A stretch of 64,000 nucleotides of DNA from Pedobacter yulinensis. Lineage in GTDB: Bacteria; Bacteroidota; Bacteroidia; Sphingobacteriales; Sphingobacteriaceae. The stretch covers positions 1,289,769-1,353,768 of the forward strand of contig NZ_KZ686268.1 in assembly GCF_003029735.1 (NCBI RefSeq), read 5' to 3'. The notes under the pieces are model-generated. The model was not told the origin of the DNA. It ran no database searches and saw only the letters and a program-made list of their open reading frames with translations. Both the position numbers and the translations under genes were made by a program. Below, piece after piece: positions 1-64,000 of this stretch. Every line of letters starts with the position of its first letter. The first letter of the stretch is position 1.

Positions 1-973
1 GAATGGCCGTGAACAGGGCTTCGGTAAACGACGCATGGTCGGCAATGCCTTTGCCTGCAATGTCGTAACCGGTGCCGTGATCGGGCGAAGTGCGGATCAC
101 TTTGAGCCCGGCGGTGTAGTTGACCCCGGTGCTGAACGCAAGCGTTTTGAACGGGATCAAACCTTGGTCGTGGTACATGGCCAGTACGGCGTCGAACTGC
201 CTGAAACTTCCTTTGCCGAAAAAGCCATCGGCCGGATACGGCCCGAACGCCATGATCCCTTTGTCAAAAGCTTCCTGTATGGCGGGGGTAATGATCGCTT
301 CTTCTTCTTTGCCAAGCAGGCCGCTGTCGCCGGCGTGCGGGTTCAATCCGAGCACGGCAATTTTCGGTTTTTCGATCCAGAAATCTTTTTTCAGGCTTTC
401 GTTCATCAGTTTCAATTTCCGCAGAATGCCTTCCTTAGTGATCTGGGCAGCAACCTCCTGCACCGGGATGTGACCGGTAACAACACCTACTTTGAGATCA
501 TCGCTGAGCAGGAACATGAGGACATCACTGCTGCCGCTTTTTTCCTGGAGGTATTCGGTATGGCCGGGAAAACGGAAATCTTCAGACTGGATATTGTGCT
601 TGTTGATCGGTGCGGTAACCAGGGCATCGATTTCACCGTTAACAAGGTCCTGCGTGGCTCTTTCCAGCGATAGAAAAGCGTATTTGCCGCCCGTTTCATT
701 TGCCGTGCCCAATTCCACACGTACGTCCTCTTCCCAGCAATTGATGATATTGGCCTTCGTTGCACTGGCCTGTGCAGCTGAAGGGATGACCTGGAAACTG
801 AAGTCGCTCACACCGGTGGCTTTGCGGTGAAAAGATGCCACCTTGGTATGTCCGTAAACAATGGGAATACAATAATTCAGAATATGGCTGTTTGCCAGTG
901 TTTTGATAATTACTTCGAGCCCGATGCCGTTTACATCGCCTATGCTGATTCCGATCTTTACTTTATTGCTCAT
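1..973 (-). CDS. pdxA: 4-hydroxythreonine-4-phosphate dehydrogenase PdxA (C-terminus beyond window edge)
   Basis: NAD-dependent oxidation and decarboxylation of 4-phosphohydroxy-L-threonine in the DXP-dependent pyridoxal phosphate pathway; cytosolic. The minus-strand frame from ATG at 973 begins MSNKVKIGISIGDVNGIGLE, the PdxA start. It then shows APINKHNI, GHTEYL, NPHAGDSG and YHDQG; the last three hold the three metal-binding histidines of the family. About 324 residues are present and the reading runs off position 1 without a stop, so only the extreme C-terminus is missing (family about 330-350 residues). It is divergent from rsmA across 141 bp. pdxA next to rsmA/ksgA is a common bacterial arrangement. 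The identification is firm. Confidence 0.96.
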   Translation of the reverse strand, partial: MSNKVKIGISIGDVNGIGLEVIIKTLANSHILNYCIPIVYGHTKVASFHRKATGVSDFSFQVIPSAAQASATKANIINCWEEDVRVELGTANETGGKYAFLSLERATQDLVNGEIDALVTAPINKHNIQSEDFRFPGHTEYLQEKSGSSDVLMFLLSDDLKVGVVTGHIPVQEVAAQITKEGILRKLKLMNESLKKDFWIEKPKIAVLGLNPHAGDSGLLGKEEEAIITPAIQEAFDKGIMAFGPYPADGFFGKGSFRQFDAVLAMYHDQGLIPFKTLAFSTGVNYTAGLKVIRTSPDHGTGYDIAGKGIADHASFTEALFTAI

Positions 974-1114
974 GCTTCAGAGTGCAGAAATTTAAGCGCA
1001 AATTACAGTTTTTGAACGGAACCAGCCTCAAAGCCATAAAACTTTACTTAATTTGTATATTAAAAAAAGGCTGTACAGCCAGGCAACGGCCTGACCAAAG
1101 GCCGGCCCTTCTGT

Positions 1115-1900
1115 ATGAGTTTGGTAAAAGCAAAAAAGCACCTCGGACAACATTTTTTAACCGATAAAAACATTGCCGGTCGCATTGTTGACAGCCTGAG
1201 CCGTACTACAGCATATACCCAGGTACTGGAGGTTGGGCCGGGTATGGGGATACTTTCTGATTTCCTGGTCAAACGGACCGATTTTGAAACCTGGCTGATT
1301 GACATTGATGAGGAGTCGTACACCTTTTTGCAGGAAAAATATCCTGACCTGGGCAAGAGGCTCATTAACGGTGATTTTCTGCAGCTGGACTTTTCTGCCT
1401 ACTTCCCTGATAAATTTGCCATCATTGGCAATTTCCCATACAACATATCTTCGCAGATCCTTTTTAAGGTCCTCGACAACCGCCAGCAGGTGGTAGAGAT
1501 GGTCGGTATGTTTCAGAAAGAGGTGGCGCAGCGCTGTGCGGCTGCCGCCGGTTCAAAAGAGTATGGCATACTGAGCGTTTTTCTCCAGGCGTATTACCAC
1601 ATTGATTATTTGTTTACGGTAAAGCCGGGTACCTTCAATCCGCCTCCTAAAGTACATTCTGCCGTTATTCGTTTGCTGCGCAATGAAGTGGAAGCCTTGC
1701 CCTGCGATGAAAAACTTTTCTGGCGCGTGGTCAAGGCCGGTTTCAACCAGCGCCGGAAAACGTTACGCAACGCCTTGTCTGTAGTGTTGCCCAAAGATAA
1801 AATGGACCAGCATACCTACTTTGAAAAACGCGCTGAGCAGCTGACCGTAGCAGATTTTGTGGCCCTGACACTGCACCTGCAGGAGCTTGCCGCCAGATAA
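1115..1900 (+). CDS. rsmA: 16S rRNA dimethyladenosine transferase RsmA (KsgA)
   Basis: Dimethylates the two adjacent adenines of the 3'-terminal helix of 16S rRNA during late 30S assembly, using SAM. The 261-residue protein starts MSLVKAKKHLGQHFLTD, the canonical N-terminus. It has the SAM loop LEVGPGMGILSDFL near residue 40, the acidic LIDIDEE strand, and the catalytic GNFPYNISSQIL motif (N-x-P-Y) near residue 105. The length is normal. The start at 1115 fits the family. A 12-bp palindrome (1069-1080) lies in the probable 5' leader, after a 7/8 match to a -7 box at 1048-1055; no role is assigned. The next gene follows after 15 bp, suggesting co-transcription. Confidence 0.97.
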   Translation: MSLVKAKKHLGQHFLTDKNIAGRIVDSLSRTTAYTQVLEVGPGMGILSDFLVKRTDFETWLIDIDEESYTFLQEKYPDLGKRLINGDFLQLDFSAYFPDKFAIIGNFPYNISSQILFKVLDNRQQVVEMVGMFQKEVAQRCAAAAGSKEYGILSVFLQAYYHIDYLFTVKPGTFNPPPKVHSAVIRLLRNEVEALPCDEKLFWRVVKAGFNQRRKTLRNALSVVLPKDKMDQHTYFEKRAEQLTVADFVALTLHLQELAAR

Positions 1901-1915
1901 GAAAATATTTAACAC

Positions 1916-2839
1916 ATGAAAGGAAAGATACTGATTGCCGATGCCCTGCACCCGGTTTTTGCATCGCGTTCGCGCAGCATGGGTTATGAGGTCGACGATC
2001 TGCCCGGCATTACCCGGCAGGAAGTGCTGGAATGCATTGCGGGTTATGATGGCATTGCCATCAGAACAAAATTTAAGATGGACGCGGAATTGATCGGTGC
2101 GGGAACAAAACTCCGGTTCATTGCCCGTGCCGGCGCCGGACTCGATAATATCGATGAACAGGCTGCCCGGGCCCGGAACATTACGCTGCTTAATGCACCC
2201 GAGGGCAATATGGATGCGGTTGGCGAACATGCAATGGGTATGCTGCTTTCTTTGATGAATAACCTGCGCCAGGCAGACGCCGGCGTGCGGCAGGGTGTCT
2301 GGGATCGCGAAGGCAACAGGGGTTATGAGCTGAAGGGCCGCACAGTCGGTATTATCGGCTACGGTTTCATGGGCCAGAGCTTTGCCCGGAAATTAAGCGG
2401 GTTCGGGGTCAGGGTGCTGGCCTACGACAAATATAAAACCGGTTTCAGCGATAATTTTGCGCAGGAGGTGAGTATGGAAGAGATCGTACGGCAAACAGAT
2501 GTACTCAGCCTCCACATACCCCTAACGCCGGAAACCCGGCAGATGGTGGACGACGAATACCTTTTTCATTTCAGAAAGCCTTTGTTTTTTATCAATACCG
2601 CACGCGGGGAAATCGTGAACACACAATCTGTGCTCAAGGCGATTGAAACGGGAAAGATTTTGGGGGCCGGCCTGGACGTACTGGAAACCGAAAAGTTCCC
2701 GGCGCTTTCGGCCGAGCCGTGGTATGAAGCCCTGCGGTCAAACGACCGGGTTTTGCTGAGCCCGCATGTGGGCGGCTGGACTTTTGAATCCTATTATAAA
2801 ATATCCGAAGTGCTGGCTGAAAAACTGGAACGGCTGTAA
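1916..2839 (+). CDS. D-2-hydroxyacid / D-3-phosphoglycerate dehydrogenase, short form
   Basis: NAD-dependent dehydrogenase of the D-isomer 2-hydroxyacid family; the likely substrate is 3-phosphoglycerate (first step of serine synthesis). The 307 residues carry the Rossmann motif VGIIGYGFMGQSFARKL near residue 140, the INTARGEIVN segment with the catalytic Arg near residue 228, and SPHVGGWTFES with the catalytic His near residue 285. There is no C-terminal ACT domain, so this is a short form without the usual serine-binding regulatory module. It starts 15 bp after rsmA and probably shares its transcript. Hydroxypyruvate or another 2-ketoacid cannot be excluded as the substrate, so no symbol is given. 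Confidence 0.85.
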   Translation: MKGKILIADALHPVFASRSRSMGYEVDDLPGITRQEVLECIAGYDGIAIRTKFKMDAELIGAGTKLRFIARAGAGLDNIDEQAARARNITLLNAPEGNMDAVGEHAMGMLLSLMNNLRQADAGVRQGVWDREGNRGYELKGRTVGIIGYGFMGQSFARKLSGFGVRVLAYDKYKTGFSDNFAQEVSMEEIVRQTDVLSLHIPLTPETRQMVDDEYLFHFRKPLFFINTARGEIVNTQSVLKAIETGKILGAGLDVLETEKFPALSAEPWYEALRSNDRVLLSPHVGGWTFESYYKISEVLAEKLERL

Positions 2840-2884
2840 ACGACATCGGTAGTTGATCGGCACTGCAGCCAGTTCGAGTCCTGC

Positions 2885-2917
2885 AAAGTTGGTAACTTTA
2901 CAAAAGTTACCAACTTT
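2885..2917. repeat. Perfect 15-bp inverted repeat with 3-nt loop
   Basis: AAAGTTGGTAACTTT (2885-2899) is followed by ACA and its exact reverse complement (2903-2917). It lies 45 bp after the dehydrogenase stop. AT-rich sequence follows but no clean T-run, so it could be a weak terminator, a dispersed palindromic element or a protein-binding site. The rest of the 334-bp gap (2840-3173) shows nothing gene-like and no convincing promoter for the following gene. Confidence 0.7.
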
Positions 2918-3173
2918 AAGTTAAAAAATAAAGCCAAAAATTAAAATTTATTACCTTTCGGCGCTGGTCCTGCGGGATCGAAGCCAAGCCTTCATGCGAT
3001 TCTCAGCCGTAAATACATCATCTTCTCCGGTCGCGCAGGCGTTTGCCCGTGTTCAAAGTACAGGCAACATCAACTGCCGGTGAAATAATCAGGTTCATGC
3101 CTAAATTGTGCTGCTGTTATCGCCGGAAAAATCCGGGAATTGTTAACTTGCCTGTATCAAAAATATCTCCCCA

Positions 3174-3650
3174 ATGCTAAAACTACATGAATATGCCACA
3201 CACCTTACCTGGACCGGAAACCGCGGATCAGGCACGATGGACTACCGCTCGTATGACCGGGATTACACGCTCTCCATCAATGACAAGCCAGATATTTTAG
3301 GATCATCAGATGCCCAGTTTCTTGGTAACAAACACCGGCACAATCCTGAAGACCTGCTGGTTGCTTCGCTTTCCTCCTGCCACATGCTCTGGTACCTGCA
3401 CCTGTGCTCGAAGCACGATATCGTGGTAATTGAATACCGCGACGCGGCCACCGGCAAAATGGAAGAAGGCCCGGACGGCAGCGGCCGCTTTGTCGAAGTA
3501 ACACTGAGACCGGAAGTTCGCATTTCTGCGGCATCGAAAAAAGAAAAGGCCCAGGCGCTTCACGCCGAGGCCAATAGAATGTGTTTCATTGCGAATTCCT
3601 GCAATTTTCCGGTTAAACATGAAGCCGTCTGCACGGCTGAAGATGAATAA
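3174..3650 (+). CDS. OsmC/Ohr family peroxiredoxin-like protein
   Basis: Thiol-dependent detoxification of organic hydroperoxides is the known role of the OsmC/Ohr family; the exact peroxide is not predictable here. The 158-residue protein has both family cysteines in their usual contexts: LVASLSSCHMLWYLHLC near residues 65-80 and IANSCNFPVKHEAV near the C-terminus. The length is typical. It belongs to the OsmC subgroup whose domain begins with a short HEYATHLTWTGN segment. It stands alone after a 334-bp gap and converges with the M1 peptidase gene, whose stop lies 15 bp away. It is probably cytosolic, with no signal sequence. Confidence 0.88.
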   Translation: MLKLHEYATHLTWTGNRGSGTMDYRSYDRDYTLSINDKPDILGSSDAQFLGNKHRHNPEDLLVASLSSCHMLWYLHLCSKHDIVVIEYRDAATGKMEEGPDGSGRFVEVTLRPEVRISAASKKEKAQALHAEANRMCFIANSCNFPVKHEAVCTAEDE

Positions 3651-3664
3651 CCTCAAATTGCCGG

Positions 3665-5545
3665 TTAATTGTTTGCGTTCAACAGGTTGTTCGCTGGCGT
3701 CGGATCCATGTACAGCCCTCCGTCAACACGCACCGAACGGATCTTCCGGGAAGCAGGCAGAGCAATGTTGATTCGTTTGCTGCCCGCTTTCCAGACGGCG
3801 GGTGTCTGATGGATTTTCTTTTTGCTGCCATCGGCGAACGTCATTTCGACATCGAAAGGAATCGCAAAGCCGCCTCTGTTTTCGATGGTTAGCTCGGAAA
3901 TTCCCGACTTAGGTTTTCTGAGTGAAGTAACCGCGAGATCGATGTAGTTGTTGCTGAAAAACCAGTTGTTGAAAAACCAGTTGAGGTTCTGACCTGAGCC
4001 AGCATTCATCGAATTAAAGAAATCCCAGGGCATGGGGTGTTTCCCGTTCCAATTGTTCATGTACGTGTGGAGGGCTTTTTTAAACGTTGCATCGCCCAGC
4101 AGGTCTTTCAGTGCCAGGTAGGCCAGCGAAGCTTTTACGTAGGCATTGTTTCCATATCCTGCGCCGCTGACCTGTGTTGACATGGAAATAATGGGCTGGT
4201 CCTGCTCTGCAGAGGAATCGAAGATATACCGTTTTACCCGGAAGTTTTTATAGGCTTCGTCTGCATAGGCCTTATCATGGTGGCTCATGCCGATCAGGTA
4301 CTCAAAGGTGGTGGCCCAGCCTTCATCCATAAAGGCGTAACGGGTTTCATTGGTGCCCATGAAAAAGGGAAAATACGTGTGGGCCACCTCATGATCCTGC
4401 AGCAGCCGCGCAAAATTGAGGTCATTTACTGAGGCATCATTCACCATCATCGGGTATTCCATATCGGCGAAACCCTGAAAGGCAGTCATTTTTGTGAACG
4501 GATAGGCGATTCCCGGCCAGTTCTCGGAAAACCAGGTTAGCGCATAATTGTTCCAGGCTACCGAATTGGTAAAATCTTTCGCCGTTTTATTGTATGCAGC
4601 CTGTGTGCTCGCCCTGCGGTTGTTTTTTTTGTCTACAACCGTGCTGCCGGCGTCCCAGACATAATGATCGCTTAAGCCAAAGGTGATATCGCAAATATTT
4701 TTGGCAGCAAACTTCCAGGTGTTCTTTTTCTGCTGGGTTACCCGCTCTTGTTCCATGTCTTCGGCCGTAGCCACGTGGATCACTGCATCGCTGGTATAAG
4801 AACGCTTTAGCCGCGCGGCAATTTCCGGCTGCAGCACTTCTTCGGGGTTGAGCAGATCGCCGGTGGCCCAGACGACATAGTTTTTGGGAACGGTGACAGA
4901 GAAGCTATAATCGTTAAAATCATTGTAAAATTCTGCGCGATCGGTATGCGGTACGCGATCCCAGCCATTGTAATCGTCGTAAACTGATACACGCGGATAG
5001 GCGTAGGCTACAAAAAAGGTGCGTTCGTCAATCTGGCCTTCGCGGCCGCTTTCCTTAGACAGCGGATATTGCCAGCTGATCTCGAGCGTGGCTGTACTGC
5101 GCGGATGAAGCGGTTTTTTAAGCTTGACGTCGCCAGTCGTGCCCCAGTCCGCTGCGGTGACTCCGTAACGTTCTCCATCGATAATAAAAGACGAAATAAC
5201 CAGTCCCGGGGCCAGGAAATCTGTGCTTACCTGCCCGGCCCGCGGGGCTTCAGGCTTGTGCAGGTTGTTTACAAAACGCATCACCAATGTCTTAAGTGTG
5301 TCGGGACTGTTGTTGTTGTACCGGATTGTTTCCGTACCGCTTACCAGCCGCGTTTTCGGATCGACAGTTATTTTCATGTCGTACTGGGCATTGTTCTGCC
5401 AGTATTTCCGGCCTGGTTTTCCATCCATTGACCGGGTACCTTTCTCAAAAGCGGCTTTGACGTTTCTCGGCATGTAGAGCTGCTGCGCCGGCAGGCCCGT
5501 GGCGAAAACAAAACAGGCGAGTGCTGTAGTTAAAAATTTTTTCAT
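3665..5545 (-). CDS. Secreted M1 family metallopeptidase
   Basis: Zinc aminopeptidase-type enzyme. The 626 residues start with a signal peptide (MKKFLTTALACFVFATGLPA), so it acts in the periplasm or outside the cell. The zinc site QDHEVAHTYF (HExxH) lies near residue 385, followed by the third-ligand Glu in FMDEGWATTFEYL. The upstream GFADMEYPMMV segment corresponds to the substrate-binding GxMEN motif of M1 enzymes in a divergent form, as is common in Bacteroidota homologues. The N-terminal half matches the beta-saddle domain of the family. The gene is monocistronic, convergent with the OsmC gene and divergent from greA. The substrate is unknown. Confidence 0.92.
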   Translation of the reverse strand: MKKFLTTALACFVFATGLPAQQLYMPRNVKAAFEKGTRSMDGKPGRKYWQNNAQYDMKITVDPKTRLVSGTETIRYNNNSPDTLKTLVMRFVNNLHKPEAPRAGQVSTDFLAPGLVISSFIIDGERYGVTAADWGTTGDVKLKKPLHPRSTATLEISWQYPLSKESGREGQIDERTFFVAYAYPRVSVYDDYNGWDRVPHTDRAEFYNDFNDYSFSVTVPKNYVVWATGDLLNPEEVLQPEIAARLKRSYTSDAVIHVATAEDMEQERVTQQKKNTWKFAAKNICDITFGLSDHYVWDAGSTVVDKKNNRRASTQAAYNKTAKDFTNSVAWNNYALTWFSENWPGIAYPFTKMTAFQGFADMEYPMMVNDASVNDLNFARLLQDHEVAHTYFPFFMGTNETRYAFMDEGWATTFEYLIGMSHHDKAYADEAYKNFRVKRYIFDSSAEQDQPIISMSTQVSGAGYGNNAYVKASLAYLALKDLLGDATFKKALHTYMNNWNGKHPMPWDFFNSMNAGSGQNLNWFFNNWFFSNNYIDLAVTSLRKPKSGISELTIENRGGFAIPFDVEMTFADGSKKKIHQTPAVWKAGSKRINIALPASRKIRSVRVDGGLYMDPTPANNLLNANN

Positions 5546-5654
5546 TGGTTAAAATTCTGCCGCAAAGGTACGCAGATTCAGATTTTTATGTTTTTAAAAT
5601 TGAAAGTCTTTTCATAGTACCTGCGTGGCTTTCCCGGTTGTCAGAAACAAATTA

Positions 5655-5686
5655 TTTGGAAATGTAATTTCCTAATTTTATCTTCG
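5655..5686 (+). promoter_or_regulatory. Promoter of greA (Bacteroidota type)
   Basis: TTTG at 5655-5658, a spacer of exactly 20 bp, then TATCTTCG at 5679-5686 (7 of 8 to TAnnTTTG). This matches the primary sigma consensus of Bacteroidota. The expected transcription start near 5692 puts the hairpin at 5700 almost at the RNA 5' end. Confidence 0.7.
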
Positions 5687-5699
5687 TTTTTAATGATAG

Positions 5700-5744
5700 C
5701 AAGACTATGTAGGCGAAAGCCGATATAGTCTTGTTTGTTTTTTA
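5700..5744 (+). terminator. Terminator-like hairpin in the greA leader
   Basis: CAAGACTAT (5700-5708) pairs with ATAGTCTTG (5725-5733). Inside, GGC and GCC (5712-5714 and 5719-5721) close a GAAA tetraloop, with a 3x3 internal loop between the stems. A U-rich stretch (5731-5744) follows. It begins within about 10 nt of the predicted transcription start and ends about 27 nt before the greA ATG, so it would make a roughly 50-nt RNA if it terminates transcription. Confidence 0.7.
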
Positions 5745-5771
5745 TAGGACTTAAGAAAAAGAATACGAGCT

Positions 5772-6245
5772 ATGTCAGAAGTAACCTATTATACCCAGGA
5801 AGGGTTAGATAAGCTGAAAGAAGAACTTCAACACTTGAAAACGGAGGGTAGGGCAGCAATTGCAAAAGCCATTGCCGAAGCCCGGGATAAGGGTGATCTC
5901 TCGGAGAACGCCGAGTACGATGCGGCAAAGGAAGCGCAGGGTCTGCACGAGGCAAAGATCGCCAAACTTGAAGGAACACTTGCTTCTGCACGCCTGATCG
6001 ATGAGTCGAAACTCGACCTGTCAAAGGTGCTGGCGCTTTCGATCGTGAAGATCAAAAATGTGAAGAATGGTGCGACCATGACTTACCAGTTGGTGGCTGA
6101 ATCTGAGGCAGACCTGAAAACCGGAAAAATCTCCGTAAAGTCGCCTATAGCACAAGGCCTGTTGGGCAAATCTGTCGGCGAAAAGGCCGAGATTCAGGTG
6201 CCTGCCGGAACAATGGAATTCGAAATCCTGGAAATCTCCAGGTAA
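5772..6245 (+). CDS. greA: Transcription elongation factor GreA
   Basis: Binds the RNA polymerase secondary channel and stimulates cleavage of backtracked RNA. The 157 residues contain the N-terminal coiled coil, with the tip motif RDKGDLSENAEYDAAKEAQG (the acidic residues that position the second Mg2+) near residues 37-56. The C-terminal FKBP-like domain ends in SVGEKAEIQVPAGTMEFEIL. The start MSEVTYYTQEGLDKLKEEL is canonical. A terminator-like hairpin sits in the leader, which suggests the gene is attenuated or gives rise to a short leader RNA. The HIT gene follows 57 bp later on the same strand. Confidence 0.97.
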   Translation: MSEVTYYTQEGLDKLKEELQHLKTEGRAAIAKAIAEARDKGDLSENAEYDAAKEAQGLHEAKIAKLEGTLASARLIDESKLDLSKVLALSIVKIKNVKNGATMTYQLVAESEADLKTGKISVKSPIAQGLLGKSVGEKAEIQVPAGTMEFEILEISR

Positions 6246-6302
6246 CTCAACAACCTGTGGCAACCATAAGAACCGGTGGCCGCAGGTATAAAACCTCCCC
6301 CA

Positions 6303-6713
6303 ATGTCTACAATATTTTCAAAGATCATAGCTGGCGAAATACCGGCCCATGTCGTTGCTGAAACCGCCGATTACCTGGCATTTCTGGATATCCAGCCGCT
6401 TGCTCCCGGGCATGTGCTGGTAATTCCCAAAAAGCCGGTCGATTATATATTCGACCTGGACGATGATACCTACGGCGGGCTGTTCATCTTCGCCAAGGTT
6501 GTGGCAAACGGGGTGAAAAAAGCCTTCCCCTGTCGCAAAGTGGGCGTAGCAGTTATTGGCCTGGAGGTTCCTCATACCCATATACACCTGATCCCGATGA
6601 ACAATGTCGATGACCTTAATTTCAGCAAACCCAAGCTGCAGCTCAGCCAGGGCGAACTGAAAGAGGCCGCGGCCAAAATTGTCGAAGCCCTGCGCGAGAT
6701 CACAGCGCCTTAA
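6303..6713 (+). CDS. HIT family nucleotide hydrolase/transferase (Hint-like)
   Basis: The 136-residue protein has the histidine triad HTHIHLIPM near residue 93 and the Hint-type N-terminus MSTIFSKIIAGEIPAHVV. Hint proteins hydrolyse purine nucleoside phosphoramidates and adenylated intermediates in the cytosol. An in-frame upstream start at 6276 would add nine unconserved residues including PPP, so the ATG at 6303 is preferred. greA then HIT is a frequent order in Bacteroidota. It is followed closely by the damaged pncB gene. Confidence 0.93.
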   Translation: MSTIFSKIIAGEIPAHVVAETADYLAFLDIQPLAPGHVLVIPKKPVDYIFDLDDDTYGGLFIFAKVVANGVKKAFPCRKVGVAVIGLEVPHTHIHLIPMNNVDDLNFSKPKLQLSQGELKEAAAKIVEALREITAP

Positions 6714-6723
6714 CCTGCTGCTT

Positions 6724-7890
6724 ATGCCAATCGCCGCTCTGCTGGTAACGATTTCTATAAATTTACCATGCAGCATGCGGTGATCAGGTTATTTCCAACT
6801 GCCTGTGTACGGTATGAATTTATAAACCGTGGCGGGCATGTGTTCCCTGCTGGCTTTGACCGGGCGTTGCATGAAGCAACCGGCCAGTTGGCAAGACTTG
6901 CCTTGTCTGCCGGCGAAAAACATTACCTGGCCGAAACCTGTCCGTACCTTGATCGAACTTACCTGGACTTTCTGCAGGGATACCGGTTTGATCCGTCAGA
7001 AGTGAGGATTGCGCAAGATGGAGGTGAGCTGCAAGTAGTCGTTGAAGGGTTTTGGTACCGGACCATTCTTTGGGAAGTGCGACTCCTGGCGCTGATCTCA
7101 GAACTTTTTTTATCAGCTTACAGGACATTCCAGGCCATCTGCTGAGCAGGTTTTTGATACTGGCACGCGTAAAATTGTGCGATATAAGGAACTTGGTCTG
7201 AAAATCGCCGAGTTTGGCACCCGTCGCCGTCATTCTTACCGCGTTCACGACCTGGTGGTCAGCGCGCTCAGGCAAAAGGGGAATGGTGCCTTTATCGGGA
7301 CAAGCAACGTACACCTTGCTATGAAATATGCTACCCGGCCAATAGGCACCCATGCTCATGATTGGTTTATGTTCCATGCGGGAAAGTATGGCTATACGAG
7401 GGCAAACCTTCTCGGCCTGCAGAACTGGGTAAGCGTTTACCGCGGGGATCTTGGCATCGCCCTGTCGGATACATTTACGAGTGAAAATTTTTTCAGACAG
7501 TTTGATAAAATGTTTGCCAAGCTGTTCGATGGTGTTCGCCATGACAGCGGGGATCCGCTCGCTTTTACCGACCGTACCATTGCACACTACCATCGCCACC
7601 ATATTGATCCCGTCTCAAAAATGATCATCTTTTCTAACGTGCTGAACGCAGAAAAAGTGGCCGGGATCGCAGCCTATTGCAGCGGAAAAATCGGTGTTTC
7701 ATTCGGAATCGGGACCAATTTCACAAACGATGTGGGCCTTCATCCAATGAATATCGTCATTAAGATGACCCACGTTCAAACTTATGGAGACCAGTGGACA
7801 GAAGTGGTTAAATTATCCGACGAAAGCCATAAATATATGGGCAGCCCGGCCGCCATCGAATTGGCCAGGCGTGTGCTTAACCTGGAATAA
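6724..7890 (+). pseudogene. pncB: Nicotinate phosphoribosyltransferase, two offsetting frameshifts
   Basis: PncB makes nicotinate mononucleotide in NAD salvage. The frame from ATG 6724 reads MPIAALL. The match then jumps at about 6744-6746 to another frame (NDFYKFTMQHAVIRLFP), consistent with one missing base (expected LLDNDFYK). That frame holds PncB sequence up to ALISEL. At the T7 run 7105-7111 the match moves back to the first frame (FYQLTG), consistent with one extra T. After that, KIAEFGTRRRHSYRVHDLV, FIGTSNVHLA, VRHDSGDPLAF and SFGIGTNFTNDVG (substrate-binding motifs) continue to the stop at 7890. The two shifts cancel: 1167 nt, 388 codons plus stop, the normal length. Catalytic motifs are intact, so this is recent decay or two sequencing errors. 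Confidence 0.88.
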
Positions 7891-7899
7891 GGTGTGCAA

Positions 7900-8229
7900 T
7901 TAACGCCGCAGCTTCGGGTTGTTAATGTGCCGGTCCTTATCGCGGATACGCTTTTTTTGCAGGTTCGCCTCGAGGGCTGCCGTCAGGTCGGTTCCTGTCT
8001 GGTTGGCCAGGCAAATCAATACGAAGAGTACGTCTGCCATTTCATCTGCTAGGTTCACATCTTCATCACTTTTTTTGAAAGACTGGTCGCCATATGTCCG
8101 GGCCATGATGCGGGCAACTTCCCCCACCTCTTCCATGAGAAGAGCCGTATTGGTCAGTTCGCTGAAATACCTGACTCCGGTTGTGCCGATCCATTCATCT
8201 ACCAGCGTCTGTGCTTCTTTAATGGTCAT
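7900..8229 (-). CDS. MazG-like nucleotide pyrophosphohydrolase
   Basis: All-alpha NTP pyrophosphatase of the MazG/dUTPase superfamily, which hydrolyses (d)NTPs to NMP and PPi, often as housecleaning. The 109 residues show LLMEEVGEVARIMAR (the ExxE metal helix) near residues 31-45 and DEMADVLFVLICLAN (ExxD) near residues 62-76. An earlier in-frame start would add 42 unconserved residues inside the preceding gene. MTIKEAQTLVDEW at 8229 is the family start and overlaps the GT39 stop region by 11 bp, indicating translational coupling. It converges with pncB. Confidence 0.9.
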   Translation of the reverse strand: MTIKEAQTLVDEWIGTTGVRYFSELTNTALLMEEVGEVARIMARTYGDQSFKKSDEDVNLADEMADVLFVLICLANQTGTDLTAALEANLQKKRIRDKDRHINNPKLRR

Positions 8230-9757
8230 GTTGTTCTTCTTTGATTTCCTGCCGGAGCCTGTTGTTGATCGGCTCCTGTGCAAATTCAAGCAAATATACA
8301 CTTGTGCCGTATTCCCGGGCATGCCTGTTGCGCACGCTGCCGAGTTTTCGAACACGTTTAAACAAGAGCCGTTCGGCTGTCAGGTTCGGGTCGGAATCGT
8401 CGGCCCCGCGAATCAGGATCAGGTGCCTGATGGGTTTGCTGAGGTCAAACCAATATAGGTAGTCGGCGTTATAAGAAAGGCAATTGATGTCTTTATGCGT
8501 TGAATAATAGTTGATTGCGCCTGCTTGTCCGTAGTTATCAGACCGGACCAAAACCGCTTTGCGATCGGGTACGGCTTCGAATGCGCGGTCTGCCAGAGCG
8601 GCAAGCTCCCGCCAGCCCTGCATATCTGCAAAATCCTGCGGCAGGTGGTGGTTTTTCCCATCTTCCCAGCGCAGCAGCCCCATGTCTTCAAACCGCTGTC
8701 TGTTCCGCATAATCTGGTCAGGGGACCAAAGCGGCATCAAATAAGGCAGTATCAGCAGCAAGGAACCCGCTGTTACTGTAACAAGAAGGGCCGTAACCAG
8801 GGGCCTGCCCTGCAGTTTGCGGCCCAGGAATGCCGCGCCGAAGCTAAGCAGAACCGGGTACAGGCCAAGAGCATAATAATCTTTTGCCCGGAACCATACA
8901 AAGATCGCCATGGTAAAAACATAAACAAGAATCACCCAGCGATGGCTGCGGAAATCCCTGTAGAAAAGAAGGGCAAGCAATCCGCAGACTAAAAAAACGA
9001 TACTGTTAAGAAAATACAGCAGCTGGTTGATAAGAAAATCTGCCCTGTTTATGTGAACCAGCTGCTTGCTGGCCAGTTCGCGCATGTGTTTCAACACCGG
9101 AAAACCCTGTTCAAATTGCCAGATAAGATTCGGGAGAACGAGCAGCAATGCAAGCAGCCAAGCCAGGTAAAAATGTTTTGTGCCAAAGATGCGCCGCTGT
9201 GGGCTGAGCATCAATGCGGGAACGAGACCCATGCCCAGAAAAACGATATTGTATTTATTCAGAAAACCAAGCGCTGCACATACGGCAACCTGGTACAGCC
9301 TGAGCGGCTGATCGTCTTTGAAGTACTTCAGTAGATAATAAAAAACAGCCGTCCAGGCCAGGATATCGAAGGAGTTGGGTTGGTATAAGGTGTTGATCCG
9401 GAGCAAGGCCGAACACAGGCAGGCCAGCGCTGCAAAGCAGCAGGCAAGGAGGTTCCCCCCCAACAGCCTGACCGTTTTCCAGCAAAAGAAAATGGTTGCT
9501 GCACCAAATAATGCCGGCCAAAGTCTTACCCAGAAAAAACCGCCTCCTGCAAGTTTAATTAATGCTGAAACGATCCCGGTAAGCGGTGGTACCGATGTGT
9601 ATCCGGCTGCAAGGTGGTTGCCCAGGTCAAGATGCAGGTATTCATCGCGGTGCAGTTCATACACCCGGTTAACAAGCAGGTAAGACAAGGAAATTTTGAG
9701 GACCAGGAAAAAAATAAGCAGGGGCGTTTCCTGTCCGTTACGGGCACGTGCTTTCAA
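8219..9757 (-). CDS. GT39/ArnT-like membrane glycosyltransferase
   Basis: A 512-residue integral membrane protein with roughly ten hydrophobic segments, beginning PLLIFFLVLKISLSYLLV. The first outer loop holds YELHRDEYLHLDLGNHLA, matching the catalytic Asp loop of the PMT_2/ArnT family, which moves a sugar from a lipid-phosphate donor in the inner membrane. The C-terminal third is a soluble domain with TDNYGQAGAINYY-like sequence as in other Bacteroidota members. Donor and acceptor are unknown. It lies between dtd (55 bp upstream) and mazG (11-bp overlap) and so appears inserted into an rsgA-dtd-mazG cluster. Confidence 0.85.
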   Translation of the reverse strand: MKARARNGQETPLLIFFLVLKISLSYLLVNRVYELHRDEYLHLDLGNHLAAGYTSVPPLTGIVSALIKLAGGGFFWVRLWPALFGAATIFFCWKTVRLLGGNLLACCFAALACLCSALLRINTLYQPNSFDILAWTAVFYYLLKYFKDDQPLRLYQVAVCAALGFLNKYNIVFLGMGLVPALMLSPQRRIFGTKHFYLAWLLALLLVLPNLIWQFEQGFPVLKHMRELASKQLVHINRADFLINQLLYFLNSIVFLVCGLLALLFYRDFRSHRWVILVYVFTMAIFVWFRAKDYYALGLYPVLLSFGAAFLGRKLQGRPLVTALLVTVTAGSLLLILPYLMPLWSPDQIMRNRQRFEDMGLLRWEDGKNHHLPQDFADMQGWRELAALADRAFEAVPDRKAVLVRSDNYGQAGAINYYSTHKDINCLSYNADYLYWFDLSKPIRHLILIRGADDSDPNLTAERLLFKRVRKLGSVRNRHAREYGTSVYLLEFAQEPINNRLRQEIKEEQHDH

Positions 9758-9812
9758 AATGCTGCAGTGATTTATTGAAAATACAAAAAAATACGGTCTG
9801 CTGCCCGACTAA

Positions 9813-10265
9813 TTATTCCCTGTTCAGCGAATCGATAAAGATGGTAACCGGCCCGTCGTTTAAGAGCCTGATTTTCATATCGGCCCCGAACTCACCTGTT
9901 TCGGTTTTCCTGCCGGTCAGCTCGGTCAGGCGGCCGGCCATTTTTTCATACAAGGGAATCGCGATGGGTGGTTTGGCTGCACGGGTAAAACCGGGCCGGT
10001 TTCCCTTTTTCGTGGCTGCAAAGAGTGTAAACTGGCTGACCAGCAGAATGCTGCCGCCTGTTTCAGTTACCGACCGGTTCATCAGGCCCGCTTCATCGTT
10101 GAAAATGCGCATGTTCACAATTTTTTGTGCCAGCCATTCAAGTTCTGTATCGTTGTCGGCATCTTCAATGCCGAGCAGCACCAGAAGGCCGGCTGCGATC
10201 TTTCCTGTAACCCGGTTGTCGACGGTGCAGGAAGCTTCTGTAACACGTTGAATAATGGCTCGCAT
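9813..10265 (-). CDS. dtd: D-aminoacyl-tRNA deacylase
   Basis: Cleaves D-amino acids (and glycine mischarged on tRNA-Ala) from tRNA. The 150 residues begin MRAIIQRVTEASCTVD, the DTD start. The protein carries SILLVSQFTLFA near residue 75 and NRPGFTRAA near residue 90, the latter with the Gly-Pro pair that gives chiral proofreading. Length and ends match the family closely. It follows rsgA by 31 bp on the minus strand. Confidence 0.97.
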   Translation of the reverse strand: MRAIIQRVTEASCTVDNRVTGKIAAGLLVLLGIEDADNDTELEWLAQKIVNMRIFNDEAGLMNRSVTETGGSILLVSQFTLFAATKKGNRPGFTRAAKPPIAIPLYEKMAGRLTELTGRKTETGEFGADMKIRLLNDGPVTIFIDSLNRE

Positions 10266-10296
10266 AACTGATCGGTCTGTAAAGGCTTAGGGAAAT

Positions 10297-11217
10297 TTAG
10301 TTTCTCGTGTCGTTGCCATGGTAAATGCTGAGGTAACTTTCATAGCGGGAAGGCGCTATGCCTCCTTCCTGAACGGCCGCCATCACCGCGCAGCCAGGCT
10401 CATTGATGTGCCTGCAGTTGTTGAACCGGCAATTGTCAGAGGTCTTGAAGATCTCAGGGAAAAAGTGGCCAAGTTCCTGCGGCTCGATATCGATGATGCC
10501 CAATTCGCGAATGCCGGGCGTATCAACAATATGCCCGCCCTGGGGCAAGGCATACATTTCGGCAAAAGTCGTGGTGTGTTGTCCTTTGTCGCTCCAGTCA
10601 GAAACCGCCCCGGTACGGATTTGCCGGTCTGGCAGCAGGGCATTGATCAGGCTGGATTTTCCTACGCCCGAATGACCGGAAATAAGCGTTGTTTTGCCGG
10701 CTATGACTTCCTGGAGTCCGGTAATATTGGTTCCCTGCAAGGCAGAAACCTCGTAGCAGGAATAACCGATATCTTCATAGATGGCTTTGAAATCCTGGAG
10801 AATTTCTAAGCCCTCATCGCTGAACAGATCCAGTTTGTTAAACACCAGGATGGCGGGAATGTCATAGGCCTCGGCAGTAACCAGGAAGCGGTCAATGAAA
10901 CCAAGTGATGTGCGGGGTGATGCCAGTGTAACGACCAGCAGCGCCAGGTCGAGGTTAGCCGCCAGGATCTGCGCCTGCCGTGACAGGTTGATCGATTTGC
11001 GAATAATGTAATTGCGACGGGGAAGCAGCTCGGTAATGATAGCCGTTTCGCCCCCTGGCTCAAACTGCAGCCTGACCCTGTCGCCAACGGCAACAGGATT
11101 GGTTGTTTTGATTCCTTTTATGCGAAACTTGCCGAGAATGCGGCAATCGTAAGTCTTGCCATTGTCTGCGAGTACGTGGTACCAGCTTCCCGTCGATTTG
11201 ATTACTAATCCCTGCAT
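10297..11217 (-). CDS. rsgA: Ribosome small-subunit-dependent GTPase RsgA
   Basis: Circularly permuted GTPase that checks maturation of the 30S decoding centre. The 306 residues contain an N-terminal OB fold, then G4 (VFNKLDL), G1 ([16 protein letters not shown]), G3 (VDTPGIREL), and a C-terminal zinc knuckle CRFNNCRHINEPGC. The G4-G1-G3 order is the family hallmark. A longer in-frame reading adds 34 hydrophobic residues and is not supported. MQGLVIKSTGSWYHV at 11217 is the usual start. It heads the unit rsgA-dtd-GT39-mazG. Confidence 0.96.
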   Translation of the reverse strand: MQGLVIKSTGSWYHVLADNGKTYDCRILGKFRIKGIKTTNPVAVGDRVRLQFEPGGETAIITELLPRRNYIIRKSINLSRQAQILAANLDLALLVVTLASPRTSLGFIDRFLVTAEAYDIPAILVFNKLDLFSDEGLEILQDFKAIYEDIGYSCYEVSALQGTNITGLQEVIAGKTTLISGHSGVGKSSLINALLPDRQIRTGAVSDWSDKGQHTTTFAEMYALPQGGHIVDTPGIRELGIIDIEPQELGHFFPEIFKTSDNCRFNNCRHINEPGCAVMAAVQEGGIAPSRYESYLSIYHGNDTRN

Positions 11218-11425
11218 AAGCTCTGGTAAAGGTATAAAAAACAAACGCACGCTGCGAAGCCAGATTGCCAGAATGAGTGTCAATGCTACAGTTGAAAAGA
11301 ACACAAACCCGTTCGCCACAACGTTACATGGGCCCGGGACGAAAATTTTTGGTCTCTTTCAGGCTAAGAATTTGACAATGCAAAAGCGTTTTAGTTGAAG
11401 TATTTTAAAAATATTTTGAAGATCG

Positions 11426-11457
11426 TTTGCATCTTTAAAAAATAATCTCCTTCTTTG
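11426..11457 (+). promoter_or_regulatory. Probable promoter of the threonine operon
   Basis: TTTG at 11426-11429, a 20-bp spacer, and CTTCTTTG at 11450-11457, which keeps the TTTG half of TAnnTTTG. The spacing is exactly as in the greA and tRNA promoters. The predicted RNA start near 11463 lies about 22 nt before the leader peptide. The rest of 11218-11425 is AT-rich with nothing recognisable. Confidence 0.55.
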
Positions 11458-11484
11458 CCGGTGTAGAAGATACACTAAGCAACC

Positions 11485-11556
11485 ATGTATAACCAGCAAT
11501 CGATTATTACAAGCATTATTATTACCATCGGGGATAACCGGAGGAAGGAAAGCTAA
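11485..11556 (+). CDS. thrL: thr operon leader peptide (Ile/Thr rich)
   Basis: A 23-codon reading frame beginning MYNQQS, followed by IITSIIITI and ending with TAA at 11554-11556. Nine consecutive codons hold six Ile and two Thr, the products of the threonine and isoleucine pathways, and the operon starting 82 bp later is thrABC. The codon run lies at 11503-11529, upstream of the antiterminator strand. Ribosome stalling there would leave 11540-11548 free, while a ribosome at the stop would cover it. It is too short for ordinary gene calling. The function is by analogy with enterobacterial ThrL; the symbol is used in that sense. Confidence 0.85.
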   Translation: MYNQQSIITSIIITIGDNRRKES

Positions 11557-11624
11557 TGCTGTAAAAATCGAGAAAAAAGATAAAACACAAAAAGCGCCTT
11601 CCTCCAACGGAAGGCGCTTTTTTT
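11540..11624 (+). promoter_or_regulatory. Transcription attenuator of thrABC
   Basis: The terminator stem AAAGCGCCTTCC (11591-11602) pairs with GGAAGGCGCTTT (11609-11620) around loop TCCAAC, followed by a T-run to 11624. The alternative partner GGAGGAAGG (11540-11548), inside the last leader codons, is exactly complementary to CCTTCCTCC (11597-11605), the left arm and loop of the terminator. The two pairings exclude each other, as in classical amino-acid attenuators. The thrA ATG follows 14 nt after the T-run. Confidence 0.88.
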
Positions 11625-11638
11625 ATGACCAAACCAAC

Positions 11639-14089
11639 ATGAAAGTATTAAAATTCGGAGGCACATCAGTCGGATCAGTACAGAGCATCAGCACCCTGAT
11701 CGAGATCGTCAAACAGGAAAAAACGGGCGGCAACCCGGTCGTTGTACTTTCTGCCATGAGCGGTGTAACCAACCTCCTTACAGCTATGGCAGCCAAAGCC
11801 GAGCAGGGCGAAGATTACAGCGACGATTTGAAACACATTGAAAAGCGTCACTTTGATGTGATCAAAGCGCTCCTGCCAGCCTCGGCTCAAAACCCCGTGC
11901 TGACCAGGCTTAAAATTTATTTCAACGAACTGGAAGACCTGCTGCAGGCAGTCTTCAACCTGAAAGAGCTCAGTTTGCAGACCCGGGACCTGATCCTGAG
12001 TTATGGCGAGCGCTGCAGCACAGCCATGGTGAGCCATATTGCCAACAAACACTTTGAAGGAAGTCTCTTTGTAGATGGCTCTGAACTGATCAAAACAAAC
12101 AGTGATTTCGGCTCTGCCCGGGTCGATACGGAACTGACTGAACGCCTCATCACTGCATTTTACCGCGAACACCAGGACCGGGTCCTGTTTGTAACCGGCT
12201 TTATTGCGAGTAACGCACAAAACCGCGTAACCACCCTGGGTCGCGGGGGCAGTGATTACACTGCTGCGGTCTGGGCCGCTGCGCTCCATGCATCAGAGAT
12301 TCAGATCTGGACCGATGTGAACGGCATGATGACTGCCGATCCGCGTATGGTGAGTAAAGCATTTCCGTTGGCCGAACTCAGTTATACCGAAGCGATGGAG
12401 CTCTCGTACTTTGGCGCCAAAGTAATCTATCCACCCACCATGATCCCTGCGTTTTTGAAAAAAATTCCGATCGTTATCAAAAACACCTTCGACCCCGGGT
12501 TTGCAGGAACTTTTATCAAAAATGATGTTCGTCCCTCTTCCCTTCAGATCAAAGGCATCTCCTCAATAGATCAAATCAGCATCATTAACCTCTCGGGCAG
12601 CGGCATGGTTGGCAAGACCGGGTTTAGCGGCCGGCTGTTTTCATTGCTATCGCGAGAACAGATCAACATTGTGCTGATTACACAGTCCTCTTCTGAACAC
12701 AGCATCACCTTTGCCGTAAAACCTGAAGACGCCGTTCGGGCTGTGGGGCTGATCAGCAAAGAGTTCGAACTCGAACTTGAAGCCCGGAAACTCGACCTGC
12801 CTGAAGTGGAGAACGATCTGTCTGTTCTGGCTATAGTCGGCGAGAATATGCGGCATACGCCGGGCATGTCCGGTAAACTGTTCCACGCGCTGGGCCGTAA
12901 CGGCGTAAATGTAAGGGCCATTGCCCAGGGATCCTCCGAGTACAACATTTCGGTTATTCTGACCAGGGGTGATCTGTCGAAAGCGGTGAACGCAGTCCAC
13001 GAAGCATTTTTTTCAGATCTGAAACGTACGCTGAATGTTTTTTGCCTGGGAACAGGTAACATCGGCAAGACCCTTTTCAGGCAGTTGCGTGAACAGTCAC
13101 CCTTCCTGGATAAAAATAATGACCTGCAGGTAAAGGTGATTGGAATGGCCAACTCCCGGCTTATGCATTTCGATGAACAGGGCATTGCACTCAACAAATG
13201 GGAAGAAGTACTGACCGGCCACGGAGAGCCGGCTAACCTGGAACAATTTGTTAAAAGGATGAAAGCCTTTAACTTACCAAATTGTGTTTTCGTTGACAAT
13301 ACCGCCAGTGAGGCGCCGATTGCCTACTACCAGGGTGTATTGGCCAGCAGCATATCTGTTGTAACCTGCAATAAGATCGGTAATTCAGGTACATTGGAGC
13401 AATACAGCAGTTTCAAAGATACAGCCCGTCGTTTCGGTGTCGACTTTTTTTACGAAACCAACGTGGGTGCAGGGCTGCCAATTATCAAAACCCTGAAAGA
13501 CCTGATGCTGAGTGGCGACAAGCTGTCCAGGATCGAGGCGATCCTTTCGGGTACGATCTCCTTTATCTTCAATAATTTCAAGGGCGAGCATGATTTTGCT
13601 GCAATTGTTCGTGAGGCGCAGGAAAAGGGATACACGGAACCTGACCCGCGGGATGACCTGAACGGAAAGGATTTTATGCGCAAAATGCTGATCCTGGCGC
13701 GCGATGCGGGTTACCCGATGGAAGCTGCAGATGTACAGATCGAAAATATTCTGCCAGACTCCTGCCTGCATGCCGATACAGTAGCTGAGTTTTACGAAGA
13801 ACTGGTCAAAAACCGCGGGTATTTTGAGCGCCTCAAAGCTGAAGCTGAGGGTTCGGGCAGGGTGTTGCGTTACATTGGCAAACTGGAGAACGGTGTTGTG
13901 CGGATTGCCCTGGAGATGGTCAACGAAAGCCACCCGTTTTACATGCTCTCCGGCAGCGACAACATCATCTCGTTCACGACAGAGCGCTACAAGGATCGCC
14001 CGCTGGTGGTAAAAGGCCCAGGTGCAGGTGCCGAAGTTACGGCCGCAGGCGTTTTTGCTGACATCATTAACGTAGGCCATAGTTTATAG
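11639..14089 (+). CDS. thrA: Bifunctional aspartate kinase / homoserine dehydrogenase I
   Basis: Catalyses the first and third steps of the aspartate pathway toward threonine, isoleucine and methionine. The 816 residues start MKVLKFGGTSVGSVQSI (kinase KFGGTS motif). Two ACT regulatory repeats follow: IINLSGSGMVGKTGFSGRLF (with VLITQSSSEHSI) and LAIVGENMRHTPGMSGKLF (with RAIAQGSSEYNI). The dehydrogenase half begins near residue 463 with FCLGTGNIGKTLF and contains TCNKIGNSG, FYETNVGAGLPII and SGTISFIFNNF. It is full length for the family. It is first in thrABC and is controlled by the upstream attenuator; threonine feedback through the ACT domains is expected. Confidence 0.97.
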   Translation: MKVLKFGGTSVGSVQSISTLIEIVKQEKTGGNPVVVLSAMSGVTNLLTAMAAKAEQGEDYSDDLKHIEKRHFDVIKALLPASAQNPVLTRLKIYFNELEDLLQAVFNLKELSLQTRDLILSYGERCSTAMVSHIANKHFEGSLFVDGSELIKTNSDFGSARVDTELTERLITAFYREHQDRVLFVTGFIASNAQNRVTTLGRGGSDYTAAVWAAALHASEIQIWTDVNGMMTADPRMVSKAFPLAELSYTEAMELSYFGAKVIYPPTMIPAFLKKIPIVIKNTFDPGFAGTFIKNDVRPSSLQIKGISSIDQISIINLSGSGMVGKTGFSGRLFSLLSREQINIVLITQSSSEHSITFAVKPEDAVRAVGLISKEFELELEARKLDLPEVENDLSVLAIVGENMRHTPGMSGKLFHALGRNGVNVRAIAQGSSEYNISVILTRGDLSKAVNAVHEAFFSDLKRTLNVFCLGTGNIGKTLFRQLREQSPFLDKNNDLQVKVIGMANSRLMHFDEQGIALNKWEEVLTGHGEPANLEQFVKRMKAFNLPNCVFVDNTASEAPIAYYQGVLASSISVVTCNKIGNSGTLEQYSSFKDTARRFGVDFFYETNVGAGLPIIKTLKDLMLSGDKLSRIEAILSGTISFIFNNFKGEHDFAAIVREAQEKGYTEPDPRDDLNGKDFMRKMLILARDAGYPMEAADVQIENILPDSCLHADTVAEFYEELVKNRGYFERLKAEAEGSGRVLRYIGKLENGVVRIALEMVNESHPFYMLSGSDNIISFTTERYKDRPLVVKGPGAGAEVTAAGVFADIINVGHSL

Positions 14090-14145
14090 CGCATTGCTCT
14101 GACGGCTGATCACCAGCAGCCGCCAACCCAAACTCTTAAAGAAAA

Positions 14146-15081
14146 ATGAAAGATACCATCAAAGTTTTCGCACCCGCCACGGTTGCAAATGTGGTCTGTG
14201 GATTTGACGTACTTGGTTTTGCCGTGAACGAACCCGGCGATGAGGTGGTGATGCGCCTGACCAACAAGCCCGGCATCACCATCAGTCAGATTACCGGCGA
14301 TGAAGGCCGGCTGCCACGCGAGGCGTCGAAAAACACGGTAAGTGCCAGTGTTCAGCACTACCTGCAGCACCTGGGCCGCACCGAGGTCGGCCTGGACATT
14401 GCCCTGCATAAAAAAATGCCCATTGGGAGCGGCCTCGGTTCGAGCTCTGCCAGCACCGTAGCCGGACTGTTTGCCGTTAACGAATTGCTGGGCAGGCCGC
14501 TCAGTACCCGTGAACTGGTCCCGTTTGCCATGAAGGGCGAGGAACTTGCCTGCGGCTACGGGCACGCAGATAACGTAGCGCCTGCACTCATGGGCGGTTT
14601 CGTACTGATCAGAAGTTACCAGCCGCTCGACCTGGTTGCCCTTCCTTTCCCCGACGAGCTCTACGCTGCAATCGTATATCCGGAAGTTGATGTTCCCACA
14701 AAAGATGCCCGGCAAATGATCAGGAACAAAGTTTTTCTGAAAGACGCCGTAACACAATGGGGCAATGTTGCCGGACTGGTCAGCGGACTCTTTATGAAAG
14801 ATCTTGACCTGATCGGGCGCAGCATGCAGGATGTGCTTGTCGAGCCCGTGCGCTCCATTCTTATACCCGATTTTGAAAAGATGCGTACACTTGCCACGGA
14901 TGCGGGGGCCGCCGGCTTCGGAATTTCAGGCTCAGGCCCGTCTGTTTTTGCATTGGCAGGGAGCCGGGAAACGGCACGTAAGATCACGTTCGAGCTGCAG
15001 AACCACCTGCACCGCATCAATATCAACAGCAAGAGTTTTGTGTCTCAGGTGAATGCTGAAGGGCCAAAAGTGCTTGATTAA
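14146..15081 (+). CDS. thrB: Homoserine kinase
   Basis: GHMP kinase that phosphorylates homoserine to O-phosphohomoserine. The 311 residues start MKDTIKVFAPATVANVVCGFDVLGFAV, with the ATP loop PIGSGLGSSSASTVAG near residue 90 and the C-terminal GISGSGPSVFAL motif near residue 260. The length is typical. It follows thrA by 56 bp and precedes thrC by 22 bp. Confidence 0.97.
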   Translation: MKDTIKVFAPATVANVVCGFDVLGFAVNEPGDEVVMRLTNKPGITISQITGDEGRLPREASKNTVSASVQHYLQHLGRTEVGLDIALHKKMPIGSGLGSSSASTVAGLFAVNELLGRPLSTRELVPFAMKGEELACGYGHADNVAPALMGGFVLIRSYQPLDLVALPFPDELYAAIVYPEVDVPTKDARQMIRNKVFLKDAVTQWGNVAGLVSGLFMKDLDLIGRSMQDVLVEPVRSILIPDFEKMRTLATDAGAAGFGISGSGPSVFALAGSRETARKITFELQNHLHRININSKSFVSQVNAEGPKVLD

Positions 15082-15103
15082 TTAATCACCAGACAAACGA
15101 ACC

Positions 15104-16411
15104 ATGAAATTTTACAGTACAAATAACAAAGACCTGCGTGTCGGATTCGAGGAAGCCGTCTTTAACAGCATGCCGGCCGATAAGGGTCTCTATATGCCCG
15201 AGCACATACCCCGGCTTGATGCACAGTTTATAAGCAAAATTGATCAGCATTCCCTGCCTGATATTGCTTTCCGCGTCGCATCGGCCCTGCTTGGCGATGA
15301 TATTGCGCCAGAAGCCCTTCGTGAACTGGTTACCGACGCCATCAATTTTGATGCGCCGCTGGTGCCGCTTGACCAGCACACTGCTGTCCTGGAACTTTTT
15401 CATGGACCCTCTCTTGCTTTTAAAGATTTCGGTGCCAGGTTCATGAGCCGTGTAATGGGCCATTACCTGCGCGAAGGACAGAAACAGCTCGATGTGCTGG
15501 TGGCTACTTCAGGCGATACCGGCGGCGCCGTTGCCCTGGGTTTTCTTGGTGTTCCCGGAACGCGGGTCACCATTCTTTTCCCCAGGGGCAAGGTCAGTCC
15601 GATCCAGGAACTTCAACTTGTTACCAATGGGCAAAACATCAGGGCCATCGAGGTGGAGGGCACATTTGATGACTGCCAGGCCCTGGTTAAACAGGCCTTC
15701 GCAGACCCTGAACTGAACGCGCAACTCAGGCTTACCTCAGCCAATTCCATCAACATTGCCAGGCTGATCCCGCAAACTTTTTATTATTTCCATGCTTATG
15801 CACAAGTACGGCGGGCAGGCGGCACTGAGATCGTTTTTTCTGTGCCGAGCGGAAATTTTGGAAACATAGGAGCGGGCCTGCTCGCCATGAAAATGGGCTT
15901 GCCTGTAAAAGGTTTTGTTGCCGCAACAAATTTAAATGATACGGTTCCGCGTTTCCTGGAAAGTGGGGTGTATGAGGCGAGACCTTCGGTGCAGACCTAT
16001 GCGAATGCCATGGATGTAGGAGCGCCAAGCAATTGGGTACGCATCATGGATCTGTTCGGCGGCGACCTGGAGGCTGTACGGCGGGTTGTGCACCCCGCCC
16101 GTTTCTCAGATGCAGAGACAGTAAGGGCTATGGCCGAACTGGCTGACCGTTATGATTATATTGCCTGCCCCCATACCGCGATAGCCTGGCTTGGTGCAGA
16201 GCAGTTTCGCAAGGAACAGCCGGGAGATTACCACTGCGTGTTTCTTTCGACCGCGCACCCCTGCAAATTCCCCGAAGTGTTCTCGGCAGAGCTGGCAGCG
16301 CGGATCAGTACGCCGGAGCAGCTCAACTCGCTGGCCGGGCGTGAAGGCAAAGCATTCGCCATGCCGGCAGATTTCAATGCATTCAAAACCTTTCTGACTG
16401 CCTCAGAATAA
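15104..16411 (+). CDS. thrC: Threonine synthase
   Basis: PLP enzyme that converts O-phosphohomoserine to threonine, the last step of the pathway. The 435 residues start MKFYSTNNKDLRVGFEEAV. They contain the PLP lysine segment HGPSLAFKDFGARF near residue 110, VATSGDTGGAVA near residue 133, and the phosphate-binding loop SVPSGNFGNIGAGLLA near residue 245. This is the class with the N-terminal extension as in E. coli and Bacteroidota. It is the last gene of thrABC and ends against a hairpin that serves as the terminator of the opposing gene. Confidence 0.97.
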   Translation: MKFYSTNNKDLRVGFEEAVFNSMPADKGLYMPEHIPRLDAQFISKIDQHSLPDIAFRVASALLGDDIAPEALRELVTDAINFDAPLVPLDQHTAVLELFHGPSLAFKDFGARFMSRVMGHYLREGQKQLDVLVATSGDTGGAVALGFLGVPGTRVTILFPRGKVSPIQELQLVTNGQNIRAIEVEGTFDDCQALVKQAFADPELNAQLRLTSANSINIARLIPQTFYYFHAYAQVRRAGGTEIVFSVPSGNFGNIGAGLLAMKMGLPVKGFVAATNLNDTVPRFLESGVYEARPSVQTYANAMDVGAPSNWVRIMDLFGGDLEAVRRVVHPARFSDAETVRAMAELADRYDYIACPHTAIAWLGAEQFRKEQPGDYHCVFLSTAHPCKFPEVFSAELAARISTPEQLNSLAGREGKAFAMPADFNAFKTFLTASE

Positions 16412-16461
16412 AAAAGCTGCCGGACCTGCAGGTTGACCGAGACCAACCTGCTGCCGGCAGC
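16410..16461 (-). terminator. Intrinsic terminator between thrC and the S74-type gene
   Basis: Outer stem GCTGCCGG (16416-16423)/CCGGCAGC (16454-16461), inner stem CAGGTTG (16429-16435)/CAACCTG (16444-16450). Read on the minus strand it is followed by a T-run (16415-16410), so it is oriented for the minus-strand gene. The hairpin may also stop thrC transcripts. Confidence 0.8.
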
Positions 16462-16481
16462 ATAACCAAACCACTGGTATT

Positions 16482-16937
16482 CTATTTACCTTGCATGCGC
16501 TGTTTCTGGTCAGCAAGGCCGGCATTTTTCAGGCCGCTAATTTCTTTTTTCAAATTTTCAATCTCTGCCTGTTGCTCTTTCATGGCCGCAACCAGTACGG
16601 GCACCAGAGCCTCCAGATCTACCTTATTCACACTCGCCATCTTGCTGGCATTTTTTCCTGATGGGTAGTCTTTGTTCTGGGTAAAGACAAGTTCAGGGAA
16701 AACCTTACCAAGATCTTCAGCAACGAAGCCGAACTGTTTGTTCTGGCCAAGTTTTAGCCGTGTGCTCCAATCTTTGTTGTACTCAAAACTGACAGGTTCA
16801 AGCTGCACAAGGCGGTTAACCGGGTTCTCGATCGGTTGAATGTTTGACTTTAGTTGATTGTCACTCAGTTTTTGTGCCTGGCTGCCAAGGCTGCATGCCA
16901 TTATGCCACATACCAGGGCTGTCATTAAAATTTTCAT
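16482..16937 (-). CDS. Exported tail-fibre (S74 chaperone-like) domain protein
   Basis: A 151-residue protein with a signal peptide (MKILMTALVCGIMACSLGSQAQ), then LKSNIQPIENPVNRLVQLEPVSFEY-type sequence (quoted in part) and FGFVAEDLGKVFPELV. These mark the intramolecular chaperone of endosialidase/S74 domain, followed by a coiled-coil tail (KEQQAEIENLKKEISGLK). Such domains trimerise and often cleave themselves from phage fibres; small exported stand-alone versions are common in Bacteroidota and of unknown role. There are no phage genes nearby. It ends at a good terminator. Confidence 0.8.
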   Translation of the reverse strand: MKILMTALVCGIMACSLGSQAQKLSDNQLKSNIQPIENPVNRLVQLEPVSFEYNKDWSTRLKLGQNKQFGFVAEDLGKVFPELVFTQNKDYPSGKNASKMASVNKVDLEALVPVLVAAMKEQQAEIENLKKEISGLKNAGLADQKQRMQGK

Positions 16938-17006
16938 GCTCAGAATTATATAAATGGGTTTAACATGGGCGGCCGGTCGCCGCCTGATTCATTGCTTGTT
17001 CGGGTC

Positions 17007-17303
17007 TTAAAACAGCCTGTTCGGCGGGGGTGTCTGGATAGGCGGATAAAAAGATATCCAGGATTGGTGTTTTAAGGGCACCTGCTTCTCACCAAGAAGC
17101 AGGAAGAACGGCGCAATAACCATTAATACGGAAATACTGATGAAAAGTTCGTTAAGCCTGGGTTCGGTTTCTTCTGTTTCCCCGGCTTCGGCCGCTACAC
17201 TTTCGATCGCGTTTGAAAACGCGAAAATCCGCGCGTCAGAGACGATCTTGCTGGTAAAAAGCAAAAGCAATACGAAAACAGAAACAACTTTCAATAACCT
17301 CAT
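17007..17303 (-). CDS. Small two-TM membrane protein, unknown function
   Basis: About 98 residues from ATG 17303 (MRLLKVVSVFVLLLLF); an alternative start at 17333 adds ten residues. Two hydrophobic segments (residues 5-20 and about 60-75) flank an acidic loop (EAGETEETEPR), and the tail is Pro-rich (YPPIQTPPPNRLF). No family is recognised. It lies between the S74-type and glycosidase genes on the same strand, with 55-85 bp gaps. Its coding status rests mainly on the signal-like N-terminus and clean hydrophobic pattern. Confidence 0.5.
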   Translation of the reverse strand: MRLLKVVSVFVLLLLFTSKIVSDARIFAFSNAIESVAAEAGETEETEPRLNELFISISVLMVIAPFFLLLGEKQVPLKHQSWISFYPPIQTPPPNRLF

Positions 17304-17387
17304 GAACCAAGCGTTATGCTGCGAATCTAGCAAAATTCGAGCCTTTATTTATCGTATGGGCGTCACAATCAAAAAACTAATGGTCTT

Positions 17388-18902
17388 TTATTGAGAAACC
17401 GGCAAAATGACAGGGTTACTTTCATTGCCGCTGCGGTCAACTGCCGTTACAGCAATGGCATTCAGTGTCTGGAGCGGTGTTTTTGCGCCAATTTTTGACG
17501 TGGCAGGGGCATTCCGGCTTAGCGCAAAAAAGCGGTCTTTTCGGTTCAATATCCTATAATTCCAATTGTTGCCATAGCGGCTGTAAACAATCCACTTAAA
17601 TACATCGGTTTCCTTGCGGTGGGTCCACCTGACGTTGAGATCTGCCTCAAGAGCATTGGTGGTTACAACCGGCGATGCAGGTGCCTTCCGGTCGAGCCAG
17701 GGGGAGGCCGGCGCAAGTGCTTCCCGTTTATAGGGACCGTTCAGCAGGTCCTTACGCAAACTTTCATGTTTGGTGAGGGCGGCAATGCTCCAATGAATAA
17801 CACCAGGACTTTGCGGAAGCATGCCGCGTGTAATCATGATCTGGTTGATGACCTCATCGCTGTTTTTATCTCCGCCGCCCAGGCCGCTGTTCAGTCCGGG
17901 CCAGAGGTGACGGCCCTGTGTATTTTCTGACTGCCACCAGCCAAGCAAAACCGGGAAGCTGTGCGGGTAGTCGTTGATCTGCCAGTAAATCTGCGGTGTA
18001 AAGTAATCGATCCAGCCTTTATTCAGCCACAGCTTCGCATCTGCATACAATTTGTCGTATTGGTCAAATCCCTGGACGGATGCCGGATAACCGGGTCGCC
18101 AGATACCGAATGGACTTAGCCCGAACTTCACTTCTTTCCTGATTGATTTGATCTCCTTGTACACGCGTTTAATAAAGACATTCACATTTTCCCTGCGCCA
18201 GTCGCTGCGGCTCAGTTTACCGCCGCCGCGTGTGTACGCATTCCAGCTGTCCTGATCCGGGAAATCACCGCCGCCATTGTACTCTTCGTAAGGATAAAAG
18301 TAATCGTCAAAATGGACGCCGTCCAGGTCATACCGGCTTACCAGGTCGCGAACAACAGCAGCAGACAGGTCTTGAACATCTTTTTTTGCCGGATCCAGCC
18401 ACCAGTATCCCTGCTTGAGTTTATAAACCAGGTCTGGGCGTTTGCTGACAATAGAAGCAGGACCTGCCGGGCCCCCTGCTATGTGATGGGCGCGGTAGGG
18501 GTTGAGCCATACATGCAGCTCCAGGCCACGGTCATGCGCGGCCTCGATCCAGAATTCGAGGGGGTCATAATAGGGTTCGGGTGCTTTTCCCTGCTCGCCG
18601 GTTAAGAAGAATGACCAGGGTTCCAGTTTGCTGGCATACAAGGCATCGGCCTGTGGCCTGACCTGGAAAATGACGGCATTGAAATTCTGGCGTTGCAGCA
18701 TATCCAGCAGGGCGATGGCTTCATCCTGCTGCGCTTTAGTTGTCAGTCCGGGTTTACTTGGCCAGTTGATGTTCGCTACGGTGGCAACCCAGGCCGCCCG
18801 GAACTCACGATTGGCAGACGGTGGCGCCGGGATTTCCTGTGCAACCAAGTGTGTAAATACCAGCTGCACAGCCAGAAGAGCGAATAGAAGTTTTTTAAGC
18901 AT
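17388..18902 (-). CDS. Secreted GHL10-type glycoside hydrolase (COG1649/YngK-like)
   Basis: A 504-residue protein with signal peptide (LLFALLAVQLVFTHLVAQE) and a TIM-barrel of the GHL10/DUF187 family: FRAAWVATVANINWPSKPG near residue 33, NAVIFQVRPQADALY near residue 75, ELHVWLNPYRAHH near residue 130, and LDGVHFDDYFYPYEEYNG near residue 195 with the acidic residues expected in the active site. The C-terminal 90 residues resemble a fibronectin-like module. Family members such as DigH cleave peptidoglycan glycan strands lacking stem peptides, so a cell-wall role is likely; the substrate is inferred. Confidence 0.88.
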   Translation of the reverse strand: MLKKLLFALLAVQLVFTHLVAQEIPAPPSANREFRAAWVATVANINWPSKPGLTTKAQQDEAIALLDMLQRQNFNAVIFQVRPQADALYASKLEPWSFFLTGEQGKAPEPYYDPLEFWIEAAHDRGLELHVWLNPYRAHHIAGGPAGPASIVSKRPDLVYKLKQGYWWLDPAKKDVQDLSAAVVRDLVSRYDLDGVHFDDYFYPYEEYNGGGDFPDQDSWNAYTRGGGKLSRSDWRRENVNVFIKRVYKEIKSIRKEVKFGLSPFGIWRPGYPASVQGFDQYDKLYADAKLWLNKGWIDYFTPQIYWQINDYPHSFPVLLGWWQSENTQGRHLWPGLNSGLGGGDKNSDEVINQIMITRGMLPQSPGVIHWSIAALTKHESLRKDLLNGPYKREALAPASPWLDRKAPASPVVTTNALEADLNVRWTHRKETDVFKWIVYSRYGNNWNYRILNRKDRFFALSRNAPATSKIGAKTPLQTLNAIAVTAVDRSGNESNPVILPVSQ

Positions 18903-18979
18903 GTCGGTTTAATTTCTGGGCTAACATAACGATTCAGCCGCAGAGGATACGATGTTCCCGAAAATTTTACGCAGCTGCC

Positions 18980-19933
18980 CTAAAAAATTGCACGCGCAAT
19001 TTCTTTGGTTTGCTCCGGCCGGCCCATCGTGTAAAAGTGAAGCACAGGGGCGCCGAATTCAATCAGTTCCTTACACTGTTTGATCATAAAATGAGTGCCT
19101 ACCTCTTTTACTTCTTTGACCGACTTGCAATGCTGTACGGCATCGCACAGGTCTTCGGGAAGGTCAATGTGGAAGATCTTTGGCAAAGAGATCAATTGTT
19201 TGGCATTGCTGATCGGCTTCAGGCCGGGAATGATGGGCACATTGATGTCGTTTTCACGACATTTTTTCACGAAGTCAAAATACTTCCTATTGTCAAAAAA
19301 CATTTGCGTAACGATAAATTCGGCACCCATGTCGACTTTTTTCTTCAGATACTTAAAGTCAGTACCCAGGTTGGGCGCTTCAAAATGTTTTTCAGGGTAA
19401 CCAGCCACACCGATGCAGAAATCGCTCTTGAAACTCTCTACGTCTTCGTGCAGAAATTTGCCTTCGTTATGGTTCTTAATGTGCTGAATAAGGTCTGTTG
19501 CATAACAGTGGCCGCCTGGTGTCGGGATAAACGAAGGGTCGGCCTGCCTGGCATCACCGCGCAGCGCCAGGACATTGTCTATACCCAGGAACTGCAGGTC
19601 GATCAGTGCATTTTCAGTCTCTTCTTTGGTGAAGCCGCCGCAAATCAGGTGCGGCACGGCATCGATTTTATACTTATGAATAATGGCTGCGCAGATCGCA
19701 ATGGTGCCTGGCCGTTTCCGGTACGATACTTTCTGCAACAGGCCATTGTCCTGTTCCTTATAGATATAATCTTCACGCAGTGAGGTTACATCGATGAACG
19801 GCGGGTTAAACTCGAGAAGGGGGTCGATGGCATCGTAGACCCACTGGATACTCTGGCCTTTGATTGGAGGCAGCAATTCAAATGAAAAGAGCGTTTTTCC
19901 CTTTGCGTTGCTGATATGTTCTGTAATTTTCAT
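18980..19933 (-). CDS. metF: 5,10-methylenetetrahydrofolate reductase
   Basis: FAD enzyme that reduces methylene-THF to methyl-THF, the methyl donor for MetH. The 317 residues start MKITEHISNAKGKTLFSFE and include SFELLPP, PHLICGGFTKEE, NVLALRGDARQ near residue 120 and AEFIVTQMFFDNRKYF near residue 205. It lies 41 bp after metH on the same strand, so both genes probably form a unit under the SAM-I riboswitch upstream of metH. This supplies cofactor and enzyme for methionine synthesis together. Confidence 0.97.
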   Translation of the reverse strand: MKITEHISNAKGKTLFSFELLPPIKGQSIQWVYDAIDPLLEFNPPFIDVTSLREDYIYKEQDNGLLQKVSYRKRPGTIAICAAIIHKYKIDAVPHLICGGFTKEETENALIDLQFLGIDNVLALRGDARQADPSFIPTPGGHCYATDLIQHIKNHNEGKFLHEDVESFKSDFCIGVAGYPEKHFEAPNLGTDFKYLKKKVDMGAEFIVTQMFFDNRKYFDFVKKCRENDINVPIIPGLKPISNAKQLISLPKIFHIDLPEDLCDAVQHCKSVKEVKEVGTHFMIKQCKELIEFGAPVLHFYTMGRPEQTKEIARAIF

Positions 19934-19974
19934 GTGGTTGTCTGGATACTTCTGTTGTCTGCGTGAATCACAAA

Positions 19975-22900
19975 TTAATAGGCCAGGTTGGGTGCAAGCC
20001 AGCGTTCCGCTTCTTCAAGCGTCATGCCTTTGCGTTGCGCATAGTCGGCCACCTGGTCCCGGGTAATTTTACCCAGCCCGAAATACCTCGATTCGGGGTG
20101 CGCGAAATAATAACCGCTTACCGCAGCTGTCGGGTACATGGCGTAACTTTCGGTAAGGCGAAGCCCAATTTGTTTTTCAGCATCGAGCAAGTTGAACAAG
20201 GTTTCCTTTTCGGTGTGGTCAGGGCAGGCCGGGTAACCCGGTGCGGGCCTGATGCCGGCGTACTGTTCCTTGATGAGATCCTCATTGCTGAGGTTTTCAC
20301 CGCGTGCATAACCCCAGTATTCTTTTCTGACCAGTTCGTGCATCTTTTCTGCGAAAGCTTCTGCCAGCCGGTCGGCCAGTGCTTTGGTCATGATGCTGTT
20401 GTAATCATCGTGATTTTGTTCGAAAGTTGCGACGAGTTCATCGCAGCCAATGCCGGTTGTTACGGCAAATCCGCCGAAATAGTCAGGGATGCCACTGTCC
20501 TGAGGGGCAATAAAGTCTGATAATGCATAATACGGCTGCCCCTCGGTCTTTTCTGCCTGCTGGCGCAAGGTATGAATGGTTACCTTGTCTGTTTTTCCGT
20601 TTTGATCCACGAGCAGTTCGATGTCATCGCCTACAGCCTGTGCGGGCCAGAAACCGATAACGCCTTTTGCTGTGAGCAGTTTTTCGTCAAGGATCCTTTT
20701 AAGCAGTTCCTGCGCATCGGCAAAGAGTTTGCGTGCTTCGTTGCCGACTACCTTGTCGTCAAAAATGCGCGGATAACTGCCCCGCAGCTCCCAGGTGTGA
20801 AAAAATGGCGTCCAGTCTATGTAGGGAACCAGCTCGTTGAGCGGAAAATCATCGAAAACACGCGTGCCGGTAAAGCTGGGTGCGGGCGGCATCATCCCGT
20901 TCAGGTTGATCTGAAAACGTTTTTGACGCGCTTCATCTATGTCTTTGAACCGTTTGTCAGAACGTTTGTTCAGGTGTGCCTCGCGCGCCTTGTCGTATTC
21001 TGCCCGAATGTCACGAATATAGGTTTCGCGGGTTTCCTGGTTCATCAGCGTACTGCAAACCGTAACGCTTCGGGAGGCGTCAAGAACATGGATGGCTGGT
21101 CCGGAATAGTTCGGTGCAATCTTAACAGCGGCATGAATGCGCGAGGTCGTGGCCCCGCCAACAATAAGCGGAATTGTAAAACCCTCACGTTCCATTTCTT
21201 TTGCAAAATGTACCATCTCATCCAGGGATGGCGTGATCAGTCCGCTCAGACCGATGATGTCAGCGTTAATTTCGCGCGCTTTGCGGATGATCTCCTGTGC
21301 CGGCACCATCACGCCCATATCGACGATTTCAAAGTTATTGCAGGCCAGCACAACGCCTACAATGTTTTTGCCGATATCGTGTACATCGCCCTTTACGGTA
21401 GCCAGCAAAATTTTTCCGGCCGAAGAGCTTTGGTTGCCGTCCGGGTTGTCCAGTTTTTCCTGCTCGATAAAAGGGAGCAGATAAGCCACCGCCTTTTTCA
21501 TGACCCGGGCCGACTTGACAACCTGGGGGAGAAACATCTTGCCGGCGCCAAACAGGTCACCGACGATGTTCATGCCATCCATGAGCGGGCCTTCAATGAC
21601 GTGCAGGGGTTTGGGATACTTTTGCCGCGCCTCTTCCACATCCTGGTCCAGGTATTCGATCAGCCCTTTGACGAGCGCGTGTGATAAACGCTCTTCGACC
21701 GGGCCCTGTCGCCAGGCCTCGTCTTTAACCGCCTCTTTGCCCTTTGATTTGACGGTTTCTGCAAATTCGACCAGGCGTTCAGTGGCATCGTCGCGGCGGT
21801 TGAGCAGGACATCCTCAACGCGCTCCAGCAGTTCTTTGGGAATTTCTTCGTATACCTCCAGCATGCCGGCATTAACAATACCCATGTCGAGTCCTGCCCG
21901 GATGGCGTGGTACAGGAAGGCCGAATGCATGGCTTCGCGTACCGTGTTGTTGCCGCGAAACGAGAAGGAGATGTTCGATACGCCGCCGCTTACCTTGGCA
22001 TGGGGCAGGTTTTCTTTGATCCACCGTGTTGCATTGATAAAATCTACCGCATAGTTGTTGTGTTCCTCCAGTCCGGTGGCAACGGTCAATATGTTGGGGT
22101 CAAAGATGATGTCCTGGGGCGGAAAACCGATCTCATTAACCAGGATGTCGTAGCTGCGTTTACAGATTTCGATGCGGCGTTCGTAATTGTCGGCCTGTCC
22201 CTTTTCGTCGAACGCCATGACCACCACGGCGGCACCGTACAACATAACGGTACGGGCATTTTCGCGAAATTTATCTTCGCCTTCTTTCAAAGAGATCGAG
22301 TTGACAATGCCTTTGCCCTGCAGGCACTTTAGCCCGGCTTCGATGACATTCCATTTGGAAGAGTCGACCATAACCGGCAGTCTTGCAATATCTGGTTCTG
22401 AAGCCAGCAGATTCAGGAATTTTGTCATGGCTGCTTCAGAGTCGAGCATGCCTTCGTCCATGTTCACATCAATGATCTGCGCACCGCCCTCAACCTGCTG
22501 ACGCGCCACTGCGAGCGCGGCCTCATAGTCGCCGCCCAAAATCAATTTCGAAAACTTGGGCGACCCGGTAATGTTGGTCCGCTCGCCAATGTTCACAAAA
22601 ATGCTTTCGGGTGTAACGGTTACAGGCTCCAGGCCACTCAGCCGCATAAAGGGCTCAGGTTGGGCCACCTGCCTCGGCTTGGACCGGCGGGCAATCTGTG
22701 CGATGGCGCGGATGTGTGCAGGCGTGGTGCCGCAGCAGCCACCAACCATATTCACAAAGCCCGAATTTAGAAAATCTTCGATGAAAGCTGCAGTTTCTGC
22801 AGGCAGTTCATCGTACGCACCAAATTCGTTTGGCAAACCAGCATTCGGATAGGCCGACACGAAACAGGGTGCTTTCTGCGCGAGTTCCTCGATGTGCGGC

Positions 22901-23673
22901 CGCATTTCTTTTGCGCCCAGGGCACAATTGAAACCGACACTTAACGGATTGGCGTGAACAACCGAGTTTAAAAAGGCCTCGGCGGTCTGCCCTGAAAGCG
23001 TACGGCCCGATGCATCGGTAATTGTACCCGAGATCATGATTGGCCGCTCTTCAAACAGCGCTGTCTTATGGTCGGCGCGAAGCTCGGCTTCATATTTTTT
23101 AATGGCGAAGATCGCCGCCTTTGCATTCAGTGTGTCAAAAATGGTCTCGATCAGCAGCAGGTCTGAACCCCCATCTACCAGGCCGCGAACCTGTTCGTAA
23201 TAGGCATCGACCAGTTCGTCGAACGTGATGGCGCGAAAACCGGGGTCGTTGACATTAGGCGACAGTGAAAGCGTGCGGTTCGTTGGTCCGATGGCGCCTG
23301 CTACATAACAGCGGCGATCGGGATGTTGTTGCATGAACTCCTGGCAGGCCGCTTTGGCAATGCGTGCACCTTCTAGGCTCAGCTCGTATGAAAGCGCTTC
23401 CATCTGGTAGTCGGCCATGGAAATGCGCTGTGTGCTGAACGTGTTTGTTTCAATGATATCGGCTCCGGCCTCCAGGTATTCGAGGTGAATGGCTTTGATG
23501 ATGTCGGGGCGGGTGATGTTTAAAAGGTCATTGTTCCCCTTTACATCGCAGGGGTGATCTTTGAAGCGTTCGCCCCTGAAATCCTCTTCTGTGAGGGTGT
23601 AACGCTGGATCATGGTGCCCATGGCCCCGTCGATCACAAGAATGCGTTCTTCTAAGTCTTTCTTAATGCTCAT
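19975..23673 (-). CDS. metH: Cobalamin-dependent methionine synthase
   Basis: Transfers a methyl group from methyl-THF via cobalamin to homocysteine. The 1232 residues hold all four modules: homocysteine domain (start [12 protein letters not shown]; zinc cysteines in [11 protein letters not shown] and [13 protein letters not shown]), pterin-binding domain ([16 protein letters not shown] near residue 360), cobalamin domain ([14 protein letters not shown] near residue 760, with the cobalt-ligand His) and the C-terminal reactivation domain ([21 protein letters not shown]-binding). It is full length. A SAM-I aptamer lies in its leader. Requirement for B12 means the host must make or import cobalamin. 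Confidence 0.98.
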
Positions 23674-23805
23674 GTTGCGCGTGGGCCTTCGCCCGTGTAG
23701 GATTACCCTGTATTACATCAATAAACCGGCACGACCGAAACGGCTGAATCAGCGCAGTTTCCGGGGTGACGATGCTTATCAGGAAATCCGGGAAGGGTCT
23801 CTCTA

Positions 23806-23905
23806 CTTATCTTTTCCAGGCACTAACCAGGATAGAATTTAGCACCTTGTTGGCACAGGTTGCTAAGACTTCGCAGGGTCTAATCCCTCCATCTTTCTTA
23901 ATAAG
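23806..23905 (-). promoter_or_regulatory. SAM-I (S-box) riboswitch of metH-metF
   Basis: Read on the minus strand from 23905, the P1 5' arm CTTATTAAG leads to GATGGAGGGA, TGCGAAGTCTTAGCAACC and GGTGCTAAATTC, and the P1 3' arm GATAAG ends at 23806. These are the conserved core blocks of the SAM-I aptamer in the right order. The 132 nt between aptamer and ATG contain no strong intrinsic terminator; a short stem GGGC-GAAG-GCCC (23683-23694) lies about 10 nt before the start, which may favour control of translation. SAM binding should lower expression. Confidence 0.9.
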
Positions 23906-23967
23906 CGACACAAAAATGCAACAAAGAAATCTGATTTCCAAAAAATCACCGGCTCAACCGAATTAAA

Positions 23968-23999
23968 TAACAAAAGCCACACAAAAATGCATGGCTTTT
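23968..23999 (-). terminator. Terminator of the BI-1 gene
   Basis: AAAAGCCA (23972-23979) and TGGCTTTT (23992-23999) form an 8-bp stem with a 12-nt loop. On the minus strand it is followed by GTTATTTAATT. It lies 22 bp beyond the stop of the BI-1 gene. Confidence 0.6.
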
Positions 24000-24021
24000 A
24001 AAATTTTGTTTTGATTGGGGC

Positions 24022-24768
24022 TTACTTTCTACCGCCGAATATGCGCAGCAGGTAAAGGAAAATATTGATGAAATCCAGGTACAGTGACAAAGCAGCCATG
24101 ATGGCCAGTTTCTTCGTGTCTGCATGCGCAATGCTGCTGCCGTCACGCTCAATTCCCTGGCCCATGCGTTTAATCATTTGTACGTCGTATGCAGTAAGTG
24201 CGGTAAATACGGCTATACCTACGAAGGCCATGATAAAGCTGAACTGCTCGCTCTGAATAAACATATTTGCCAGTCCGGCAAGGAACAAACCTATTACACC
24301 CACCATCAGAATTGGGCCGAACTTGCTCAGATCAATGTTGGTTGTGTAACCCATAACCGCCATGATACCGAAAATAACGGCGGCACCGATAAAACAGCTG
24401 ATGATAGAGGCCTCTGCATAATACAGAAGAACGAAACTAAGGCTGACGCCAAGCAAGAGCGAAAACAGAATAAAAACACCTAAAATGGCTCCATAAGACA
24501 GCCGGCTGAAGCCAGCGCCCATCAGCAGGACCAGCCCCAGTGGTGCGAACATGGCTACGTAGCCAAGCCCGGTGCGCTGACCTGTTTCCCGGTTAAAGAG
24601 CAAAGCCTGGGTTTCTTCTGAACTGCTGACAAAGACTGCTGCAAGGGTTGAGATCAGCAAGGCAACGAACATCCACATAAAGACGCTCGCGAAAAACTTT
24701 TTTGATACCGAACGTTCCTGCTGAACAAAAACGCTCTGGTCATCGTATGAATAATTTTGTTGTTCCAT
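24022..24768 (-). CDS. Bax inhibitor-1/YccA family membrane protein
   Basis: A 248-residue protein with seven hydrophobic segments after a polar, Gln-rich N-terminus. The signature of the BI-1 family is visible: VFTALTAYDVQMIKRM near residue 190 with the conserved Asp, and a C-terminal LSLYLDFINIFLYLLRIFGG. Family members are pH-sensitive calcium leak channels or modulators of membrane proteases; the exact bacterial role is uncertain. It lies 35 bp after the 188-residue hypothetical gene and may be co-transcribed with murQ. Confidence 0.92.
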   Translation of the reverse strand: MEQQNYSYDDQSVFVQQERSVSKKFFASVFMWMFVALLISTLAAVFVSSSEETQALLFNRETGQRTGLGYVAMFAPLGLVLLMGAGFSRLSYGAILGVFILFSLLLGVSLSFVLLYYAEASIISCFIGAAVIFGIMAVMGYTTNIDLSKFGPILMVGVIGLFLAGLANMFIQSEQFSFIMAFVGIAVFTALTAYDVQMIKRMGQGIERDGSSIAHADTKKLAIMAALSLYLDFINIFLYLLRIFGGRK

Positions 24769-24803
24769 GTTAATTAAATTGTGTGGATGTTAAAAATAGA
24801 GTT

Positions 24804-25370
24804 TTAGTTTAATCTTTTTGTCAGGACTTCCTCAACTTTTTTATAAAACTGCAATGGCTTGAGTCTGCGCCAGTGCAGGTTGTCGAGCTGTCCGCCAAAG
24901 TTGATGTAATAATCAATGTTGTTGTGCCTGAATTCGTCGATCACGTGCTGCTGGAAATTCACGCCGACAATCCAGCCTTCATCTACATCCTGGAACCACT
25001 CTTCATAGTAAGAGTCATCTGAGGCATGGAAATTAAGCACGTTTTCACCAATCAGGATAAATTTGTTGAGGCCTTCATCCATCATCATTTCCAGGATCTC
25101 CCGTTTCAGCAGCATGATGTCGTTGTTCACCGCATCGTTCCATTCGCCGATCATTTCAACGATGGCATAACCCCGGTCGTAATCGGCATAGAGCACCTTG
25201 ATGTACAGGGTTGTCGAACCGAAATCATCCCACTGCGGGTGGAGCAGGAAATTGTAGACCTGTTTGTCAAAATACAACTCGGAATACTCCGTATTGTAGA
25301 AAGGCGAACGTTCATCTTCAGAAGATATGTAGTCGTCACGCCATTGAAAAAAAGGCTCAATTTCGTGCAT
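24804..25370 (-). CDS. Conserved hypothetical protein (188 aa)
   Basis: The start MHEIEPFFQWRDDYISSEDE at 25370 lies 10 bp after the murQ stop; a longer reading into murQ is rejected. The protein is acidic, without signal or membrane segments, and rich in aromatic residues (YSELYFDKQVYNFLLHPQWD, then DSYYEEWFQDVDEGWIVGVN). I recognise it as a protein that recurs in Bacteroidota but know no function. The tight spacing with murQ suggests the same transcript. Confidence 0.75.
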   Translation of the reverse strand: MHEIEPFFQWRDDYISSEDERSPFYNTEYSELYFDKQVYNFLLHPQWDDFGSTTLYIKVLYADYDRGYAIVEMIGEWNDAVNNDIMLLKREILEMMMDEGLNKFILIGENVLNFHASDDSYYEEWFQDVDEGWIVGVNFQQHVIDEFRHNNIDYYINFGGQLDNLHWRRLKPLQFYKKVEEVLTKRLN

Positions 25371-25380
25371 AAAAAATGCT

Positions 25381-26196
25381 TTAAAGTGTCGATTTCTGAC
25401 CGGCTTCGACCGCCTTGCGCACGCTTCCATGCTGCGTAAGCAGGTGAGAGGCCTCCTGCTGACTAATGTGCAGTTCATCCATGACCATTTGCGTTCCGCG
25501 GTCGACCAGTTTATTATTGGTTAACTGCATATCGACCATTTTGTTATCGACCACGCGGCCTAATTTTATCATTACCGTGGTGCTGAGCATGTTAAGAACT
25601 AGCTTTTGGGCGGTACCTGACTTCATGCGGGTTGATCCGGTAATGAATTCCGGCCCAACGACCACTTCTACCGGGTAATCAGACTCTGCCGCGATCGGGC
25701 TGCCTTCATTACACACAATACATCCCGTCAGGATGCCCTGGCTGCGCGCGCTGTTGAGGCCGCCAATCACATAGGGCGTGGTGCCTGATGCAGCCAGGCC
25801 AACCAGGCAGTCTTTCGGATTGATGTTAAATTCCTGGAGGTCGGTCCAGGCCTGGTGTTCGTCATCTTCCGCAAATTCGACAGCCTTGCGAATAGCGGTA
25901 TCACCGCCCGCAATGATACCGACAACCCAGTCAAAAGGTACGCCATAAGTAGGCGGGCATTCAGAAGCATCAACAACGCCAAGTCTTCCGCTGGTGCCTG
26001 CACCAATGTAAAACAGCCGGCCTCCCTGCTGCATTCTTTCGGCAACCGCGGTGGCCAGTTTTTCTATCTGGGGAATGGCTTTTTCGACAGCCAATGGAAC
26101 GGTTTTATCTTCGTTATTAATGTTTGTAAGAATTTCCTGTACAGACATCTTGTCGATATGTCTGTAGTTTGAATCCTGCTCGGTAACCCTTTTCAT
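25381..26196 (-). CDS. murQ: N-acetylmuramic acid 6-phosphate etherase
   Basis: Cleaves the lactyl ether of MurNAc-6-phosphate to give GlcNAc-6-phosphate in cell-wall recycling. The 271 residues start MKRVTEQDSNYRHIDKMS and carry the SIS-domain substrate loop YIGAGTSGRLGVVDASE near residue 62, ECPPTYG, and GSTRMKSGTAQKLVLNMLST near residue 190, all diagnostic for MurQ. The length is slightly short of E. coli MurQ (298). It is divergent from the S41 protease gene over 178 bp. Confidence 0.96.
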   Translation of the reverse strand: MKRVTEQDSNYRHIDKMSVQEILTNINNEDKTVPLAVEKAIPQIEKLATAVAERMQQGGRLFYIGAGTSGRLGVVDASECPPTYGVPFDWVVGIIAGGDTAIRKAVEFAEDDEHQAWTDLQEFNINPKDCLVGLAASGTTPYVIGGLNSARSQGILTGCIVCNEGSPIAAESDYPVEVVVGPEFITGSTRMKSGTAQKLVLNMLSTTVMIKLGRVVDNKMVDMQLTNNKLVDRGTQMVMDELHISQQEASHLLTQHGSVRKAVEAGQKSTL

Positions 26197-26353
26197 GCGT
26201 TTAATTTTATCTGAACCACAGCTTTATTGCGGTTCGGGCGGAAATGTTCTACAATTTTATACAGAAGATCAGTAGCCTGCAAATAATTGTCGAATAATCT
26301 TCCAAAACAAATAAATAATTCCCGCTGTATCTTACATAACGCTTTAATTTTCA

Positions 26354-26361
26354 TAAATTTG
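26354..26361 (+). promoter_or_regulatory. -7 box before the S41 protease gene
   Basis: TAAATTTG is a full match to TAnnTTTG, 13 bp before the ATG at 26375. No good TTTG lies 20 bp upstream, so the -33 element is weak. If real, the transcript would have a leader of fewer than 10 nt. Confidence 0.4.
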
Positions 26362-26374
26362 TATTGGCTTTCGA

Positions 26375-27973
26375 ATGAAAAGAAATACGCGCATCAACCT
26401 ACTCATTTCCCTTAGTTATTCTCTGGTCCTGATCCTGGGTATGTTCATGGGTTATAAGTTTCTGAAAGACCAGGGATATGTGCTGGAGAAGCGTACAAAA
26501 TATGCCGATAACAACCCTGAAAAGGTCGATGAAATCCTGCACATCATCAATGGCAATTACGTCGACGATGTGGATACCGAAAAGCTGGCCAACCTTCCTA
26601 TAGACAGTGTTCTTCACCGCCTCGATCCGCACAGCAGTTACCTGCCGCCAACCAAAGCGCTGGCGCTTGCCGAAGACCTGGAAGGCAACTTCGAAGGCAT
26701 CGGCGTGGAATACTATATTCTTAAAGATACTTTGCTGGTTACCAATGTTGTAAAAGACGGGCCAGCCTGGCAGTCGGGTATACAGAAAGGCGATAAGATT
26801 CTGAAAGTTGATACCATGACCATAAGCGGGCGTAACCTCCCGCGCGAGAAAATGACCGGCCGCTTCAAAGGCCGCCGCGGAACCAGTGTCAAACTGACCC
26901 TGCTGCATCCCGGAAACTTGCTCCCATCAACGGTAATGGTTACCAGGGGCAGCGTGCGCTTGTCAAGCATTGATGCTGCCTACATGCTCAATCCTGAAAC
27001 CGGTTATGTACGCATCAGTAAATTCGGTGCACAAACCGATCAGGACTTTGCCGATGCGGCCAGGATGCTGCGCAGCCGTGGCATGCGTAAACTGGTCCTT
27101 GACCTGCGCGACAATGGCGGCGGTTACCTGATGGCTGCTACCGGCCTGGCCGACCAGTTCCTGCCAGAGAATAAATTGATCGTTTACACAGAAGGAAGGC
27201 ACGAACCACGAACCGAATATTTTTCTACAGGTACGGGCGAGTTTACACGCGAAAAGCTGGCGGTACTGATCAACGAAAATTCGGCCTCGGCCAGTGAGAT
27301 CGTAGCCGGCGCCATACAAGACCTGAAGCGCGGCGTAATTGTAGGCCGGCGCTCTTTCGGCAAAGGCCTGGTACAGGAGCAGTTTCCGTTCAATGACGGC
27401 TCGGCGCTGAACCTGACCATTGCACGGTATTATACACCCTCCGGGCGAAGCATTCAGAAATCTTACCGGAAGGGTTTTAACGCCTACCGGCACGAAGTCG
27501 AAGACCGGCTGAACAGCGGCGAACTGACAGACGACGTATCTGCAAATGACTCATTGCCCAAAGCCACCATGCAGGTGCCCATACCAAAACGGTTTATGCC
27601 TGGCGGCATTTTGCCTGATGTCTTTGTGAAACTGGATACTTCCGGTTACAACCAGGCTTATGTGGCGCTGCTGAATAAAAAGATCATTACAGATTATGTT
27701 CTTGAGGTGCTGGCAAACCGGTACAATAAAGCCTACGTGGAGCAGAACCTCGATACTTTTAGCCTGAATGATGCGGAGTTTAAAGACTTCGTCAGGTACC
27801 TGCAGAAAAACAAGCTAAAGTTGGATATAACACAACTCTACAACGCAAAATCACTTATTTGTAATGACCTGAAAGCTCTGTTGTTCCGTTATCACCTGGG
27901 CGATTCGGGCTATTACCGCGCGATGAACGCGAATGATAATGTCATTAAGCAGGCCATGGCTAATTTGCAATAA
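26375..27973 (+). CDS. C-terminal processing protease, S41 family
   Basis: Periplasmic serine protease anchored by one N-terminal TM segment (INLLISLSYSLVLILGMFMG). The 532 residues contain a PDZ domain near residues 105-185 (GIGVEYYILKDTLLVTNVVK, then GIQKGDKILKVD) and the S41 core with the Ser in NSASASEIVAGAI near residue 310 and the Lys in RRSFGKGLVQ near residue 330. The C-terminal 100 residues form the helical extension seen in Bacteroidota homologues. Ser/Lys dyad and spacing are intact, so it should be active, in contrast to the S41 protein at 46382-48193. It probably trims periplasmic proteins; the target is unknown. Confidence 0.93.
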   Translation: MKRNTRINLLISLSYSLVLILGMFMGYKFLKDQGYVLEKRTKYADNNPEKVDEILHIINGNYVDDVDTEKLANLPIDSVLHRLDPHSSYLPPTKALALAEDLEGNFEGIGVEYYILKDTLLVTNVVKDGPAWQSGIQKGDKILKVDTMTISGRNLPREKMTGRFKGRRGTSVKLTLLHPGNLLPSTVMVTRGSVRLSSIDAAYMLNPETGYVRISKFGAQTDQDFADAARMLRSRGMRKLVLDLRDNGGGYLMAATGLADQFLPENKLIVYTEGRHEPRTEYFSTGTGEFTREKLAVLINENSASASEIVAGAIQDLKRGVIVGRRSFGKGLVQEQFPFNDGSALNLTIARYYTPSGRSIQKSYRKGFNAYRHEVEDRLNSGELTDDVSANDSLPKATMQVPIPKRFMPGGILPDVFVKLDTSGYNQAYVALLNKKIITDYVLEVLANRYNKAYVEQNLDTFSLNDAEFKDFVRYLQKNKLKLDITQLYNAKSLICNDLKALLFRYHLGDSGYYRAMNANDNVIKQAMANLQ

Positions 27974-27985
27974 GGCTCAGCGCAT

Positions 27986-28510
27986 TTATCCCGCTGCTTC
28001 TCTGACGTCTATTTCAAACAGATTTAAAGTAATGCCTGCATAGTGGGGTGGCAGCCCCTTGCTCTTGGGCGTTACCGTGCCCGCGTGCCTGAAACCGCAG
28101 GCGGTATAATGCTTCAGTAGTTTGTCATTGTCTGCCCAGGTATCCATGCGCACAAAGCTGAGCCCTTTTTGCCTGGCATAGGCTACCGCCCAGTCCGTGA
28201 TGGATTGTACCAGATTGCGCCCCCTGAAGTCAGGGTGCGTAACAATACGGTGCAGGTAAATGGCGCTGACTGGTTCCGCTTCGGTCCAGATAAGCGGATC
28301 GCTGAACGCGGTCGCAAAGACCGCTGCAGGCCGGTTGTCGATCAGGACCTTCCACTGGCGCTGCTCCCTGATTTCGGCCTGCACCATGTCGGGATCAAAG
28401 TCCTGCCAATGCCGGTTAAACACGCGCTTCTGATGCGCCACCGCGAGCGCATAAAAGTCGAAGATGAGTTGCAGGTCCTGCAGTTCAGAGGGGATGATGT
28501 GCATTGCCAT
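27986..28510 (-). CDS. GNAT family N-acetyltransferase
   Basis: A 174-residue protein with the GNAT fold: YLHRIVTHPDFRGRNLVQSI near residues 85-105 contains the acetyl-CoA pyrophosphate loop (R-G-x-x-L in place of R/Q-x-x-G-x-A), followed by SFVRMDTWADNDKLLKHYTACGF, quoted in part (RMDTWADNDKLLKHY). Its ATG overlaps the der stop in a TAATG junction, so it is translationally coupled to der. The substrate is unknown. Confidence 0.85.
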   Translation of the reverse strand: MAMHIIPSELQDLQLIFDFYALAVAHQKRVFNRHWQDFDPDMVQAEIREQRQWKVLIDNRPAAVFATAFSDPLIWTEAEPVSAIYLHRIVTHPDFRGRNLVQSITDWAVAYARQKGLSFVRMDTWADNDKLLKHYTACGFRHAGTVTPKSKGLPPHYAGITLNLFEIDVREAAG

Positions 28511-29811
28511 TATTTTTGCCTGAAATAGATTTGAATCGGTACCCCTGAAAATTCGAAATTTTCGCGCAGTTTATTCTCTATGAACCGTTTGTAGGGCTCT
28601 TTGATGTACTGCGGCAGGTTGCAGAAAAACGCGAACATCGGCGAAATGCCATTGATTTGCGTAATGTATTTGATCTTGATGTACTTGCCTTTGTTTGATG
28701 GGGGCGGATAACTCTCAATGAGCGGCAGCATGACATCGTTTAGTTTTGAGGTCGGGATCTTTTTACTGCGGTTCTTGTAAACCTCGAGTGCCGCCTCTAC
28801 AGCTTTGTGAATACGCTGTTTGTTCAGAACGGAGGTAAAGATGATGGGCACATCGGTAAAAGGAGCAATCTTTTCGCGGATCTGTTCTTCGAACTCTTTG
28901 ACTGTTTTGTTGTTCTTTTCAATCAGGTCCCACTTGTTTACCAGGATCACAACACCTTTTTTGTTTTTTTCCGCGAGGTGAAAAATGTTAATATCCTGCG
29001 ATTCGATACCTTCTGCGGCGTCGAGCATCAGCACCACAACGTCGGCTTCTTCAAGCGCTTTGATGGTGCGCATGACCGAATAAAACTCGATGTTTTCCCT
29101 CACTTTGGTTTTTTTGCGCAGGCCGGCGGTGTCGATGAGCATAAATTCATTGCCATATTGGTTGTAATGAATGCGAATCGAGTCGCGTGTGGTTCCGGCA
29201 ACCGGGGTAACGATGTTGCGTTCTTTCCCGATGAGTGCGTTAATGAGTGATGACTTGCCTACGTTTGGACGACCGGCAATGGTGATTTTCGGCAATTGGT
29301 TTTCCTCTTCAGGCTCGTCCTCGAAATGGGTAATGACCGCATCGAGCAGGTCGCCGGTGCCTGAACCTGTCATGCTGGAAATCGGGTAGATCTCGCCAAG
29401 GCCAAAACTGTAAAAAATGCTTGTCTCGTTGAGCAGGGCATTGTTGTCTACCTTATTGGCGACAGTAAAAACCGGCTTTTTACTGCGGCGAAGTATTTTG
29501 GCAATTTCGTCGTCCAGATCGGTAATGCCGGTGGTTACATCGACCAGGAAAAGCAGCACGCTGGCTTCTTCAATGGCAATCATGACCTGCTCACGAATGG
29601 CAGCCTCGAACACATCTTCTGAATTGGCTACGTATCCGCCTGTATCGATCACGGTGAACTGTTTATCTGTCCACTCGCCTGCACCGTAGTGGCGGTCGCG
29701 GGTAACGCCGCTGAAATCGTCTACGATAGCCTGGCGGCTTTCTGTAAGACGGTTAAAAAGGGTGGATTTGCCCACGTTGGGCCTGCCTACGATGGCGATG
29801 ATGTTACTCAT
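28510..29811 (-). CDS. der: Ribosome biogenesis GTPase Der (EngA)
   Basis: Essential double GTPase for 50S assembly. The 433 residues have two G domains: [14 protein letters not shown] at residue 8 with DTGGY and NKVD, then [16 protein letters not shown] near residue 180 with [11 protein letters not shown] and NKWDLI, followed by the KH-like domain ending in PIQIYFRQK. The tandem arrangement is unique to Der. It lies between era (96 bp upstream) and the GNAT gene (1-bp overlap). Confidence 0.98.
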
Positions 29812-29907
29812 ACTGATTTGTGTTTATGGAGCATGCGCGAGCATGCCGGTGCCGGTGGTTCCAACTGCAAAGGTCGTAAACCTGGGGCGGAAATTTTTAA
29901 AAATATT

Positions 29908-30786
29908 TTAATTCTCGTAACCGAAGCGGCGAAGCTGCGCCTTTTTGCTGCGCCAATCGGGAACGACTTTAACGAAAAGCTCAAGAAAAACTTTCTTGCC
30001 AAGGAACTTTTCTGCTTCGAGCCGGGCCTCTGTTCCTACTTTTTTCAGCATGCTGCCGGCCTTACCGATCAGGATGTTTTTTTGTGAATCGCGTTCAACG
30101 ATGATCTCGGCGCTGATGCGATTAATTTTTTCTTCTTCGCTGAAAGCGGTAATGACTACCTCTGTGCTGTAAGGAATCTCTTTCTGGTAGTTGTTAAAGA
30201 TCTTTTCGCGGATAATCTCTGAAATGAAAAAACGCTCGCTGCGGTCGCTAAGCTCTTCTTTATCGTAGTAGGGCGGGTGCTCCGGCAGCTGTTCGAGTAT
30301 TTTTTCAAGCAGACCGTCAATATTGGCTTTGTGCAGTGCTGAAATGGCGTAAATGGCAAGCGGTTTCAGCTTGTCCTGCCAGAAGGCGATCTTTTCTTCG
30401 ACCTGTTCCTGGCTGGCCTGGTCAATTTTGTTGATGAGTACGATTGTTGGAATGTCGCGGCTGCCCAGCTTTTCAAGCACATCGGTTTCATCATGTTTTT
30501 CGTTGATGTCGCTAACGAGCAGCAGCAGGTCTGCATCGGTCAGGGAGCCGTTTACAAAACTCATCATCGACTCCTGCAGCGAGTATTTGGGTTTGATTAT
30601 TCCGGGGGTGTCAGAAAAAACGATCTGGTAATCGGGTTCGTTGAGAATACCTAAAATGCGGTGTCTTGTGGTTTGCGCTTTAGGGGTGATGATGCTAAGC
30701 CGCTCGCCCACAAGGACATTCATCAGGGTTGATTTTCCTGCATTTGGTTTTCCGATTATACTGACAAATCCTGCTTTGTGTGCCAT
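29908..30786 (-). CDS. era: GTPase Era
   Basis: GTPase that binds the 3' end of 16S rRNA during 30S maturation. The 292 residues show GKPNAGKSTLMNVLVGERLS (G1) at residue 12, the SIITPKAQTTRHR switch, FSDTPGI (G3), INKIDQ (G4), and a C-terminal KH domain with ERDSQKNILIGKAGSMLKKV. This is the canonical start and length. It is divergent from the tRNA unit, and its start is 22 bp from the -33 box of the tRNA promoter. Confidence 0.98.
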   Translation of the reverse strand: MAHKAGFVSIIGKPNAGKSTLMNVLVGERLSIITPKAQTTRHRILGILNEPDYQIVFSDTPGIIKPKYSLQESMMSFVNGSLTDADLLLLVSDINEKHDETDVLEKLGSRDIPTIVLINKIDQASQEQVEEKIAFWQDKLKPLAIYAISALHKANIDGLLEKILEQLPEHPPYYDKEELSDRSERFFISEIIREKIFNNYQKEIPYSTEVVITAFSEEEKINRISAEIIVERDSQKNILIGKAGSMLKKVGTEARLEAEKFLGKKVFLELFVKVVPDWRSKKAQLRRFGYEN

Positions 30787-30807
30787 GAAAAAAAATTAAA
30801 AAAATAA

Positions 30808-30839
30808 TTTGGAGTACAAAGAAACGAATTATATCTTTG
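30808..30839 (+). promoter_or_regulatory. Promoter of the tRNA-fMet/tRNA-Glu unit
   Basis: TTTG at 30808-30811, a 20-bp spacer, TATCTTTG at 30832-30839: a full match to TTTG-N20-TAnnTTTG and the best promoter in the window. Predicted RNA start near 30845, giving a leader of about 130 nt before the first tRNA, with a small stem GGCTAA/TTAGCC at about 30860-30876. Confidence 0.85.
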
Positions 30840-30973
30840 CATTCCAATTCGGAACAAAGGGCTAAGGATTTAGCCGAAACTGGAAGAGTTGAATGAATGC
30901 CGGAAATGAGGTTCCGGGCCTTTGAATCCGAGATGAAGGATGTTGTAAGAGGCGAATACTTTAGCAAAAATAG

Positions 30974-31046
<73 letters not shown>

Positions 31047-31087
31047 CCTGAAGAGTTGAAAGTAATTTCGGTTACCGAAACTCAAAT

Positions 31088-31159
31088 GGCCCGTTCGTCT
31101 AGGGGTGAGGACGCAAGATTTTCATTCTTGAAACAGGGGTTCGATTCCCCTACGGGCTA
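31088..31159 (+). tRNA. tRNA-Glu (anticodon TTC)
   Basis: A 72-nt cloverleaf: acceptor GGCCCGT/ACGGGCT (closing G-U pair), anticodon stem CAAGA/TCTTG with loop TTTTCAT giving anticodon TTC, and T-arm AGGGG/CCCCT around TTCGATT. It lies 41 nt after tRNA-fMet on the same transcript. Confidence 0.96.
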
Positions 31160-31163
31160 CTTG

Positions 31164-31206
31164 ATGGGAAAGGTTCAAATTCAATGAACTTTTCCCATTT
31201 TTTTTG
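31164..31206 (+). terminator. Intrinsic terminator of the tRNA unit
   Basis: ATGGGAAAGGTTC (31164-31176) pairs over 13 bp (one G-U) with GAACTTTTCCCAT (31186-31198) around a 9-nt loop, followed directly by a T8 run. Confidence 0.92.
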
Positions 31207-31935
31207 TATTTTAATTTTCTGGCGGCCAGCACCTTAAGGGTAGTCAGGGGTTCTTGAAAGAACGTTCTTCAGTATATATTCCCTTAGATAATTTCGCCGG
31301 ATCCTTTTTTAAAATTAGGCCACCTGCCAAAGTGGTTAAATGACAGGCATCTGCTCCAGGCCATAAGTTCCCCTAAAAAGATTGCCGAACAATAGTTGAC
31401 TAAGATAAAAAGCGGACCGGCATCCGCGGGCTGCAATCACAATTCGAATTAGTACCAAAAGGCGCGGCAAGCTAATTAGGTCAAAAAGCGCTTATCGACA
31501 GATTGAACAGCTCGGGTCGTGTACACTCAACCTTTTGTAAACTGGCCGGAACATTTCAGCCCGGATACAAAAAGAGGTTCACAATAATTACCTCACCGTC
31601 GGGCTTACCCGCCTGAAAAAGACGAACCTACACCAATGGGTTATTTATCGACATGCACAACGGCAGGCGGTTTGACCAAATGTTGCACAATGATCGCATG
31701 TATGGCCTGGTTACACAATTGCTGGCGTTTTTCCGCAAGCCTTATTTGCGCATCGCTACCATAACAGGTTTTTAATATGTTGGAGTAAACGCAAAAAGAA
31801 ACTAAAAGTCATGCCGGAAACGTGGTGCTTCTCTAAGCGGTAACTCGTGGCTTTTGAAGGTGATCAAATGGTATCATCAATCGCCAACATGCCAGATAAA
31901 AAGCAAGCATCGTATTAGAGACAGCTGGAACAATT
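31207..31935. other. Gene-free stretch after tRNA-Glu, possible remnant
   Basis: No reading frame of useful length. Short open stretches read as if coding but are broken: one in frame at about 31471-31617 and one at 31653-31775 (40 codons, beginning MHNGRRFDQMLHNDRMYGLV). I recognise neither. There is no integrase, no copy of the tRNA-Glu 3' end and no insertion-sequence ends. This may be the eroded edge of an inserted segment; the evidence is weak. Confidence 0.35.
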
Positions 31936-33624
31936 TTATTCGACCGGTTCGTAACGGGTTGCATGAATGGATTTGCCGGGTTGAAGCAGGGCGCTTTGAC
32001 TGAGCGGGGTCGGCCGGTTGGGAAATTTCGAGGCGAGTAAGACCCCGTTTGCTACGAGAAAGACCAGGGCTTTAAAGATTGCTGTTTCAGGCGTTTCTCC
32101 GGCATCAGCTGCCGCACGGCAAAGTGCGCTGGCCTCGCAGGGGGCGCCTGCTGTTTCTAGAATGTTGATCAGCCGGAGCTGCACCGGGCTGAGGCCGATT
32201 TCGATCAGGCTGTGTGTAATGGATTCGGGTAAAAGCACCACCTGGTGCCTGATGCGCAACGGATTGGGCGGCCCGAGTTCCCGGCTGTTGAGCCAGTTCC
32301 ATTGGGTAACAACCCGTTTGCCCTGTGGGTTCATCTCCAGCCAGATCCCGGCGGCTTTCAATGCGGTCTCATCGGTGATCAGATCCTGCGAAGCAAGACA
32401 ATCCGAGTCGTGTTGCCGCAGCAGCTCAGCAGTCCACGAGCGAGCGGTCCTGATCCGTTCGGCCTCAAAGCGCAGCACATCTTCCATCTTCTGCCTGGCA
32501 AGGCTGCCAAGTTTGTTGGTTTCACTGAGCATGGCCTGCTCGAAAGCATCCACACTGCCCGAGGAAGGCACAGCAGCACCACAAACGGCAGCCATCCTGA
32601 CGCTGCGCCTGAAAGCCTTTTCAGGAGGTATCTGGCCTATCTTTTCCACAAAAGTAGCGGGCATCTTTTTGCCTGTGACCGCATATTGTTTTGTCGATGC
32701 ATGACGTAAAACTCGCTCGTACACATCGGGGTAATCTTTTTTCAGGCGGCGCGCCAGTTGTTTGCAGGTGGCCAGCGACCATTTGCGGCTTCCCATGACG
32801 TGTGCATATTTCCTGCCGGACGGCGATAACCCATGTTCATCAAGTTTAAGGTATTTAAAGGGCAACGGTTGCTTTGCGAAATGGTCTTCGTTGATCGCCT
32901 CGTTCGTATCGGGCATGATCAATCCCGGATAGAGGTCTGGCGAGAGCAAGGTGCCCAGGCTGATGTTTTCGTTTCTCATCATGGCTCCGGGCAGGACCTG
33001 TTCTGCAAGGTGTGTCATATACTGGGGGTCTTCAAGCTGACTGAATACCGCATCATGACCGGTGAGAAAAGTAAAGGCCTTCCTTGTATAGCGCTGAAAG
33101 AAACTGATGTTGCTCCCGCCCATGATGCCAGCGTTCATGGCGCAAAGATCATTGAGCCGGGCCGATGCCAGCCAGCCAGGAAAAGTGTGCTGCGGACGAA
33201 CGGCAAACAGCGTTTTGAGTATTTCAGCATAAAAACCTTTGTTCCCGCTGCGGTCGATCTCCAGGTTCTGGCAAACTACATCGTGCTTTTCTATAAAGCT
33301 TTCAGGAATTTTCCTGAATAAAAACACATCACCGTCTACATGCAAAAAAGATTCCTGCTGGAGTGAATAGGTGTGCAGCTTGGGTGCCGACCACAGGTAA
33401 TCGGCGAAGGGAAAGTTGTTCAGAGTCAGATGAAAGCCGGTATAAGGTAACCGGAAGCGGTCGTGCAGCAGTTCTGCACCCGAATGGTCAGTATACAATT
33501 CGACCTGGTTATAAAATTGGCGCAGTTGGAGGCAGCTCAGCGCCCAGCTCATGTAATGAAATACCGGGTCAGGCCAATGCCCATGCAGACCTGGTTTTGT
33601 CCAGAAGGTTTGTACGATTTTCAT
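31936..33624 (-). CDS. DUF6734-like GT-A glycosyltransferase in RiPP cluster
   Basis: A 562-residue cytosolic protein starting MKIVQTFWTKPG. The N-terminal half (about 280 residues) has GT-A features: FHYMSWALSCLQLRQFY, then QESFLHVDGDVFLFRKIP near residue 95 with a DxD-type metal motif, and NAGIMGGSNISFF near residue 170. This matches what I know as the DUF6734 family, putative glycosyltransferases. The C-terminal half is helical, with winged-helix-like sequence near the end, and unfamiliar. It is the last gene of the cluster operon, 48 bp after a lipoprotein gene. Role in sugar transfer to the modified peptide is inferred from fold and context. Confidence 0.65.
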   Translation of the reverse strand: MKIVQTFWTKPGLHGHWPDPVFHYMSWALSCLQLRQFYNQVELYTDHSGAELLHDRFRLPYTGFHLTLNNFPFADYLWSAPKLHTYSLQQESFLHVDGDVFLFRKIPESFIEKHDVVCQNLEIDRSGNKGFYAEILKTLFAVRPQHTFPGWLASARLNDLCAMNAGIMGGSNISFFQRYTRKAFTFLTGHDAVFSQLEDPQYMTHLAEQVLPGAMMRNENISLGTLLSPDLYPGLIMPDTNEAINEDHFAKQPLPFKYLKLDEHGLSPSGRKYAHVMGSRKWSLATCKQLARRLKKDYPDVYERVLRHASTKQYAVTGKKMPATFVEKIGQIPPEKAFRRSVRMAAVCGAAVPSSGSVDAFEQAMLSETNKLGSLARQKMEDVLRFEAERIRTARSWTAELLRQHDSDCLASQDLITDETALKAAGIWLEMNPQGKRVVTQWNWLNSRELGPPNPLRIRHQVVLLPESITHSLIEIGLSPVQLRLINILETAGAPCEASALCRAAADAGETPETAIFKALVFLVANGVLLASKFPNRPTPLSQSALLQPGKSIHATRYEPVE

Positions 33625-33672
33625 ATAGGGAGATCAGGTTTGTCGCCTTAACGGATTTCTGGCAGCCGCTGG

Positions 33673-34050
33673 TTATTTGAGGACTTCTACCCGGTAGGCC
33701 CCTTTGGCAGCCTGACCGGTTAGCGTGAGTTCGACCTCTTTGCCGGCCGCCACACGCACAGGCAGTTGACCGCTGGCTGATCCAGACACGGCCTTGTCGA
33801 GCAGCACCGTCCGGCCTTGTGTAATTTGCAGCTGCAGCTGACCGGATTGTACATCTGCTTTATAGGCCACCTGGCTGGTTTGTTTGTTCGCTGGTAAGAC
33901 CAGCCTGAATTTTTGCGTGCCATTAAAACTTGAAAAACTGGCATAAGACTCGTTTTCATTGCTGGTTCCTGCCCAATCACGGGTTACTGAACAGCCCCAT
34001 GTTACCGACACGATAAACAGAAAGGCCAACAGTTGATTTTTAATTTTCAT
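33673..34050 (-). CDS. Small lipoprotein, unknown function
   Basis: 125 residues with a lipoprotein signal (MKIKNQLLAFLFIVSVTWGCS, cleavage before Cys20), then a beta-rich domain (FSSFNGTQKFRLVLPANK, GKEVELTLTGQAAKGAYRVEV) that looks like a small beta-sandwich. No named family is recognised. It is located between two putative glycosyltransferase genes in the cluster, 19 bp after the GT9-like gene. It could be an immunity or transport accessory protein, which is a guess from location. Confidence 0.7.
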   Translation of the reverse strand: MKIKNQLLAFLFIVSVTWGCSVTRDWAGTSNENESYASFSSFNGTQKFRLVLPANKQTSQVAYKADVQSGQLQLQITQGRTVLLDKAVSGSASGQLPVRVAAGKEVELTLTGQAAKGAYRVEVLK

Positions 34051-34069
34051 GACATTGCATATTTAGAAT

Positions 34070-35821
34070 TTACGAACAAAGAGGCTCGGCTTTGCCGCAT
34101 GGAGGGGCAGCGCGGAGCAGGCCCTTCATTTCTGGAATATTGGTTAATTTATTAAACAAGAGTTTTGCCGTAATGTTGCAGGCTTGGTCGGAGCAGGTCT
34201 GAAGAAACTCGACCTCTGCCGGCAATTGACGCATATCGACCAGGTTGTCGAGGCCGTTTTCAATGATAAGCACCAAACAACGAACCAGAGAATCGCCCCA
34301 CCAGTTATGCGGCAGGTAATCTTTGTCGTGCTCCTGCTTGCCGGTATAAACGACCATTTGGGGCAGGTCTTTGGCGTTGACCTTATTTTCCAGCAGCAGG
34401 TAGATCCAGGCGGCATTTGCAAAATGCAGCATACCGGTACATGGCCCGATAACCAGCCGGGTATAGCGGCTGATCAGGAACCCAAGGTCCTCGCGAACAC
34501 CGCCAGCGGGACGAAAAATAAGCCGGTCAGACAGCAGGCCAGCGGCGGCAAAATCGGTTTCGCAAAGGTCTTCGGCAAGAAAGATAAGCAGGCGGGCCGG
34601 TGTATGCTGCAAAAACTGACCGACCAGATCATAAAATTCCTCTTTTGGCAGTACCTTTTTCGCCCGCGAAGACCCGCTGAGCAGCACGATCAGGCCATGG
34701 TCGCTGTTTACACCCTGTGTTTCAAGCCAGGAATCTGCTGCCGCCCTTTCCGTTGTCGATACTGCCAGTGCGCGCTCTGGCCGGCACACCGGCTCGGGCT
34801 TTTTTGCGAATGCGGCAGCGGGCTCCTTGCCGGCCAGAAAGTCCCAGCCGTCCTGTCTTCCGTCGGGCTGGTCTGTCAGCGGATTGATCGTATAAACAGA
34901 TGTAGCCGAAAAGGATGTCGGCCGATCCTGCACCTGCAGTAGAAATTTCAGCACGAGATCGGTTTCCAGCACGACCAGATCATAGGTGGCAAAATCCAGG
35001 GATGCAAACGGTTGTTTGGAGATGACCACTTTTGCACCAAAGGCCGGGCCATACCAGGATTGAAGGCGGTCAAATGCGTTGTCGTTGTCTATGTTAATGG
35101 TGACCTGGTCAAAATCGCCGCAATGGCGCAGCAGTTTTTTCACATAATTCATCCAGACAACCGAATCGCCCAGGTAGAGGCGCCTGCGGTAGTCGTCAGC
35201 AATGAGGATGCGTTTGCAGGGCTTTTTGGCTAACCTCAGGTTATTTGCCTGTAAAGCGGTTACCAGTTTGCCGAATGTTTTCAGGTACGCTGTATACGTA
35301 TAAGTTCTACAGGCCGCCTGCATGCGTTTGCGAAATGGTTTAAGTTGCTGTTCCAGGAACGTTTCATCCATGCAGAACGCGGCCCCGGGTTCAAACAACT
35401 GGTCCACACGGGTAAAGCGGTACTGGTAGTCGCTGTCCCAGGGGTTGAGCATGCTCCAGATCACGCTGTCGCCGGCAGCCGGCTTACCCGTGGCTAAAAA
35501 AGAAGCCAGTTCTCGCTCCAGATCAAAGTGGCAGACCACGACATCATACTGTTCAAACTCCAGTTCTGCCCAGGCTTTTCGGGAAAGAAACGGGTTTGCA
35601 TAGGCGGTCAGCTCGCTGCCTGCTACCCAAAGCACATCGTGCGGCAGCCCCGAACGGTCATTTAATGTTACGGTTGCTCCGTTCTGGCTAAAAATGAATA
35701 ACAGGTTGTACAGGTGCCTGACCATCAGCCGGTCTGAACGTTTGTAGCGGATCAGGTTCGGAAAATCGCAGAGCACCAGTACGTTCAGGTGTTTCCGCTC
35801 AGGAGATAAAGGAAAACTCAT
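34070..35821 (-). CDS. GT9 (heptosyltransferase)-like protein in RiPP cluster
   Basis: A 583-residue soluble protein with a GT-B look: HLNVLVLCDFPNLIRYKRSD at the N-terminus, SDHGLIVLLSGSSRAKKVLP near residue 370 (the strand before the nucleotide-sugar site) and FLISRYTRLVIGPCTGMLHF near residue 455, which parallels the DTGxxH segment of heptosyltransferases. Overall identity is low and the protein is longer than usual. Its ATG overlaps the stop region of the ABC transporter gene by 23 bp. Sugar donor and acceptor are unknown; the family call is moderate. Confidence 0.6.
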   Translation of the reverse strand: MSFPLSPERKHLNVLVLCDFPNLIRYKRSDRLMVRHLYNLLFIFSQNGATVTLNDRSGLPHDVLWVAGSELTAYANPFLSRKAWAELEFEQYDVVVCHFDLERELASFLATGKPAAGDSVIWSMLNPWDSDYQYRFTRVDQLFEPGAAFCMDETFLEQQLKPFRKRMQAACRTYTYTAYLKTFGKLVTALQANNLRLAKKPCKRILIADDYRRRLYLGDSVVWMNYVKKLLRHCGDFDQVTINIDNDNAFDRLQSWYGPAFGAKVVISKQPFASLDFATYDLVVLETDLVLKFLLQVQDRPTSFSATSVYTINPLTDQPDGRQDGWDFLAGKEPAAAFAKKPEPVCRPERALAVSTTERAAADSWLETQGVNSDHGLIVLLSGSSRAKKVLPKEEFYDLVGQFLQHTPARLLIFLAEDLCETDFAAAGLLSDRLIFRPAGGVREDLGFLISRYTRLVIGPCTGMLHFANAAWIYLLLENKVNAKDLPQMVVYTGKQEHDKDYLPHNWWGDSLVRCLVLIIENGLDNLVDMRQLPAEVEFLQTCSDQACNITAKLLFNKLTNIPEMKGLLRAAPPCGKAEPLCS

Positions 35822-37496
35822 GCTGGTTATCGGGTGTTTTTTCGCGGACTATATATCCGTCTTCTATAAAATAAACGCGGTCACAGAGCGCAAGCGAAGC
35901 CGGACGGTGAGAGATCATGATCAGGATGGCATCGGGCTGACTCTGCCTGATGTTCAAAATGATGCGCCTCTCCAGCGCCAGGTCGAGAGAAGAGGTCGAT
36001 TCGTCGATAATCATCACAGCTGTGTCCTTGTGCAATGCCCTGGCAATAGAAATGCGCTGGCGTTGCCCGTCAGAAAGCCCCGACCCGGTTTCGCTGACCA
36101 GTGTATTCAGCCCCTCGGGCATCTGGTTCATCACTTCAAAAAATTCTGCATCACGGGTCGCTTTCATGAGCCTTGCTGCGCTGCCAGACTCCCGCTGCCC
36201 GTAACGGATGTTCTCTGCAAGGGAAACATGAAAAAGCTGGTCACATTTCTCGACAAGGCCCAGGTGGTCGGCCCAATTGCTTACCTGATGCAAGGGCAGG
36301 CGGTCATCCAGTAAAATCAGACCGTCATCTGGCTGGAGAAAACCGCAGAGCAAATTGACAATGCTGCTTTTTCCCGAACCGCTGGGCCCTGACAGTCCAA
36401 CCATTTCGCCGCGGTTGAACTGCAGATCAACGTGCTGAAGCACGCTCCTGTCGCCGTATTTCAGCGAAACATCTCTGAAGCTGATGCGGTTAAAATGCGT
36501 AATGACAGATTTGCAGGCCAGGGTATGACCAGCGGCATCATGGGTCACATCATACTCCATAAAATCGGCAATACGCTGCATTGAAACCAATGCCTTGTTG
36601 ACGCCGTTGTAGGTGTTCGCCAGGCTCATGGCCGGTGCATAAAGCCGGTTCAGGTACTGTACAAAAGCGACCAGGCTTCCCACGGTCATGGCGCCATAAA
36701 AAATCCGGTACCCGCCAAACATGAGGACGATCACGGGGCCAACAGCCACCAGGAAAGTGATGACATTACTGTTGGCGGCAGTAAGCATAGCATTTTTTAC
36801 GGTTTTATCTAGAATCTCGCCGTGTAGTGATTGCAGGCGGCCGGCTTCAAATACATAACTGTTGTAACTCTTTACCACACGGTGGTTCCTGAATACTTCC
36901 AGAAAGTAGGTGTTAAGACGTTCCTGCACTTCCTGTATTCTTCTGAAACTGTTTTGCAAAACGGGTGTAAACCTTTTTGAAATGACCAGCAGCAGGGGAA
37001 CGATGACCAGGCTGATGCTGGCCAGCCGGAAATCAAGGATCAGCAGCATGGCAACAATGCCGGCCAGCGTCAGCAGGTCGCTGGCACATTTCAGCAGGAC
37101 CGAAAACAGGGAGGACTGAATTACGCCGACATCATTCATAAGCAGAAAGGTCATGTCGCCAGCCTTCGTCTTCTTAAAAAAGCTGAGCGGTTTATGCAAG
37201 ACCTGCCGGTTAATATCAGCCTGGATGGCGGCAATGATCTGCTGCCCCATTTTGGTGTACCAGACATCGGTTACGAAAGTACACGCAATGCGGATAAGAT
37301 AAACCCCCACAAGAACGCCGAGTACAACGATCAGGTCTGAAAAGCTGCCATGGGGTAAGATGTCATCGATGATGATCTTCAGTACGTAGGGGCTTACCAG
37401 TGAACCTGCCGATGATACACCAAGTAACAGGAACACCAGCAGCAAGCCGGATCTGTGTGGTTGCAGGTATTTGTAGAACTGTCTGATCAACTCCAT
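35799..37496 (-). CDS. ABC exporter, fused membrane and ATPase domains
   Basis: A 565-residue half-transporter: N-terminal six-helix membrane domain (GLLLVFLLLGVSSAGSLVSP to about residue 320), then an ATPase domain with Walker A GPSGSGKSSIVNLL near residue 360, signature LSDGQRQRISIARAL near residue 460 and Walker B VMIIDESTSSLD. There is no N-terminal C39 peptidase domain, so leader removal must come from another enzyme (the S8 protease is the candidate). It lies 17 bp after the arginase-type gene. Likely exports the mature peptide to the periplasm. Confidence 0.9.
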   Translation of the reverse strand: MELIRQFYKYLQPHRSGLLLVFLLLGVSSAGSLVSPYVLKIIIDDILPHGSFSDLIVVLGVLVGVYLIRIACTFVTDVWYTKMGQQIIAAIQADINRQVLHKPLSFFKKTKAGDMTFLLMNDVGVIQSSLFSVLLKCASDLLTLAGIVAMLLILDFRLASISLVIVPLLLVISKRFTPVLQNSFRRIQEVQERLNTYFLEVFRNHRVVKSYNSYVFEAGRLQSLHGEILDKTVKNAMLTAANSNVITFLVAVGPVIVLMFGGYRIFYGAMTVGSLVAFVQYLNRLYAPAMSLANTYNGVNKALVSMQRIADFMEYDVTHDAAGHTLACKSVITHFNRISFRDVSLKYGDRSVLQHVDLQFNRGEMVGLSGPSGSGKSSIVNLLCGFLQPDDGLILLDDRLPLHQVSNWADHLGLVEKCDQLFHVSLAENIRYGQRESGSAARLMKATRDAEFFEVMNQMPEGLNTLVSETGSGLSDGQRQRISIARALHKDTAVMIIDESTSSLDLALERRIILNIRQSQPDAILIMISHRPASLALCDRVYFIEDGYIVREKTPDNQHEFSFIS

Positions 37497-37513
37497 AATA
37501 GCACGTTTTTTGG

Positions 37514-38401
37514 CTAAACTGCAAGTGTGCAGTATTCTTCCATTTGCAGCGAATAAAGATCTCCGAGCGCATCGAGCACATTTTTCTCAATAAACCGCCA
37601 TTGACCAGGGGGGGTGAAACCACTGATGCGCGAGCGGCAGATGGTAATGAGATCAGGTTCGAGTTGTTTTTGCCGCAGCGCAGCAGCAAAGGCCTCGATG
37701 CGGTCGAGGATCACATCCGATGTGACTTCACGCTCACTTTCATATTTTTGTGTATAACCGTTCAGAATGTAAAAGTAGCGGCCACCCTGGGCCTGGGCCT
37801 TGATAAAGCCCGTAATAAAATTCAGGTAGTGATACCGGTTGCCGGTAAAGTCGAGGTATTCGTTTTCAGTAATTTCAATGACCACGCTGTTCTCTGCCGA
37901 AGGATTTACACAACAGGAGAAATAATCCAGGTCGATGTCGAGCACAAGGCTGCCGTCAATTCGGAGCGTCTGTGTTGCAAAGTCTGCAGCCGACCACTTT
38001 GCCGACCGGAAACCGCGGGTGTCTGCTGTGTCGTCTACTGTGTTTTTTCCCATGAGCAATCTTTTGCCGGCTCCATTGTAAGAGCGGATAAACAGCGGCA
38101 TGTCTGCCGACTGCCGCATATCCTGTCTGATCCAGGCGTAAGTATTGAAAAGCCCCAGATACATTGCAGGTGCAATAAAGGTGTCGATCTTAAATTCCTT
38201 GTAAACGAGCTCCTCTATCTGGGCCAGCGGTTGCTCCAGTAAACGAGCAATCGACTGTTCAAATACAGGCGTTCTGAAATCTGCATGGTCGTCAAAATGC
38301 AGCAGGACACCGCCTTTTTGTATTCGCTCCTGCTGAAGGGCCCCTGCCCAGGCAATAAAGGCTTCGTGGTGTTCTTCGACCACAACCAATGCTGTTTTCA
38401 T
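37514..38401 (-). CDS. UPF0489 family protein, candidate peptide arginase
   Basis: A 295-residue protein with the UPF0489 motifs: VVEEHHEAFIAW at residue 7, LLHFDDHADF at residues 33-42 (H35, D37, H39, D41) and LVLDIDLDYF at residues 152-161 (D155, D157, D159), the metal-binding set of an arginase-like fold. Known members acting on RiPP precursors (OspR type) hydrolyse peptide arginine to ornithine plus urea. Both precursors here have Arg in the core just after CGTNT, so the substrate is present. Activity is inferred; a role in another ureohydrolase reaction is possible. It sits between the GT1 gene (23 bp) and the ABC gene (17 bp). Confidence 0.8.
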   Translation of the reverse strand: MKTALVVVEEHHEAFIAWAGALQQERIQKGGVLLHFDDHADFRTPVFEQSIARLLEQPLAQIEELVYKEFKIDTFIAPAMYLGLFNTYAWIRQDMRQSADMPLFIRSYNGAGKRLLMGKNTVDDTADTRGFRSAKWSAADFATQTLRIDGSLVLDIDLDYFSCCVNPSAENSVVIEITENEYLDFTGNRYHYLNFITGFIKAQAQGGRYFYILNGYTQKYESEREVTSDVILDRIEAFAAALRQKQLEPDLITICRSRISGFTPPGQWRFIEKNVLDALGDLYSLQMEEYCTLAV

Positions 38402-38424
38402 AATGAAGGTGTTGAAGGTGACGG

Positions 38425-39675
38425 TTAACCTGCACGAAGAACGAAGTCTGCTTCCTCTTCTTCCCGGTCCTGGTAGGCGGCAAAAAGTTGTTTGATCCGG
38501 ACCAAATTCTCTTTGTACCTGCCTGTTTCCAAACGGTTAATGTGCAACAGGATGTCTGCGGCCCGGTCGGTCTGGACATTGCCTACAACGCCGAGCTGAT
38601 GGTATTTGACGCGCGAGGCGTTGCCGAACATATCGCTGTCTGTGCTCCAGGGATAAACAACCATGGGTACGCCAAAATAGGCGGCTTCTTTAATGGAGTT
38701 CGCCCCGCCATGGGTAATGAACAGGTGGGCTTTTTCCAGCAAAGCCAACTGGGGTACAGAGCGAAAAACCCGTATATGGTCTGGAAGCCGCATGCTTAAA
38801 AGACTTTCGTGCAGATCACCCGCGTTGAGTACGAGTACATAACCAGCTAAACTGCTGAATGCACTGATCACTTCCCGGTAAAAACTGAGGCGCTGCTCTT
38901 GCTGCAGCCAGTGGCTCAGAGAACCGAGCGAGCACAACACCAGCTTGCGGCCTGCAGGCAAAAGCCCCCAGTTAAAGGCTTGCTCCTTTCTGGCTGTATC
39001 GATGAGCGCGCCGGCAAACCGCACATGTGGTGCCAGTTGTCTGGGAAAATCAAGCTCGATCGGATACAGAATCAGTTCCCAAACGCCTGGTACCCTGGGA
39101 TAAGAGATGCGGTTGTGCAGGGACAGCCGCTTTCCTGCCGGCAAGCCGGCCCGTTGTGCAATGACATCAAAATACCGGTCGAATGTGTGGCTGCGTGTAA
39201 GCGTTTTGTACCAGTTGCGCAGGTTGTTTTTTGCCCAGTGCCACTCAAATTTAAAATAGTCAGCCCAGCGCCGGGTATCAGAATAGCTGTACAGGGGACT
39301 GAGTTTGCCAAACCGTGTCCGGTCGCCGCAGGCCCATGGCTGGATCATCACTACTTTTTTATGCCGGCCCCTTACCAGCATGGCAGTATCCCAGAAGCCG
39401 ACTTCAGCAATGAAAAGTTCGGGGTTATACTGATCAATGAGCGTATCGATCAGGCTGTGCAATCCCTTGGCATTATGTTCACCCTGTGCCGTTTTTGCCA
39501 GCGCCGATCCGTAAAAACCGAAGCCATAACGTTCTACCGCTTTTTGCAGGGAAGGATCATTGACGTAGGTAATCCGGTAACCGCGGGCAGCGAGCAACCG
39601 CATTAACCGCAGTGTGCTGATAATGTGACTGATGTAGGGTGAGAGCAAGATGACAATATTTTTAACATCCTGCAT
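38425..39675 (-). CDS. GT1-type (MGT-like) glycosyltransferase
   Basis: A 416-residue GT-B enzyme starting NIVILLSPYISHIISTLRLM. The donor-binding motif HLFITHGGANSIKEAAYFGV followed by PMVVYPWSTDSDMFGNA near residue 310 is that of macrolide/UDP-glucuronosyl-type transferases, including the conserved THGG. These move sugars from UDP or TDP donors to small molecules and peptides. It is located 23 bp before the arginase-type gene and 9 bp after the outer-membrane protein gene. Likely glycosylates the modified peptide; donor unknown. Confidence 0.85.
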   Translation of the reverse strand: MQDVKNIVILLSPYISHIISTLRLMRLLAARGYRITYVNDPSLQKAVERYGFGFYGSALAKTAQGEHNAKGLHSLIDTLIDQYNPELFIAEVGFWDTAMLVRGRHKKVVMIQPWACGDRTRFGKLSPLYSYSDTRRWADYFKFEWHWAKNNLRNWYKTLTRSHTFDRYFDVIAQRAGLPAGKRLSLHNRISYPRVPGVWELILYPIELDFPRQLAPHVRFAGALIDTARKEQAFNWGLLPAGRKLVLCSLGSLSHWLQQEQRLSFYREVISAFSSLAGYVLVLNAGDLHESLLSMRLPDHIRVFRSVPQLALLEKAHLFITHGGANSIKEAAYFGVPMVVYPWSTDSDMFGNASRVKYHQLGVVGNVQTDRAADILLHINRLETGRYKENLVRIKQLFAAYQDREEEEADFVLRAG

Positions 39676-39684
39676 AGCTGCGTG

Positions 39685-42117
39685 TTATTTGTTCAGGCGG
39701 CCCCGTTCCTCTTCGTCGCGGCGGTCAACATTTTCGCGCTCAGTCTTCGTTTTACCGCTTGAGAAATTATAGGACACACCAAATGATACGAATTGCGTGG
39801 GCAATCTGAAATTCACATCCCGGCTAAAGTCGCGCTCATCGACGGTCCAACCGATCCTGCGCAGATTGAAAGGGTCAGAGAAATTCAGTGAAAGTGATAA
39901 TTTTTCGTTCAGTAGGTTCTTTTTGAAATTGATGTCAATATTGCCTTGCGGCTTCCAGTCGTAAATGCCCAAAAACTGGTTGCGGCCGTATCGGGCAATG
40001 ACTTCGGCAAAAAATGTCTTGTCAAGCTGGAAGCGGTTGCTGATCGATCCCTCCTGCGAGAATTTCTCTTTCAAGCGTGGAAAAATGGTGCCGCCGATAT
40101 CCAGCCTGGTATACCGCAAGGTGGCAGATGCATTGATATCCCACCATTTTGTTGGTTTGAAGGGTGCTGAAACAGCAAAAAAAGCATTGTTATCGTTATT
40201 GATGTTTTCGAACGTGGAGATCACCACGGGGCCGTTGTTCCTGTACACGTTGTTGATGCTGTTGGTGGTCCTGTTGTAGCCGAGCGTAAAATTGTATTTT
40301 GACATCAGCAGATAGGAGAGTTCCGCCTTGTGCGTAAAAAACGGCAGCAGGAAAGGGTTCCCGGTCTCAATGTAAAAAGGGTTCTGAATGTTTTCGAACG
40401 GGTTCAGGAGCTGGTAAGCCGGGCGATTGATCGTCCTGGAGTAAGACAAGGTCAGCGAATTGTTTTTATCGATCTTGTGCTGCAGAAAAAGGGAAGGAAA
40501 CAAGCTCCATCGGTTAAAGGTTACACTGTTGCCCAGCGTAACAGATTTGCCTTCGTATTTCGTGTTCTCGGTGCGCAAGCCTACTTTCAGTCCCCATTTT
40601 TCCCAGTCTTTCGTAAAACTGCCATAAAAACCAAGGATATTCTCCTCATACCTGTACCGGTTGGAGCGGTTTACATCGGTTACGTTACCGGGCAACAGGT
40701 AAACGATATCATTATCGGTCGATGAACGGTTGTATTTAGCGCCGGCATTGAATGTCCAGGCCTTGTCCAGTTTTTGTTCCAGGTCAGCGTTAAAGGTATG
40801 CAACTCGATTTCGAGCGGATTGTTGATGACAAGCGATTCAGCATAATTGTCTGCCGGGCTGGCGGCATAATTATAGCTGGTCGAGATCCTGGAGTCGTAA
40901 CGGTTATCATAACCAATGTAACTGTAACCAATGTCCAGGCGGCTGCCGAGGGTGTCGAGTTTATTCCTGTAAAGAACATTGACCTGAGAGGTGGCCTGGC
41001 GGATATCTTTGTCGTTTCTGGTGACGACCGAGGAGTCGATCGCTGTGCCGCGTGCAAACCGGTTTGTGGAAAGCGTACCCGGCTCATAGGGAAAACTGGT
41101 AAACTCATAATTGGCAGATAACAGCTGCCGGGGGGTAATCCGGTAATCGAATCCCAGTTTATAATTGCCAAAAAAGGCCCTGGTGACAGTATTGTTGTCC
41201 TGGTAGGAGAAAATTTGCTGCTGTTTATAAAACTGGGTTTCGCGCTGGTCCTCAAATTGTTTGCCTTTATAAAGGCTGCCGGCAGCCTGGAAAGTAAACT
41301 TTCGGACGGAATAATTGAGGTTGAGGTTGCCCGAAAAATTGTTGTAGCGGGTAAACTGGTAGTCTGCACCCACCGATCCGGAAAGCCCGTACTTATATTC
41401 GTTTTTCAGGTTGATATTGATGATGGTGCCCGTGTTGTTGGCGTCGAACTGGGCGCCGCCGACAGACCTCACCTCGTAAGATGCTATGGATTCTGAAGGA
41501 ATGCCGCGAAGGTAATTGACCAGCTGCTGGCCGCTAAGCTGAACTTTCACATTGTCTACGTAAACCGTTACGGCTTCTGTTCCGCGGTAAAGGATATTGC
41601 CAAAGGCATCGACCTGGGCGCCGGGCACCACATTGAACAGCCGCATGGCATTTTCGCCTTTGCTGTACACGCTGCCCGCGATGTCGACCACCATTTTGTC
41701 GACTTCCTGGCGCAGAAACGGGCGTCTGCCCACAATTTTTACTTGTGCCAGCGTGTTCCTGCTGCTGTCTGCACGAAGCACAATGGTGGGCAGCACCAGG
41801 CTGCTGTCGCCAACTGTTACACGCTGGGTATGCGGCAGCATGCCAAGAAACTGGATGTTCAATACATAGGTTCCGGTATCGACGTTAATGAGCACGAACC
41901 TGCCGGTAGAGTCGGTTGCAGTACCCCGCACCAACTGTGTATCACGTGCGGTTCGCAGCGTTACTGTTGCATAACTTACGTCCTGGCCCGCACCGGCTGT
42001 AATTTGTCCGCGTATTTCACGCCCTTGCTGAGCCAGGGCCCACGTTTGAAAAAAAATCAGGAAAGACGCAGCTAGCCAAACGACACGCATGCGTTTAGGT
42101 TTAATAGGTTGATTCAT
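39685..42117 (-). CDS. Outer-membrane beta-barrel protein (TonB-receptor-like, OMP_b-brl_3 type)
   Basis: About 810 residues from ATG 42117 (MNQPIKPKRMRVVWLAASF), with signal peptide and a carboxypeptidase-regulatory-like domain (EIRGQITAGAGQDVSYATVT near residue 30). A plug-like domain (GENAMRLFNVVPGAQVDAFG, GTEAVTVYVDNVKVQLSG) and a long barrel rich in aromatic strand ends follow. No TonB box is clear. An upstream start at 42189 adds an unlikely 24 residues. In this cluster it may carry the product across the outer membrane or reabsorb it. The 112-bp gap upstream (42118-42229) is empty. Confidence 0.85.
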   Translation of the reverse strand: MNQPIKPKRMRVVWLAASFLIFFQTWALAQQGREIRGQITAGAGQDVSYATVTLRTARDTQLVRGTATDSTGRFVLINVDTGTYVLNIQFLGMLPHTQRVTVGDSSLVLPTIVLRADSSRNTLAQVKIVGRRPFLRQEVDKMVVDIAGSVYSKGENAMRLFNVVPGAQVDAFGNILYRGTEAVTVYVDNVKVQLSGQQLVNYLRGIPSESIASYEVRSVGGAQFDANNTGTIININLKNEYKYGLSGSVGADYQFTRYNNFSGNLNLNYSVRKFTFQAAGSLYKGKQFEDQRETQFYKQQQIFSYQDNNTVTRAFFGNYKLGFDYRITPRQLLSANYEFTSFPYEPGTLSTNRFARGTAIDSSVVTRNDKDIRQATSQVNVLYRNKLDTLGSRLDIGYSYIGYDNRYDSRISTSYNYAASPADNYAESLVINNPLEIELHTFNADLEQKLDKAWTFNAGAKYNRSSTDNDIVYLLPGNVTDVNRSNRYRYEENILGFYGSFTKDWEKWGLKVGLRTENTKYEGKSVTLGNSVTFNRWSLFPSLFLQHKIDKNNSLTLSYSRTINRPAYQLLNPFENIQNPFYIETGNPFLLPFFTHKAELSYLLMSKYNFTLGYNRTTNSINNVYRNNGPVVISTFENINNDNNAFFAVSAPFKPTKWWDINASATLRYTRLDIGGTIFPRLKEKFSQEGSISNRFQLDKTFFAEVIARYGRNQFLGIYDWKPQGNIDINFKKNLLNEKLSLSLNFSDPFNLRRIGWTVDERDFSRDVNFRLPTQFVSFGVSYNFSSGKTKTERENVDRRDEEERGRLNK

Positions 42118-42229
42118 AGGATGGTAGATGTGCCGCCTTCTCTGCATTTCCTGTTTGAACGCTTTGAAGGCGGGAAGGAAAAATAACATTTTTTGTCAAG
42201 AAATCCTCGAAGTCTGCCAATTTTCTGAC

Positions 42230-42781
42230 CTAAGATCGCGCATATTTCAAGGCCAGGCTGAATCTGCTTTCCTTGCAAATGCGTGTAGATATGGTACCCA
42301 TGTGCCTGATATTTCCAGGGAAAATCAGGAAGCGGCCGGGGGCGGGCAGGACCGCTATTCTAGAGTCGTTGCCTTCATAAAACATCGTTTCGCCGCCGAA
42401 TTTATAGTTCCAGGTTTTGTTCACGTAATAGAGCACCGTCATGTCGTCTTTCTCTGCGGGGCAGTCGTCGTGCGGAAATTCGACATCCCCATAGTTAGAC
42501 AGGTTAATGTAAGCGCGCATCAGCACGTAACCGGCCGCGTCGTCTGCGAACTTGTCAAGCAGCGTCCTCGCTTTTTGGCCGATAAAGGTTTCCTGCTCAA
42601 ATGCAGCGGGGTCAAAATCGGTGCTGAAGATGGGAAACTGATCGTACGATGTGCTTTTTTCTGACCTTTTATATGGTAGCTGCGTAGCGTAGTCGTAAAA
42701 CACCTCGATCTCATCTTCAGATACCACATTATCAATGACATAAATGCTCTTGTTGTCAATTTTCTCAGTTCTGATTTTCAT
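42230..42781 (-). CDS. 2-oxoglutarate/Fe(II) oxygenase
   Basis: A 183-residue double-stranded beta-helix enzyme. The iron triad is visible: VEFPHDDCPAE (H104, D106) and GNIRHMGT (H160), and the 2OG-binding basic residue with its partner Ser appears in ESRFSLALKY (R173, S175). LYYVNKTWNYKFGGETMFY is the core strand seen in prolyl-4-hydroxylase-like members. It likely hydroxylates a side chain of the precursor. It overlaps the upstream JmjC gene by 17 bp (starts at 42781, upstream stop 42765), indicating coupled expression. Confidence 0.88.
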   Translation of the reverse strand: MKIRTEKIDNKSIYVIDNVVSEDEIEVFYDYATQLPYKRSEKSTSYDQFPIFSTDFDPAAFEQETFIGQKARTLLDKFADDAAGYVLMRAYINLSNYGDVEFPHDDCPAEKDDMTVLYYVNKTWNYKFGGETMFYEGNDSRIAVLPAPGRFLIFPGNIRHMGTISTRICKESRFSLALKYARS

Positions 42782-43613
42782 ATCCGACGGTTTTTTTTAG
42801 CTTGATTTTTTCAAACCCATGCCTGATAATCGATTCGATGTCTGCCATGTTCTTACGATTGGTGCCTGCCCTGAAAAAGGATCTTACCTGGTCGTAATTC
42901 GTCTCATTAATGAAGTTTTCGGTTACCGAAACAGACAATTCCAGATTAAAAGCGGCATGGTAACAGTTGTTCGGAACGAAAACCAGCTCGCCCGGCTGTT
43001 GGATGCAGAACATCGGGCGGTAACCAGCTGCCGTTTCGTCTTGCAGCAACCTGAGTATGGAAAACTCTGCGGGACTTTTCCTGATCCGTTCTGCATAGGC
43101 TTTCGGGTAAATGAGCCAGAGTTTGCGTCCTTCAAAAAGGAAATTCCATGCACTTGTGCCCCAGATATCGCGGTGCGTATCAGAGAAACTGTTCCTGGCA
43201 CCCACGTACAACCACGATAGCTGTTTTTTTGGTCTGGCAACAGGATTTCCGGCGTACCAGCAATCGAATACATGTCTGGGAGGAAGATCTGTGTAAAGAG
43301 CCGGCTCCTGCAAATGGAGTTGTGTCTTGTAGTAATAAAAGCCCTGTTCTCCATCCTGAAGGTATTCTCCCAGCGTCATGGCACGACCACTGGCCGCCGG
43401 CTCGCGGCATTCCAACAGTTGTGGCTGCGTAAGGCACCGGCTCAACGCTTCCAGCCGCCATTCCGGCTGCTCCAGCCATTCGCTGAATGCCTTGCTGAAC
43501 AACACGGGCTTCTCTGTGTAACCATATTGCGTGTTGAAATACTCCTGCGACAAAACGCTGGTTTCATCGGTGGTAATCGGCCTGAGCGACCGGGTCAGTT
43601 CGTGTTCTAACAT
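42765..43613 (-). CDS. JmjC/cupin-like oxygenase
   Basis: A protein of 282 residues from MLEHELTRSLRPITTDETSV at 43613 (an upstream ATG at 43667 would overlap the S8 gene by 35 bp). The JmjC-type fold shows WLYVGARNSFSDTHRDIWGT near residues 134-152 with the Fe ligands H147 and D149, the FEGRKLWLIYP strand with a 2OG-binding Lys candidate, and VPNNCYHAAFN with H219. This is the FIH/JMJD6-like class that hydroxylates Asn, Asp, Lys or Arg in proteins. A second oxygenase follows with overlap. The likely target is a core residue of the precursor; inferred. Confidence 0.87.
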   Translation of the reverse strand: MLEHELTRSLRPITTDETSVLSQEYFNTQYGYTEKPVLFSKAFSEWLEQPEWRLEALSRCLTQPQLLECREPAASGRAMTLGEYLQDGEQGFYYYKTQLHLQEPALYTDLPPRHVFDCWYAGNPVARPKKQLSWLYVGARNSFSDTHRDIWGTSAWNFLFEGRKLWLIYPKAYAERIRKSPAEFSILRLLQDETAAGYRPMFCIQQPGELVFVPNNCYHAAFNLELSVSVTENFINETNYDQVRSFFRAGTNRKNMADIESIIRHGFEKIKLKKTVGYENQN

Positions 43614-43632
43614 AGCTGTATGAAAAAGTGGT

Positions 43633-44367
43633 TTATGGTTGAAGGCTTTGCTCCGGTTCTTGCTCAAGTACGGCAGGATCGCTGGTGCGCTGCAACCAGG
43701 CTTTCAGCGACTCGTCGTTCTGCCAGTGTTCCTGCAGCCGGGCGCGTGTAATGATCCCCGTAAAACTTGCAGCGGCGAAACTGGTGCCATAGGCCATAAA
43801 ATATTTGTCTCCTGGCGCGGCTACTTTTTTATAATCCCCTTTTGCCAGGGCCATATTTAGCCCCGGGCCAAGGTAGTTGAAACGGTCGCCGTCAGTCGTC
43901 AAGCCCACCCTGACGCCGTAAACACCGGGCACATGGGCAGGAAAACAAAGCCTTTCCGCTTCCCGGGCATGGTGGTCTGCGGCGACAATGGTTATATTCT
44001 GCGCCTTTGCCTGTCGACATATAGCGAGCATTTCTTTAGACGGGACAGTTTTTTTTACGCCCATACTGATGTTGATCAGGTCAATGTCGCCGCGGTCAAC
44101 CAGGTACTGCATGGCTTCGAGCAGCATGTGTTCAGTGACAATGCCGGTGGCGCTGTCTGGTTTAACAACAACAAACGCGGCATCGGGGGCATACTGCCTC
44201 AGCACCGAGAGTACGCCGGTTCCATGCCCTTTTGCGTCAGTGAAAACATCATCCAGCACGTTTGGGCCCCGGGCGGTCCAAAACCGGGTCAGGCCGGATA
44301 CCTGTGCATGCCGGAATAGCCTGTGTGTGGCGTCTGCACCGCTGTCGATCATGCCAATCCTGATCAT
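43633..44367 (-). CDS. Cytosolic S8 (subtilisin-type) protease, candidate leader peptidase
   Basis: A compact 244-residue subtilase without signal or propeptide: catalytic D8 in IGMIDSGAD, H48 in AKGHGTGVLSV, S196 in AYGTSFAAASFTG. The oxyanion-hole position usually Asn (AAGN) reads AADHH near residue 131, an odd substitution. No secretion signal means it would act in the cytosol, as expected for removal of a RiPP leader before export by a transporter lacking its own peptidase domain. It begins 3 bp after the radical SAM gene stop. Confidence 0.87.
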   Translation of the reverse strand: MIRIGMIDSGADATHRLFRHAQVSGLTRFWTARGPNVLDDVFTDAKGHGTGVLSVLRQYAPDAAFVVVKPDSATGIVTEHMLLEAMQYLVDRGDIDLINISMGVKKTVPSKEMLAICRQAKAQNITIVAADHHAREAERLCFPAHVPGVYGVRVGLTTDGDRFNYLGPGLNMALAKGDYKKVAAPGDKYFMAYGTSFAAASFTGIITRARLQEHWQNDESLKAWLQRTSDPAVLEQEPEQSLQP

Positions 44368-44370
44368 CGT

Positions 44371-45825
44371 TTACTTGTTGGAATGGCCGGTATTGACGGC
44401 ATCGGCGGCTTGCGGCACTCCGATCTTTTCTGGCGTGTCGCGCATCATGACATATTGCTGGCCAATGTAATGCTCGGCTTTATACTTCCACTCGGTGCAT
44501 TGCGGTACTGAATTTTTCAGTGCATCATATGAACAGGAGATTTTATCGCAGACAGGCAGGTACTTGCAATTGCGGCAAACTACGTTGTGGTTGTACCGGT
44601 TAAACGAACTGTAGCTGGCGTAAATTTCCGGATCGTACGCATCAAAAACCGTACTTGGCGCCTTCGTATCATCGTGAATGGTTTCCCAGCATTTGTGAAT
44701 ATTTCCGTTTGGGTCCACAACCAGGCTAATGGGCGAGGCCCAGGTGGCGCAGGTCGATTGGTACGATGGCAGGTCCCACTTCAGGCGGGCTTTTCTGTTG
44801 CCGGTTATCTGGCTCCATGCGTTGAACCGCTCGGTGAGCGATAACCTGAATTTTTGTTTGAACTCAAAAAACTCATCCACAAACATGCGCGTGTCTTTCT
44901 CGTCTTCGGTAAGGCTGATCTCTTCATAGGATCGCAACCAGGCCGGGTCAAAATGGAAATGCTCATATTTTTGCGGCCAGAGTCCCCAGACATGGAAATC
45001 ATCAAGCATGGTCTCAACTGAGGCAGCCACCTCTTTGTCTACATTGACCCGTACATTGACATCGATCGACTTCGGAATGCCGGCCAGGTTTCGCAGGATG
45101 CGGAAATAATTTTCAGCGTTCTTTTGTTTAAGCGGCCGTTTGCGGTCGTGAACATCGCGAGCACCATCTATGGTAACCTGTACACTGTTTACCCGGTAAT
45201 CGACCAGTTTCTGGATATTTTCAGGTGTCAGGTAAATGCCATTGGTAATGATATTGGCCGCATATTCGAGTTTGTATTTTTCTGCGAGTGCCAGCAGGCC
45301 TACAGACAGATCGGTAATGGCCGCCACGTTGATAAGCGGTTCGCCTCCGTACCAGGTAACCGATAACGTATGGATATGATTCATCTTATCATTCCGGATG
45401 ATCTGCTCGATGTATCTGGGAATTTGCTCTTTGACACGCAGGTCTTTCAACGTATGGTTGGGCTTAACAAATTCAAAGCAGTAGGCGCAGCCCATGTTAC
45501 AGGTAATGGTCGTGCCGATGGTCAGGTTAATGATGCCGGCTTTTTTGAACTGGGTTTTATCGGTGTGCGATTCAAAAAATGCGACGATATCCACTTCCTG
45601 ACGTATCAGGTATTCTTTGGCTAACATACGCTCAAAGAACCCGGGGTTTTCTGCCCGGGTAGCGCCATCAAAGCAGGCCAGGGTCTGCAATTCGGCCATC
45701 AGGAAGCCCTCTTCCTGATCCAGGATCTCGATCCCGCCCGTCAATGTATTGAATAAAAGAAACTCGTCTGATTCGTCAGGCTGGATCAGGATGTTGTAGG
45801 GGTTTGTCTTGAATAGATTTTCCAT
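44371..45825 (-). CDS. Radical SAM/SPASM peptide maturase
   Basis: A 484-residue enzyme starting MENLFKTNPYNILIQPDES. The N-terminal about 90 residues resemble the precursor-binding region of SPASM maturases (FLLFNTLTGGIEILD). The 4Fe-4S site is TTITCNMGCAYCFEF (C109, C113, C116). The C-terminal SPASM region has LVVDPNGNIHKCWETIHDD, then VVCRNCKYLPVCDKISC and a final Cys in VPQCTEW, enough for two auxiliary clusters. Such enzymes make thioether or C-C crosslinks or epimerise residues in RiPP precursors. It follows precursor 2 by 81 bp. An in-frame start at 45879 is less likely. Confidence 0.92.
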   Translation of the reverse strand: MENLFKTNPYNILIQPDESDEFLLFNTLTGGIEILDQEEGFLMAELQTLACFDGATRAENPGFFERMLAKEYLIRQEVDIVAFFESHTDKTQFKKAGIINLTIGTTITCNMGCAYCFEFVKPNHTLKDLRVKEQIPRYIEQIIRNDKMNHIHTLSVTWYGGEPLINVAAITDLSVGLLALAEKYKLEYAANIITNGIYLTPENIQKLVDYRVNSVQVTIDGARDVHDRKRPLKQKNAENYFRILRNLAGIPKSIDVNVRVNVDKEVAASVETMLDDFHVWGLWPQKYEHFHFDPAWLRSYEEISLTEDEKDTRMFVDEFFEFKQKFRLSLTERFNAWSQITGNRKARLKWDLPSYQSTCATWASPISLVVDPNGNIHKCWETIHDDTKAPSTVFDAYDPEIYASYSSFNRYNHNVVCRNCKYLPVCDKISCSYDALKNSVPQCTEWKYKAEHYIGQQYVMMRDTPEKIGVPQAADAVNTGHSNK

Positions 45826-45906
45826 GGTGGTGATTTTGTGGTTGGAAAATTGGTTTGGTCGGGGCAATCGGGCGAACACCGTCTGCCCTTTGCCGCAGCG
45901 GTTACG

Positions 45907-46080
45907 CTAGAAAAGAATGTCATCTTCTTCGATGGCATCGCTGCCCGGCCTGCGGGTATTGGTGCCGCAACTATAGCCCGAACAAAGAAGCTCAATCTCG
46001 TCAGACAGCCTGGTTTCAATTCGGTTCGGTTTTAACAATTCCTTGTTGAGCAGGGAAATTTGCAATTCTTCTTTGGTCAT
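45907..46080 (-). CDS. RiPP precursor peptide 2 (57 aa)
   Basis: A small gene below usual calling size. Leader MTKEELQISLLNKELLKPN, then IETRLSDEIELLCSGYSC, core CGTNTRRPGSDAIEEDDILF, stop TAG. It is 40/57 identical to precursor 1, with conserved leader (MTKEEL..SLL.KEL.KPN..ETRLS), two core Cys (positions 33 and 38), CGTNT, one shared Arg and the acidic EEDDILF end. It has two adjacent core Arg residues against one in precursor 1. It is immediately upstream of the radical SAM maturase and downstream of an intrinsic terminator. Substrates of the cluster enzymes by context and conservation. Confidence 0.9.
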   Translation of the reverse strand: MTKEELQISLLNKELLKPNRIETRLSDEIELLCSGYSCGTNTRRPGSDAIEEDDILF

Positions 46081-46122
46081 GATAAAGGTTGATTTGAAGT
46101 TTGAAGAATAATCTGGCTTGGG

Positions 46123-46155
46123 AAAAAGACGGCAATGGAAAGCTCCATTGCCGTC
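46123..46155 (-). terminator. Intrinsic terminator between the two precursor genes
   Basis: GACGGCAATGGA (46128-46139) and TCCATTGCCGTC (46144-46155) form a perfect 12-bp stem with a 4-nt loop. On the minus strand (the operon direction) it is followed by TTTTTCC at 46127-46121. It lies 12 bp after the stop of precursor 1. It would leave precursor 1 in excess over the modifying enzymes unless read through or antiterminated. Confidence 0.85.
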
Positions 46156-46166
46156 GTCTGGTGGTC

Positions 46167-46340
46167 CTAGAACAGGATATCATCCTCTTCCAGCACGTCG
46201 CCGCTACCTCGGGCGGTATTGGTGCCGCAGCTAAACCCTGAACACAGGGAGTCTACTTCTTCAGATAACCTGGTTTCTGACAGGTTTGGTTTTACCAACT
46301 CTTTGCCTAGCAATGAGTTTTTCAGTTCTTCTTTAGTCAT
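46167..46340 (-). CDS. RiPP precursor peptide 1 (57 aa)
   Basis: A small gene below usual calling size. Leader MTKEELKNSLLGKELVKPN, then LSETRLSEEVDSLCSGFSC, core CGTNTARGSGDVLEEDDILF, stop TAG. Two core Cys (33, 38) flank S-G-F-S; one core Arg (44) follows CGTNTA. It is a paralogue of precursor 2 and identical in length. It lies 41 bp after the S41-family gene, followed by a strong terminator, so it should be the most abundant message of this segment. No signal peptide. Precursor status rests on the conserved leader/variable core pattern and the neighbouring maturation enzymes. Confidence 0.9.
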   Translation of the reverse strand: MTKEELKNSLLGKELVKPNLSETRLSEEVDSLCSGFSCGTNTARGSGDVLEEDDILF

Positions 46341-46381
46341 TTTGTTTAAATGAATTAGGTGAAAAAAATTGTTTATTATAT

Positions 46382-48193
46382 CTATCTCGAAATAGCAGTT
46401 TGAAGCACCTTATCACGATAAGGTTGCAGGTCCTGAACGTTGTCGATGCGTACCAGCACATCGGGCCTGATGCCCAGGCCCTCAATGCTCTGTTTGCCGG
46501 GCAGCAGTTTGCCCTCATTTGGCGAGTTGGTCAGAAAACTCACGCCTTCATCAGGCATCAACAGTTCATAGACAAAAGCGAGCGCACCGGCAGAAGCAGA
46601 TTTGCCCAAAATGGTAACGTTCCTGTTGTGTTGTTTAAGGTTGGCTGCGATCAGCTCTGCTGCGCAGGATGTCTTTTCGTCGATCAGGATCACAACCCGG
46701 CCGTCGGGCCGGAAACGGAATGGTGAGCGGTTTGCGTCCACCACGATAGAATCCCGGGCGCCGTTGCTGCGGTTCTGGAAGCCGCTGTATGTAAAATCAC
46801 CTGTTACGAAATAAGATACGAAACGTGCGCCGCCAATGACATCGCCGCCGCCGTTGCCGCGAAGGTCAAGAACCAGTTTTTTGCGCATGTTTATACTGTC
46901 CAGTTTGTTAATGAAATCGATCTGAAGCTCGTGGCTGACTTTGCCTAGCCGATAGTAGGCCACCGAATCATTCAGAAACCTGAACGTGTAATTGGCTGGC
47001 TTGAAATTCGGCGGAATGCGGTATTGTGCCTTTACGACATAGCTGTGCAGCGATTGCCTTCCTTGCGGATCGCGTATAGCGACCCTGACGGTGGTGCCTG
47101 GTTGCCGCCGCAACAGCTGTTCGGCTTTTCCGCCAGCTCTTTTTAAGGCGGCTGTCAGCCCAACCTCATCTATCGCCAGCAGTTCGCTTCCCATTGGGAT
47201 GTGCCGTTTCAGGGAATCGTCGAGAACGGCGGCTATCACATACTTCGCGCCGATCTGGTAAATGTAAACCGGGGTCTGGGTCTTTGCTTGCTTTCGGTGG
47301 CTATTGAGCCTGAAGTGGGGATCACCGTAAGCGTTTTCAATAAAGGCGCTGATGGAATCGACCATTTCGGATTTTGGGGCTGCGCTGAAGGCGCCGAAAC
47401 GCTGTCTCGCAGCAGCCAGGATCCTGTTTTTATCGAGCCTGCGTTCCCGATAAAACGGGTAGGCATCCATCAGCGCAAGCGCTACCGCTGGTATTGCAGT
47501 TTGCCCCAGCGGGCCCGGTTTACCCTCGATCAGCAGCGTGCCTTTGTAATTTTCCTCACGCTGCCCGGCAGGAAAATGCCCGAATACGCCGTAAGAGTCA
47601 AACGGGTGAAGGGGCTGCTTTTCCGCGTTGACCGGTGAAAAGGGGGGGCTCTGGAAAAAGGCCGCCGGCGATTTTGCCTTCCTGATCTGTGCGGAGCCGG
47701 CAAATGCGTCGGCAAGTACGAGCAGCGCCGGTTTCCCGGGGTCAAGCGCTTCAAAATTCACATACAACTCCAGCCGGTCTGCAGGACCATATGCTGGTAA
47801 GCTCTCCAGTTTTGATTCTACAGGAAGCTGATAACCGTTCTCCCTGAGCGTAACAGCCGCCAATGGGTAGATTTTCTCTTTCGTTTTTAAAGAAAAGCGG
47901 AGGCTTCTGATGTTCCTGGTAAAAAACCGGGTAAAAAAGACATCGGGCTGCTTCGGGTGGTTCGTCTGGAGCAAATAGCTTTGCGCATTTTCTGTAACCT
48001 GCAACGCCCGGGTTATCTCCGGATAGGCCTGTTGGGTCTGGTAGGCCGGGAAATAAAAGGGAACGGTTTGCCTGGTATCGCCGGCAGGCAGCCTGAAGGC
48101 CGTATCGGTATGCATGGTCTGGTACCAAACCTGCAGCTGTGCCCGGGCACTGCCGGCGAGCAGAACGAAAAAAAACAAAATTCGCAAGATCAT
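46382..48193 (-). CDS. Secreted S41-family protein with altered active site
   Basis: 603 residues with signal peptide (RILFFFVLLAGSARA). The C-terminal half is an S41 domain: RKKLVLDLRGNGGGDVIGG near residue 440 and VVILIDEKTSCAAELIAANL near residue 500. At the position of the catalytic Ser (SxSAAE in the family) stands Cys510, and the usual Lys motif (FGKG) is replaced by GKSASAGAL. It may be a Cys/Ser-other type hydrolase or an inactive binding protein. The middle contains a PDZ-like region. It is second in the operon, 85 bp after the NusG-type gene and just before the precursors. Possibly trims, senses or protects against the product in the periplasm. Confidence 0.75.
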   Translation of the reverse strand: MILRILFFFVLLAGSARAQLQVWYQTMHTDTAFRLPAGDTRQTVPFYFPAYQTQQAYPEITRALQVTENAQSYLLQTNHPKQPDVFFTRFFTRNIRSLRFSLKTKEKIYPLAAVTLRENGYQLPVESKLESLPAYGPADRLELYVNFEALDPGKPALLVLADAFAGSAQIRKAKSPAAFFQSPPFSPVNAEKQPLHPFDSYGVFGHFPAGQREENYKGTLLIEGKPGPLGQTAIPAVALALMDAYPFYRERRLDKNRILAAARQRFGAFSAAPKSEMVDSISAFIENAYGDPHFRLNSHRKQAKTQTPVYIYQIGAKYVIAAVLDDSLKRHIPMGSELLAIDEVGLTAALKRAGGKAEQLLRRQPGTTVRVAIRDPQGRQSLHSYVVKAQYRIPPNFKPANYTFRFLNDSVAYYRLGKVSHELQIDFINKLDSINMRKKLVLDLRGNGGGDVIGGARFVSYFVTGDFTYSGFQNRSNGARDSIVVDANRSPFRFRPDGRVVILIDEKTSCAAELIAANLKQHNRNVTILGKSASAGALAFVYELLMPDEGVSFLTNSPNEGKLLPGKQSIEGLGIRPDVLVRIDNVQDLQPYRDKVLQTAISR

Positions 48194-48278
48194 ACTGGGG
48201 TGCAGGCTGAATAAGGCAGCGGCAGATTTAACGCTTCGCTTTCGTCAACTATTGGTGTCTTGATGTCCGGCAAGGCTG

Positions 48279-48803
48279 TCAGACGGCTTCGCCGATATAC
48301 GATGCGGGAAGGGTAAGGGTGATGTTTTGTTTTAGCGAAGAAAGATTGAGCCAAACCCTGATTTTATGCTGATTGCTGACAGTCAGTATCTGGCAGAATA
48401 AACCTTTCAGGGGACCGAACAGGATCTGGCGCGAATCGCCGACGCGCGGCAGACGCTTGCCAACTTCAAGGTCTTCGGCGTCTTCAATCAGCAGAATATC
48501 CCTGATCTTGTTAATTTCCTCTACGCTTACCCGGGCATATTCCTGCCCGAAGCGGATAAAATTGAAGGCGCCGCTGGCTTTCAGTGCAAGGTGGAAGTCT
48601 TTAAGCGAACGCAGGAACACAAAAACGTAAGAAGGGAAGAGCGGTAAAACAATGGTTTTCTTTCGATCGCTCCATTGCCGGCTAACTTGTTTAAGGGGAA
48701 GAAACGATTGTAACGAAAACCGGTTCATTTCCTGCTGGACTTTTGCTTCATGTTTCGTTTTTACCTGCAAAACATGCCATCCGTTGAAATTTTGCTGTAT
48801 CAT
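48279..48803 (-). CDS. NusG paralogue / UpxY-type antiterminator
   Basis: A 174-residue protein from ATG 48803 (MIQQNFNGWHVLQVKTKHEA); a longer frame adds 15 unconserved residues. The NGN domain is visible (GWHVLQVKTKHEAKVQQEM, then LPLFPSYVFVFLRSLKDFH) and a C-terminal KOW region (RVGDSRQILFGPLKGLFCQI). Specialised NusG paralogues such as UpxY and LoaP bind RNA polymerase in one operon and suppress termination in it, often for polysaccharide or antibiotic genes. It is first in this long operon, which contains an internal terminator, so operon-specific antitermination is likely. Confidence 0.88.
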   Translation of the reverse strand: MIQQNFNGWHVLQVKTKHEAKVQQEMNRFSLQSFLPLKQVSRQWSDRKKTIVLPLFPSYVFVFLRSLKDFHLALKASGAFNFIRFGQEYARVSVEEINKIRDILLIEDAEDLEVGKRLPRVGDSRQILFGPLKGLFCQILTVSNQHKIRVWLNLSSLKQNITLTLPASYIGEAV

Positions 48804-49384
48804 ACAATAGGGGTTGAGTGATGAGCTGATATGGCTTCGCCGCTGCAAGTCACAGGTAGCGGCTTGTAAAAATTCAATCGTGTTTTTGAGGGAGAACTTT
48901 AGATGCCGGCCTGGTCAGGGCCCGCAGCCTGCAACCGGTTTTCCCGGGCGCAGGTCATGATGTCGTTATCGTCTTTTAAAAACGGGCTCATTTCTCAAAT
49001 CGTATGTGCAAAATCAAAATTTTTAGCCAAGTGTGTGGTTTAAGTAGTAAAAAATGCGCATTCTGCTTTTGAAACAGCGTTTTTTGAGGTTTTTTTTGTT
49101 TAAGCATGTTAACCGGGTGCTAACCGGGTCATGTTTGCCCGGTGTGCTGCTAGCCAAGCGGGTTTAAATTGGTTTTTATCCTTGATCAGCCTGCAGGCAG
49201 ACAATAAACGCTATTAATTCGCTTCGGTTACTGCTAGTTGTTCCTGAAGATCGATCGATCAGTAGCTCGTTGTTACCTGGCTTATGTGTGGCGCGGCGCC
49301 TGCATTAAAGCGGGGCTGCCAGGGTCTATATTTGCAGACCCTCCATAAACTTAAGCCTGCAAAAGTGTGTTGCAAAACCACACG
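48804..49384. promoter_or_regulatory. Cluster upstream region with tandem TAACCGGGT repeats
   Basis: 581 bp without a gene between the NusG-type gene and a lipoprotein gene (both minus strand). No clear TTTG-N20-TAnnTTTG promoter was found for the minus strand. TAACCGGGT occurs twice (49110-49118 and 49121-49129) with an 11-bp period, one helical turn, near a related GCCCGGT at 49137-49143. These could be operator half-sites. This region must hold the cluster promoter and the recruitment site for the NusG paralogue, if one exists. Confidence 0.4.
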
Positions 49385-50116
49385 TTACTGCCCAGGGAGT
49401 TTCACCAGCCGGTCTTCCGGAAGATCATATTCGTAGATCAAGTCATCTTCTACGCCAATAAAAAGCCATTGAACAATTTGGCTTCCATTTGCTCCGGCCG
49501 TTGCGATACCGACAACGGTGTATAGCCGGTTTTCCCGCTCTCTTGTCTCAATCGAATAGGTTAATGCTTGCTGTTGCCTGATCGCGAGGCGTAAGAGTGG
49601 ATTACTGGTCCCGGCCAGATAGTATTCAGTTGACAGGTAGATCTTATCTAGGTGACGAGAAGTATAGTTTTCGTCAGTTGGCCAGGTATAGTTGAGCTGC
49701 TTGCCGTAGTACTTTCGAAACCTCGAAACGGGGCCATCGCCGGTCTTTTGCACCGCCAGAAGTTTCCTGGCCGGCACCCGGACGGCATTGCCCGGCACGG
49801 TGATGGTGCTGTCTTTCCAGGTAACGCGGACGAGGTCGCCCCGGTTCAGGCTGCTATCGGCTTTATCGATCATGAACGTGTACGTACTGTTGCCTCTTCT
49901 CGCCATGAACTGATCCTGATTACTGCCATCGAGATATTTGATAAAGGTCATCCCGGTCAGGTGCCGGGGTTTACTGGTATAGACTTTTTTATGGAACGCC
50001 TGCGCGGCCCCGGGCTCCGGGCTAACCGGGGCAGACTGCCTGGCCGGTCCTGAGGTGCAAGCCAGTATGCTGCCCAGAATCAGGCTTATGGCGATCATAC
50101 ATGTAGCCTTTGACAT
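49385..50116 (-). CDS. Lipoprotein, unknown function
   Basis: 243 residues from ATG 50116 with lipoprotein signal (MSKATCMIAISLILGSILAC, Cys at residue 20). The longer reading begins far upstream inside untranslatable sequence and is rejected. The mature part is mostly beta (VRVTWKDSTITVPGNAVRVP; YSIETRERENRLYTVVGIAT). I recognise no family. It is the first gene beyond the RiPP cluster region, same strand. Membership of the cluster is doubtful given the 581-bp gap. Confidence 0.65.
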   Translation of the reverse strand: MSKATCMIAISLILGSILACTSGPARQSAPVSPEPGAAQAFHKKVYTSKPRHLTGMTFIKYLDGSNQDQFMARRGNSTYTFMIDKADSSLNRGDLVRVTWKDSTITVPGNAVRVPARKLLAVQKTGDGPVSRFRKYYGKQLNYTWPTDENYTSRHLDKIYLSTEYYLAGTSNPLLRLAIRQQQALTYSIETRERENRLYTVVGIATAGANGSQIVQWLFIGVEDDLIYEYDLPEDRLVKLPGQ

Positions 50117-50228
50117 TGGTTTATGGATGAGCTTGGGGACCGTAGCACGTGAGAACCGAACACTTATGCAGCCAAAAGCGCTGGTTATGCCGATTGCCTG
50201 GCACACCCGCAGCACAAATGACAATTGC

Positions 50229-50504
50229 TTAAAAATCGAACAGATCGCCCAGGAAAGATTCTTTTTTTTTGTAATGCGGTCTTTTATGGTGGTCGCGGTG
50301 TTCCCGCTCATGGCCGTGGTAAGGTTCCTGCCGGCCAAAATCAGCGCCGGGGGTACTGCTCTGCGCTGATGCTGCAGATCGTTCGATAATCTTGTCCAGC
50401 TCGCCACGGTCTAACCATACACCACGGCAGCTCGGGCAATAGTCGATTTCTATTCCGTTTCTTTCGCTCATCAGCAGGGTTTCATTACAGGCAGGACATT
50501 TCAT
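50229..50504 (-). CDS. zf-TFIIB domain protein
   Basis: 91 residues with a zinc ribbon MKCPACNETLLMSERNG and IDYCPSCRGVWLDRGELDKI (CxxC...CxxC plus the WLDRGEL signature of the zf-TFIIB family), then a His/Lys-rich tail (GHEREHRDHHKRPHYKKKES) ending FLGDLFDF. Common in bacteria; function unknown, presumably metal or nucleic-acid binding. The start at 50504 is fixed by the first CxxC. It is divergent from the DUF1810 gene across 88 bp. Confidence 0.88.
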   Translation of the reverse strand: MKCPACNETLLMSERNGIEIDYCPSCRGVWLDRGELDKIIERSAASAQSSTPGADFGRQEPYHGHEREHRDHHKRPHYKKKESFLGDLFDF

Positions 50505-50592
50505 AATAGATAATTTTGTAAACAGGTCAGGTGACGTGTAAAACCCGCAACAATCCGGCCAGTAGGGTGTTTTAAGAACAGACAATAGCGAA

Positions 50593-51012
50593 ATGGAAGA
50601 TAAATATCACCTGAGCCGTTTTACAGATGCCCAGCGCCAGGATTTCGACCGCGCATACGCAGAGATCAAGGCTGGCCGAAAAGTGACGCACTGGATGTGG
50701 TACATTTTTCCGCAGCTCAGCGGACTTGGTTTCAGCAGCATGGCCCAGCGGTATGGCATCGGCAGCCTGAACGAAGCGGCCGCCTACCTGCAACACCCTG
50801 TATTGGGGCCTAGGCTGATTTCCATCTGTGAAGCCTTGTTGCGCCTGGAAGAAAACAATGCCACCCGCATTATGGGTTCGCCCGACGATATGAAACTGCG
50901 CTCTTCCATGACGTTGTTTTCGGCTGTGCCGGGCGCCGACGCGGTGTTCCAGGCTGTTCTGAGCAAGTTCTTCAGTGGTATGAAAGACGAGCAGACACTA
51001 CAGCGCATCTAG
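50593..51012 (+). CDS. DUF1810 family protein
   Basis: 139 residues, alpha-helical, starting MEDKYHLSRFTDAQRQDFDR with the family motif KVTHWMWYIFPQLSGLG near residue 30 and SPDDMKLRSSMTLF near residue 100. DUF1810 proteins are small, single-domain and widespread; some related domains occur with ADP-ribose/NADAR-type proteins, but no activity is established to my knowledge. Single gene on the plus strand before the FecR gene. Confidence 0.88.
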   Translation: MEDKYHLSRFTDAQRQDFDRAYAEIKAGRKVTHWMWYIFPQLSGLGFSSMAQRYGIGSLNEAAAYLQHPVLGPRLISICEALLRLEENNATRIMGSPDDMKLRSSMTLFSAVPGADAVFQAVLSKFFSGMKDEQTLQRI

Positions 51013-51238
51013 CTGCTGTTTGCGGCTTGACCTGTCAAACAGAATTCAAGCTTTCCTTCCGGCCCGGGGTAGGCGCCCCCGGCTAGCCGGAAATCCGAAC
51101 CCGGCTGCAATCAGTCTTCGTTTGTCAGCGCTGTTCAACAGGTCCGCGTGTTTTTCCAAAAAAAAAAACTGCGTGGCAGCTAACGGCTGGCCAGGTTTGA
51201 AGGGTTATGTCTATAAAAAGGGAGGTGCCTCCCGGCAT

Positions 51239-52369
51239 ATGGATAAAAAAAGACTTCAATATCTGCTTGATCAACAACACTGCCAGCGGCTTACCACAGC
51301 AGAAGAACAAGAACTGAACGCCTGGTTTGGTACGCTGCATTTTGATCCCGGGCTCGACGCATTGACCGAAGAGCAGCAGGACCAGCGCTACCGCCGTTTT
51401 AAAAGCCGCCTGGCCCAGCCGGTCAAATGGCCGCGGGTGTTCGCTGTCGCTGCTTCGGTTGTTCTTCTCGCTTCGCTCGCACTGCTTTTGCACAAAACTG
51501 AACCTGCGGCACAGAGATTCGTTGCGCCGGGCAAGGCTGCCAGCGCCAGAATTTTACCCGGCTCCGACCAGGCTATACTCGAAATGGGCGGGGGCCGGGA
51601 GGTTACGCTCGATGGAAAACCGGCAGGCTCCAAGTTGCGCTTTCTAAACGGCAGCCAGGTCATCAGGCAGGGAAACGGACACGTGTCTTATGCGCTGGCC
51701 GGGCATACGTCGTCGTCTGAGATCAATGCCATTCGCACCCCGCGTGGGGGGCAGTACCGCGTTACGCTTTCAGATGGTACAAACGTATGGTTAAACGCGG
51801 CTTCTTCGATCAGTTTTCCGGTTAGTTTCCATAACCACAAGACGCGGAAGGTGACGTTGACAGGCCAGGCGTATTTCGAAGTTGCCAGGTCAGCGACGCA
51901 GCCTTTCGTGGTAGCCGTCTCTTCATCCACGCACGCCGAACGACAAATGGAAGTCGAAGTATTGGGAACGCATTTCGATGTCATGGCGTATGATGACGAA
52001 TCCGCCTTCCATGCCACGCTGATAGAGGGCTCGGTGCGGGTGCGTGCCGCGGGTGGGCTGGAAACCATCAAACCCGGGCAGCGCGCAAGCGTTGACCGGC
52101 AGATGCGCGTTGTTGCTGCCGACACCGAGACGGCCATTGCCTGGAAAAACGGGATCACCGCCTTCCGTGAAGCGCGGATTGAAAGCATCATGCGCCAAAT
52201 TTCCCGCTGGTACAACGTGGATGTGGTCTATGACGGCAAAGTGAATAACCGGCTTTTCACCGGCGAGATTTCCAGAAGATCGAGCCTGGCACAGGTGCTG
52301 CGGGTTTTGGAGCTGAGCAAAATAGCATTTGAAACAAGGGGCCGCACCATCGTGGTGAAGCCCCAGTAA
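51239..52369 (+). CDS. FecR-type anti-sigma factor
   Basis: 376 residues from ATG 51239 (MDKKRLQYLLDQQHCQRLTT); the longer in-frame reading spans a poly-A tract and is not used. A cytosolic sigma-binding region (residues 1-60) is followed by one TM segment (VFAVAASVVLLASLALLLHK), the FecR domain (TPRGGQYRVTLSDGTNVWLN near residue 165) and the C-terminal DUF4974 domain (NRLFTGEISRRSSLAQVLRV). It transmits a signal from an STN-type SusC to an ECF sigma factor. The sigma gene usually precedes FecR; here it is absent and lies at 58806-59393 on the other strand. Confidence 0.93.
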   Translation: MDKKRLQYLLDQQHCQRLTTAEEQELNAWFGTLHFDPGLDALTEEQQDQRYRRFKSRLAQPVKWPRVFAVAASVVLLASLALLLHKTEPAAQRFVAPGKAASARILPGSDQAILEMGGGREVTLDGKPAGSKLRFLNGSQVIRQGNGHVSYALAGHTSSSEINAIRTPRGGQYRVTLSDGTNVWLNAASSISFPVSFHNHKTRKVTLTGQAYFEVARSATQPFVVAVSSSTHAERQMEVEVLGTHFDVMAYDDESAFHATLIEGSVRVRAAGGLETIKPGQRASVDRQMRVVAADTETAIAWKNGITAFREARIESIMRQISRWYNVDVVYDGKVNNRLFTGEISRRSSLAQVLRVLELSKIAFETRGRTIVVKPQ

Positions 52370-52524
52370 GATAAAGTCCAGGTAATTTAATTTACAAACA
52401 GCGCAGTATGAAATAAAAAGTAGCAGGCAAAAAAAACGGCAATGCGTCAACATTGCCGAATACCACCACAAGGGTGCAGCCAATAAAACGAGTTCGAAAT
52501 CATTTAATTAACCAGTACAAAAGT

Positions 52525-55500
52525 ATGAATTTTTACACATGTCGTTTGCGCCTGCAAACGGCCGGGAGGCGATACGCCCAAATATTTCGCATCATGAAAG
52601 TAATCATTGCCTGCATTTTCTTCGCATGCGCAGGCGTTTCAGCAAAAAGTGTGGCACAGATCACCCTGTCTGAGCAGAACGCCAGTCTAGAAAAGATCGT
52701 AGCAAAAATAAAGAAGCAGTCGGGGTTCCTGTTTTGGTATGAGAGCGGGTTGCTCAGAAAAGCGGCGCCAATAACCGTAAAACTGAAGAACGCCTCCATC
52801 TCTGAAATTATGGATGCCTGCCTGAAGAATCAGCCGCTTACCTACAGCATTGTGGACCAGACAGTTGTCATTACCGAGGCAGCGGTCAGGCATCCGGCAG
52901 CGCCGAAACAGACCGATATCAGGGGCAAGGTGGTTGATGACCAGGGCGCACCGCTGATCGGTGCCACTGTTAGAGTAAAGAACAGCACGCGGGTGGCCAT
53001 TACCGATGCCAATGGTTCCTTCCAGTTAAGCGCGGTAAGTCCGGCCGATGTGCTGGTTGTCAGTTATACCGGCTATCTGGCGCTGGAAGTGCCGGCTGGC
53101 AATGGGCAGGCGCTGACCATCGCCCTGAAACAGGATGCGGCCAGTCTATCTGACATCGTCGTTGTAGGTTATGGCACCAAGCGTAAAGCCGAACTGACCG
53201 GTTCAGTCGCAGTGATCGACATGAAAAGCAAGGAACAGCAAACGTTAACCAATGCCTCCCAGGCCCTGTACGGCGCCTCAGGCCTATGGGTTAACCAGAG
53301 CGGCGCCAAGCCGGGGAACGATGGCACAACCATCCGCATCCGGGGTGTCAATACCCTGAGCAATGCGAATCCGCTCGTGCTGCTCGATGGGGTGGAATAT
53401 TCGTTGTCGGAAATTGATCCCAACAACATTGAAACCATTACTGTGCTGAAAGATGCCTCAGCGGCCATTTATGGGTCCAAATCATCCAATGGTGTTATCC
53501 TGATCACATCAAAAACCGGTAAAAAGGGGACGCCGCAGGTCGAATACCGGTCAAACTTTGCCATCCAGCAGGCGACCTACCTGCCTGATGTGGTTACAGA
53601 TCCCATTCAATATATGGAAATGCGCAACCAGGCCGAGATCAATTCAGGAAAATTGCCAACCGGTGTAAGTTACACGCCAGCCCAAATTGCCGAATACCGA
53701 AGCGGACTGGGTACCGATAACGATGTGTACCCGGCCTCAGACTGGTTTGATATTGTGTTCAGGAATGGCTTCGTCCAGCAGCACAACCTGCGCGCCTCGG
53801 GTGGCGGCGACGCGGTGACTTACACCATGGCAGGCGGGTACATGGACCAGAAAGGCCTCTTCATTGCAAATGACGACGCCAAACGTTATTCTTTCGACCT
53901 GAAGGTTGATGCCCAGCTCAGCCCCAGGCTGAAAGTGGGCGGAAGCCTGGTGGGCAATGTGCGCAACTTTAACGAAGTGGGTTATGGTACGCAAACCGTA
54001 CTGAGTGTCGTGATGCGGGGACTGCCCATCATGTCTGATTATAAGCAAGGCGAGCTTTACGGCAGCTCCTGGCTGGCAACCCCCGGTCGGGGCAATTATG
54101 AGAATCCCAGAATGGAAGTAGAGCAGGGGCTGACCCGCCGCAACATCCAGGATTTCCTGACCCGGGTCACGGTCCAATACAAACTTCCTATTAATATTAC
54201 CTATGACGCAAACCTTGGCTACCGCAAGCGTGATACCTGGAGCAAAGACTACATCCCGCTCATGCGCACCATCAATAACAAAACGGGCGAGATCAGGAAT
54301 TTCAATTTCGGCACACCTCCGCGCGTCAAGGAATGGGATGGAAACGAAGCTTACTATACCTTATCGCACCGGCTTTCGTGGCAAGCGAAAATTGCTGCGC
54401 ACCATTCCCTGTCTGCCATGGTTGGTCAGGATTACTGGTATTATGACCTGAAAAATTTCCAGGGGTACAAGCAAGGTTTTTTCGACAATACACTTACCGA
54501 TCTCAATGCCTCGACCAGCCAGCTCAATGCGCAGGTAACGGGCAGCTCATCGATTGAAAAACTGGCTTCATTCTACAGCAGACTGGCCTATGATTTCAAA
54601 GACAAATACCTGTTGGAAGCTACATTCCGCTACGATGGTTCCTCGCGGTTCGCTCCGGGCAACCAATGGAGTTTCTTTCCCTCTTTCCTGGCGGGGTGGA
54701 GAATTGATAAGGAAGACTTTTTCGGCGAAGGGAAAGCGATCAGCCTGCTTAAACTACGTGCCTCTTATGGAAAACTGGGTAACCAGGCGGTAGCGCTTTA
54801 CAGTTACCTGAACAACGTATCGACCAGCGGTTTCCAGTATAGCTTTGGCGGCGTGGAAACCGGCGGTGCAGCCGTTACCAGTCTGTCTGACCGCAACATT
54901 CGCTGGGAAACGACAGCTTCCTATAATATCGGCCTGGACATGGCTGCCTTTTCCGGTAAGCTGGACCTTTCGGCCGATGTTTTTAAAAAACGGACCAGCG
55001 GTATCCTGAGGCCTATCGGTATTCCGTCGCAAGTGGGCGGGTTGAACGGGCCGGTAACCAATATCGGCGTGGTCGATAACACGGGTTATGAAGTAAGTGC
55101 GGGCTACCGGGACCAATTCGGCAACGTCTCCGTCGGCATTAATGCCTCGGCGAGTTACGTGCGTAACAAGGTCGTCGACCTGCGCGATGAGCAAATCATC
55201 AGCGGGCGCTTCATTACAAAGGAAGGTTATCCCATCCAGTCGTACTACCTGCTTCAGGACGATGGTTACTACCAGTCGCAGGATGAGATCAACAATGGTG
55301 TTAATTACGGTACCACGAGTAAACTGCGCCCCGGTTATATCAAATATGTAAACCAGAACGGCGACAAGGTCATTAACGGTGACGACCGGATCATTACCGG
55401 GAGCTCTATTCCGAAATACAATTATTCATTTGGCACCATGACCGAGTACAAAGGCTTCCGCCTGGAAACACAGTTCCAGGGGGTGCTTGGTGTGGACGTT

Positions 55501-55893
55501 TACCCTACTGCGAACCTGGCGGTTCCGTTCAACAACGGCGCGGGCGTAACGAAAGAGTGGGCTACCGACGCCTGGACCGAAAGCAACCGGAACGCAGGCC
55601 TGCCGCTTCTGACCACCTTTACAGATGCATCTGAGAATTTTCAGAATTCAACCTTCTGGCTGCAGAATGCATCATACCTGCGGTTGAAAAACATCCAGTT
55701 GAGCTATAAACTGCCGCAGCGCCTGATTGATTTCGCACGCATCAAACGTGTGGAGCTTTATCTGAGCGGTCAAAACCTGCTCACCTTCTCCAGGTTCAAA
55801 TCATGGGATCCCGAGCTCACCATTACCCGCAATGATCTTTACGAATACCCGACCATGAAATCATTTACCCTGGGCCTCAATGCAAATTTTTAA
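52525..55893 (+). CDS. SusC/RagA TonB-linked outer-membrane transporter with STN domain
   Basis: About 1122 residues from ATG 52525. After the signal peptide comes an STN domain (NASLEKIVAKIKKQSGFLFW), a carboxypeptidase-like repeat (VVDDQGAPLIGATVRVKN), the TonB-box region (LSDIVVVGYGTKRKAELTGS), plug (TIRIRGVNTLSNANPLVLLD) and a 22-strand barrel ending TLGLNANF. The STN domain marks it as a transducer that contacts FecR in the periplasm. It overlaps or abuts the SusD gene. Imports a nutrient, likely an oligosaccharide or peptide, with SusD as lid; substrate unknown. Confidence 0.95.
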   Translation: MNFYTCRLRLQTAGRRYAQIFRIMKVIIACIFFACAGVSAKSVAQITLSEQNASLEKIVAKIKKQSGFLFWYESGLLRKAAPITVKLKNASISEIMDACLKNQPLTYSIVDQTVVITEAAVRHPAAPKQTDIRGKVVDDQGAPLIGATVRVKNSTRVAITDANGSFQLSAVSPADVLVVSYTGYLALEVPAGNGQALTIALKQDAASLSDIVVVGYGTKRKAELTGSVAVIDMKSKEQQTLTNASQALYGASGLWVNQSGAKPGNDGTTIRIRGVNTLSNANPLVLLDGVEYSLSEIDPNNIETITVLKDASAAIYGSKSSNGVILITSKTGKKGTPQVEYRSNFAIQQATYLPDVVTDPIQYMEMRNQAEINSGKLPTGVSYTPAQIAEYRSGLGTDNDVYPASDWFDIVFRNGFVQQHNLRASGGGDAVTYTMAGGYMDQKGLFIANDDAKRYSFDLKVDAQLSPRLKVGGSLVGNVRNFNEVGYGTQTVLSVVMRGLPIMSDYKQGELYGSSWLATPGRGNYENPRMEVEQGLTRRNIQDFLTRVTVQYKLPINITYDANLGYRKRDTWSKDYIPLMRTINNKTGEIRNFNFGTPPRVKEWDGNEAYYTLSHRLSWQAKIAAHHSLSAMVGQDYWYYDLKNFQGYKQGFFDNTLTDLNASTSQLNAQVTGSSSIEKLASFYSRLAYDFKDKYLLEATFRYDGSSRFAPGNQWSFFPSFLAGWRIDKEDFFGEGKAISLLKLRASYGKLGNQAVALYSYLNNVSTSGFQYSFGGVETGGAAVTSLSDRNIRWETTASYNIGLDMAAFSGKLDLSADVFKKRTSGILRPIGIPSQVGGLNGPVTNIGVVDNTGYEVSAGYRDQFGNVSVGINASASYVRNKVVDLRDEQIISGRFITKEGYPIQSYYLLQDDGYYQSQDEINNGVNYGTTSKLRPGYIKYVNQNGDKVINGDDRIITGSSIPKYNYSFGTMTEYKGFRLETQFQGVLGVDVYPTANLAVPFNNGAGVTKEWATDAWTESNRNAGLPLLTTFTDASENFQNSTFWLQNASYLRLKNIQLSYKLPQRLIDFARIKRVELYLSGQNLLTFSRFKSWDPELTITRNDLYEYPTMKSFTLGLNANF

Positions 55894-55900
55894 GACGACA

Positions 55901-57481
55901 ATGATGACAAAACATAAGACCATTTACGGACTGATTTTAACCGCAGTTTTATCAGTTTCAGCCTGCCAGAACCTGGAAACTTTGCCCGAAGACCGGTATG
56001 CGCAGGAAACCTTCTGGCGGTCGGCGAATGCAGCCTATGGCGGCCTGGTAGGCTGTTACAGTACCCTGATATCGCGCGGCCTGTATGGAGAAGATGTGGT
56101 GTTGCTGGAAGAGGCCACCTCACCGAACGCTTACAATTACAACAACGTTGACGGCTGGAGCAACATTGCGCTGGGTACCCACAATGCCAGCAATACAAAC
56201 GCCATTGCAGCACGCTGGCGTGCGGCTTATACCATGATCGGTCGCTGCAATGCGCTGATCGAGGGGATAGACGGGAATGTGGAACTTACACCTGACGCCA
56301 TTGTTAAAATGAAGGCCGAGGCCCGCTTTCTGCGTGCGCTTAGCTACCACGTGCTGACCATATATTTTAATGATGTTCCGCTGATCACAGCAACCCCCGA
56401 CCTGGACCAGGTGACCGCGCCCCGGAAGCCGCGCGCCCAGGTTGTTGATTTTATTTTGGGCGAACTTGATGCAATTGCAGCTATTCTGCCGCCGGCATAT
56501 ACAGTAGCCACTGAAAAAGGACGCGCCACATCAGGCGCTGCACAGGCCCTGAAAGCCCGCATCCTTCTTTTCGAAGCCAGTCCGCTGTTTACCGGAACAG
56601 GCGATGCTGCCCGCTGGCGCCGGGCGGCCGATGCCGCGAAGGCCGTTATGGACCTGAACCGTTACAGCCTGTTTCCAAACTATCGAGCTTTGTTTAGCCT
56701 GGCCAATGAATATAACGCGGAAAGCATTTTCGATATCCAGTTCCAGGGACCGAACGTAGGCTCCAGTTTCGATGTTACCCTGCGCCAGTACAATACCTGC
56801 GCACCGGTCAGGGAACTAATCGAGGCTTACCGGATGAAAGACGGGCAGCCGCGCAGCAGTTCAACGGTCACAGACCCGGGCAATTTTTACAGCAACATGG
56901 ACCCTCGGTTTTATCAGACGGTTGTTTATCCGGGGGCAACATTCATGGGCGCCACGGTAAGCAATACAAGGTTTGTCAACACGGGTTATACCTTCAAAAA
57001 ATACAGTGTATACGATGCAGGCGCTGCAAGTACCGCCGAGACTTCGCTGGGCGAACGGCAGTCAGGCATTAACTACATGTTGTTCAGGTATGCGGATGTT
57101 CTGCTAATGTACGCCGAGGCAAAAAACGAGCTCAACGAACTCACACCTGATGTCTGGAACGCAACGATCCGCGCCATCAGGCAGCGTGCCGGTTTTACCG
57201 ATGCGGCCGCCCTCACTTACCCCGCGGGGGCCGGCAAGGCAGAGTTTACAGACATCATCCGATACGAACGGCGCATTGAGTTTGCCGGTGAAGGTTTTTA
57301 TTACAACGACATCAGGCGGTGGAAAACTGCAGAAACGGTATTGAACGCAACCATCAGGAAGTATGATAACACCCCGATCATTGTGCGCAAATTCGAACCG
57401 GCGCGCAATTACTTGTGGCCTGTGCCGCAGATTGAACTGGAGCGGAACCCGAACCTGACCCAGAACCCGGGCGGTTACTGA
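55901..57481 (+). CDS. RagB/SusD family substrate-binding lipoprotein
   Basis: About 526 residues from ATG 55901 (an in-frame ATG at 55880 overlaps susC). Lipoprotein signal TIYGLILTAVLSVSACQN, then SusD N-terminal segment (LPEDRYAQETFWRSANAAYG), TPR-type helices (ARFLRALSYHVLTIYFNDVP near residue 145) and C-terminal RYERRIEFAGEGFYYNDIRR with WPVPQIELERNPNLTQNPGY-like end (the PxxE-N-P-NLTQNPGY SusD terminus). It forms the lid of the SusC pore at the cell surface. Confidence 0.95.
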   Translation: MMTKHKTIYGLILTAVLSVSACQNLETLPEDRYAQETFWRSANAAYGGLVGCYSTLISRGLYGEDVVLLEEATSPNAYNYNNVDGWSNIALGTHNASNTNAIAARWRAAYTMIGRCNALIEGIDGNVELTPDAIVKMKAEARFLRALSYHVLTIYFNDVPLITATPDLDQVTAPRKPRAQVVDFILGELDAIAAILPPAYTVATEKGRATSGAAQALKARILLFEASPLFTGTGDAARWRRAADAAKAVMDLNRYSLFPNYRALFSLANEYNAESIFDIQFQGPNVGSSFDVTLRQYNTCAPVRELIEAYRMKDGQPRSSSTVTDPGNFYSNMDPRFYQTVVYPGATFMGATVSNTRFVNTGYTFKKYSVYDAGAASTAETSLGERQSGINYMLFRYADVLLMYAEAKNELNELTPDVWNATIRAIRQRAGFTDAAALTYPAGAGKAEFTDIIRYERRIEFAGEGFYYNDIRRWKTAETVLNATIRKYDNTPIIVRKFEPARNYLWPVPQIELERNPNLTQNPGGY

Positions 57482-57550
57482 TAATCATGAAGCAAAGGCA
57501 TGTGTCACATGTGCCTTAGGGCAATTTGAACGGGAATTAGTCTGAAACAG

Positions 57551-57654
57551 CCGCAGGGGTTACCTGCGGCCCGGGCCGGGCAACACAACATTATGCCAAC
57601 CGGACTTCTGGTCTGGTTGGCAATTAACCACCCGTACACGCGGTAGGCCAGACC
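57551..57654 (+). promoter_or_regulatory. Stem-loop cluster between susD and the next gene
   Basis: GCCGCAGG (57550-57557) and CCTGCGGC (57563-57570) form an 8-bp stem. GCCAACCGGAC (57595-57605) and GTCTGGTTGGC (57611-57621) form an 11-bp stem (one G-U), and GGTCTGG (57610-57616) can pair instead with CCAGACC (57648-57654). No T-run follows, so terminator activity is unlikely; mutually exclusive pairing suggests control of the lipoprotein gene or mRNA processing. Confidence 0.45.
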
Positions 57655-57697
57655 GGCGTTGTCGAAAATTCAATCAACCAACCTTAATTTTTAAACC

Positions 57698-58765
57698 ATG
57701 AAAAATTTGATTTTTAGAATGGCCGCAATGGTCATTACACTGGCCATGGGCCTGAGCGGCTGTGTCAAGGAAGTGGCTGAGGCGCCTGCGACAGAATTTA
57801 CCGTCAAAAATCCCTCAGAGACGCTTTCGGCCTGTACAACCGGCTGCTGGATTGGTGCCGTAAACCACAGCAACAAAGAGCTGGAACTGTACAGCTGGTA
57901 CTCGACCAACTGGAATGATGCCGGCGCGCGTACCTGGAACTGGAAACCAACGGCTGCAAGAGGCTACAATGATACACAGCTTGACGCCTGGGGTAATCCA
58001 AACGATTTCAAGCTGCGCGAAGTCCCGGGCTCAGGCTGGGGTGGGGTTTATGTGGCAGCAATCGGCAACAAAGGCCTTGTTACGCTCATTAATTATGCAA
58101 CCGGGAATAAAAAATGGGCGGCAACCGTAGGCGGCACCACGACAGACAATATACATGGTGTAGAGCTGCTGCCGAATGGCAATATCGTGGTAGCTGCGTC
58201 TACCGGCGGCTGGGTAAAGATCTGGGGCTCATCTTCGCTGGGCAGTTCGGTAAGTACTTATGCCCTGCCAGATGCCCATCAGGTGCTTTGGGATCCTGCC
58301 CTCAACCGGCTCTGGGCGCTTGGCGGCAACAAACTTGTCAAACTGATCGTGGGCGGCACCGCCGCTGCACCTACATTGAGTGCCGAAACCGTTTATACCA
58401 TGCCAACCGGTGGCGGTCATGCCATTGGCGCCAAGTATGGCAATACCAATCAGCTGTATGTTTCCAGCGGCAGCAAAGTGTATGTTTTTACAAAGTCGGG
58501 CATCGGAGCGGGTTTTGCAGAGGCCAATGGCAACATTAACCGGGTGGGTGTGAAAGCGATCTCGAACCAGCCTGATGGTACCGTGGTTCTTACCCGGCCA
58601 GATGTGATCAAAACGCCCGTACCCGCCGATCCGGCCACAGTAGGTACCGCCTATAACACGAGTTACGTGGACTATTATACGGCTGCAGGGGTGTATATCC
58701 GCTCGGGCCACCGGGTGGGCGCCTCGTATTACCGGGGTTTTGTTTACAATACGCTCTATCAATAA
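57698..58765 (+). CDS. Lipoprotein with predicted beta-propeller (DUF6528-like)
   Basis: 355 residues with lipoprotein signal (VITLAMGLSGC, Cys22). Repeated WD/propeller-like blades are visible: GGVYVAAIGNKGLVTLINYA, NIHGVELLPNGNIVVAASTG, AHQVLWDPALNRLWALGGNK, GHAIGAKYGNTNQLYVSSGS. The pattern agrees with what I know as DUF6528. It follows susD in the same direction, 216 bp on, and ends in a strong terminator. Probably a surface-exposed ligand-binding protein of the uptake locus. No enzyme motif is seen. Confidence 0.75.
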   Translation: MKNLIFRMAAMVITLAMGLSGCVKEVAEAPATEFTVKNPSETLSACTTGCWIGAVNHSNKELELYSWYSTNWNDAGARTWNWKPTAARGYNDTQLDAWGNPNDFKLREVPGSGWGGVYVAAIGNKGLVTLINYATGNKKWAATVGGTTTDNIHGVELLPNGNIVVAASTGGWVKIWGSSSLGSSVSTYALPDAHQVLWDPALNRLWALGGNKLVKLIVGGTAAAPTLSAETVYTMPTGGGHAIGAKYGNTNQLYVSSGSKVYVFTKSGIGAGFAEANGNINRVGVKAISNQPDGTVVLTRPDVIKTPVPADPATVGTAYNTSYVDYYTAAGVYIRSGHRVGASYYRGFVYNTLYQ

Positions 58766-58776
58766 GACAGGCATTC

Positions 58777-58804
58777 AGGCCCGCAGCCATGCGGGCCTTT
58801 TTTT
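58777..58804 (+). terminator. Terminator of the SusCD locus
   Basis: AGGCCCGCA (58777-58785) and TGCGGGCCT (58790-58798) form a perfect 9-bp stem with loop GCCA and a T7 run to 58804. It separates the locus from the convergent sigma-factor gene, whose stop is at 58806. Confidence 0.95.
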
Positions 58805-58805
58805 G

Positions 58806-59393
58806 CTATACGCAGCCGGCGTATGCAGCGATGCACAGCGAGACCGGCAAAAAGACAAGTTCAATGACCTGCCGCATCTGCCGCAGTGCCCGGCGCATGT
58901 GCTGCTCAACCGTGTTCACCGAGATTTGCAAACGTTCGGCAATCTCCCTATTGGTTAAGAACTCTTTCCTGCTCAGGAAAAATACGGTTCTGCATTGTGC
59001 AGGCAGGCGTTCGGCCTCCTGCTCAAGACGGCTTTCCAGTTCCCGGGCCTCTAATTGAAGAACGGTATCATGGTCATGAACCGGCGCCGTATAACGGTGC
59101 TGTTCGTGGTGTTTTTGTCTGGCAAGCAGCGTGCGGTAGGCATTGTAAATCTTGTTTCGCACCGATGTGTGAAGGTAAGCAGGTACATTCAGGTCGGCCG
59201 GGAGGTTTGCCTTTTGCCAATAGAAACCGATAAATGCCTCCTGGACCAGGTCTTCGGCAAGAGCCTTGTCATCCAGTTTCCGCCGCGCGAATAGCAGAAG
59301 CTGCGACAGGTGCCGCTTGAACAGCGTCTCGAATGCACGCTCTGACCCTGCTTTCCATTCGCGAAGCAGTTCAGCGTCGGTAAGGGCTTTCAA
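58806..59393 (-). CDS. ECF-type RNA polymerase sigma factor
   Basis: 195 residues with region 2 (LLLFARRKLDDKALAEDLVQ, then EAFIGFYWQKANLPADLNVP) and region 4 with an HTH (FLTNREIAERLQISVNTVEQ followed by HMRRALRQMRQ). This is the group that partners FecR anti-sigma factors in Bacteroidota. It is convergent with the FecR-SusC-SusD-lipoprotein genes and is the only sigma factor in the window, so it is the likely partner of the FecR at 51239. The C-terminal hydrophobic tail (VIELVFLPVSLCIAAYAGC) is seen in several family members. Confidence 0.92.
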   Translation of the reverse strand: MKALTDAELLREWKAGSERAFETLFKRHLSQLLLFARRKLDDKALAEDLVQEAFIGFYWQKANLPADLNVPAYLHTSVRNKIYNAYRTLLARQKHHEQHRYTAPVHDHDTVLQLEARELESRLEQEAERLPAQCRTVFFLSRKEFLTNREIAERLQISVNTVEQHMRRALRQMRQVIELVFLPVSLCIAAYAGCV

Positions 59394-59573
59394 TTGGATA
59401 TAGTTGGTTAGGTTTACGTAAATTTAAAAAAATATTCCATGCTCCAGCCACATGCTGGCTTATTTTAGCTGCAAAGCTATGGGCAGATGCAGCAATGCCT
59501 GTTAAGCTGTTGTGAAGTTTTTGTGCCCCGGCCGGAGGCGACATCGCCTGTTCCGGCTTTACTGAATACACGT

Positions 59574-60212
59574 ATGGACAGCCAAAACGACAAGCCCGGC
59601 TTCTGGGAGTCTGCTTTTAACGAGAAAGGTGAAATGTGGGGTTTTGCGCCGGCAAATTCTGCCGTCAGGGCAAATGACCTGTTCTTAAAGCAGGGACCCG
59701 GCAAGGTGCTCGTTCCGGGAATTGGTTATGGCCGGAATGCCCGCCTTTTTGTTGAAAGCGGCATGGACGTAACCGGAATTGAAATCTCGGAGACCGCCAT
59801 CGCAATGGCCAAAAAACACTTCGGAGAAGCCCTGAAAATTTACCACGGTTCGGTAACCGACATGCCTTTCGATGCGGACTTATATGATGGCATTTTTTGT
59901 CATGCCCTGATCCACTTGCTCGATGCACCTGAGCGCGCCAAACTGATCGCTGACTGTTACCGGCAAATGGCTCCGGGTGGTCATATGATCTTTACCGTCA
60001 TTTCAAAAACAGCAGCCACTTATGGCAAGGGAAGGCCTATCGGACCCGACCGGTATGAACAATTTGGTGGCGTAAACCTGTTTTTCTATGATGAGGATGC
60101 GATTGTAGCCGAATTCAGCGGCGCGGGCCTGCTCAGCATTGCGCCAATTTCTGAGAACCAGCCTTTTTTCTTTATCGTGTGCAGGCGTCCGCTCAATGAC
60201 ATCACATCCTGA
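59574..60212 (+). CDS. Class I SAM-dependent methyltransferase
   Basis: 212 residues from ATG 59574 (MDSQNDKPGFWESAFNEKGE). SAM motif I VLVPGIGYGRNARLFVESG near residue 45, acidic end of strand 2 (VTGIEISETAIAMAKK), motif II DLYDGIFCHALIHLLDAPER near residue 105 and GGHMIFTVISK. The GIGYGRNA form is that of the TehB/thiopurine-type methyltransferases; substrate unknown. It is divergent from the sigma factor gene and alone on its strand. Confidence 0.85.
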   Translation: MDSQNDKPGFWESAFNEKGEMWGFAPANSAVRANDLFLKQGPGKVLVPGIGYGRNARLFVESGMDVTGIEISETAIAMAKKHFGEALKIYHGSVTDMPFDADLYDGIFCHALIHLLDAPERAKLIADCYRQMAPGGHMIFTVISKTAATYGKGRPIGPDRYEQFGGVNLFFYDEDAIVAEFSGAGLLSIAPISENQPFFFIVCRRPLNDITS

Positions 60213-60633
60213 TTTCCCTCAGCTGGCCGTTTTGCGACGCGCTGCGACGACACGGGCTGTCGACGCCGGCACGGCCACTGCTTCCTGGTCCCGGATCATC
60301 CCTCCTGACTGTGCCTTCCTTCTCCTGAGGCCGTTAAGCCGGCTGCGCTTGATGCGGCCGTCCGGCTGCCCGAACCTTTAGATTGATCCTGGTGGCACTT
60401 ACCCGATTGGAAAAAGCTCATGAACGGTAATGAAACAAATCGAAACGAAACTGAAAACTCTTCGTAAATCTTTGTATATTCATTCACCGCATATGCCCAT
60501 CAACTAACGCATTCAGCCCTGACCATTCGTATCAAGCACGTAACCTCTTTTTAACTTCTGCTTTACCTGCCGAAATTAGTTTTGCAGCATTCCCGGATAA
60601 CGAACTGTTTTTAAAAATTAAATGAGCTAAGAA
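60213..60633 (+). promoter_or_regulatory. Intergenic region and probable promoter of the second susC
   Basis: 421 bp without a gene. A -7 box TAGTTTTG (60577-60584, full match to TAnnTTTG) lies 49 bp before the ATG at 60634; no good -33 box at 20-bp spacing was found. A second near match AATCTTTG lies at 60467-60474. The GC-rich part 60213-60380 contains no reading frame I trust. Confidence 0.4.
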
Positions 60634-63600
60634 ATGAAGAAACCTTTACTGCGCTGGCAGCAGGCGGTACTTTGTCTGGCCTCGGTTGCACTTGTAACCA
60701 CGGCTGGCCCGATGCCTGTACATGCCTCAGAATTTCCGAAGACCGGTCACCTCTTCGCGAGCAAAGCGCCCGGAACGATCACCGGAAAAGTGGTCGATGA
60801 AAAAGGCGAATCACTGCCGGGTGCAACCATCAGAGTCAATGAGCTGAACGCTGTAACCACGACAAACGCCAACGGCAATTTCAGCCTGAACGTTGCGCCG
60901 GGCACCTACTCCATCACGGTCAGTTTTATATCGTATGTGAGCAACACAATTGGTAAAGTCGTGGTGCGCGATGGCGAGCCTACCACCATCAATGTGACCT
61001 TGAAGGGCGAAACGAACAGCCTTAAAGAGGTGCTGGTGGTCGGCTACGGTACACAAAAACGGGAAAACGCAACCGGTGCCGTTGACCAGATCACCTCGAA
61101 ATCTCTTGAGAATCGCCCAATTACCAACCTGACACAGGGTTTGCAGGGCATGCTGCCTAACCTGAACCTGAAAATGATGGATGGCAAACCAACACAATCG
61201 CCAAGCTACAATGTCAGGGGAACGACATCTATCGGACAAGGAGGAAACGCCCTGGTGCTGGTGGATGGCTTTGAAGGCGACCCCAGCCTGCTGAACCCGA
61301 ACGATATCGAGAGCGTGACGGTTCTGAAAGATGCGGCCTCGGCTGCGATCTATGGCGCGCGCGGTGTGTTCGGAGTTGTGCTGATCACCACCAAAAAGCC
61401 GGAAAAAGGCCGCACAAGGGTAGACTTTAGTTCCAATTACGCCGTTAAGAGCCCGCTGCAGGTGCCCGACTTTGTTACAGACGGGTATTTGTGGTCGAAA
61501 ATGTTTGCAGAAGCTTTTGTGAACGGAGACGGGGCTTTTCCGCAAAATGCGAACAAGACGCAGAAGTTTTCCCAGGCTTACCTGGAAGAGTTTAGAAAGC
61601 GGTCTGAATCAGGTCAGCCCTACAGCCAGGTCGAAGTTGATCCGGTAACCGGCGAGTACATTTATTATGGCAGTACCGACTGGTATGGGGAGCTGTATAA
61701 GAAAAATACACCGGCTACAGAAAACAACCTGATGGTAAGCGGGGGCAGCGACAGGGCTTCGTTCCTGGTGTCAGGCCGATTCCAGCAGCAGGACGGCTTG
61801 TTCAGGTACAATACAGACGACTATGACATGAAAAACATCCGTGCCAGCGGCCAGGTTCAGGTATTCCCCTGGCTGAGCGTAGAAAACAATGCGGACTACT
61901 CGGTCATGAATTACCACAACCCGATCAACGTAGGTGAAGGGGGCGGAATCTGGCGCAATATTGCAGATGAAGGCCACCCGACCCTGCCCCTGCTTAATCC
62001 TGACGGCTCGCTAACCTTTTCATCAGCCTACACCGTTGGCGATTTTTATTACGGCAAAAACGGGCGCGACACGCGCCGGCAGGTATTCAGGAACATTACC
62101 GGTTTACGGTCTAAATTTTTTGACAACAAGTTTCGCGTTAATGTCGATTTTACTTTCCGAAATACCAACGAAGACATCAAACAGCGCCGGGTTCAGGTAC
62201 CGTACAGCAATACCCGCGGCATCACATCGTACATCGGTACCACAACAAACGACTTGTTGTTCGATGGCAGGGAAACCCAATACCTGGCTACAAATATATA
62301 CGGTGAATATGAGAACCGTTTCGGCGATCATTATTTCAAGGCCATGGCAGGCTACAATTATGAGCAGTCTACCTATAACCGTGTTGCCGTTCAGCGCAAC
62401 GGGATCATCTTTGAAGATGCAAGCGATCTGAACCTCGCGCTCGGCCAGGCCATCACCACAACCGGCGGTTACGAACAATGGGCCATACTTGGCGGGTTTT
62501 CGCGGCTCAACTACGCCTTCAAGGACCGCTACCTGCTCGAGGTCAATGCGCGGTATGATGGCTCTTCAAAGTTCCCGGCTTCGCAGCGCTTCGGGTTTTT
62601 CCCCTCGGTTTCTGCCGGCTGGCGCATCAATAAGGAATCTTTCTGGACCGTGTCAGACAAGCTCATCTCAGACCTGAAGTTACGTGCCTCTTACGGCTCG
62701 CTTGGTAACGGGAATATCAATTCATATGCGTTCCAGGAGATTTTTAACATTTCACAGTCGGGGGTCATCCTGAACGGATCACGTCCGCAGGTTACCCAAA
62801 ACCCGAACGTGATTCCTGCCGGCTTAACCTGGGAAACCTCAACGACCACAAATGTGGGGCTGGACCTTTCCATGCTCTCGGGGCGGTTAAACTTTGCGGG
62901 TGATGCGTATGTCCGTAAAACCACCGATATGTTTACCATCGGATTGACACCGCCCGCCGTGTTTGGTGCTGCGGTACCCAAAGGCAATTACGCAGACCTG
63001 ACTACCCGTGGCTGGGAGGTTTCTCTGTCCTGGAACGATAAGATTGGCAGCAATAGGCCTTTTGCTTACAATGTCAGGCTGACACTTGCAGACAACAAGA
63101 CGAAAATCGACAAGTACAACAATCCGGATAAATTGCTGAGCGACTATTACGAGGGGCAAACGCTGGGTGAGATCTGGGGTTATGAAACCGAAGGATTTTT
63201 TATTGACCAGGCTGATATCAACTCGCATGCAAAGCAAGCACCCCAGATGCGTGCCTCGCCAACCAACCTCTGGTATCCCGGCGATATCAAACTGCGCGAT
63301 CTGAACGGGGACGGCTTTATCAATGTTGGCAAGAACTCGGTCAACGATCCCGGCGATCGCCGCATTATCGGTAACTCTGCACCACGGTACAACTACGGCA
63401 TCAGCCTGGGTGCCAACTGGAACAACGTATTTTTCTCGGTATTTTTCCAGGGAATTGGCAAACAGCAGTGGTACCCGAGCACCGAAACGGAAATGTTCTG
63501 GGGGCAGTACAACCGGCCATACAACAACATCCCGACCTTCCACCTGGGCAATATGTGGACGCCTGAAAATACAGATGCCTATTTTCCGCGCACAATGTCG

Positions 63601-63930
63601 CGTGCAGCGTCGAGCAACACCAACCGAACGCTTGGCGTAGCACAGACACGGTACCTGCAGAATGTGGCTTACCTGCGCATGAAAAATATCCAGGTAGGCT
63701 ACAACCTCCCTGTAAAACTGGTGCAGCGCATTGGCGCGCGTACAGCCAGGGTGTTTTTCTCGGGCGAGAACCTGTTCACTTATTCGCCGATGTACAAGAT
63801 CGTCAAAACCATTGACGTTGAAAATGCCGTACCGTCTGACCAGGACCTCAACCCGAACAGCACGAATGGAGATGGTTACAACTACCCGCTCATGAAATCA
63901 TTCGCATTTGGTTTAAGCCTTGGTTTTTAA
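60634..63930 (+). CDS. SusC/RagA TonB-linked outer-membrane transporter
   Basis: 1098 residues with signal peptide (AVLCLASVALVTTAGPMPVHA), carboxypeptidase-like domain (VVDEKGESLPGATIRVNELN), TonB-box region (LKEVLVVGYGTQKRENATGA), plug (YNVRGTTSIGQGGNALVLVD) and a barrel ending MKSFAFGLSLGF. Unlike the other SusC it lacks an STN domain, so it should not signal to a FecR protein and must be regulated differently. Its presumed SusD begins at 63951, past the window edge. Substrate unknown. Confidence 0.95.
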   Translation: MKKPLLRWQQAVLCLASVALVTTAGPMPVHASEFPKTGHLFASKAPGTITGKVVDEKGESLPGATIRVNELNAVTTTNANGNFSLNVAPGTYSITVSFISYVSNTIGKVVVRDGEPTTINVTLKGETNSLKEVLVVGYGTQKRENATGAVDQITSKSLENRPITNLTQGLQGMLPNLNLKMMDGKPTQSPSYNVRGTTSIGQGGNALVLVDGFEGDPSLLNPNDIESVTVLKDAASAAIYGARGVFGVVLITTKKPEKGRTRVDFSSNYAVKSPLQVPDFVTDGYLWSKMFAEAFVNGDGAFPQNANKTQKFSQAYLEEFRKRSESGQPYSQVEVDPVTGEYIYYGSTDWYGELYKKNTPATENNLMVSGGSDRASFLVSGRFQQQDGLFRYNTDDYDMKNIRASGQVQVFPWLSVENNADYSVMNYHNPINVGEGGGIWRNIADEGHPTLPLLNPDGSLTFSSAYTVGDFYYGKNGRDTRRQVFRNITGLRSKFFDNKFRVNVDFTFRNTNEDIKQRRVQVPYSNTRGITSYIGTTTNDLLFDGRETQYLATNIYGEYENRFGDHYFKAMAGYNYEQSTYNRVAVQRNGIIFEDASDLNLALGQAITTTGGYEQWAILGGFSRLNYAFKDRYLLEVNARYDGSSKFPASQRFGFFPSVSAGWRINKESFWTVSDKLISDLKLRASYGSLGNGNINSYAFQEIFNISQSGVILNGSRPQVTQNPNVIPAGLTWETSTTTNVGLDLSMLSGRLNFAGDAYVRKTTDMFTIGLTPPAVFGAAVPKGNYADLTTRGWEVSLSWNDKIGSNRPFAYNVRLTLADNKTKIDKYNNPDKLLSDYYEGQTLGEIWGYETEGFFIDQADINSHAKQAPQMRASPTNLWYPGDIKLRDLNGDGFINVGKNSVNDPGDRRIIGNSAPRYNYGISLGANWNNVFFSVFFQGIGKQQWYPSTETEMFWGQYNRPYNNIPTFHLGNMWTPENTDAYFPRTMSRAASSNTNRTLGVAQTRYLQNVAYLRMKNIQVGYNLPVKLVQRIGARTARVFFSGENLFTYSPMYKIVKTIDVENAVPSDQDLNPNSTNGDGYNYPLMKSFAFGLSLGF

Positions 63931-63950
63931 CGGGAATAAAAATTAAAGAC

Positions 63951-64000
63951 ATGAAAAAACAACTGATATATATACTTGTGGGGCTTGTTACTTTGGTTTC
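63951..64000 (+). CDS. Start of next gene, probably SusD (cut by window edge)
   Basis: ATG at 63951 opens a frame MKKQLIYILVGLVTLV, a signal-peptide-like start, 20 bp after the susC stop. Position right after susC predicts a SusD/RagB lipoprotein; only 16 codons are visible. Confidence 0.7.
   Translation, partial: MKKQLIYILVGLVTLV

Follow-up and report, generated by a model that had tools for sequence, protein, structure and literature searches.

A variant of the FlmA RiPP family with predicted glycosyltransferase genes in Pedobacter yulinensis

Background

The closest described systems are the flm cluster of Flagellimonas meridianipacifica and the ohk cluster of Ohtaekwangia koreensis, members of the 'DD(I/V)LF' or FlmA family of RiPPs, in which the peptide arginases FlmR and OhkR convert core Arg to ornithine, as shown on FlmA1-3 and OhkA1-2 (Pfeiffer et al. 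2025, PMC12703449). The product of the family was stated to be unknown in 2025 (PMC12703449), and the literature searched yielded neither structural or mass data for any FlmA-family product nor assays of FlmA-family enzymes other than the arginases.

Single steps are also described elsewhere. In the biphenomycin and pbs pathways (PMC12707348, PMC12257519), a UPF0489 arginase is followed by a JmjC/cupin ornithine hydroxylase; in biphenomycin this is BipG, a JmjC ornithine gamma-hydroxylase. In QHNDH maturation (PMC7876137), QhpD forms radical-SAM thioethers, QhpE is a subtilisin-like cytoplasmic leader peptidase, and QhpF is the ABC exporter.

Results

Gene content and comparison with described systems

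We analyzed 64,000 nucleotides of the Pedobacter yulinensis genome (hereafter the window), in which a minus-strand run at 31936..48803 comprises fifteen open frames with intergenic gaps, for the starts used, of -23 to +86 bases. The sequence-only reading had described fifteen genes in one direction with short gaps or overlaps; all frames were present on the minus strand at the positions given, and families were assigned to them. Starting from the first gene, the features are:

48279..48803, minus strand, NusG-paralogue antiterminator of the UpxY/RfaH/LoaP type, first gene (PF02357)
46382..48193, minus strand, S41-type peptidase with a signal-peptide-like N-terminus (PF03572, E 8.9e-19)
46167..46340, minus strand, precursor peptide A1, 57 aa, core CSGFSCGTNTARGSGDVLEEDDILF (NF052472)
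46128..46155, minus strand, terminator-like hairpin between A1 and A2, 12 bp stem with a T tail
45907..46080, minus strand, precursor peptide A2, 57 aa, core CSGYSCGTNTRRPGSDAIEEDDILF (NF052472)
44371..45825, minus strand, radical SAM/SPASM maturase of the FlmE/OhkG family (NF052473, 784.7 bits, cut-off 500)
43633..44367, minus strand, QhpE-like S8 subtilisin-like protease, predicted leader peptidase (PF00082)
42765..43613, minus strand, JmjC oxygenase, predicted Orn/Lys hydroxylase (PF02373, E 2e-14)
42230..42781, minus strand, FlmC 2OG-Fe(II) oxygenase (NF052475, 303.7 bits, cut-off 240)
39685..42189, minus strand, outer-membrane beta-barrel (OMP_b-brl_3) with a CarboxypepD_reg domain (PF14905, E 8.8e-93)
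38425..39675, minus strand, GT1-type glycosyltransferase, macrolide/UDPGT type (PF00201, E 5e-16)
37514..38401, minus strand, UPF0489 peptide arginase of the FlmR/OhkR family (NF052474, 361.7 bits, cut-off 350)
35799..37496, minus strand, MsbA-like ABC exporter (PF00664, PF00005)
34070..35821, minus strand, predicted GT9-like (GT-B fold) glycosyltransferase, from its predicted fold
33673..34050, minus strand, small predicted lipoprotein with lipoprotein-like N-terminus MKIKNQLLAFLFIVSVTWGC
31936..33624, minus strand, DUF6734 protein, predicted GT-A glycosyltransferase (residues 1-310) with a putative C-terminal TglI/RRE-like domain (331-533)

The radical SAM gene probably starts at ATG 45825 rather than GTG 45879 (484 aa in the database copy, P0001), and the JmjC gene probably at ATG 43613. 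The NusG paralogue scored 93.1 bits against the UpxY model NF033644, just below its cut-off of 100. The S41 protein carries a catalytic-Ser-like TSCAAE motif, and the Lys-motif pattern tried on it gave no match. The ABC exporter has no peptidase domain.

The precursors, maturase, arginase, and FlmC pass the NCBI cut-offs for FlmA, FlmE/OhkG, FlmR/OhkR, and FlmC, which places them in these families. The reading as a RiPP operon was right, and the 31936..48803 run is a RiPP gene cluster. The companion claim, that this core is new to described families, did not hold: it is the core of the flm/ohk family (Pfeiffer et al. 2025, PMC12703449), already represented in NCBIfam, and the window cluster is a variant of that known orphan family rather than a new one. 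The FlmA-family core combined with three glycosyltransferase-like genes was not found in print among the main texts of open-access PMC.

The window shares with flm and ohk the precursor family, the FlmE/OhkG radical SAM enzyme, the arginase, and the S41, S8, JmjC, and ABC proteins, and with flm also FlmC and the NusG paralogue. It differs from both in its three glycosyltransferase-like genes, its one-domain S8 protease, the presence of only one core Arg in A1, and an OMP_b-brl_3 barrel where flm and ohk have a MacB/FtsX-like protein. The Pedobacter cryoconitis M2T3 cluster (L001/L092/L093) has identities of 67% for the radical SAM enzyme, 63% for FlmC, 42% for JmjC, and 43% for the arginase, and likewise carries the OMP, the lipoprotein, a GT9-like protein, and a distant GT1. 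Unlike the window, its S8 protein has a TIGR04066-like domain (below the family cut-off), and it has a condensation-domain protein and no DUF6734 match. The lipoprotein has homologues in P. cryoconitis and G320, where they adjoin the barrel gene, and in SZAS-47, where the distance to it is 1.6 kb.

The order of arginase and then JmjC/cupin hydroxylase, the latter predicted in the window, is shared with biphenomycin/pbs, whereas those pathways act on an aromatic motif with an MNIO and a B12 radical SAM enzyme (PMC12707348, PMC12257519); Pfam scans of the operon proteins found no DUF692/MNIO or B12-binding domain. As in QHNDH maturation, the window has a radical SAM enzyme, a subtilisin-like protease, and an ABC exporter, although the QHNDH substrate is an enzyme subunit (PMC7876137) and that of the window is a pair of precursor peptides.

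Conservation among relatives and precursors

We compared 21 genomes besides the window (19 Bacteroidota, 1 Latescibacteria, and 1 Gemmatimonadetes), most of them chosen by the radical SAM enzyme, which is present in all 21. S8 was identified in 20, S41 in 19, JmjC in 18 (2 degenerate), the arginase gene in 15 (2 with a broken frame, G952 and G814), and FlmC in 12. Because the same core recurs in distant relatives, the gene grouping is more than chance. Precursors lacking these enzymes were also sought, in a light test: precursor-only discovery yielded four genomes besides that of the window, and a radical SAM gene and an arginase gene lay near the precursor in 4/4.

A1 and A2 score 75.6 and 74.6 bits against the FlmA model (cut-off 30), and both end in EEDDILF, the DD(I/V)LF signature of the family. 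The set of 43 precursors (38 distinct sequences) includes those of G814, G817, and G818, which were chosen by motif and fall short of the FlmA model, and leaves out a fourth FlmA-model match in flm. The Arg and FlmC tables do not include G816 (L013), where neither motif nor model found a precursor. Cysteines are present in 43/43 precursors, exactly two in 41 and four in the other two. P. cryoconitis has one further precursor (L092), about 20 kb away from the cluster of that genome.

Of 23 precursors, 10 are followed by a stem of at least 10 bp with a T-rich tail and 13 are not, compared with such a stem at 1 of 195 control gene ends, the controls being ends of non-overlapping open frames of at least 150 aa in 14 loci. 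The 23 precursors include close kin, and the hairpin-bearing lineages, counted by reading, number about seven. In a possible regulatory model, the hairpin after A1 would hold back transcription of the enzyme genes, with the NusG paralogue helping polymerase past it.

Radical SAM enzyme and core cysteines

The maturase carries CxxxCxxC. After FlmE, its nearest families are TIGR04463, Clo7bot, CefB, geopeptide, and the ranthipeptide maturase PapB, and profile comparison related it to solved structures including 8vpo, 5wgg (CteB), SkfB 6efn, and four others. Because of this kinship and the conserved cysteines, we infer thioether chemistry, and the enzyme likely links the two core cysteines in this way. 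In the sactipeptide/ranthipeptide class such thioethers run from Cys to a non-Cys residue, and the maturase relates to that class by sequence kinship. We regard as rather improbable the alternative that the enzyme forms carbon-carbon links, such as a cyclophane, or introduces some other change while the cysteines form a disulfide or bind metal. SPASM matches do include cyclophane makers or their kin (YhhB, XyeB, and DynA), and an aromatic residue often lies between the core cysteines; yet that residue is not conserved, whereas the cysteines are, and the nearest families listed above speak for the thioether, as does the QhpE-like S8 protease, since QhpE partners a thioether maker (PMC7876137).

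Peptide arginase and core arginine

The UPF0489 protein has the motifs EEHHE, DDHAD, and DIDLDYFSC, corresponding to the EEHxEAF, DxHxD, and LDIDLDYFSC motifs of the FlmA family. Its earlier assignment as a peptide arginase stands, with the NF052474 cut-off passed and a match to the OspR-type structure 8brp at E 1.1e-48. Judged from this sequence relationship, the arginase would turn the core arginines of the window, one in A1 and two in A2, into ornithine.

Core Arg covaries with the arginase gene: it occurs in 15 of 16 genomes with the gene and 0 of 6 without it (Fisher p 9.4e-5), or, by precursor, in 28/29 and 0/14. Core residues were Arg at 57 of 754 positions in arginase genomes and 0 of 366 in arginase-less ones, while leader Arg was alike in the two groups (31/972 vs 11/363 residues). 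The contrast was retained when only genomes with a precursor passing the FlmA model were counted (14/14 vs 0/5, p 8.6e-5), and a genome-wide search found no arginase gene in any of the six arginase-less genomes. The exception is G817, with an arginase and a single precursor found, which has no Arg. The G952 arginase frame is broken in the assembly after EEHHEAF, and the G814 match holds one stop; the test gave p 6.2e-4 with G952 counted as arginase-less and p 2.3e-3 with both. Independent events were few: the arginase, core Arg, FlmC, and R/K states show three changes apiece when mapped on the radical SAM tree, and independent-pair sign tests cannot reach significance.

Oxygenases

Iron ligands are present in both oxygenases, HRD...H in JmjC and HxD...H in FlmC. 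An R or K follows the last Cys in 13/13 genomes with FlmC vs 2/9 without it (p 2.1e-4), three of the genomes scored FlmC-less giving weak FlmC-model matches of 20.9-29.9 bits (cut-off 240). The two exceptions, both without FlmC but with a Lys beyond the last Cys, are G818 and G814, the latter a fragmentary MAG. Two arginase-less Chryseobacterium lineages are informative. In one (G806, G807, and G900), core Lys replaces Arg (..AKGSGD vs ..ARGSGD in the window), and FlmC and a JmjC with HxD are kept. In the other (G872 and G935), the core has no R/K, there is no FlmC, and the iron-binding HxD is missing from JmjC. Because the Lys lineage keeps both enzymes and the R/K-less lineage co-loses them, and by analogy with BipG, JmjC and FlmC likely act on Orn/Lys; in the window, ornithine would be hydroxylated by both.

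Asn is the target of JmjC oxygenases like FIH, and many precursors have an Asn within a few residues after the second Cys. Further, the ohk clade has a JmjC with HxD, no FlmC, and core basic residues only between the cysteines. Hydroxylation of core Asn, Asp, or another residue instead of Orn/Lys is nevertheless an unlikely reading: it sits poorly with the two Chryseobacterium lineages, and in SZAS-47 and G952, where FlmC is present and JmjC carries HxD, the stretch from the second Cys to the C-terminal acidic segment contains no Asn. For the same reason, Asn after the second Cys was rejected as a rule for the FlmC target. The JmjC of G872 and G935, once considered as counter-evidence to an Orn/Lys target, was dropped since HxD is missing there.

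S8 protease and export

The S8 protein has the motifs DSGAD, GHGT, and GTSFA. It scored 101.9 bits against the QhpE equivalog NF049966, below the cut-off of 165, and may work like QhpE despite this score. By this analogy the leader is likely removed by S8, which would make the cut before ABC export. The window protein is a single domain, without the C-terminal TIGR04066-like domain of several relatives, and no TIGR04066 match occurs elsewhere in its genome. TIGR04066 matched in 5/8 genomes, always under its 200-bit cut-off, in S8-sized frames of 626-651 aa (G392, G808, G303, and G900) or two shorter frames (G952), and gave none in G000, G403, and G811.

Glycosyltransferase-like proteins

The three putative glycosyltransferases of the sequence-only reading stand as predictions, GT1 by Pfam and the other two by predicted fold. 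GT1 relatives were found in G403 (34%) and in P. cryoconitis and G320 (23-24%). The GT9-like protein had no match in the Pfam scan and scored 16.1 bits by sequence against a heptosyltransferase model; the predicted fold of its catalytic part is that of a GT-B heptosyltransferase. DUF6734 is a predicted GT-A glycosyltransferase, with a DxD motif in the modeled fold, and, TglHI aside, the other fold matches shown were glycosyltransferase entries. In the predicted-fold comparison its C-terminal domain may resemble the RiPP-recognizing TglI, a resemblance to which sequence comparison gave no support.

In a profile survey, GT9 was newly found in G872, G935, and G303 and DUF6734 in G872, G935, and Cyclobacteriaceae (a frame truncated where the locus ends). 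Because BLAST-found relatives had gone into the GT1 and GT9 profiles, those relatives match by construction; the survey excluded the Rikenellaceae MAG (L011). In the fetched flanks, which were unequal and for some loci 10 kb per side, no GT9, GT1, or DUF6734 match occurred at flm, Maribacter, C. hostae, G952, or ohk, and the three are therefore not core. We also rejected their inclusion in a basic-residue module: G872 and G935, which lack core R/K, still have GT9-like and DUF6734 genes, and sugar transfer is therefore not tied to ornithine.

This variability leaves room for a peptide that is free of sugar, made by a core ornithine RiPP pathway while GT1, GT9-like, and DUF6734 serve a surface glycan, self-protection, or a glycosylated carrier, a possibility we take seriously but do not favor. 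The NCBIfam models that GT1 matched best, none of them at its cut-off or above, describe macrolide-type transferases, including macrolide-inactivating and self-immunity ones; LPS heptosyltransferases are among the GT9 kin; and the GT9-like gene is opposite in strand to the core genes in P. cryoconitis, G320, G872, and G935. Gene proximity argues the other way. In the window, the ABC and GT9-like genes overlap by 23 bases and the GT1/arginase gap is 23; in 10/10 GT9-bearing genomes (that of the window included), the GT9-like gene has an ABC-transporter gene next to it, which in nine overlaps it or is no more than 12 bases away and in SZAS-47 is about 0.8 kb away. The three non-self GT9-like matches, from 7,997 candidates, lie on contigs equal in length to those of FlmE-family (2) or DUF6734 (1) matches, and the possible resemblance of the DUF6734 C-terminal domain to a precursor-recognition domain also points to the peptide. 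Based on folds and Pfam, we favor sugar transfer to the peptide, with up to three glycosyltransferase-like proteins adding the sugars.

Discussion

We consider it reasonably probable that the cluster makes an FlmA-type RiPP with Cys thioethers, conversion of Arg to Orn, Orn hydroxylation, sugars added by up to three glycosyltransferase-like proteins, S8 cleavage, and ABC export. A more specific version is speculative and improbable as it stands: a hydroxylated-ornithine peptide glycosylated by a glycogenin-fold enzyme with its own precursor-recognition domain, the hydroxylation recalling collagen hydroxylysine chemistry. Our open-access literature search found no report of a RiPP glycosyltransferase with its own precursor-recognition domain. 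New here are the covariation of core Arg with the arginase, the glycosyltransferase predictions for DUF6734 and the GT9-like protein, and the hairpin after precursors.

FlmA is an orphan family of which the arginases have been assayed (PMC12703449), and the covariation, with its natural change from Arg to Lys in a lineage that lacks the arginase, suggests which enzymes match which core residue; each oxygenase's role is therefore directly testable. DUF6734 is common in Bacteroidota (at least 239 matches) and unannotated, and the prediction gives it a likely enzyme class.

Operon structure and family membership

The operon comprises fifteen genes on the minus strand, running from 48,803 to 31,936 with intergenic gaps of -23 to +86 bases, which bears out the sequence-only reading of fifteen same-strand genes with short gaps or overlaps. 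Most of these genes could be named with Pfam and NCBIfam, and NCBI curated cut-offs were passed by both 57-residue precursors, A1 and A2 (FlmA), the radical SAM enzyme (FlmE/OhkG), the UPF0489 protein (FlmR/OhkR), and the small 2OG oxygenase (FlmC). The genome is 4.31 Mb in size, and the window has a GC content of 50.7%. The same reading had found this enzyme combination in no described family it knew of; this does not hold for the core, because the precursor, radical SAM enzyme, arginase, and FlmC belong to a family whose arginases and DD(I/V)LF precursors are already described (PMC12703449). That study reported 30 arginases with 57 DD(I/V)LF precursors, found that FlmR and OhkR convert core arginines, not leader ones, in E. 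coli co-expression, and also demonstrated arginase activity in vitro; it states the product, core boundary, cleavage site, and role of DD(I/V)LF as unknown.

Core arginine and the peptide arginase

We compared clusters from 22 genomes, including that of the window, with 43 precursors (38 distinct sequences) and the core counted from the first Cys onward. Among the 16 arginase-bearing genomes (29 precursors), 57 of 754 core residues were arginine vs. 0 of 366 among the 6 arginase-less genomes (14 precursors), with leader arginine alike in both sets (31/972 and 11/363, respectively). A genome-wide search with the peptide arginase model NF052474 found no match in any of these six genomes. At the genome level, core arginine was present in 15 of 16 arginase-bearing and none of the 6 arginase-less genomes (p 9.4e-5), although the radical SAM tree shows just three changes each in arginase and core-arginine state, and therefore this and the following p-values overstate independence. 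The exception, G817, has an arginase and no arginine in the sole precursor found. Scoring G952, whose arginase frame is broken in the assembly, as absent gave p 6.2e-4, and scoring both G952 and G814, whose arginase match contains one stop, as absent gave p 2.3e-3. The precursors of G814, G817, and G818 were chosen by motif and fail the FlmA model; without these genomes, core arginine was found in 14/14 arginase-bearing vs. 0/5 arginase-less genomes (p 8.6e-5).

The frame break in Chryseobacterium G952 (L129:4680-5614) lies near the 5' end of the gene, yet the precursor core carries three arginines; it reflects either recent loss or an assembly error.

Oxygenases and basic core residues

Three Chryseobacterium genomes (G806, G807, and G900) have no arginase and retain FlmC and a JmjC protein with HxD, and their precursor reads AKGSGD vs. 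ARGSGD in the window. Two others (G872 and G935) have zero core R/K in ten precursors, no FlmC match in genome-wide searches, and a 220-aa JmjC protein lacking HxD. FlmC was identified in 13 of the 22 genomes, and every one of these 13 carries a basic residue (R or K) downstream of the final Cys, vs. 2 of the 9 FlmC-less genomes (G818 and G814; p 2.1e-4), with three of these 9 giving weak FlmC-model matches of 20.9-29.9 bits (cut-off 240). In published work on the biphenomycin and pbs pathways (PMC12707348, PMC12257519), ornithine from a UPF0489 arginase is hydroxylated by the JmjC protein BipG in the biphenomycin pathway. Given this precedent and the oxygenase covariation, which spans few lineages, the most parsimonious interpretation is that ornithine, or the lysine that replaces it, is the target of both JmjC and FlmC.

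Three extra tandem genes were identified in ohk-type clusters upstream of the arginase or precursors (L007:616-3497, L008:405-3391, and L010:3176-6028), one of which weakly matches JmjC_2, below its cut-off.

Predicted cross-link, leader removal, and export

Two Cys residues were found in 41 of 43 precursors, spaced C-x(3-9)-C, and four in the remaining two. After FlmE, the nearest families of the radical SAM enzyme were the TIGR04463, Clo7bot, CefB, geopeptide, and PapB maturases, and its nearest solved relatives by profile were 8vpo and 5wgg, which we take to be CteB, with SkfB lower down. The S8 protease resembles QhpE, which removes the leader after radical-SAM thioether formation and before ABC export (PMC7876137). 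A Pfam scan found no peptidase domain in the window's ABC exporter. In several relatives, S8 is fused to a TIGR04066-like/DUF1611 domain; the TIGR04066-like domain had no match in the window's genome.

Predicted regulation

A 12-bp terminator-like hairpin lies between A1 and A2, and the NusG paralogue is the first gene of the operon. Stems of at least 10 bp with a T-rich tail within 90 bases occurred at 10/23 precursor ends vs. 1/195 control gene ends (p 2.2e-10, a statistic that ignores kinship among precursors), and the hairpin sequences differ between distant relatives. Plausibly, a leaky terminator after A1 would favor precursor over enzyme, with the NusG paralogue aiding read-through past it.

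Neighborhood and variant clusters

Genes for tRNA-Met and tRNA-Glu (30974-31160) lie immediately downstream of the operon. Such genes are frequent island insertion sites; cluster GC showed no clear difference from its surroundings. FecR, TonB-dependent receptor, and SusD genes (51020-57481) adjoin the operon on the opposite strand.

In the flm locus, for which PMC12703449 names three FlmA peptides, a 335-aa AraC-type regulator frame (L005:7990-8997) continues into an FlmA-like tail that ends in CREYQGGPHCRVNSESGINEDILF. This tail gives a fourth match to the FlmA model (67.2 bits) and is either fused or a fourth precursor in the same reading frame. Among other FlmA-family clusters, a gene at L007:6038-7096, with kin in L008, L010, and L012, weakly matches the lipid A acyltransferase family PF03279 (E 0.0016, below cut-off), with no PF03279 match in the L008 and L012 kin, and stand-alone condensation-domain proteins are encoded at L001:19652-21031 (P. 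cryoconitis M2T3) and L094:14357-15730. These acyltransferase-like or condensation-domain genes hint at possible lipidated variants. In nine loci, the radical SAM gene or the S8 gene is adjoined by a conserved gene of ~285 aa (L005:14436-15317, homologues in L006-L010, L012, L094, and L097); the members scanned matched no family, and no homologue was found among the window genes.

Distribution

In the genome draws sampled, few genomes carried the system, and its distribution was patchy. The FlmA precursor model matched 4/399 genomes of the window's family, 5/400 of its order (a draw overlapping that of the family), and 1/395 of its class, the window's own genome included each time. The radical SAM family was present in 6/173 Chryseobacterium genomes and in 1/195, 1/187, and 1/199 genomes around Chitinophaga hostae, Ohtaekwangia, and Flagellimonas, respectively, each being the center genome itself. 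Clusters from Latescibacteria (L014) and Gemmatimonadetes (L063) encode four-Cys FlmA-like peptides, S41, S8, and radical SAM enzymes scoring 389 and 404 bits, under the FlmE cut-off, and searches of these clusters for JmjC and FlmC gave no match; they are perhaps an older, simpler form of the system.

For the operon's variable decoration module (GT1, GT9-like, and DUF6734 glycosyltransferase-like genes), we found no description in the literature searched, and much of the chemistry that we propose for the operon we infer. The operon is real and well conserved and belongs to an orphan RiPP family that has already been described.
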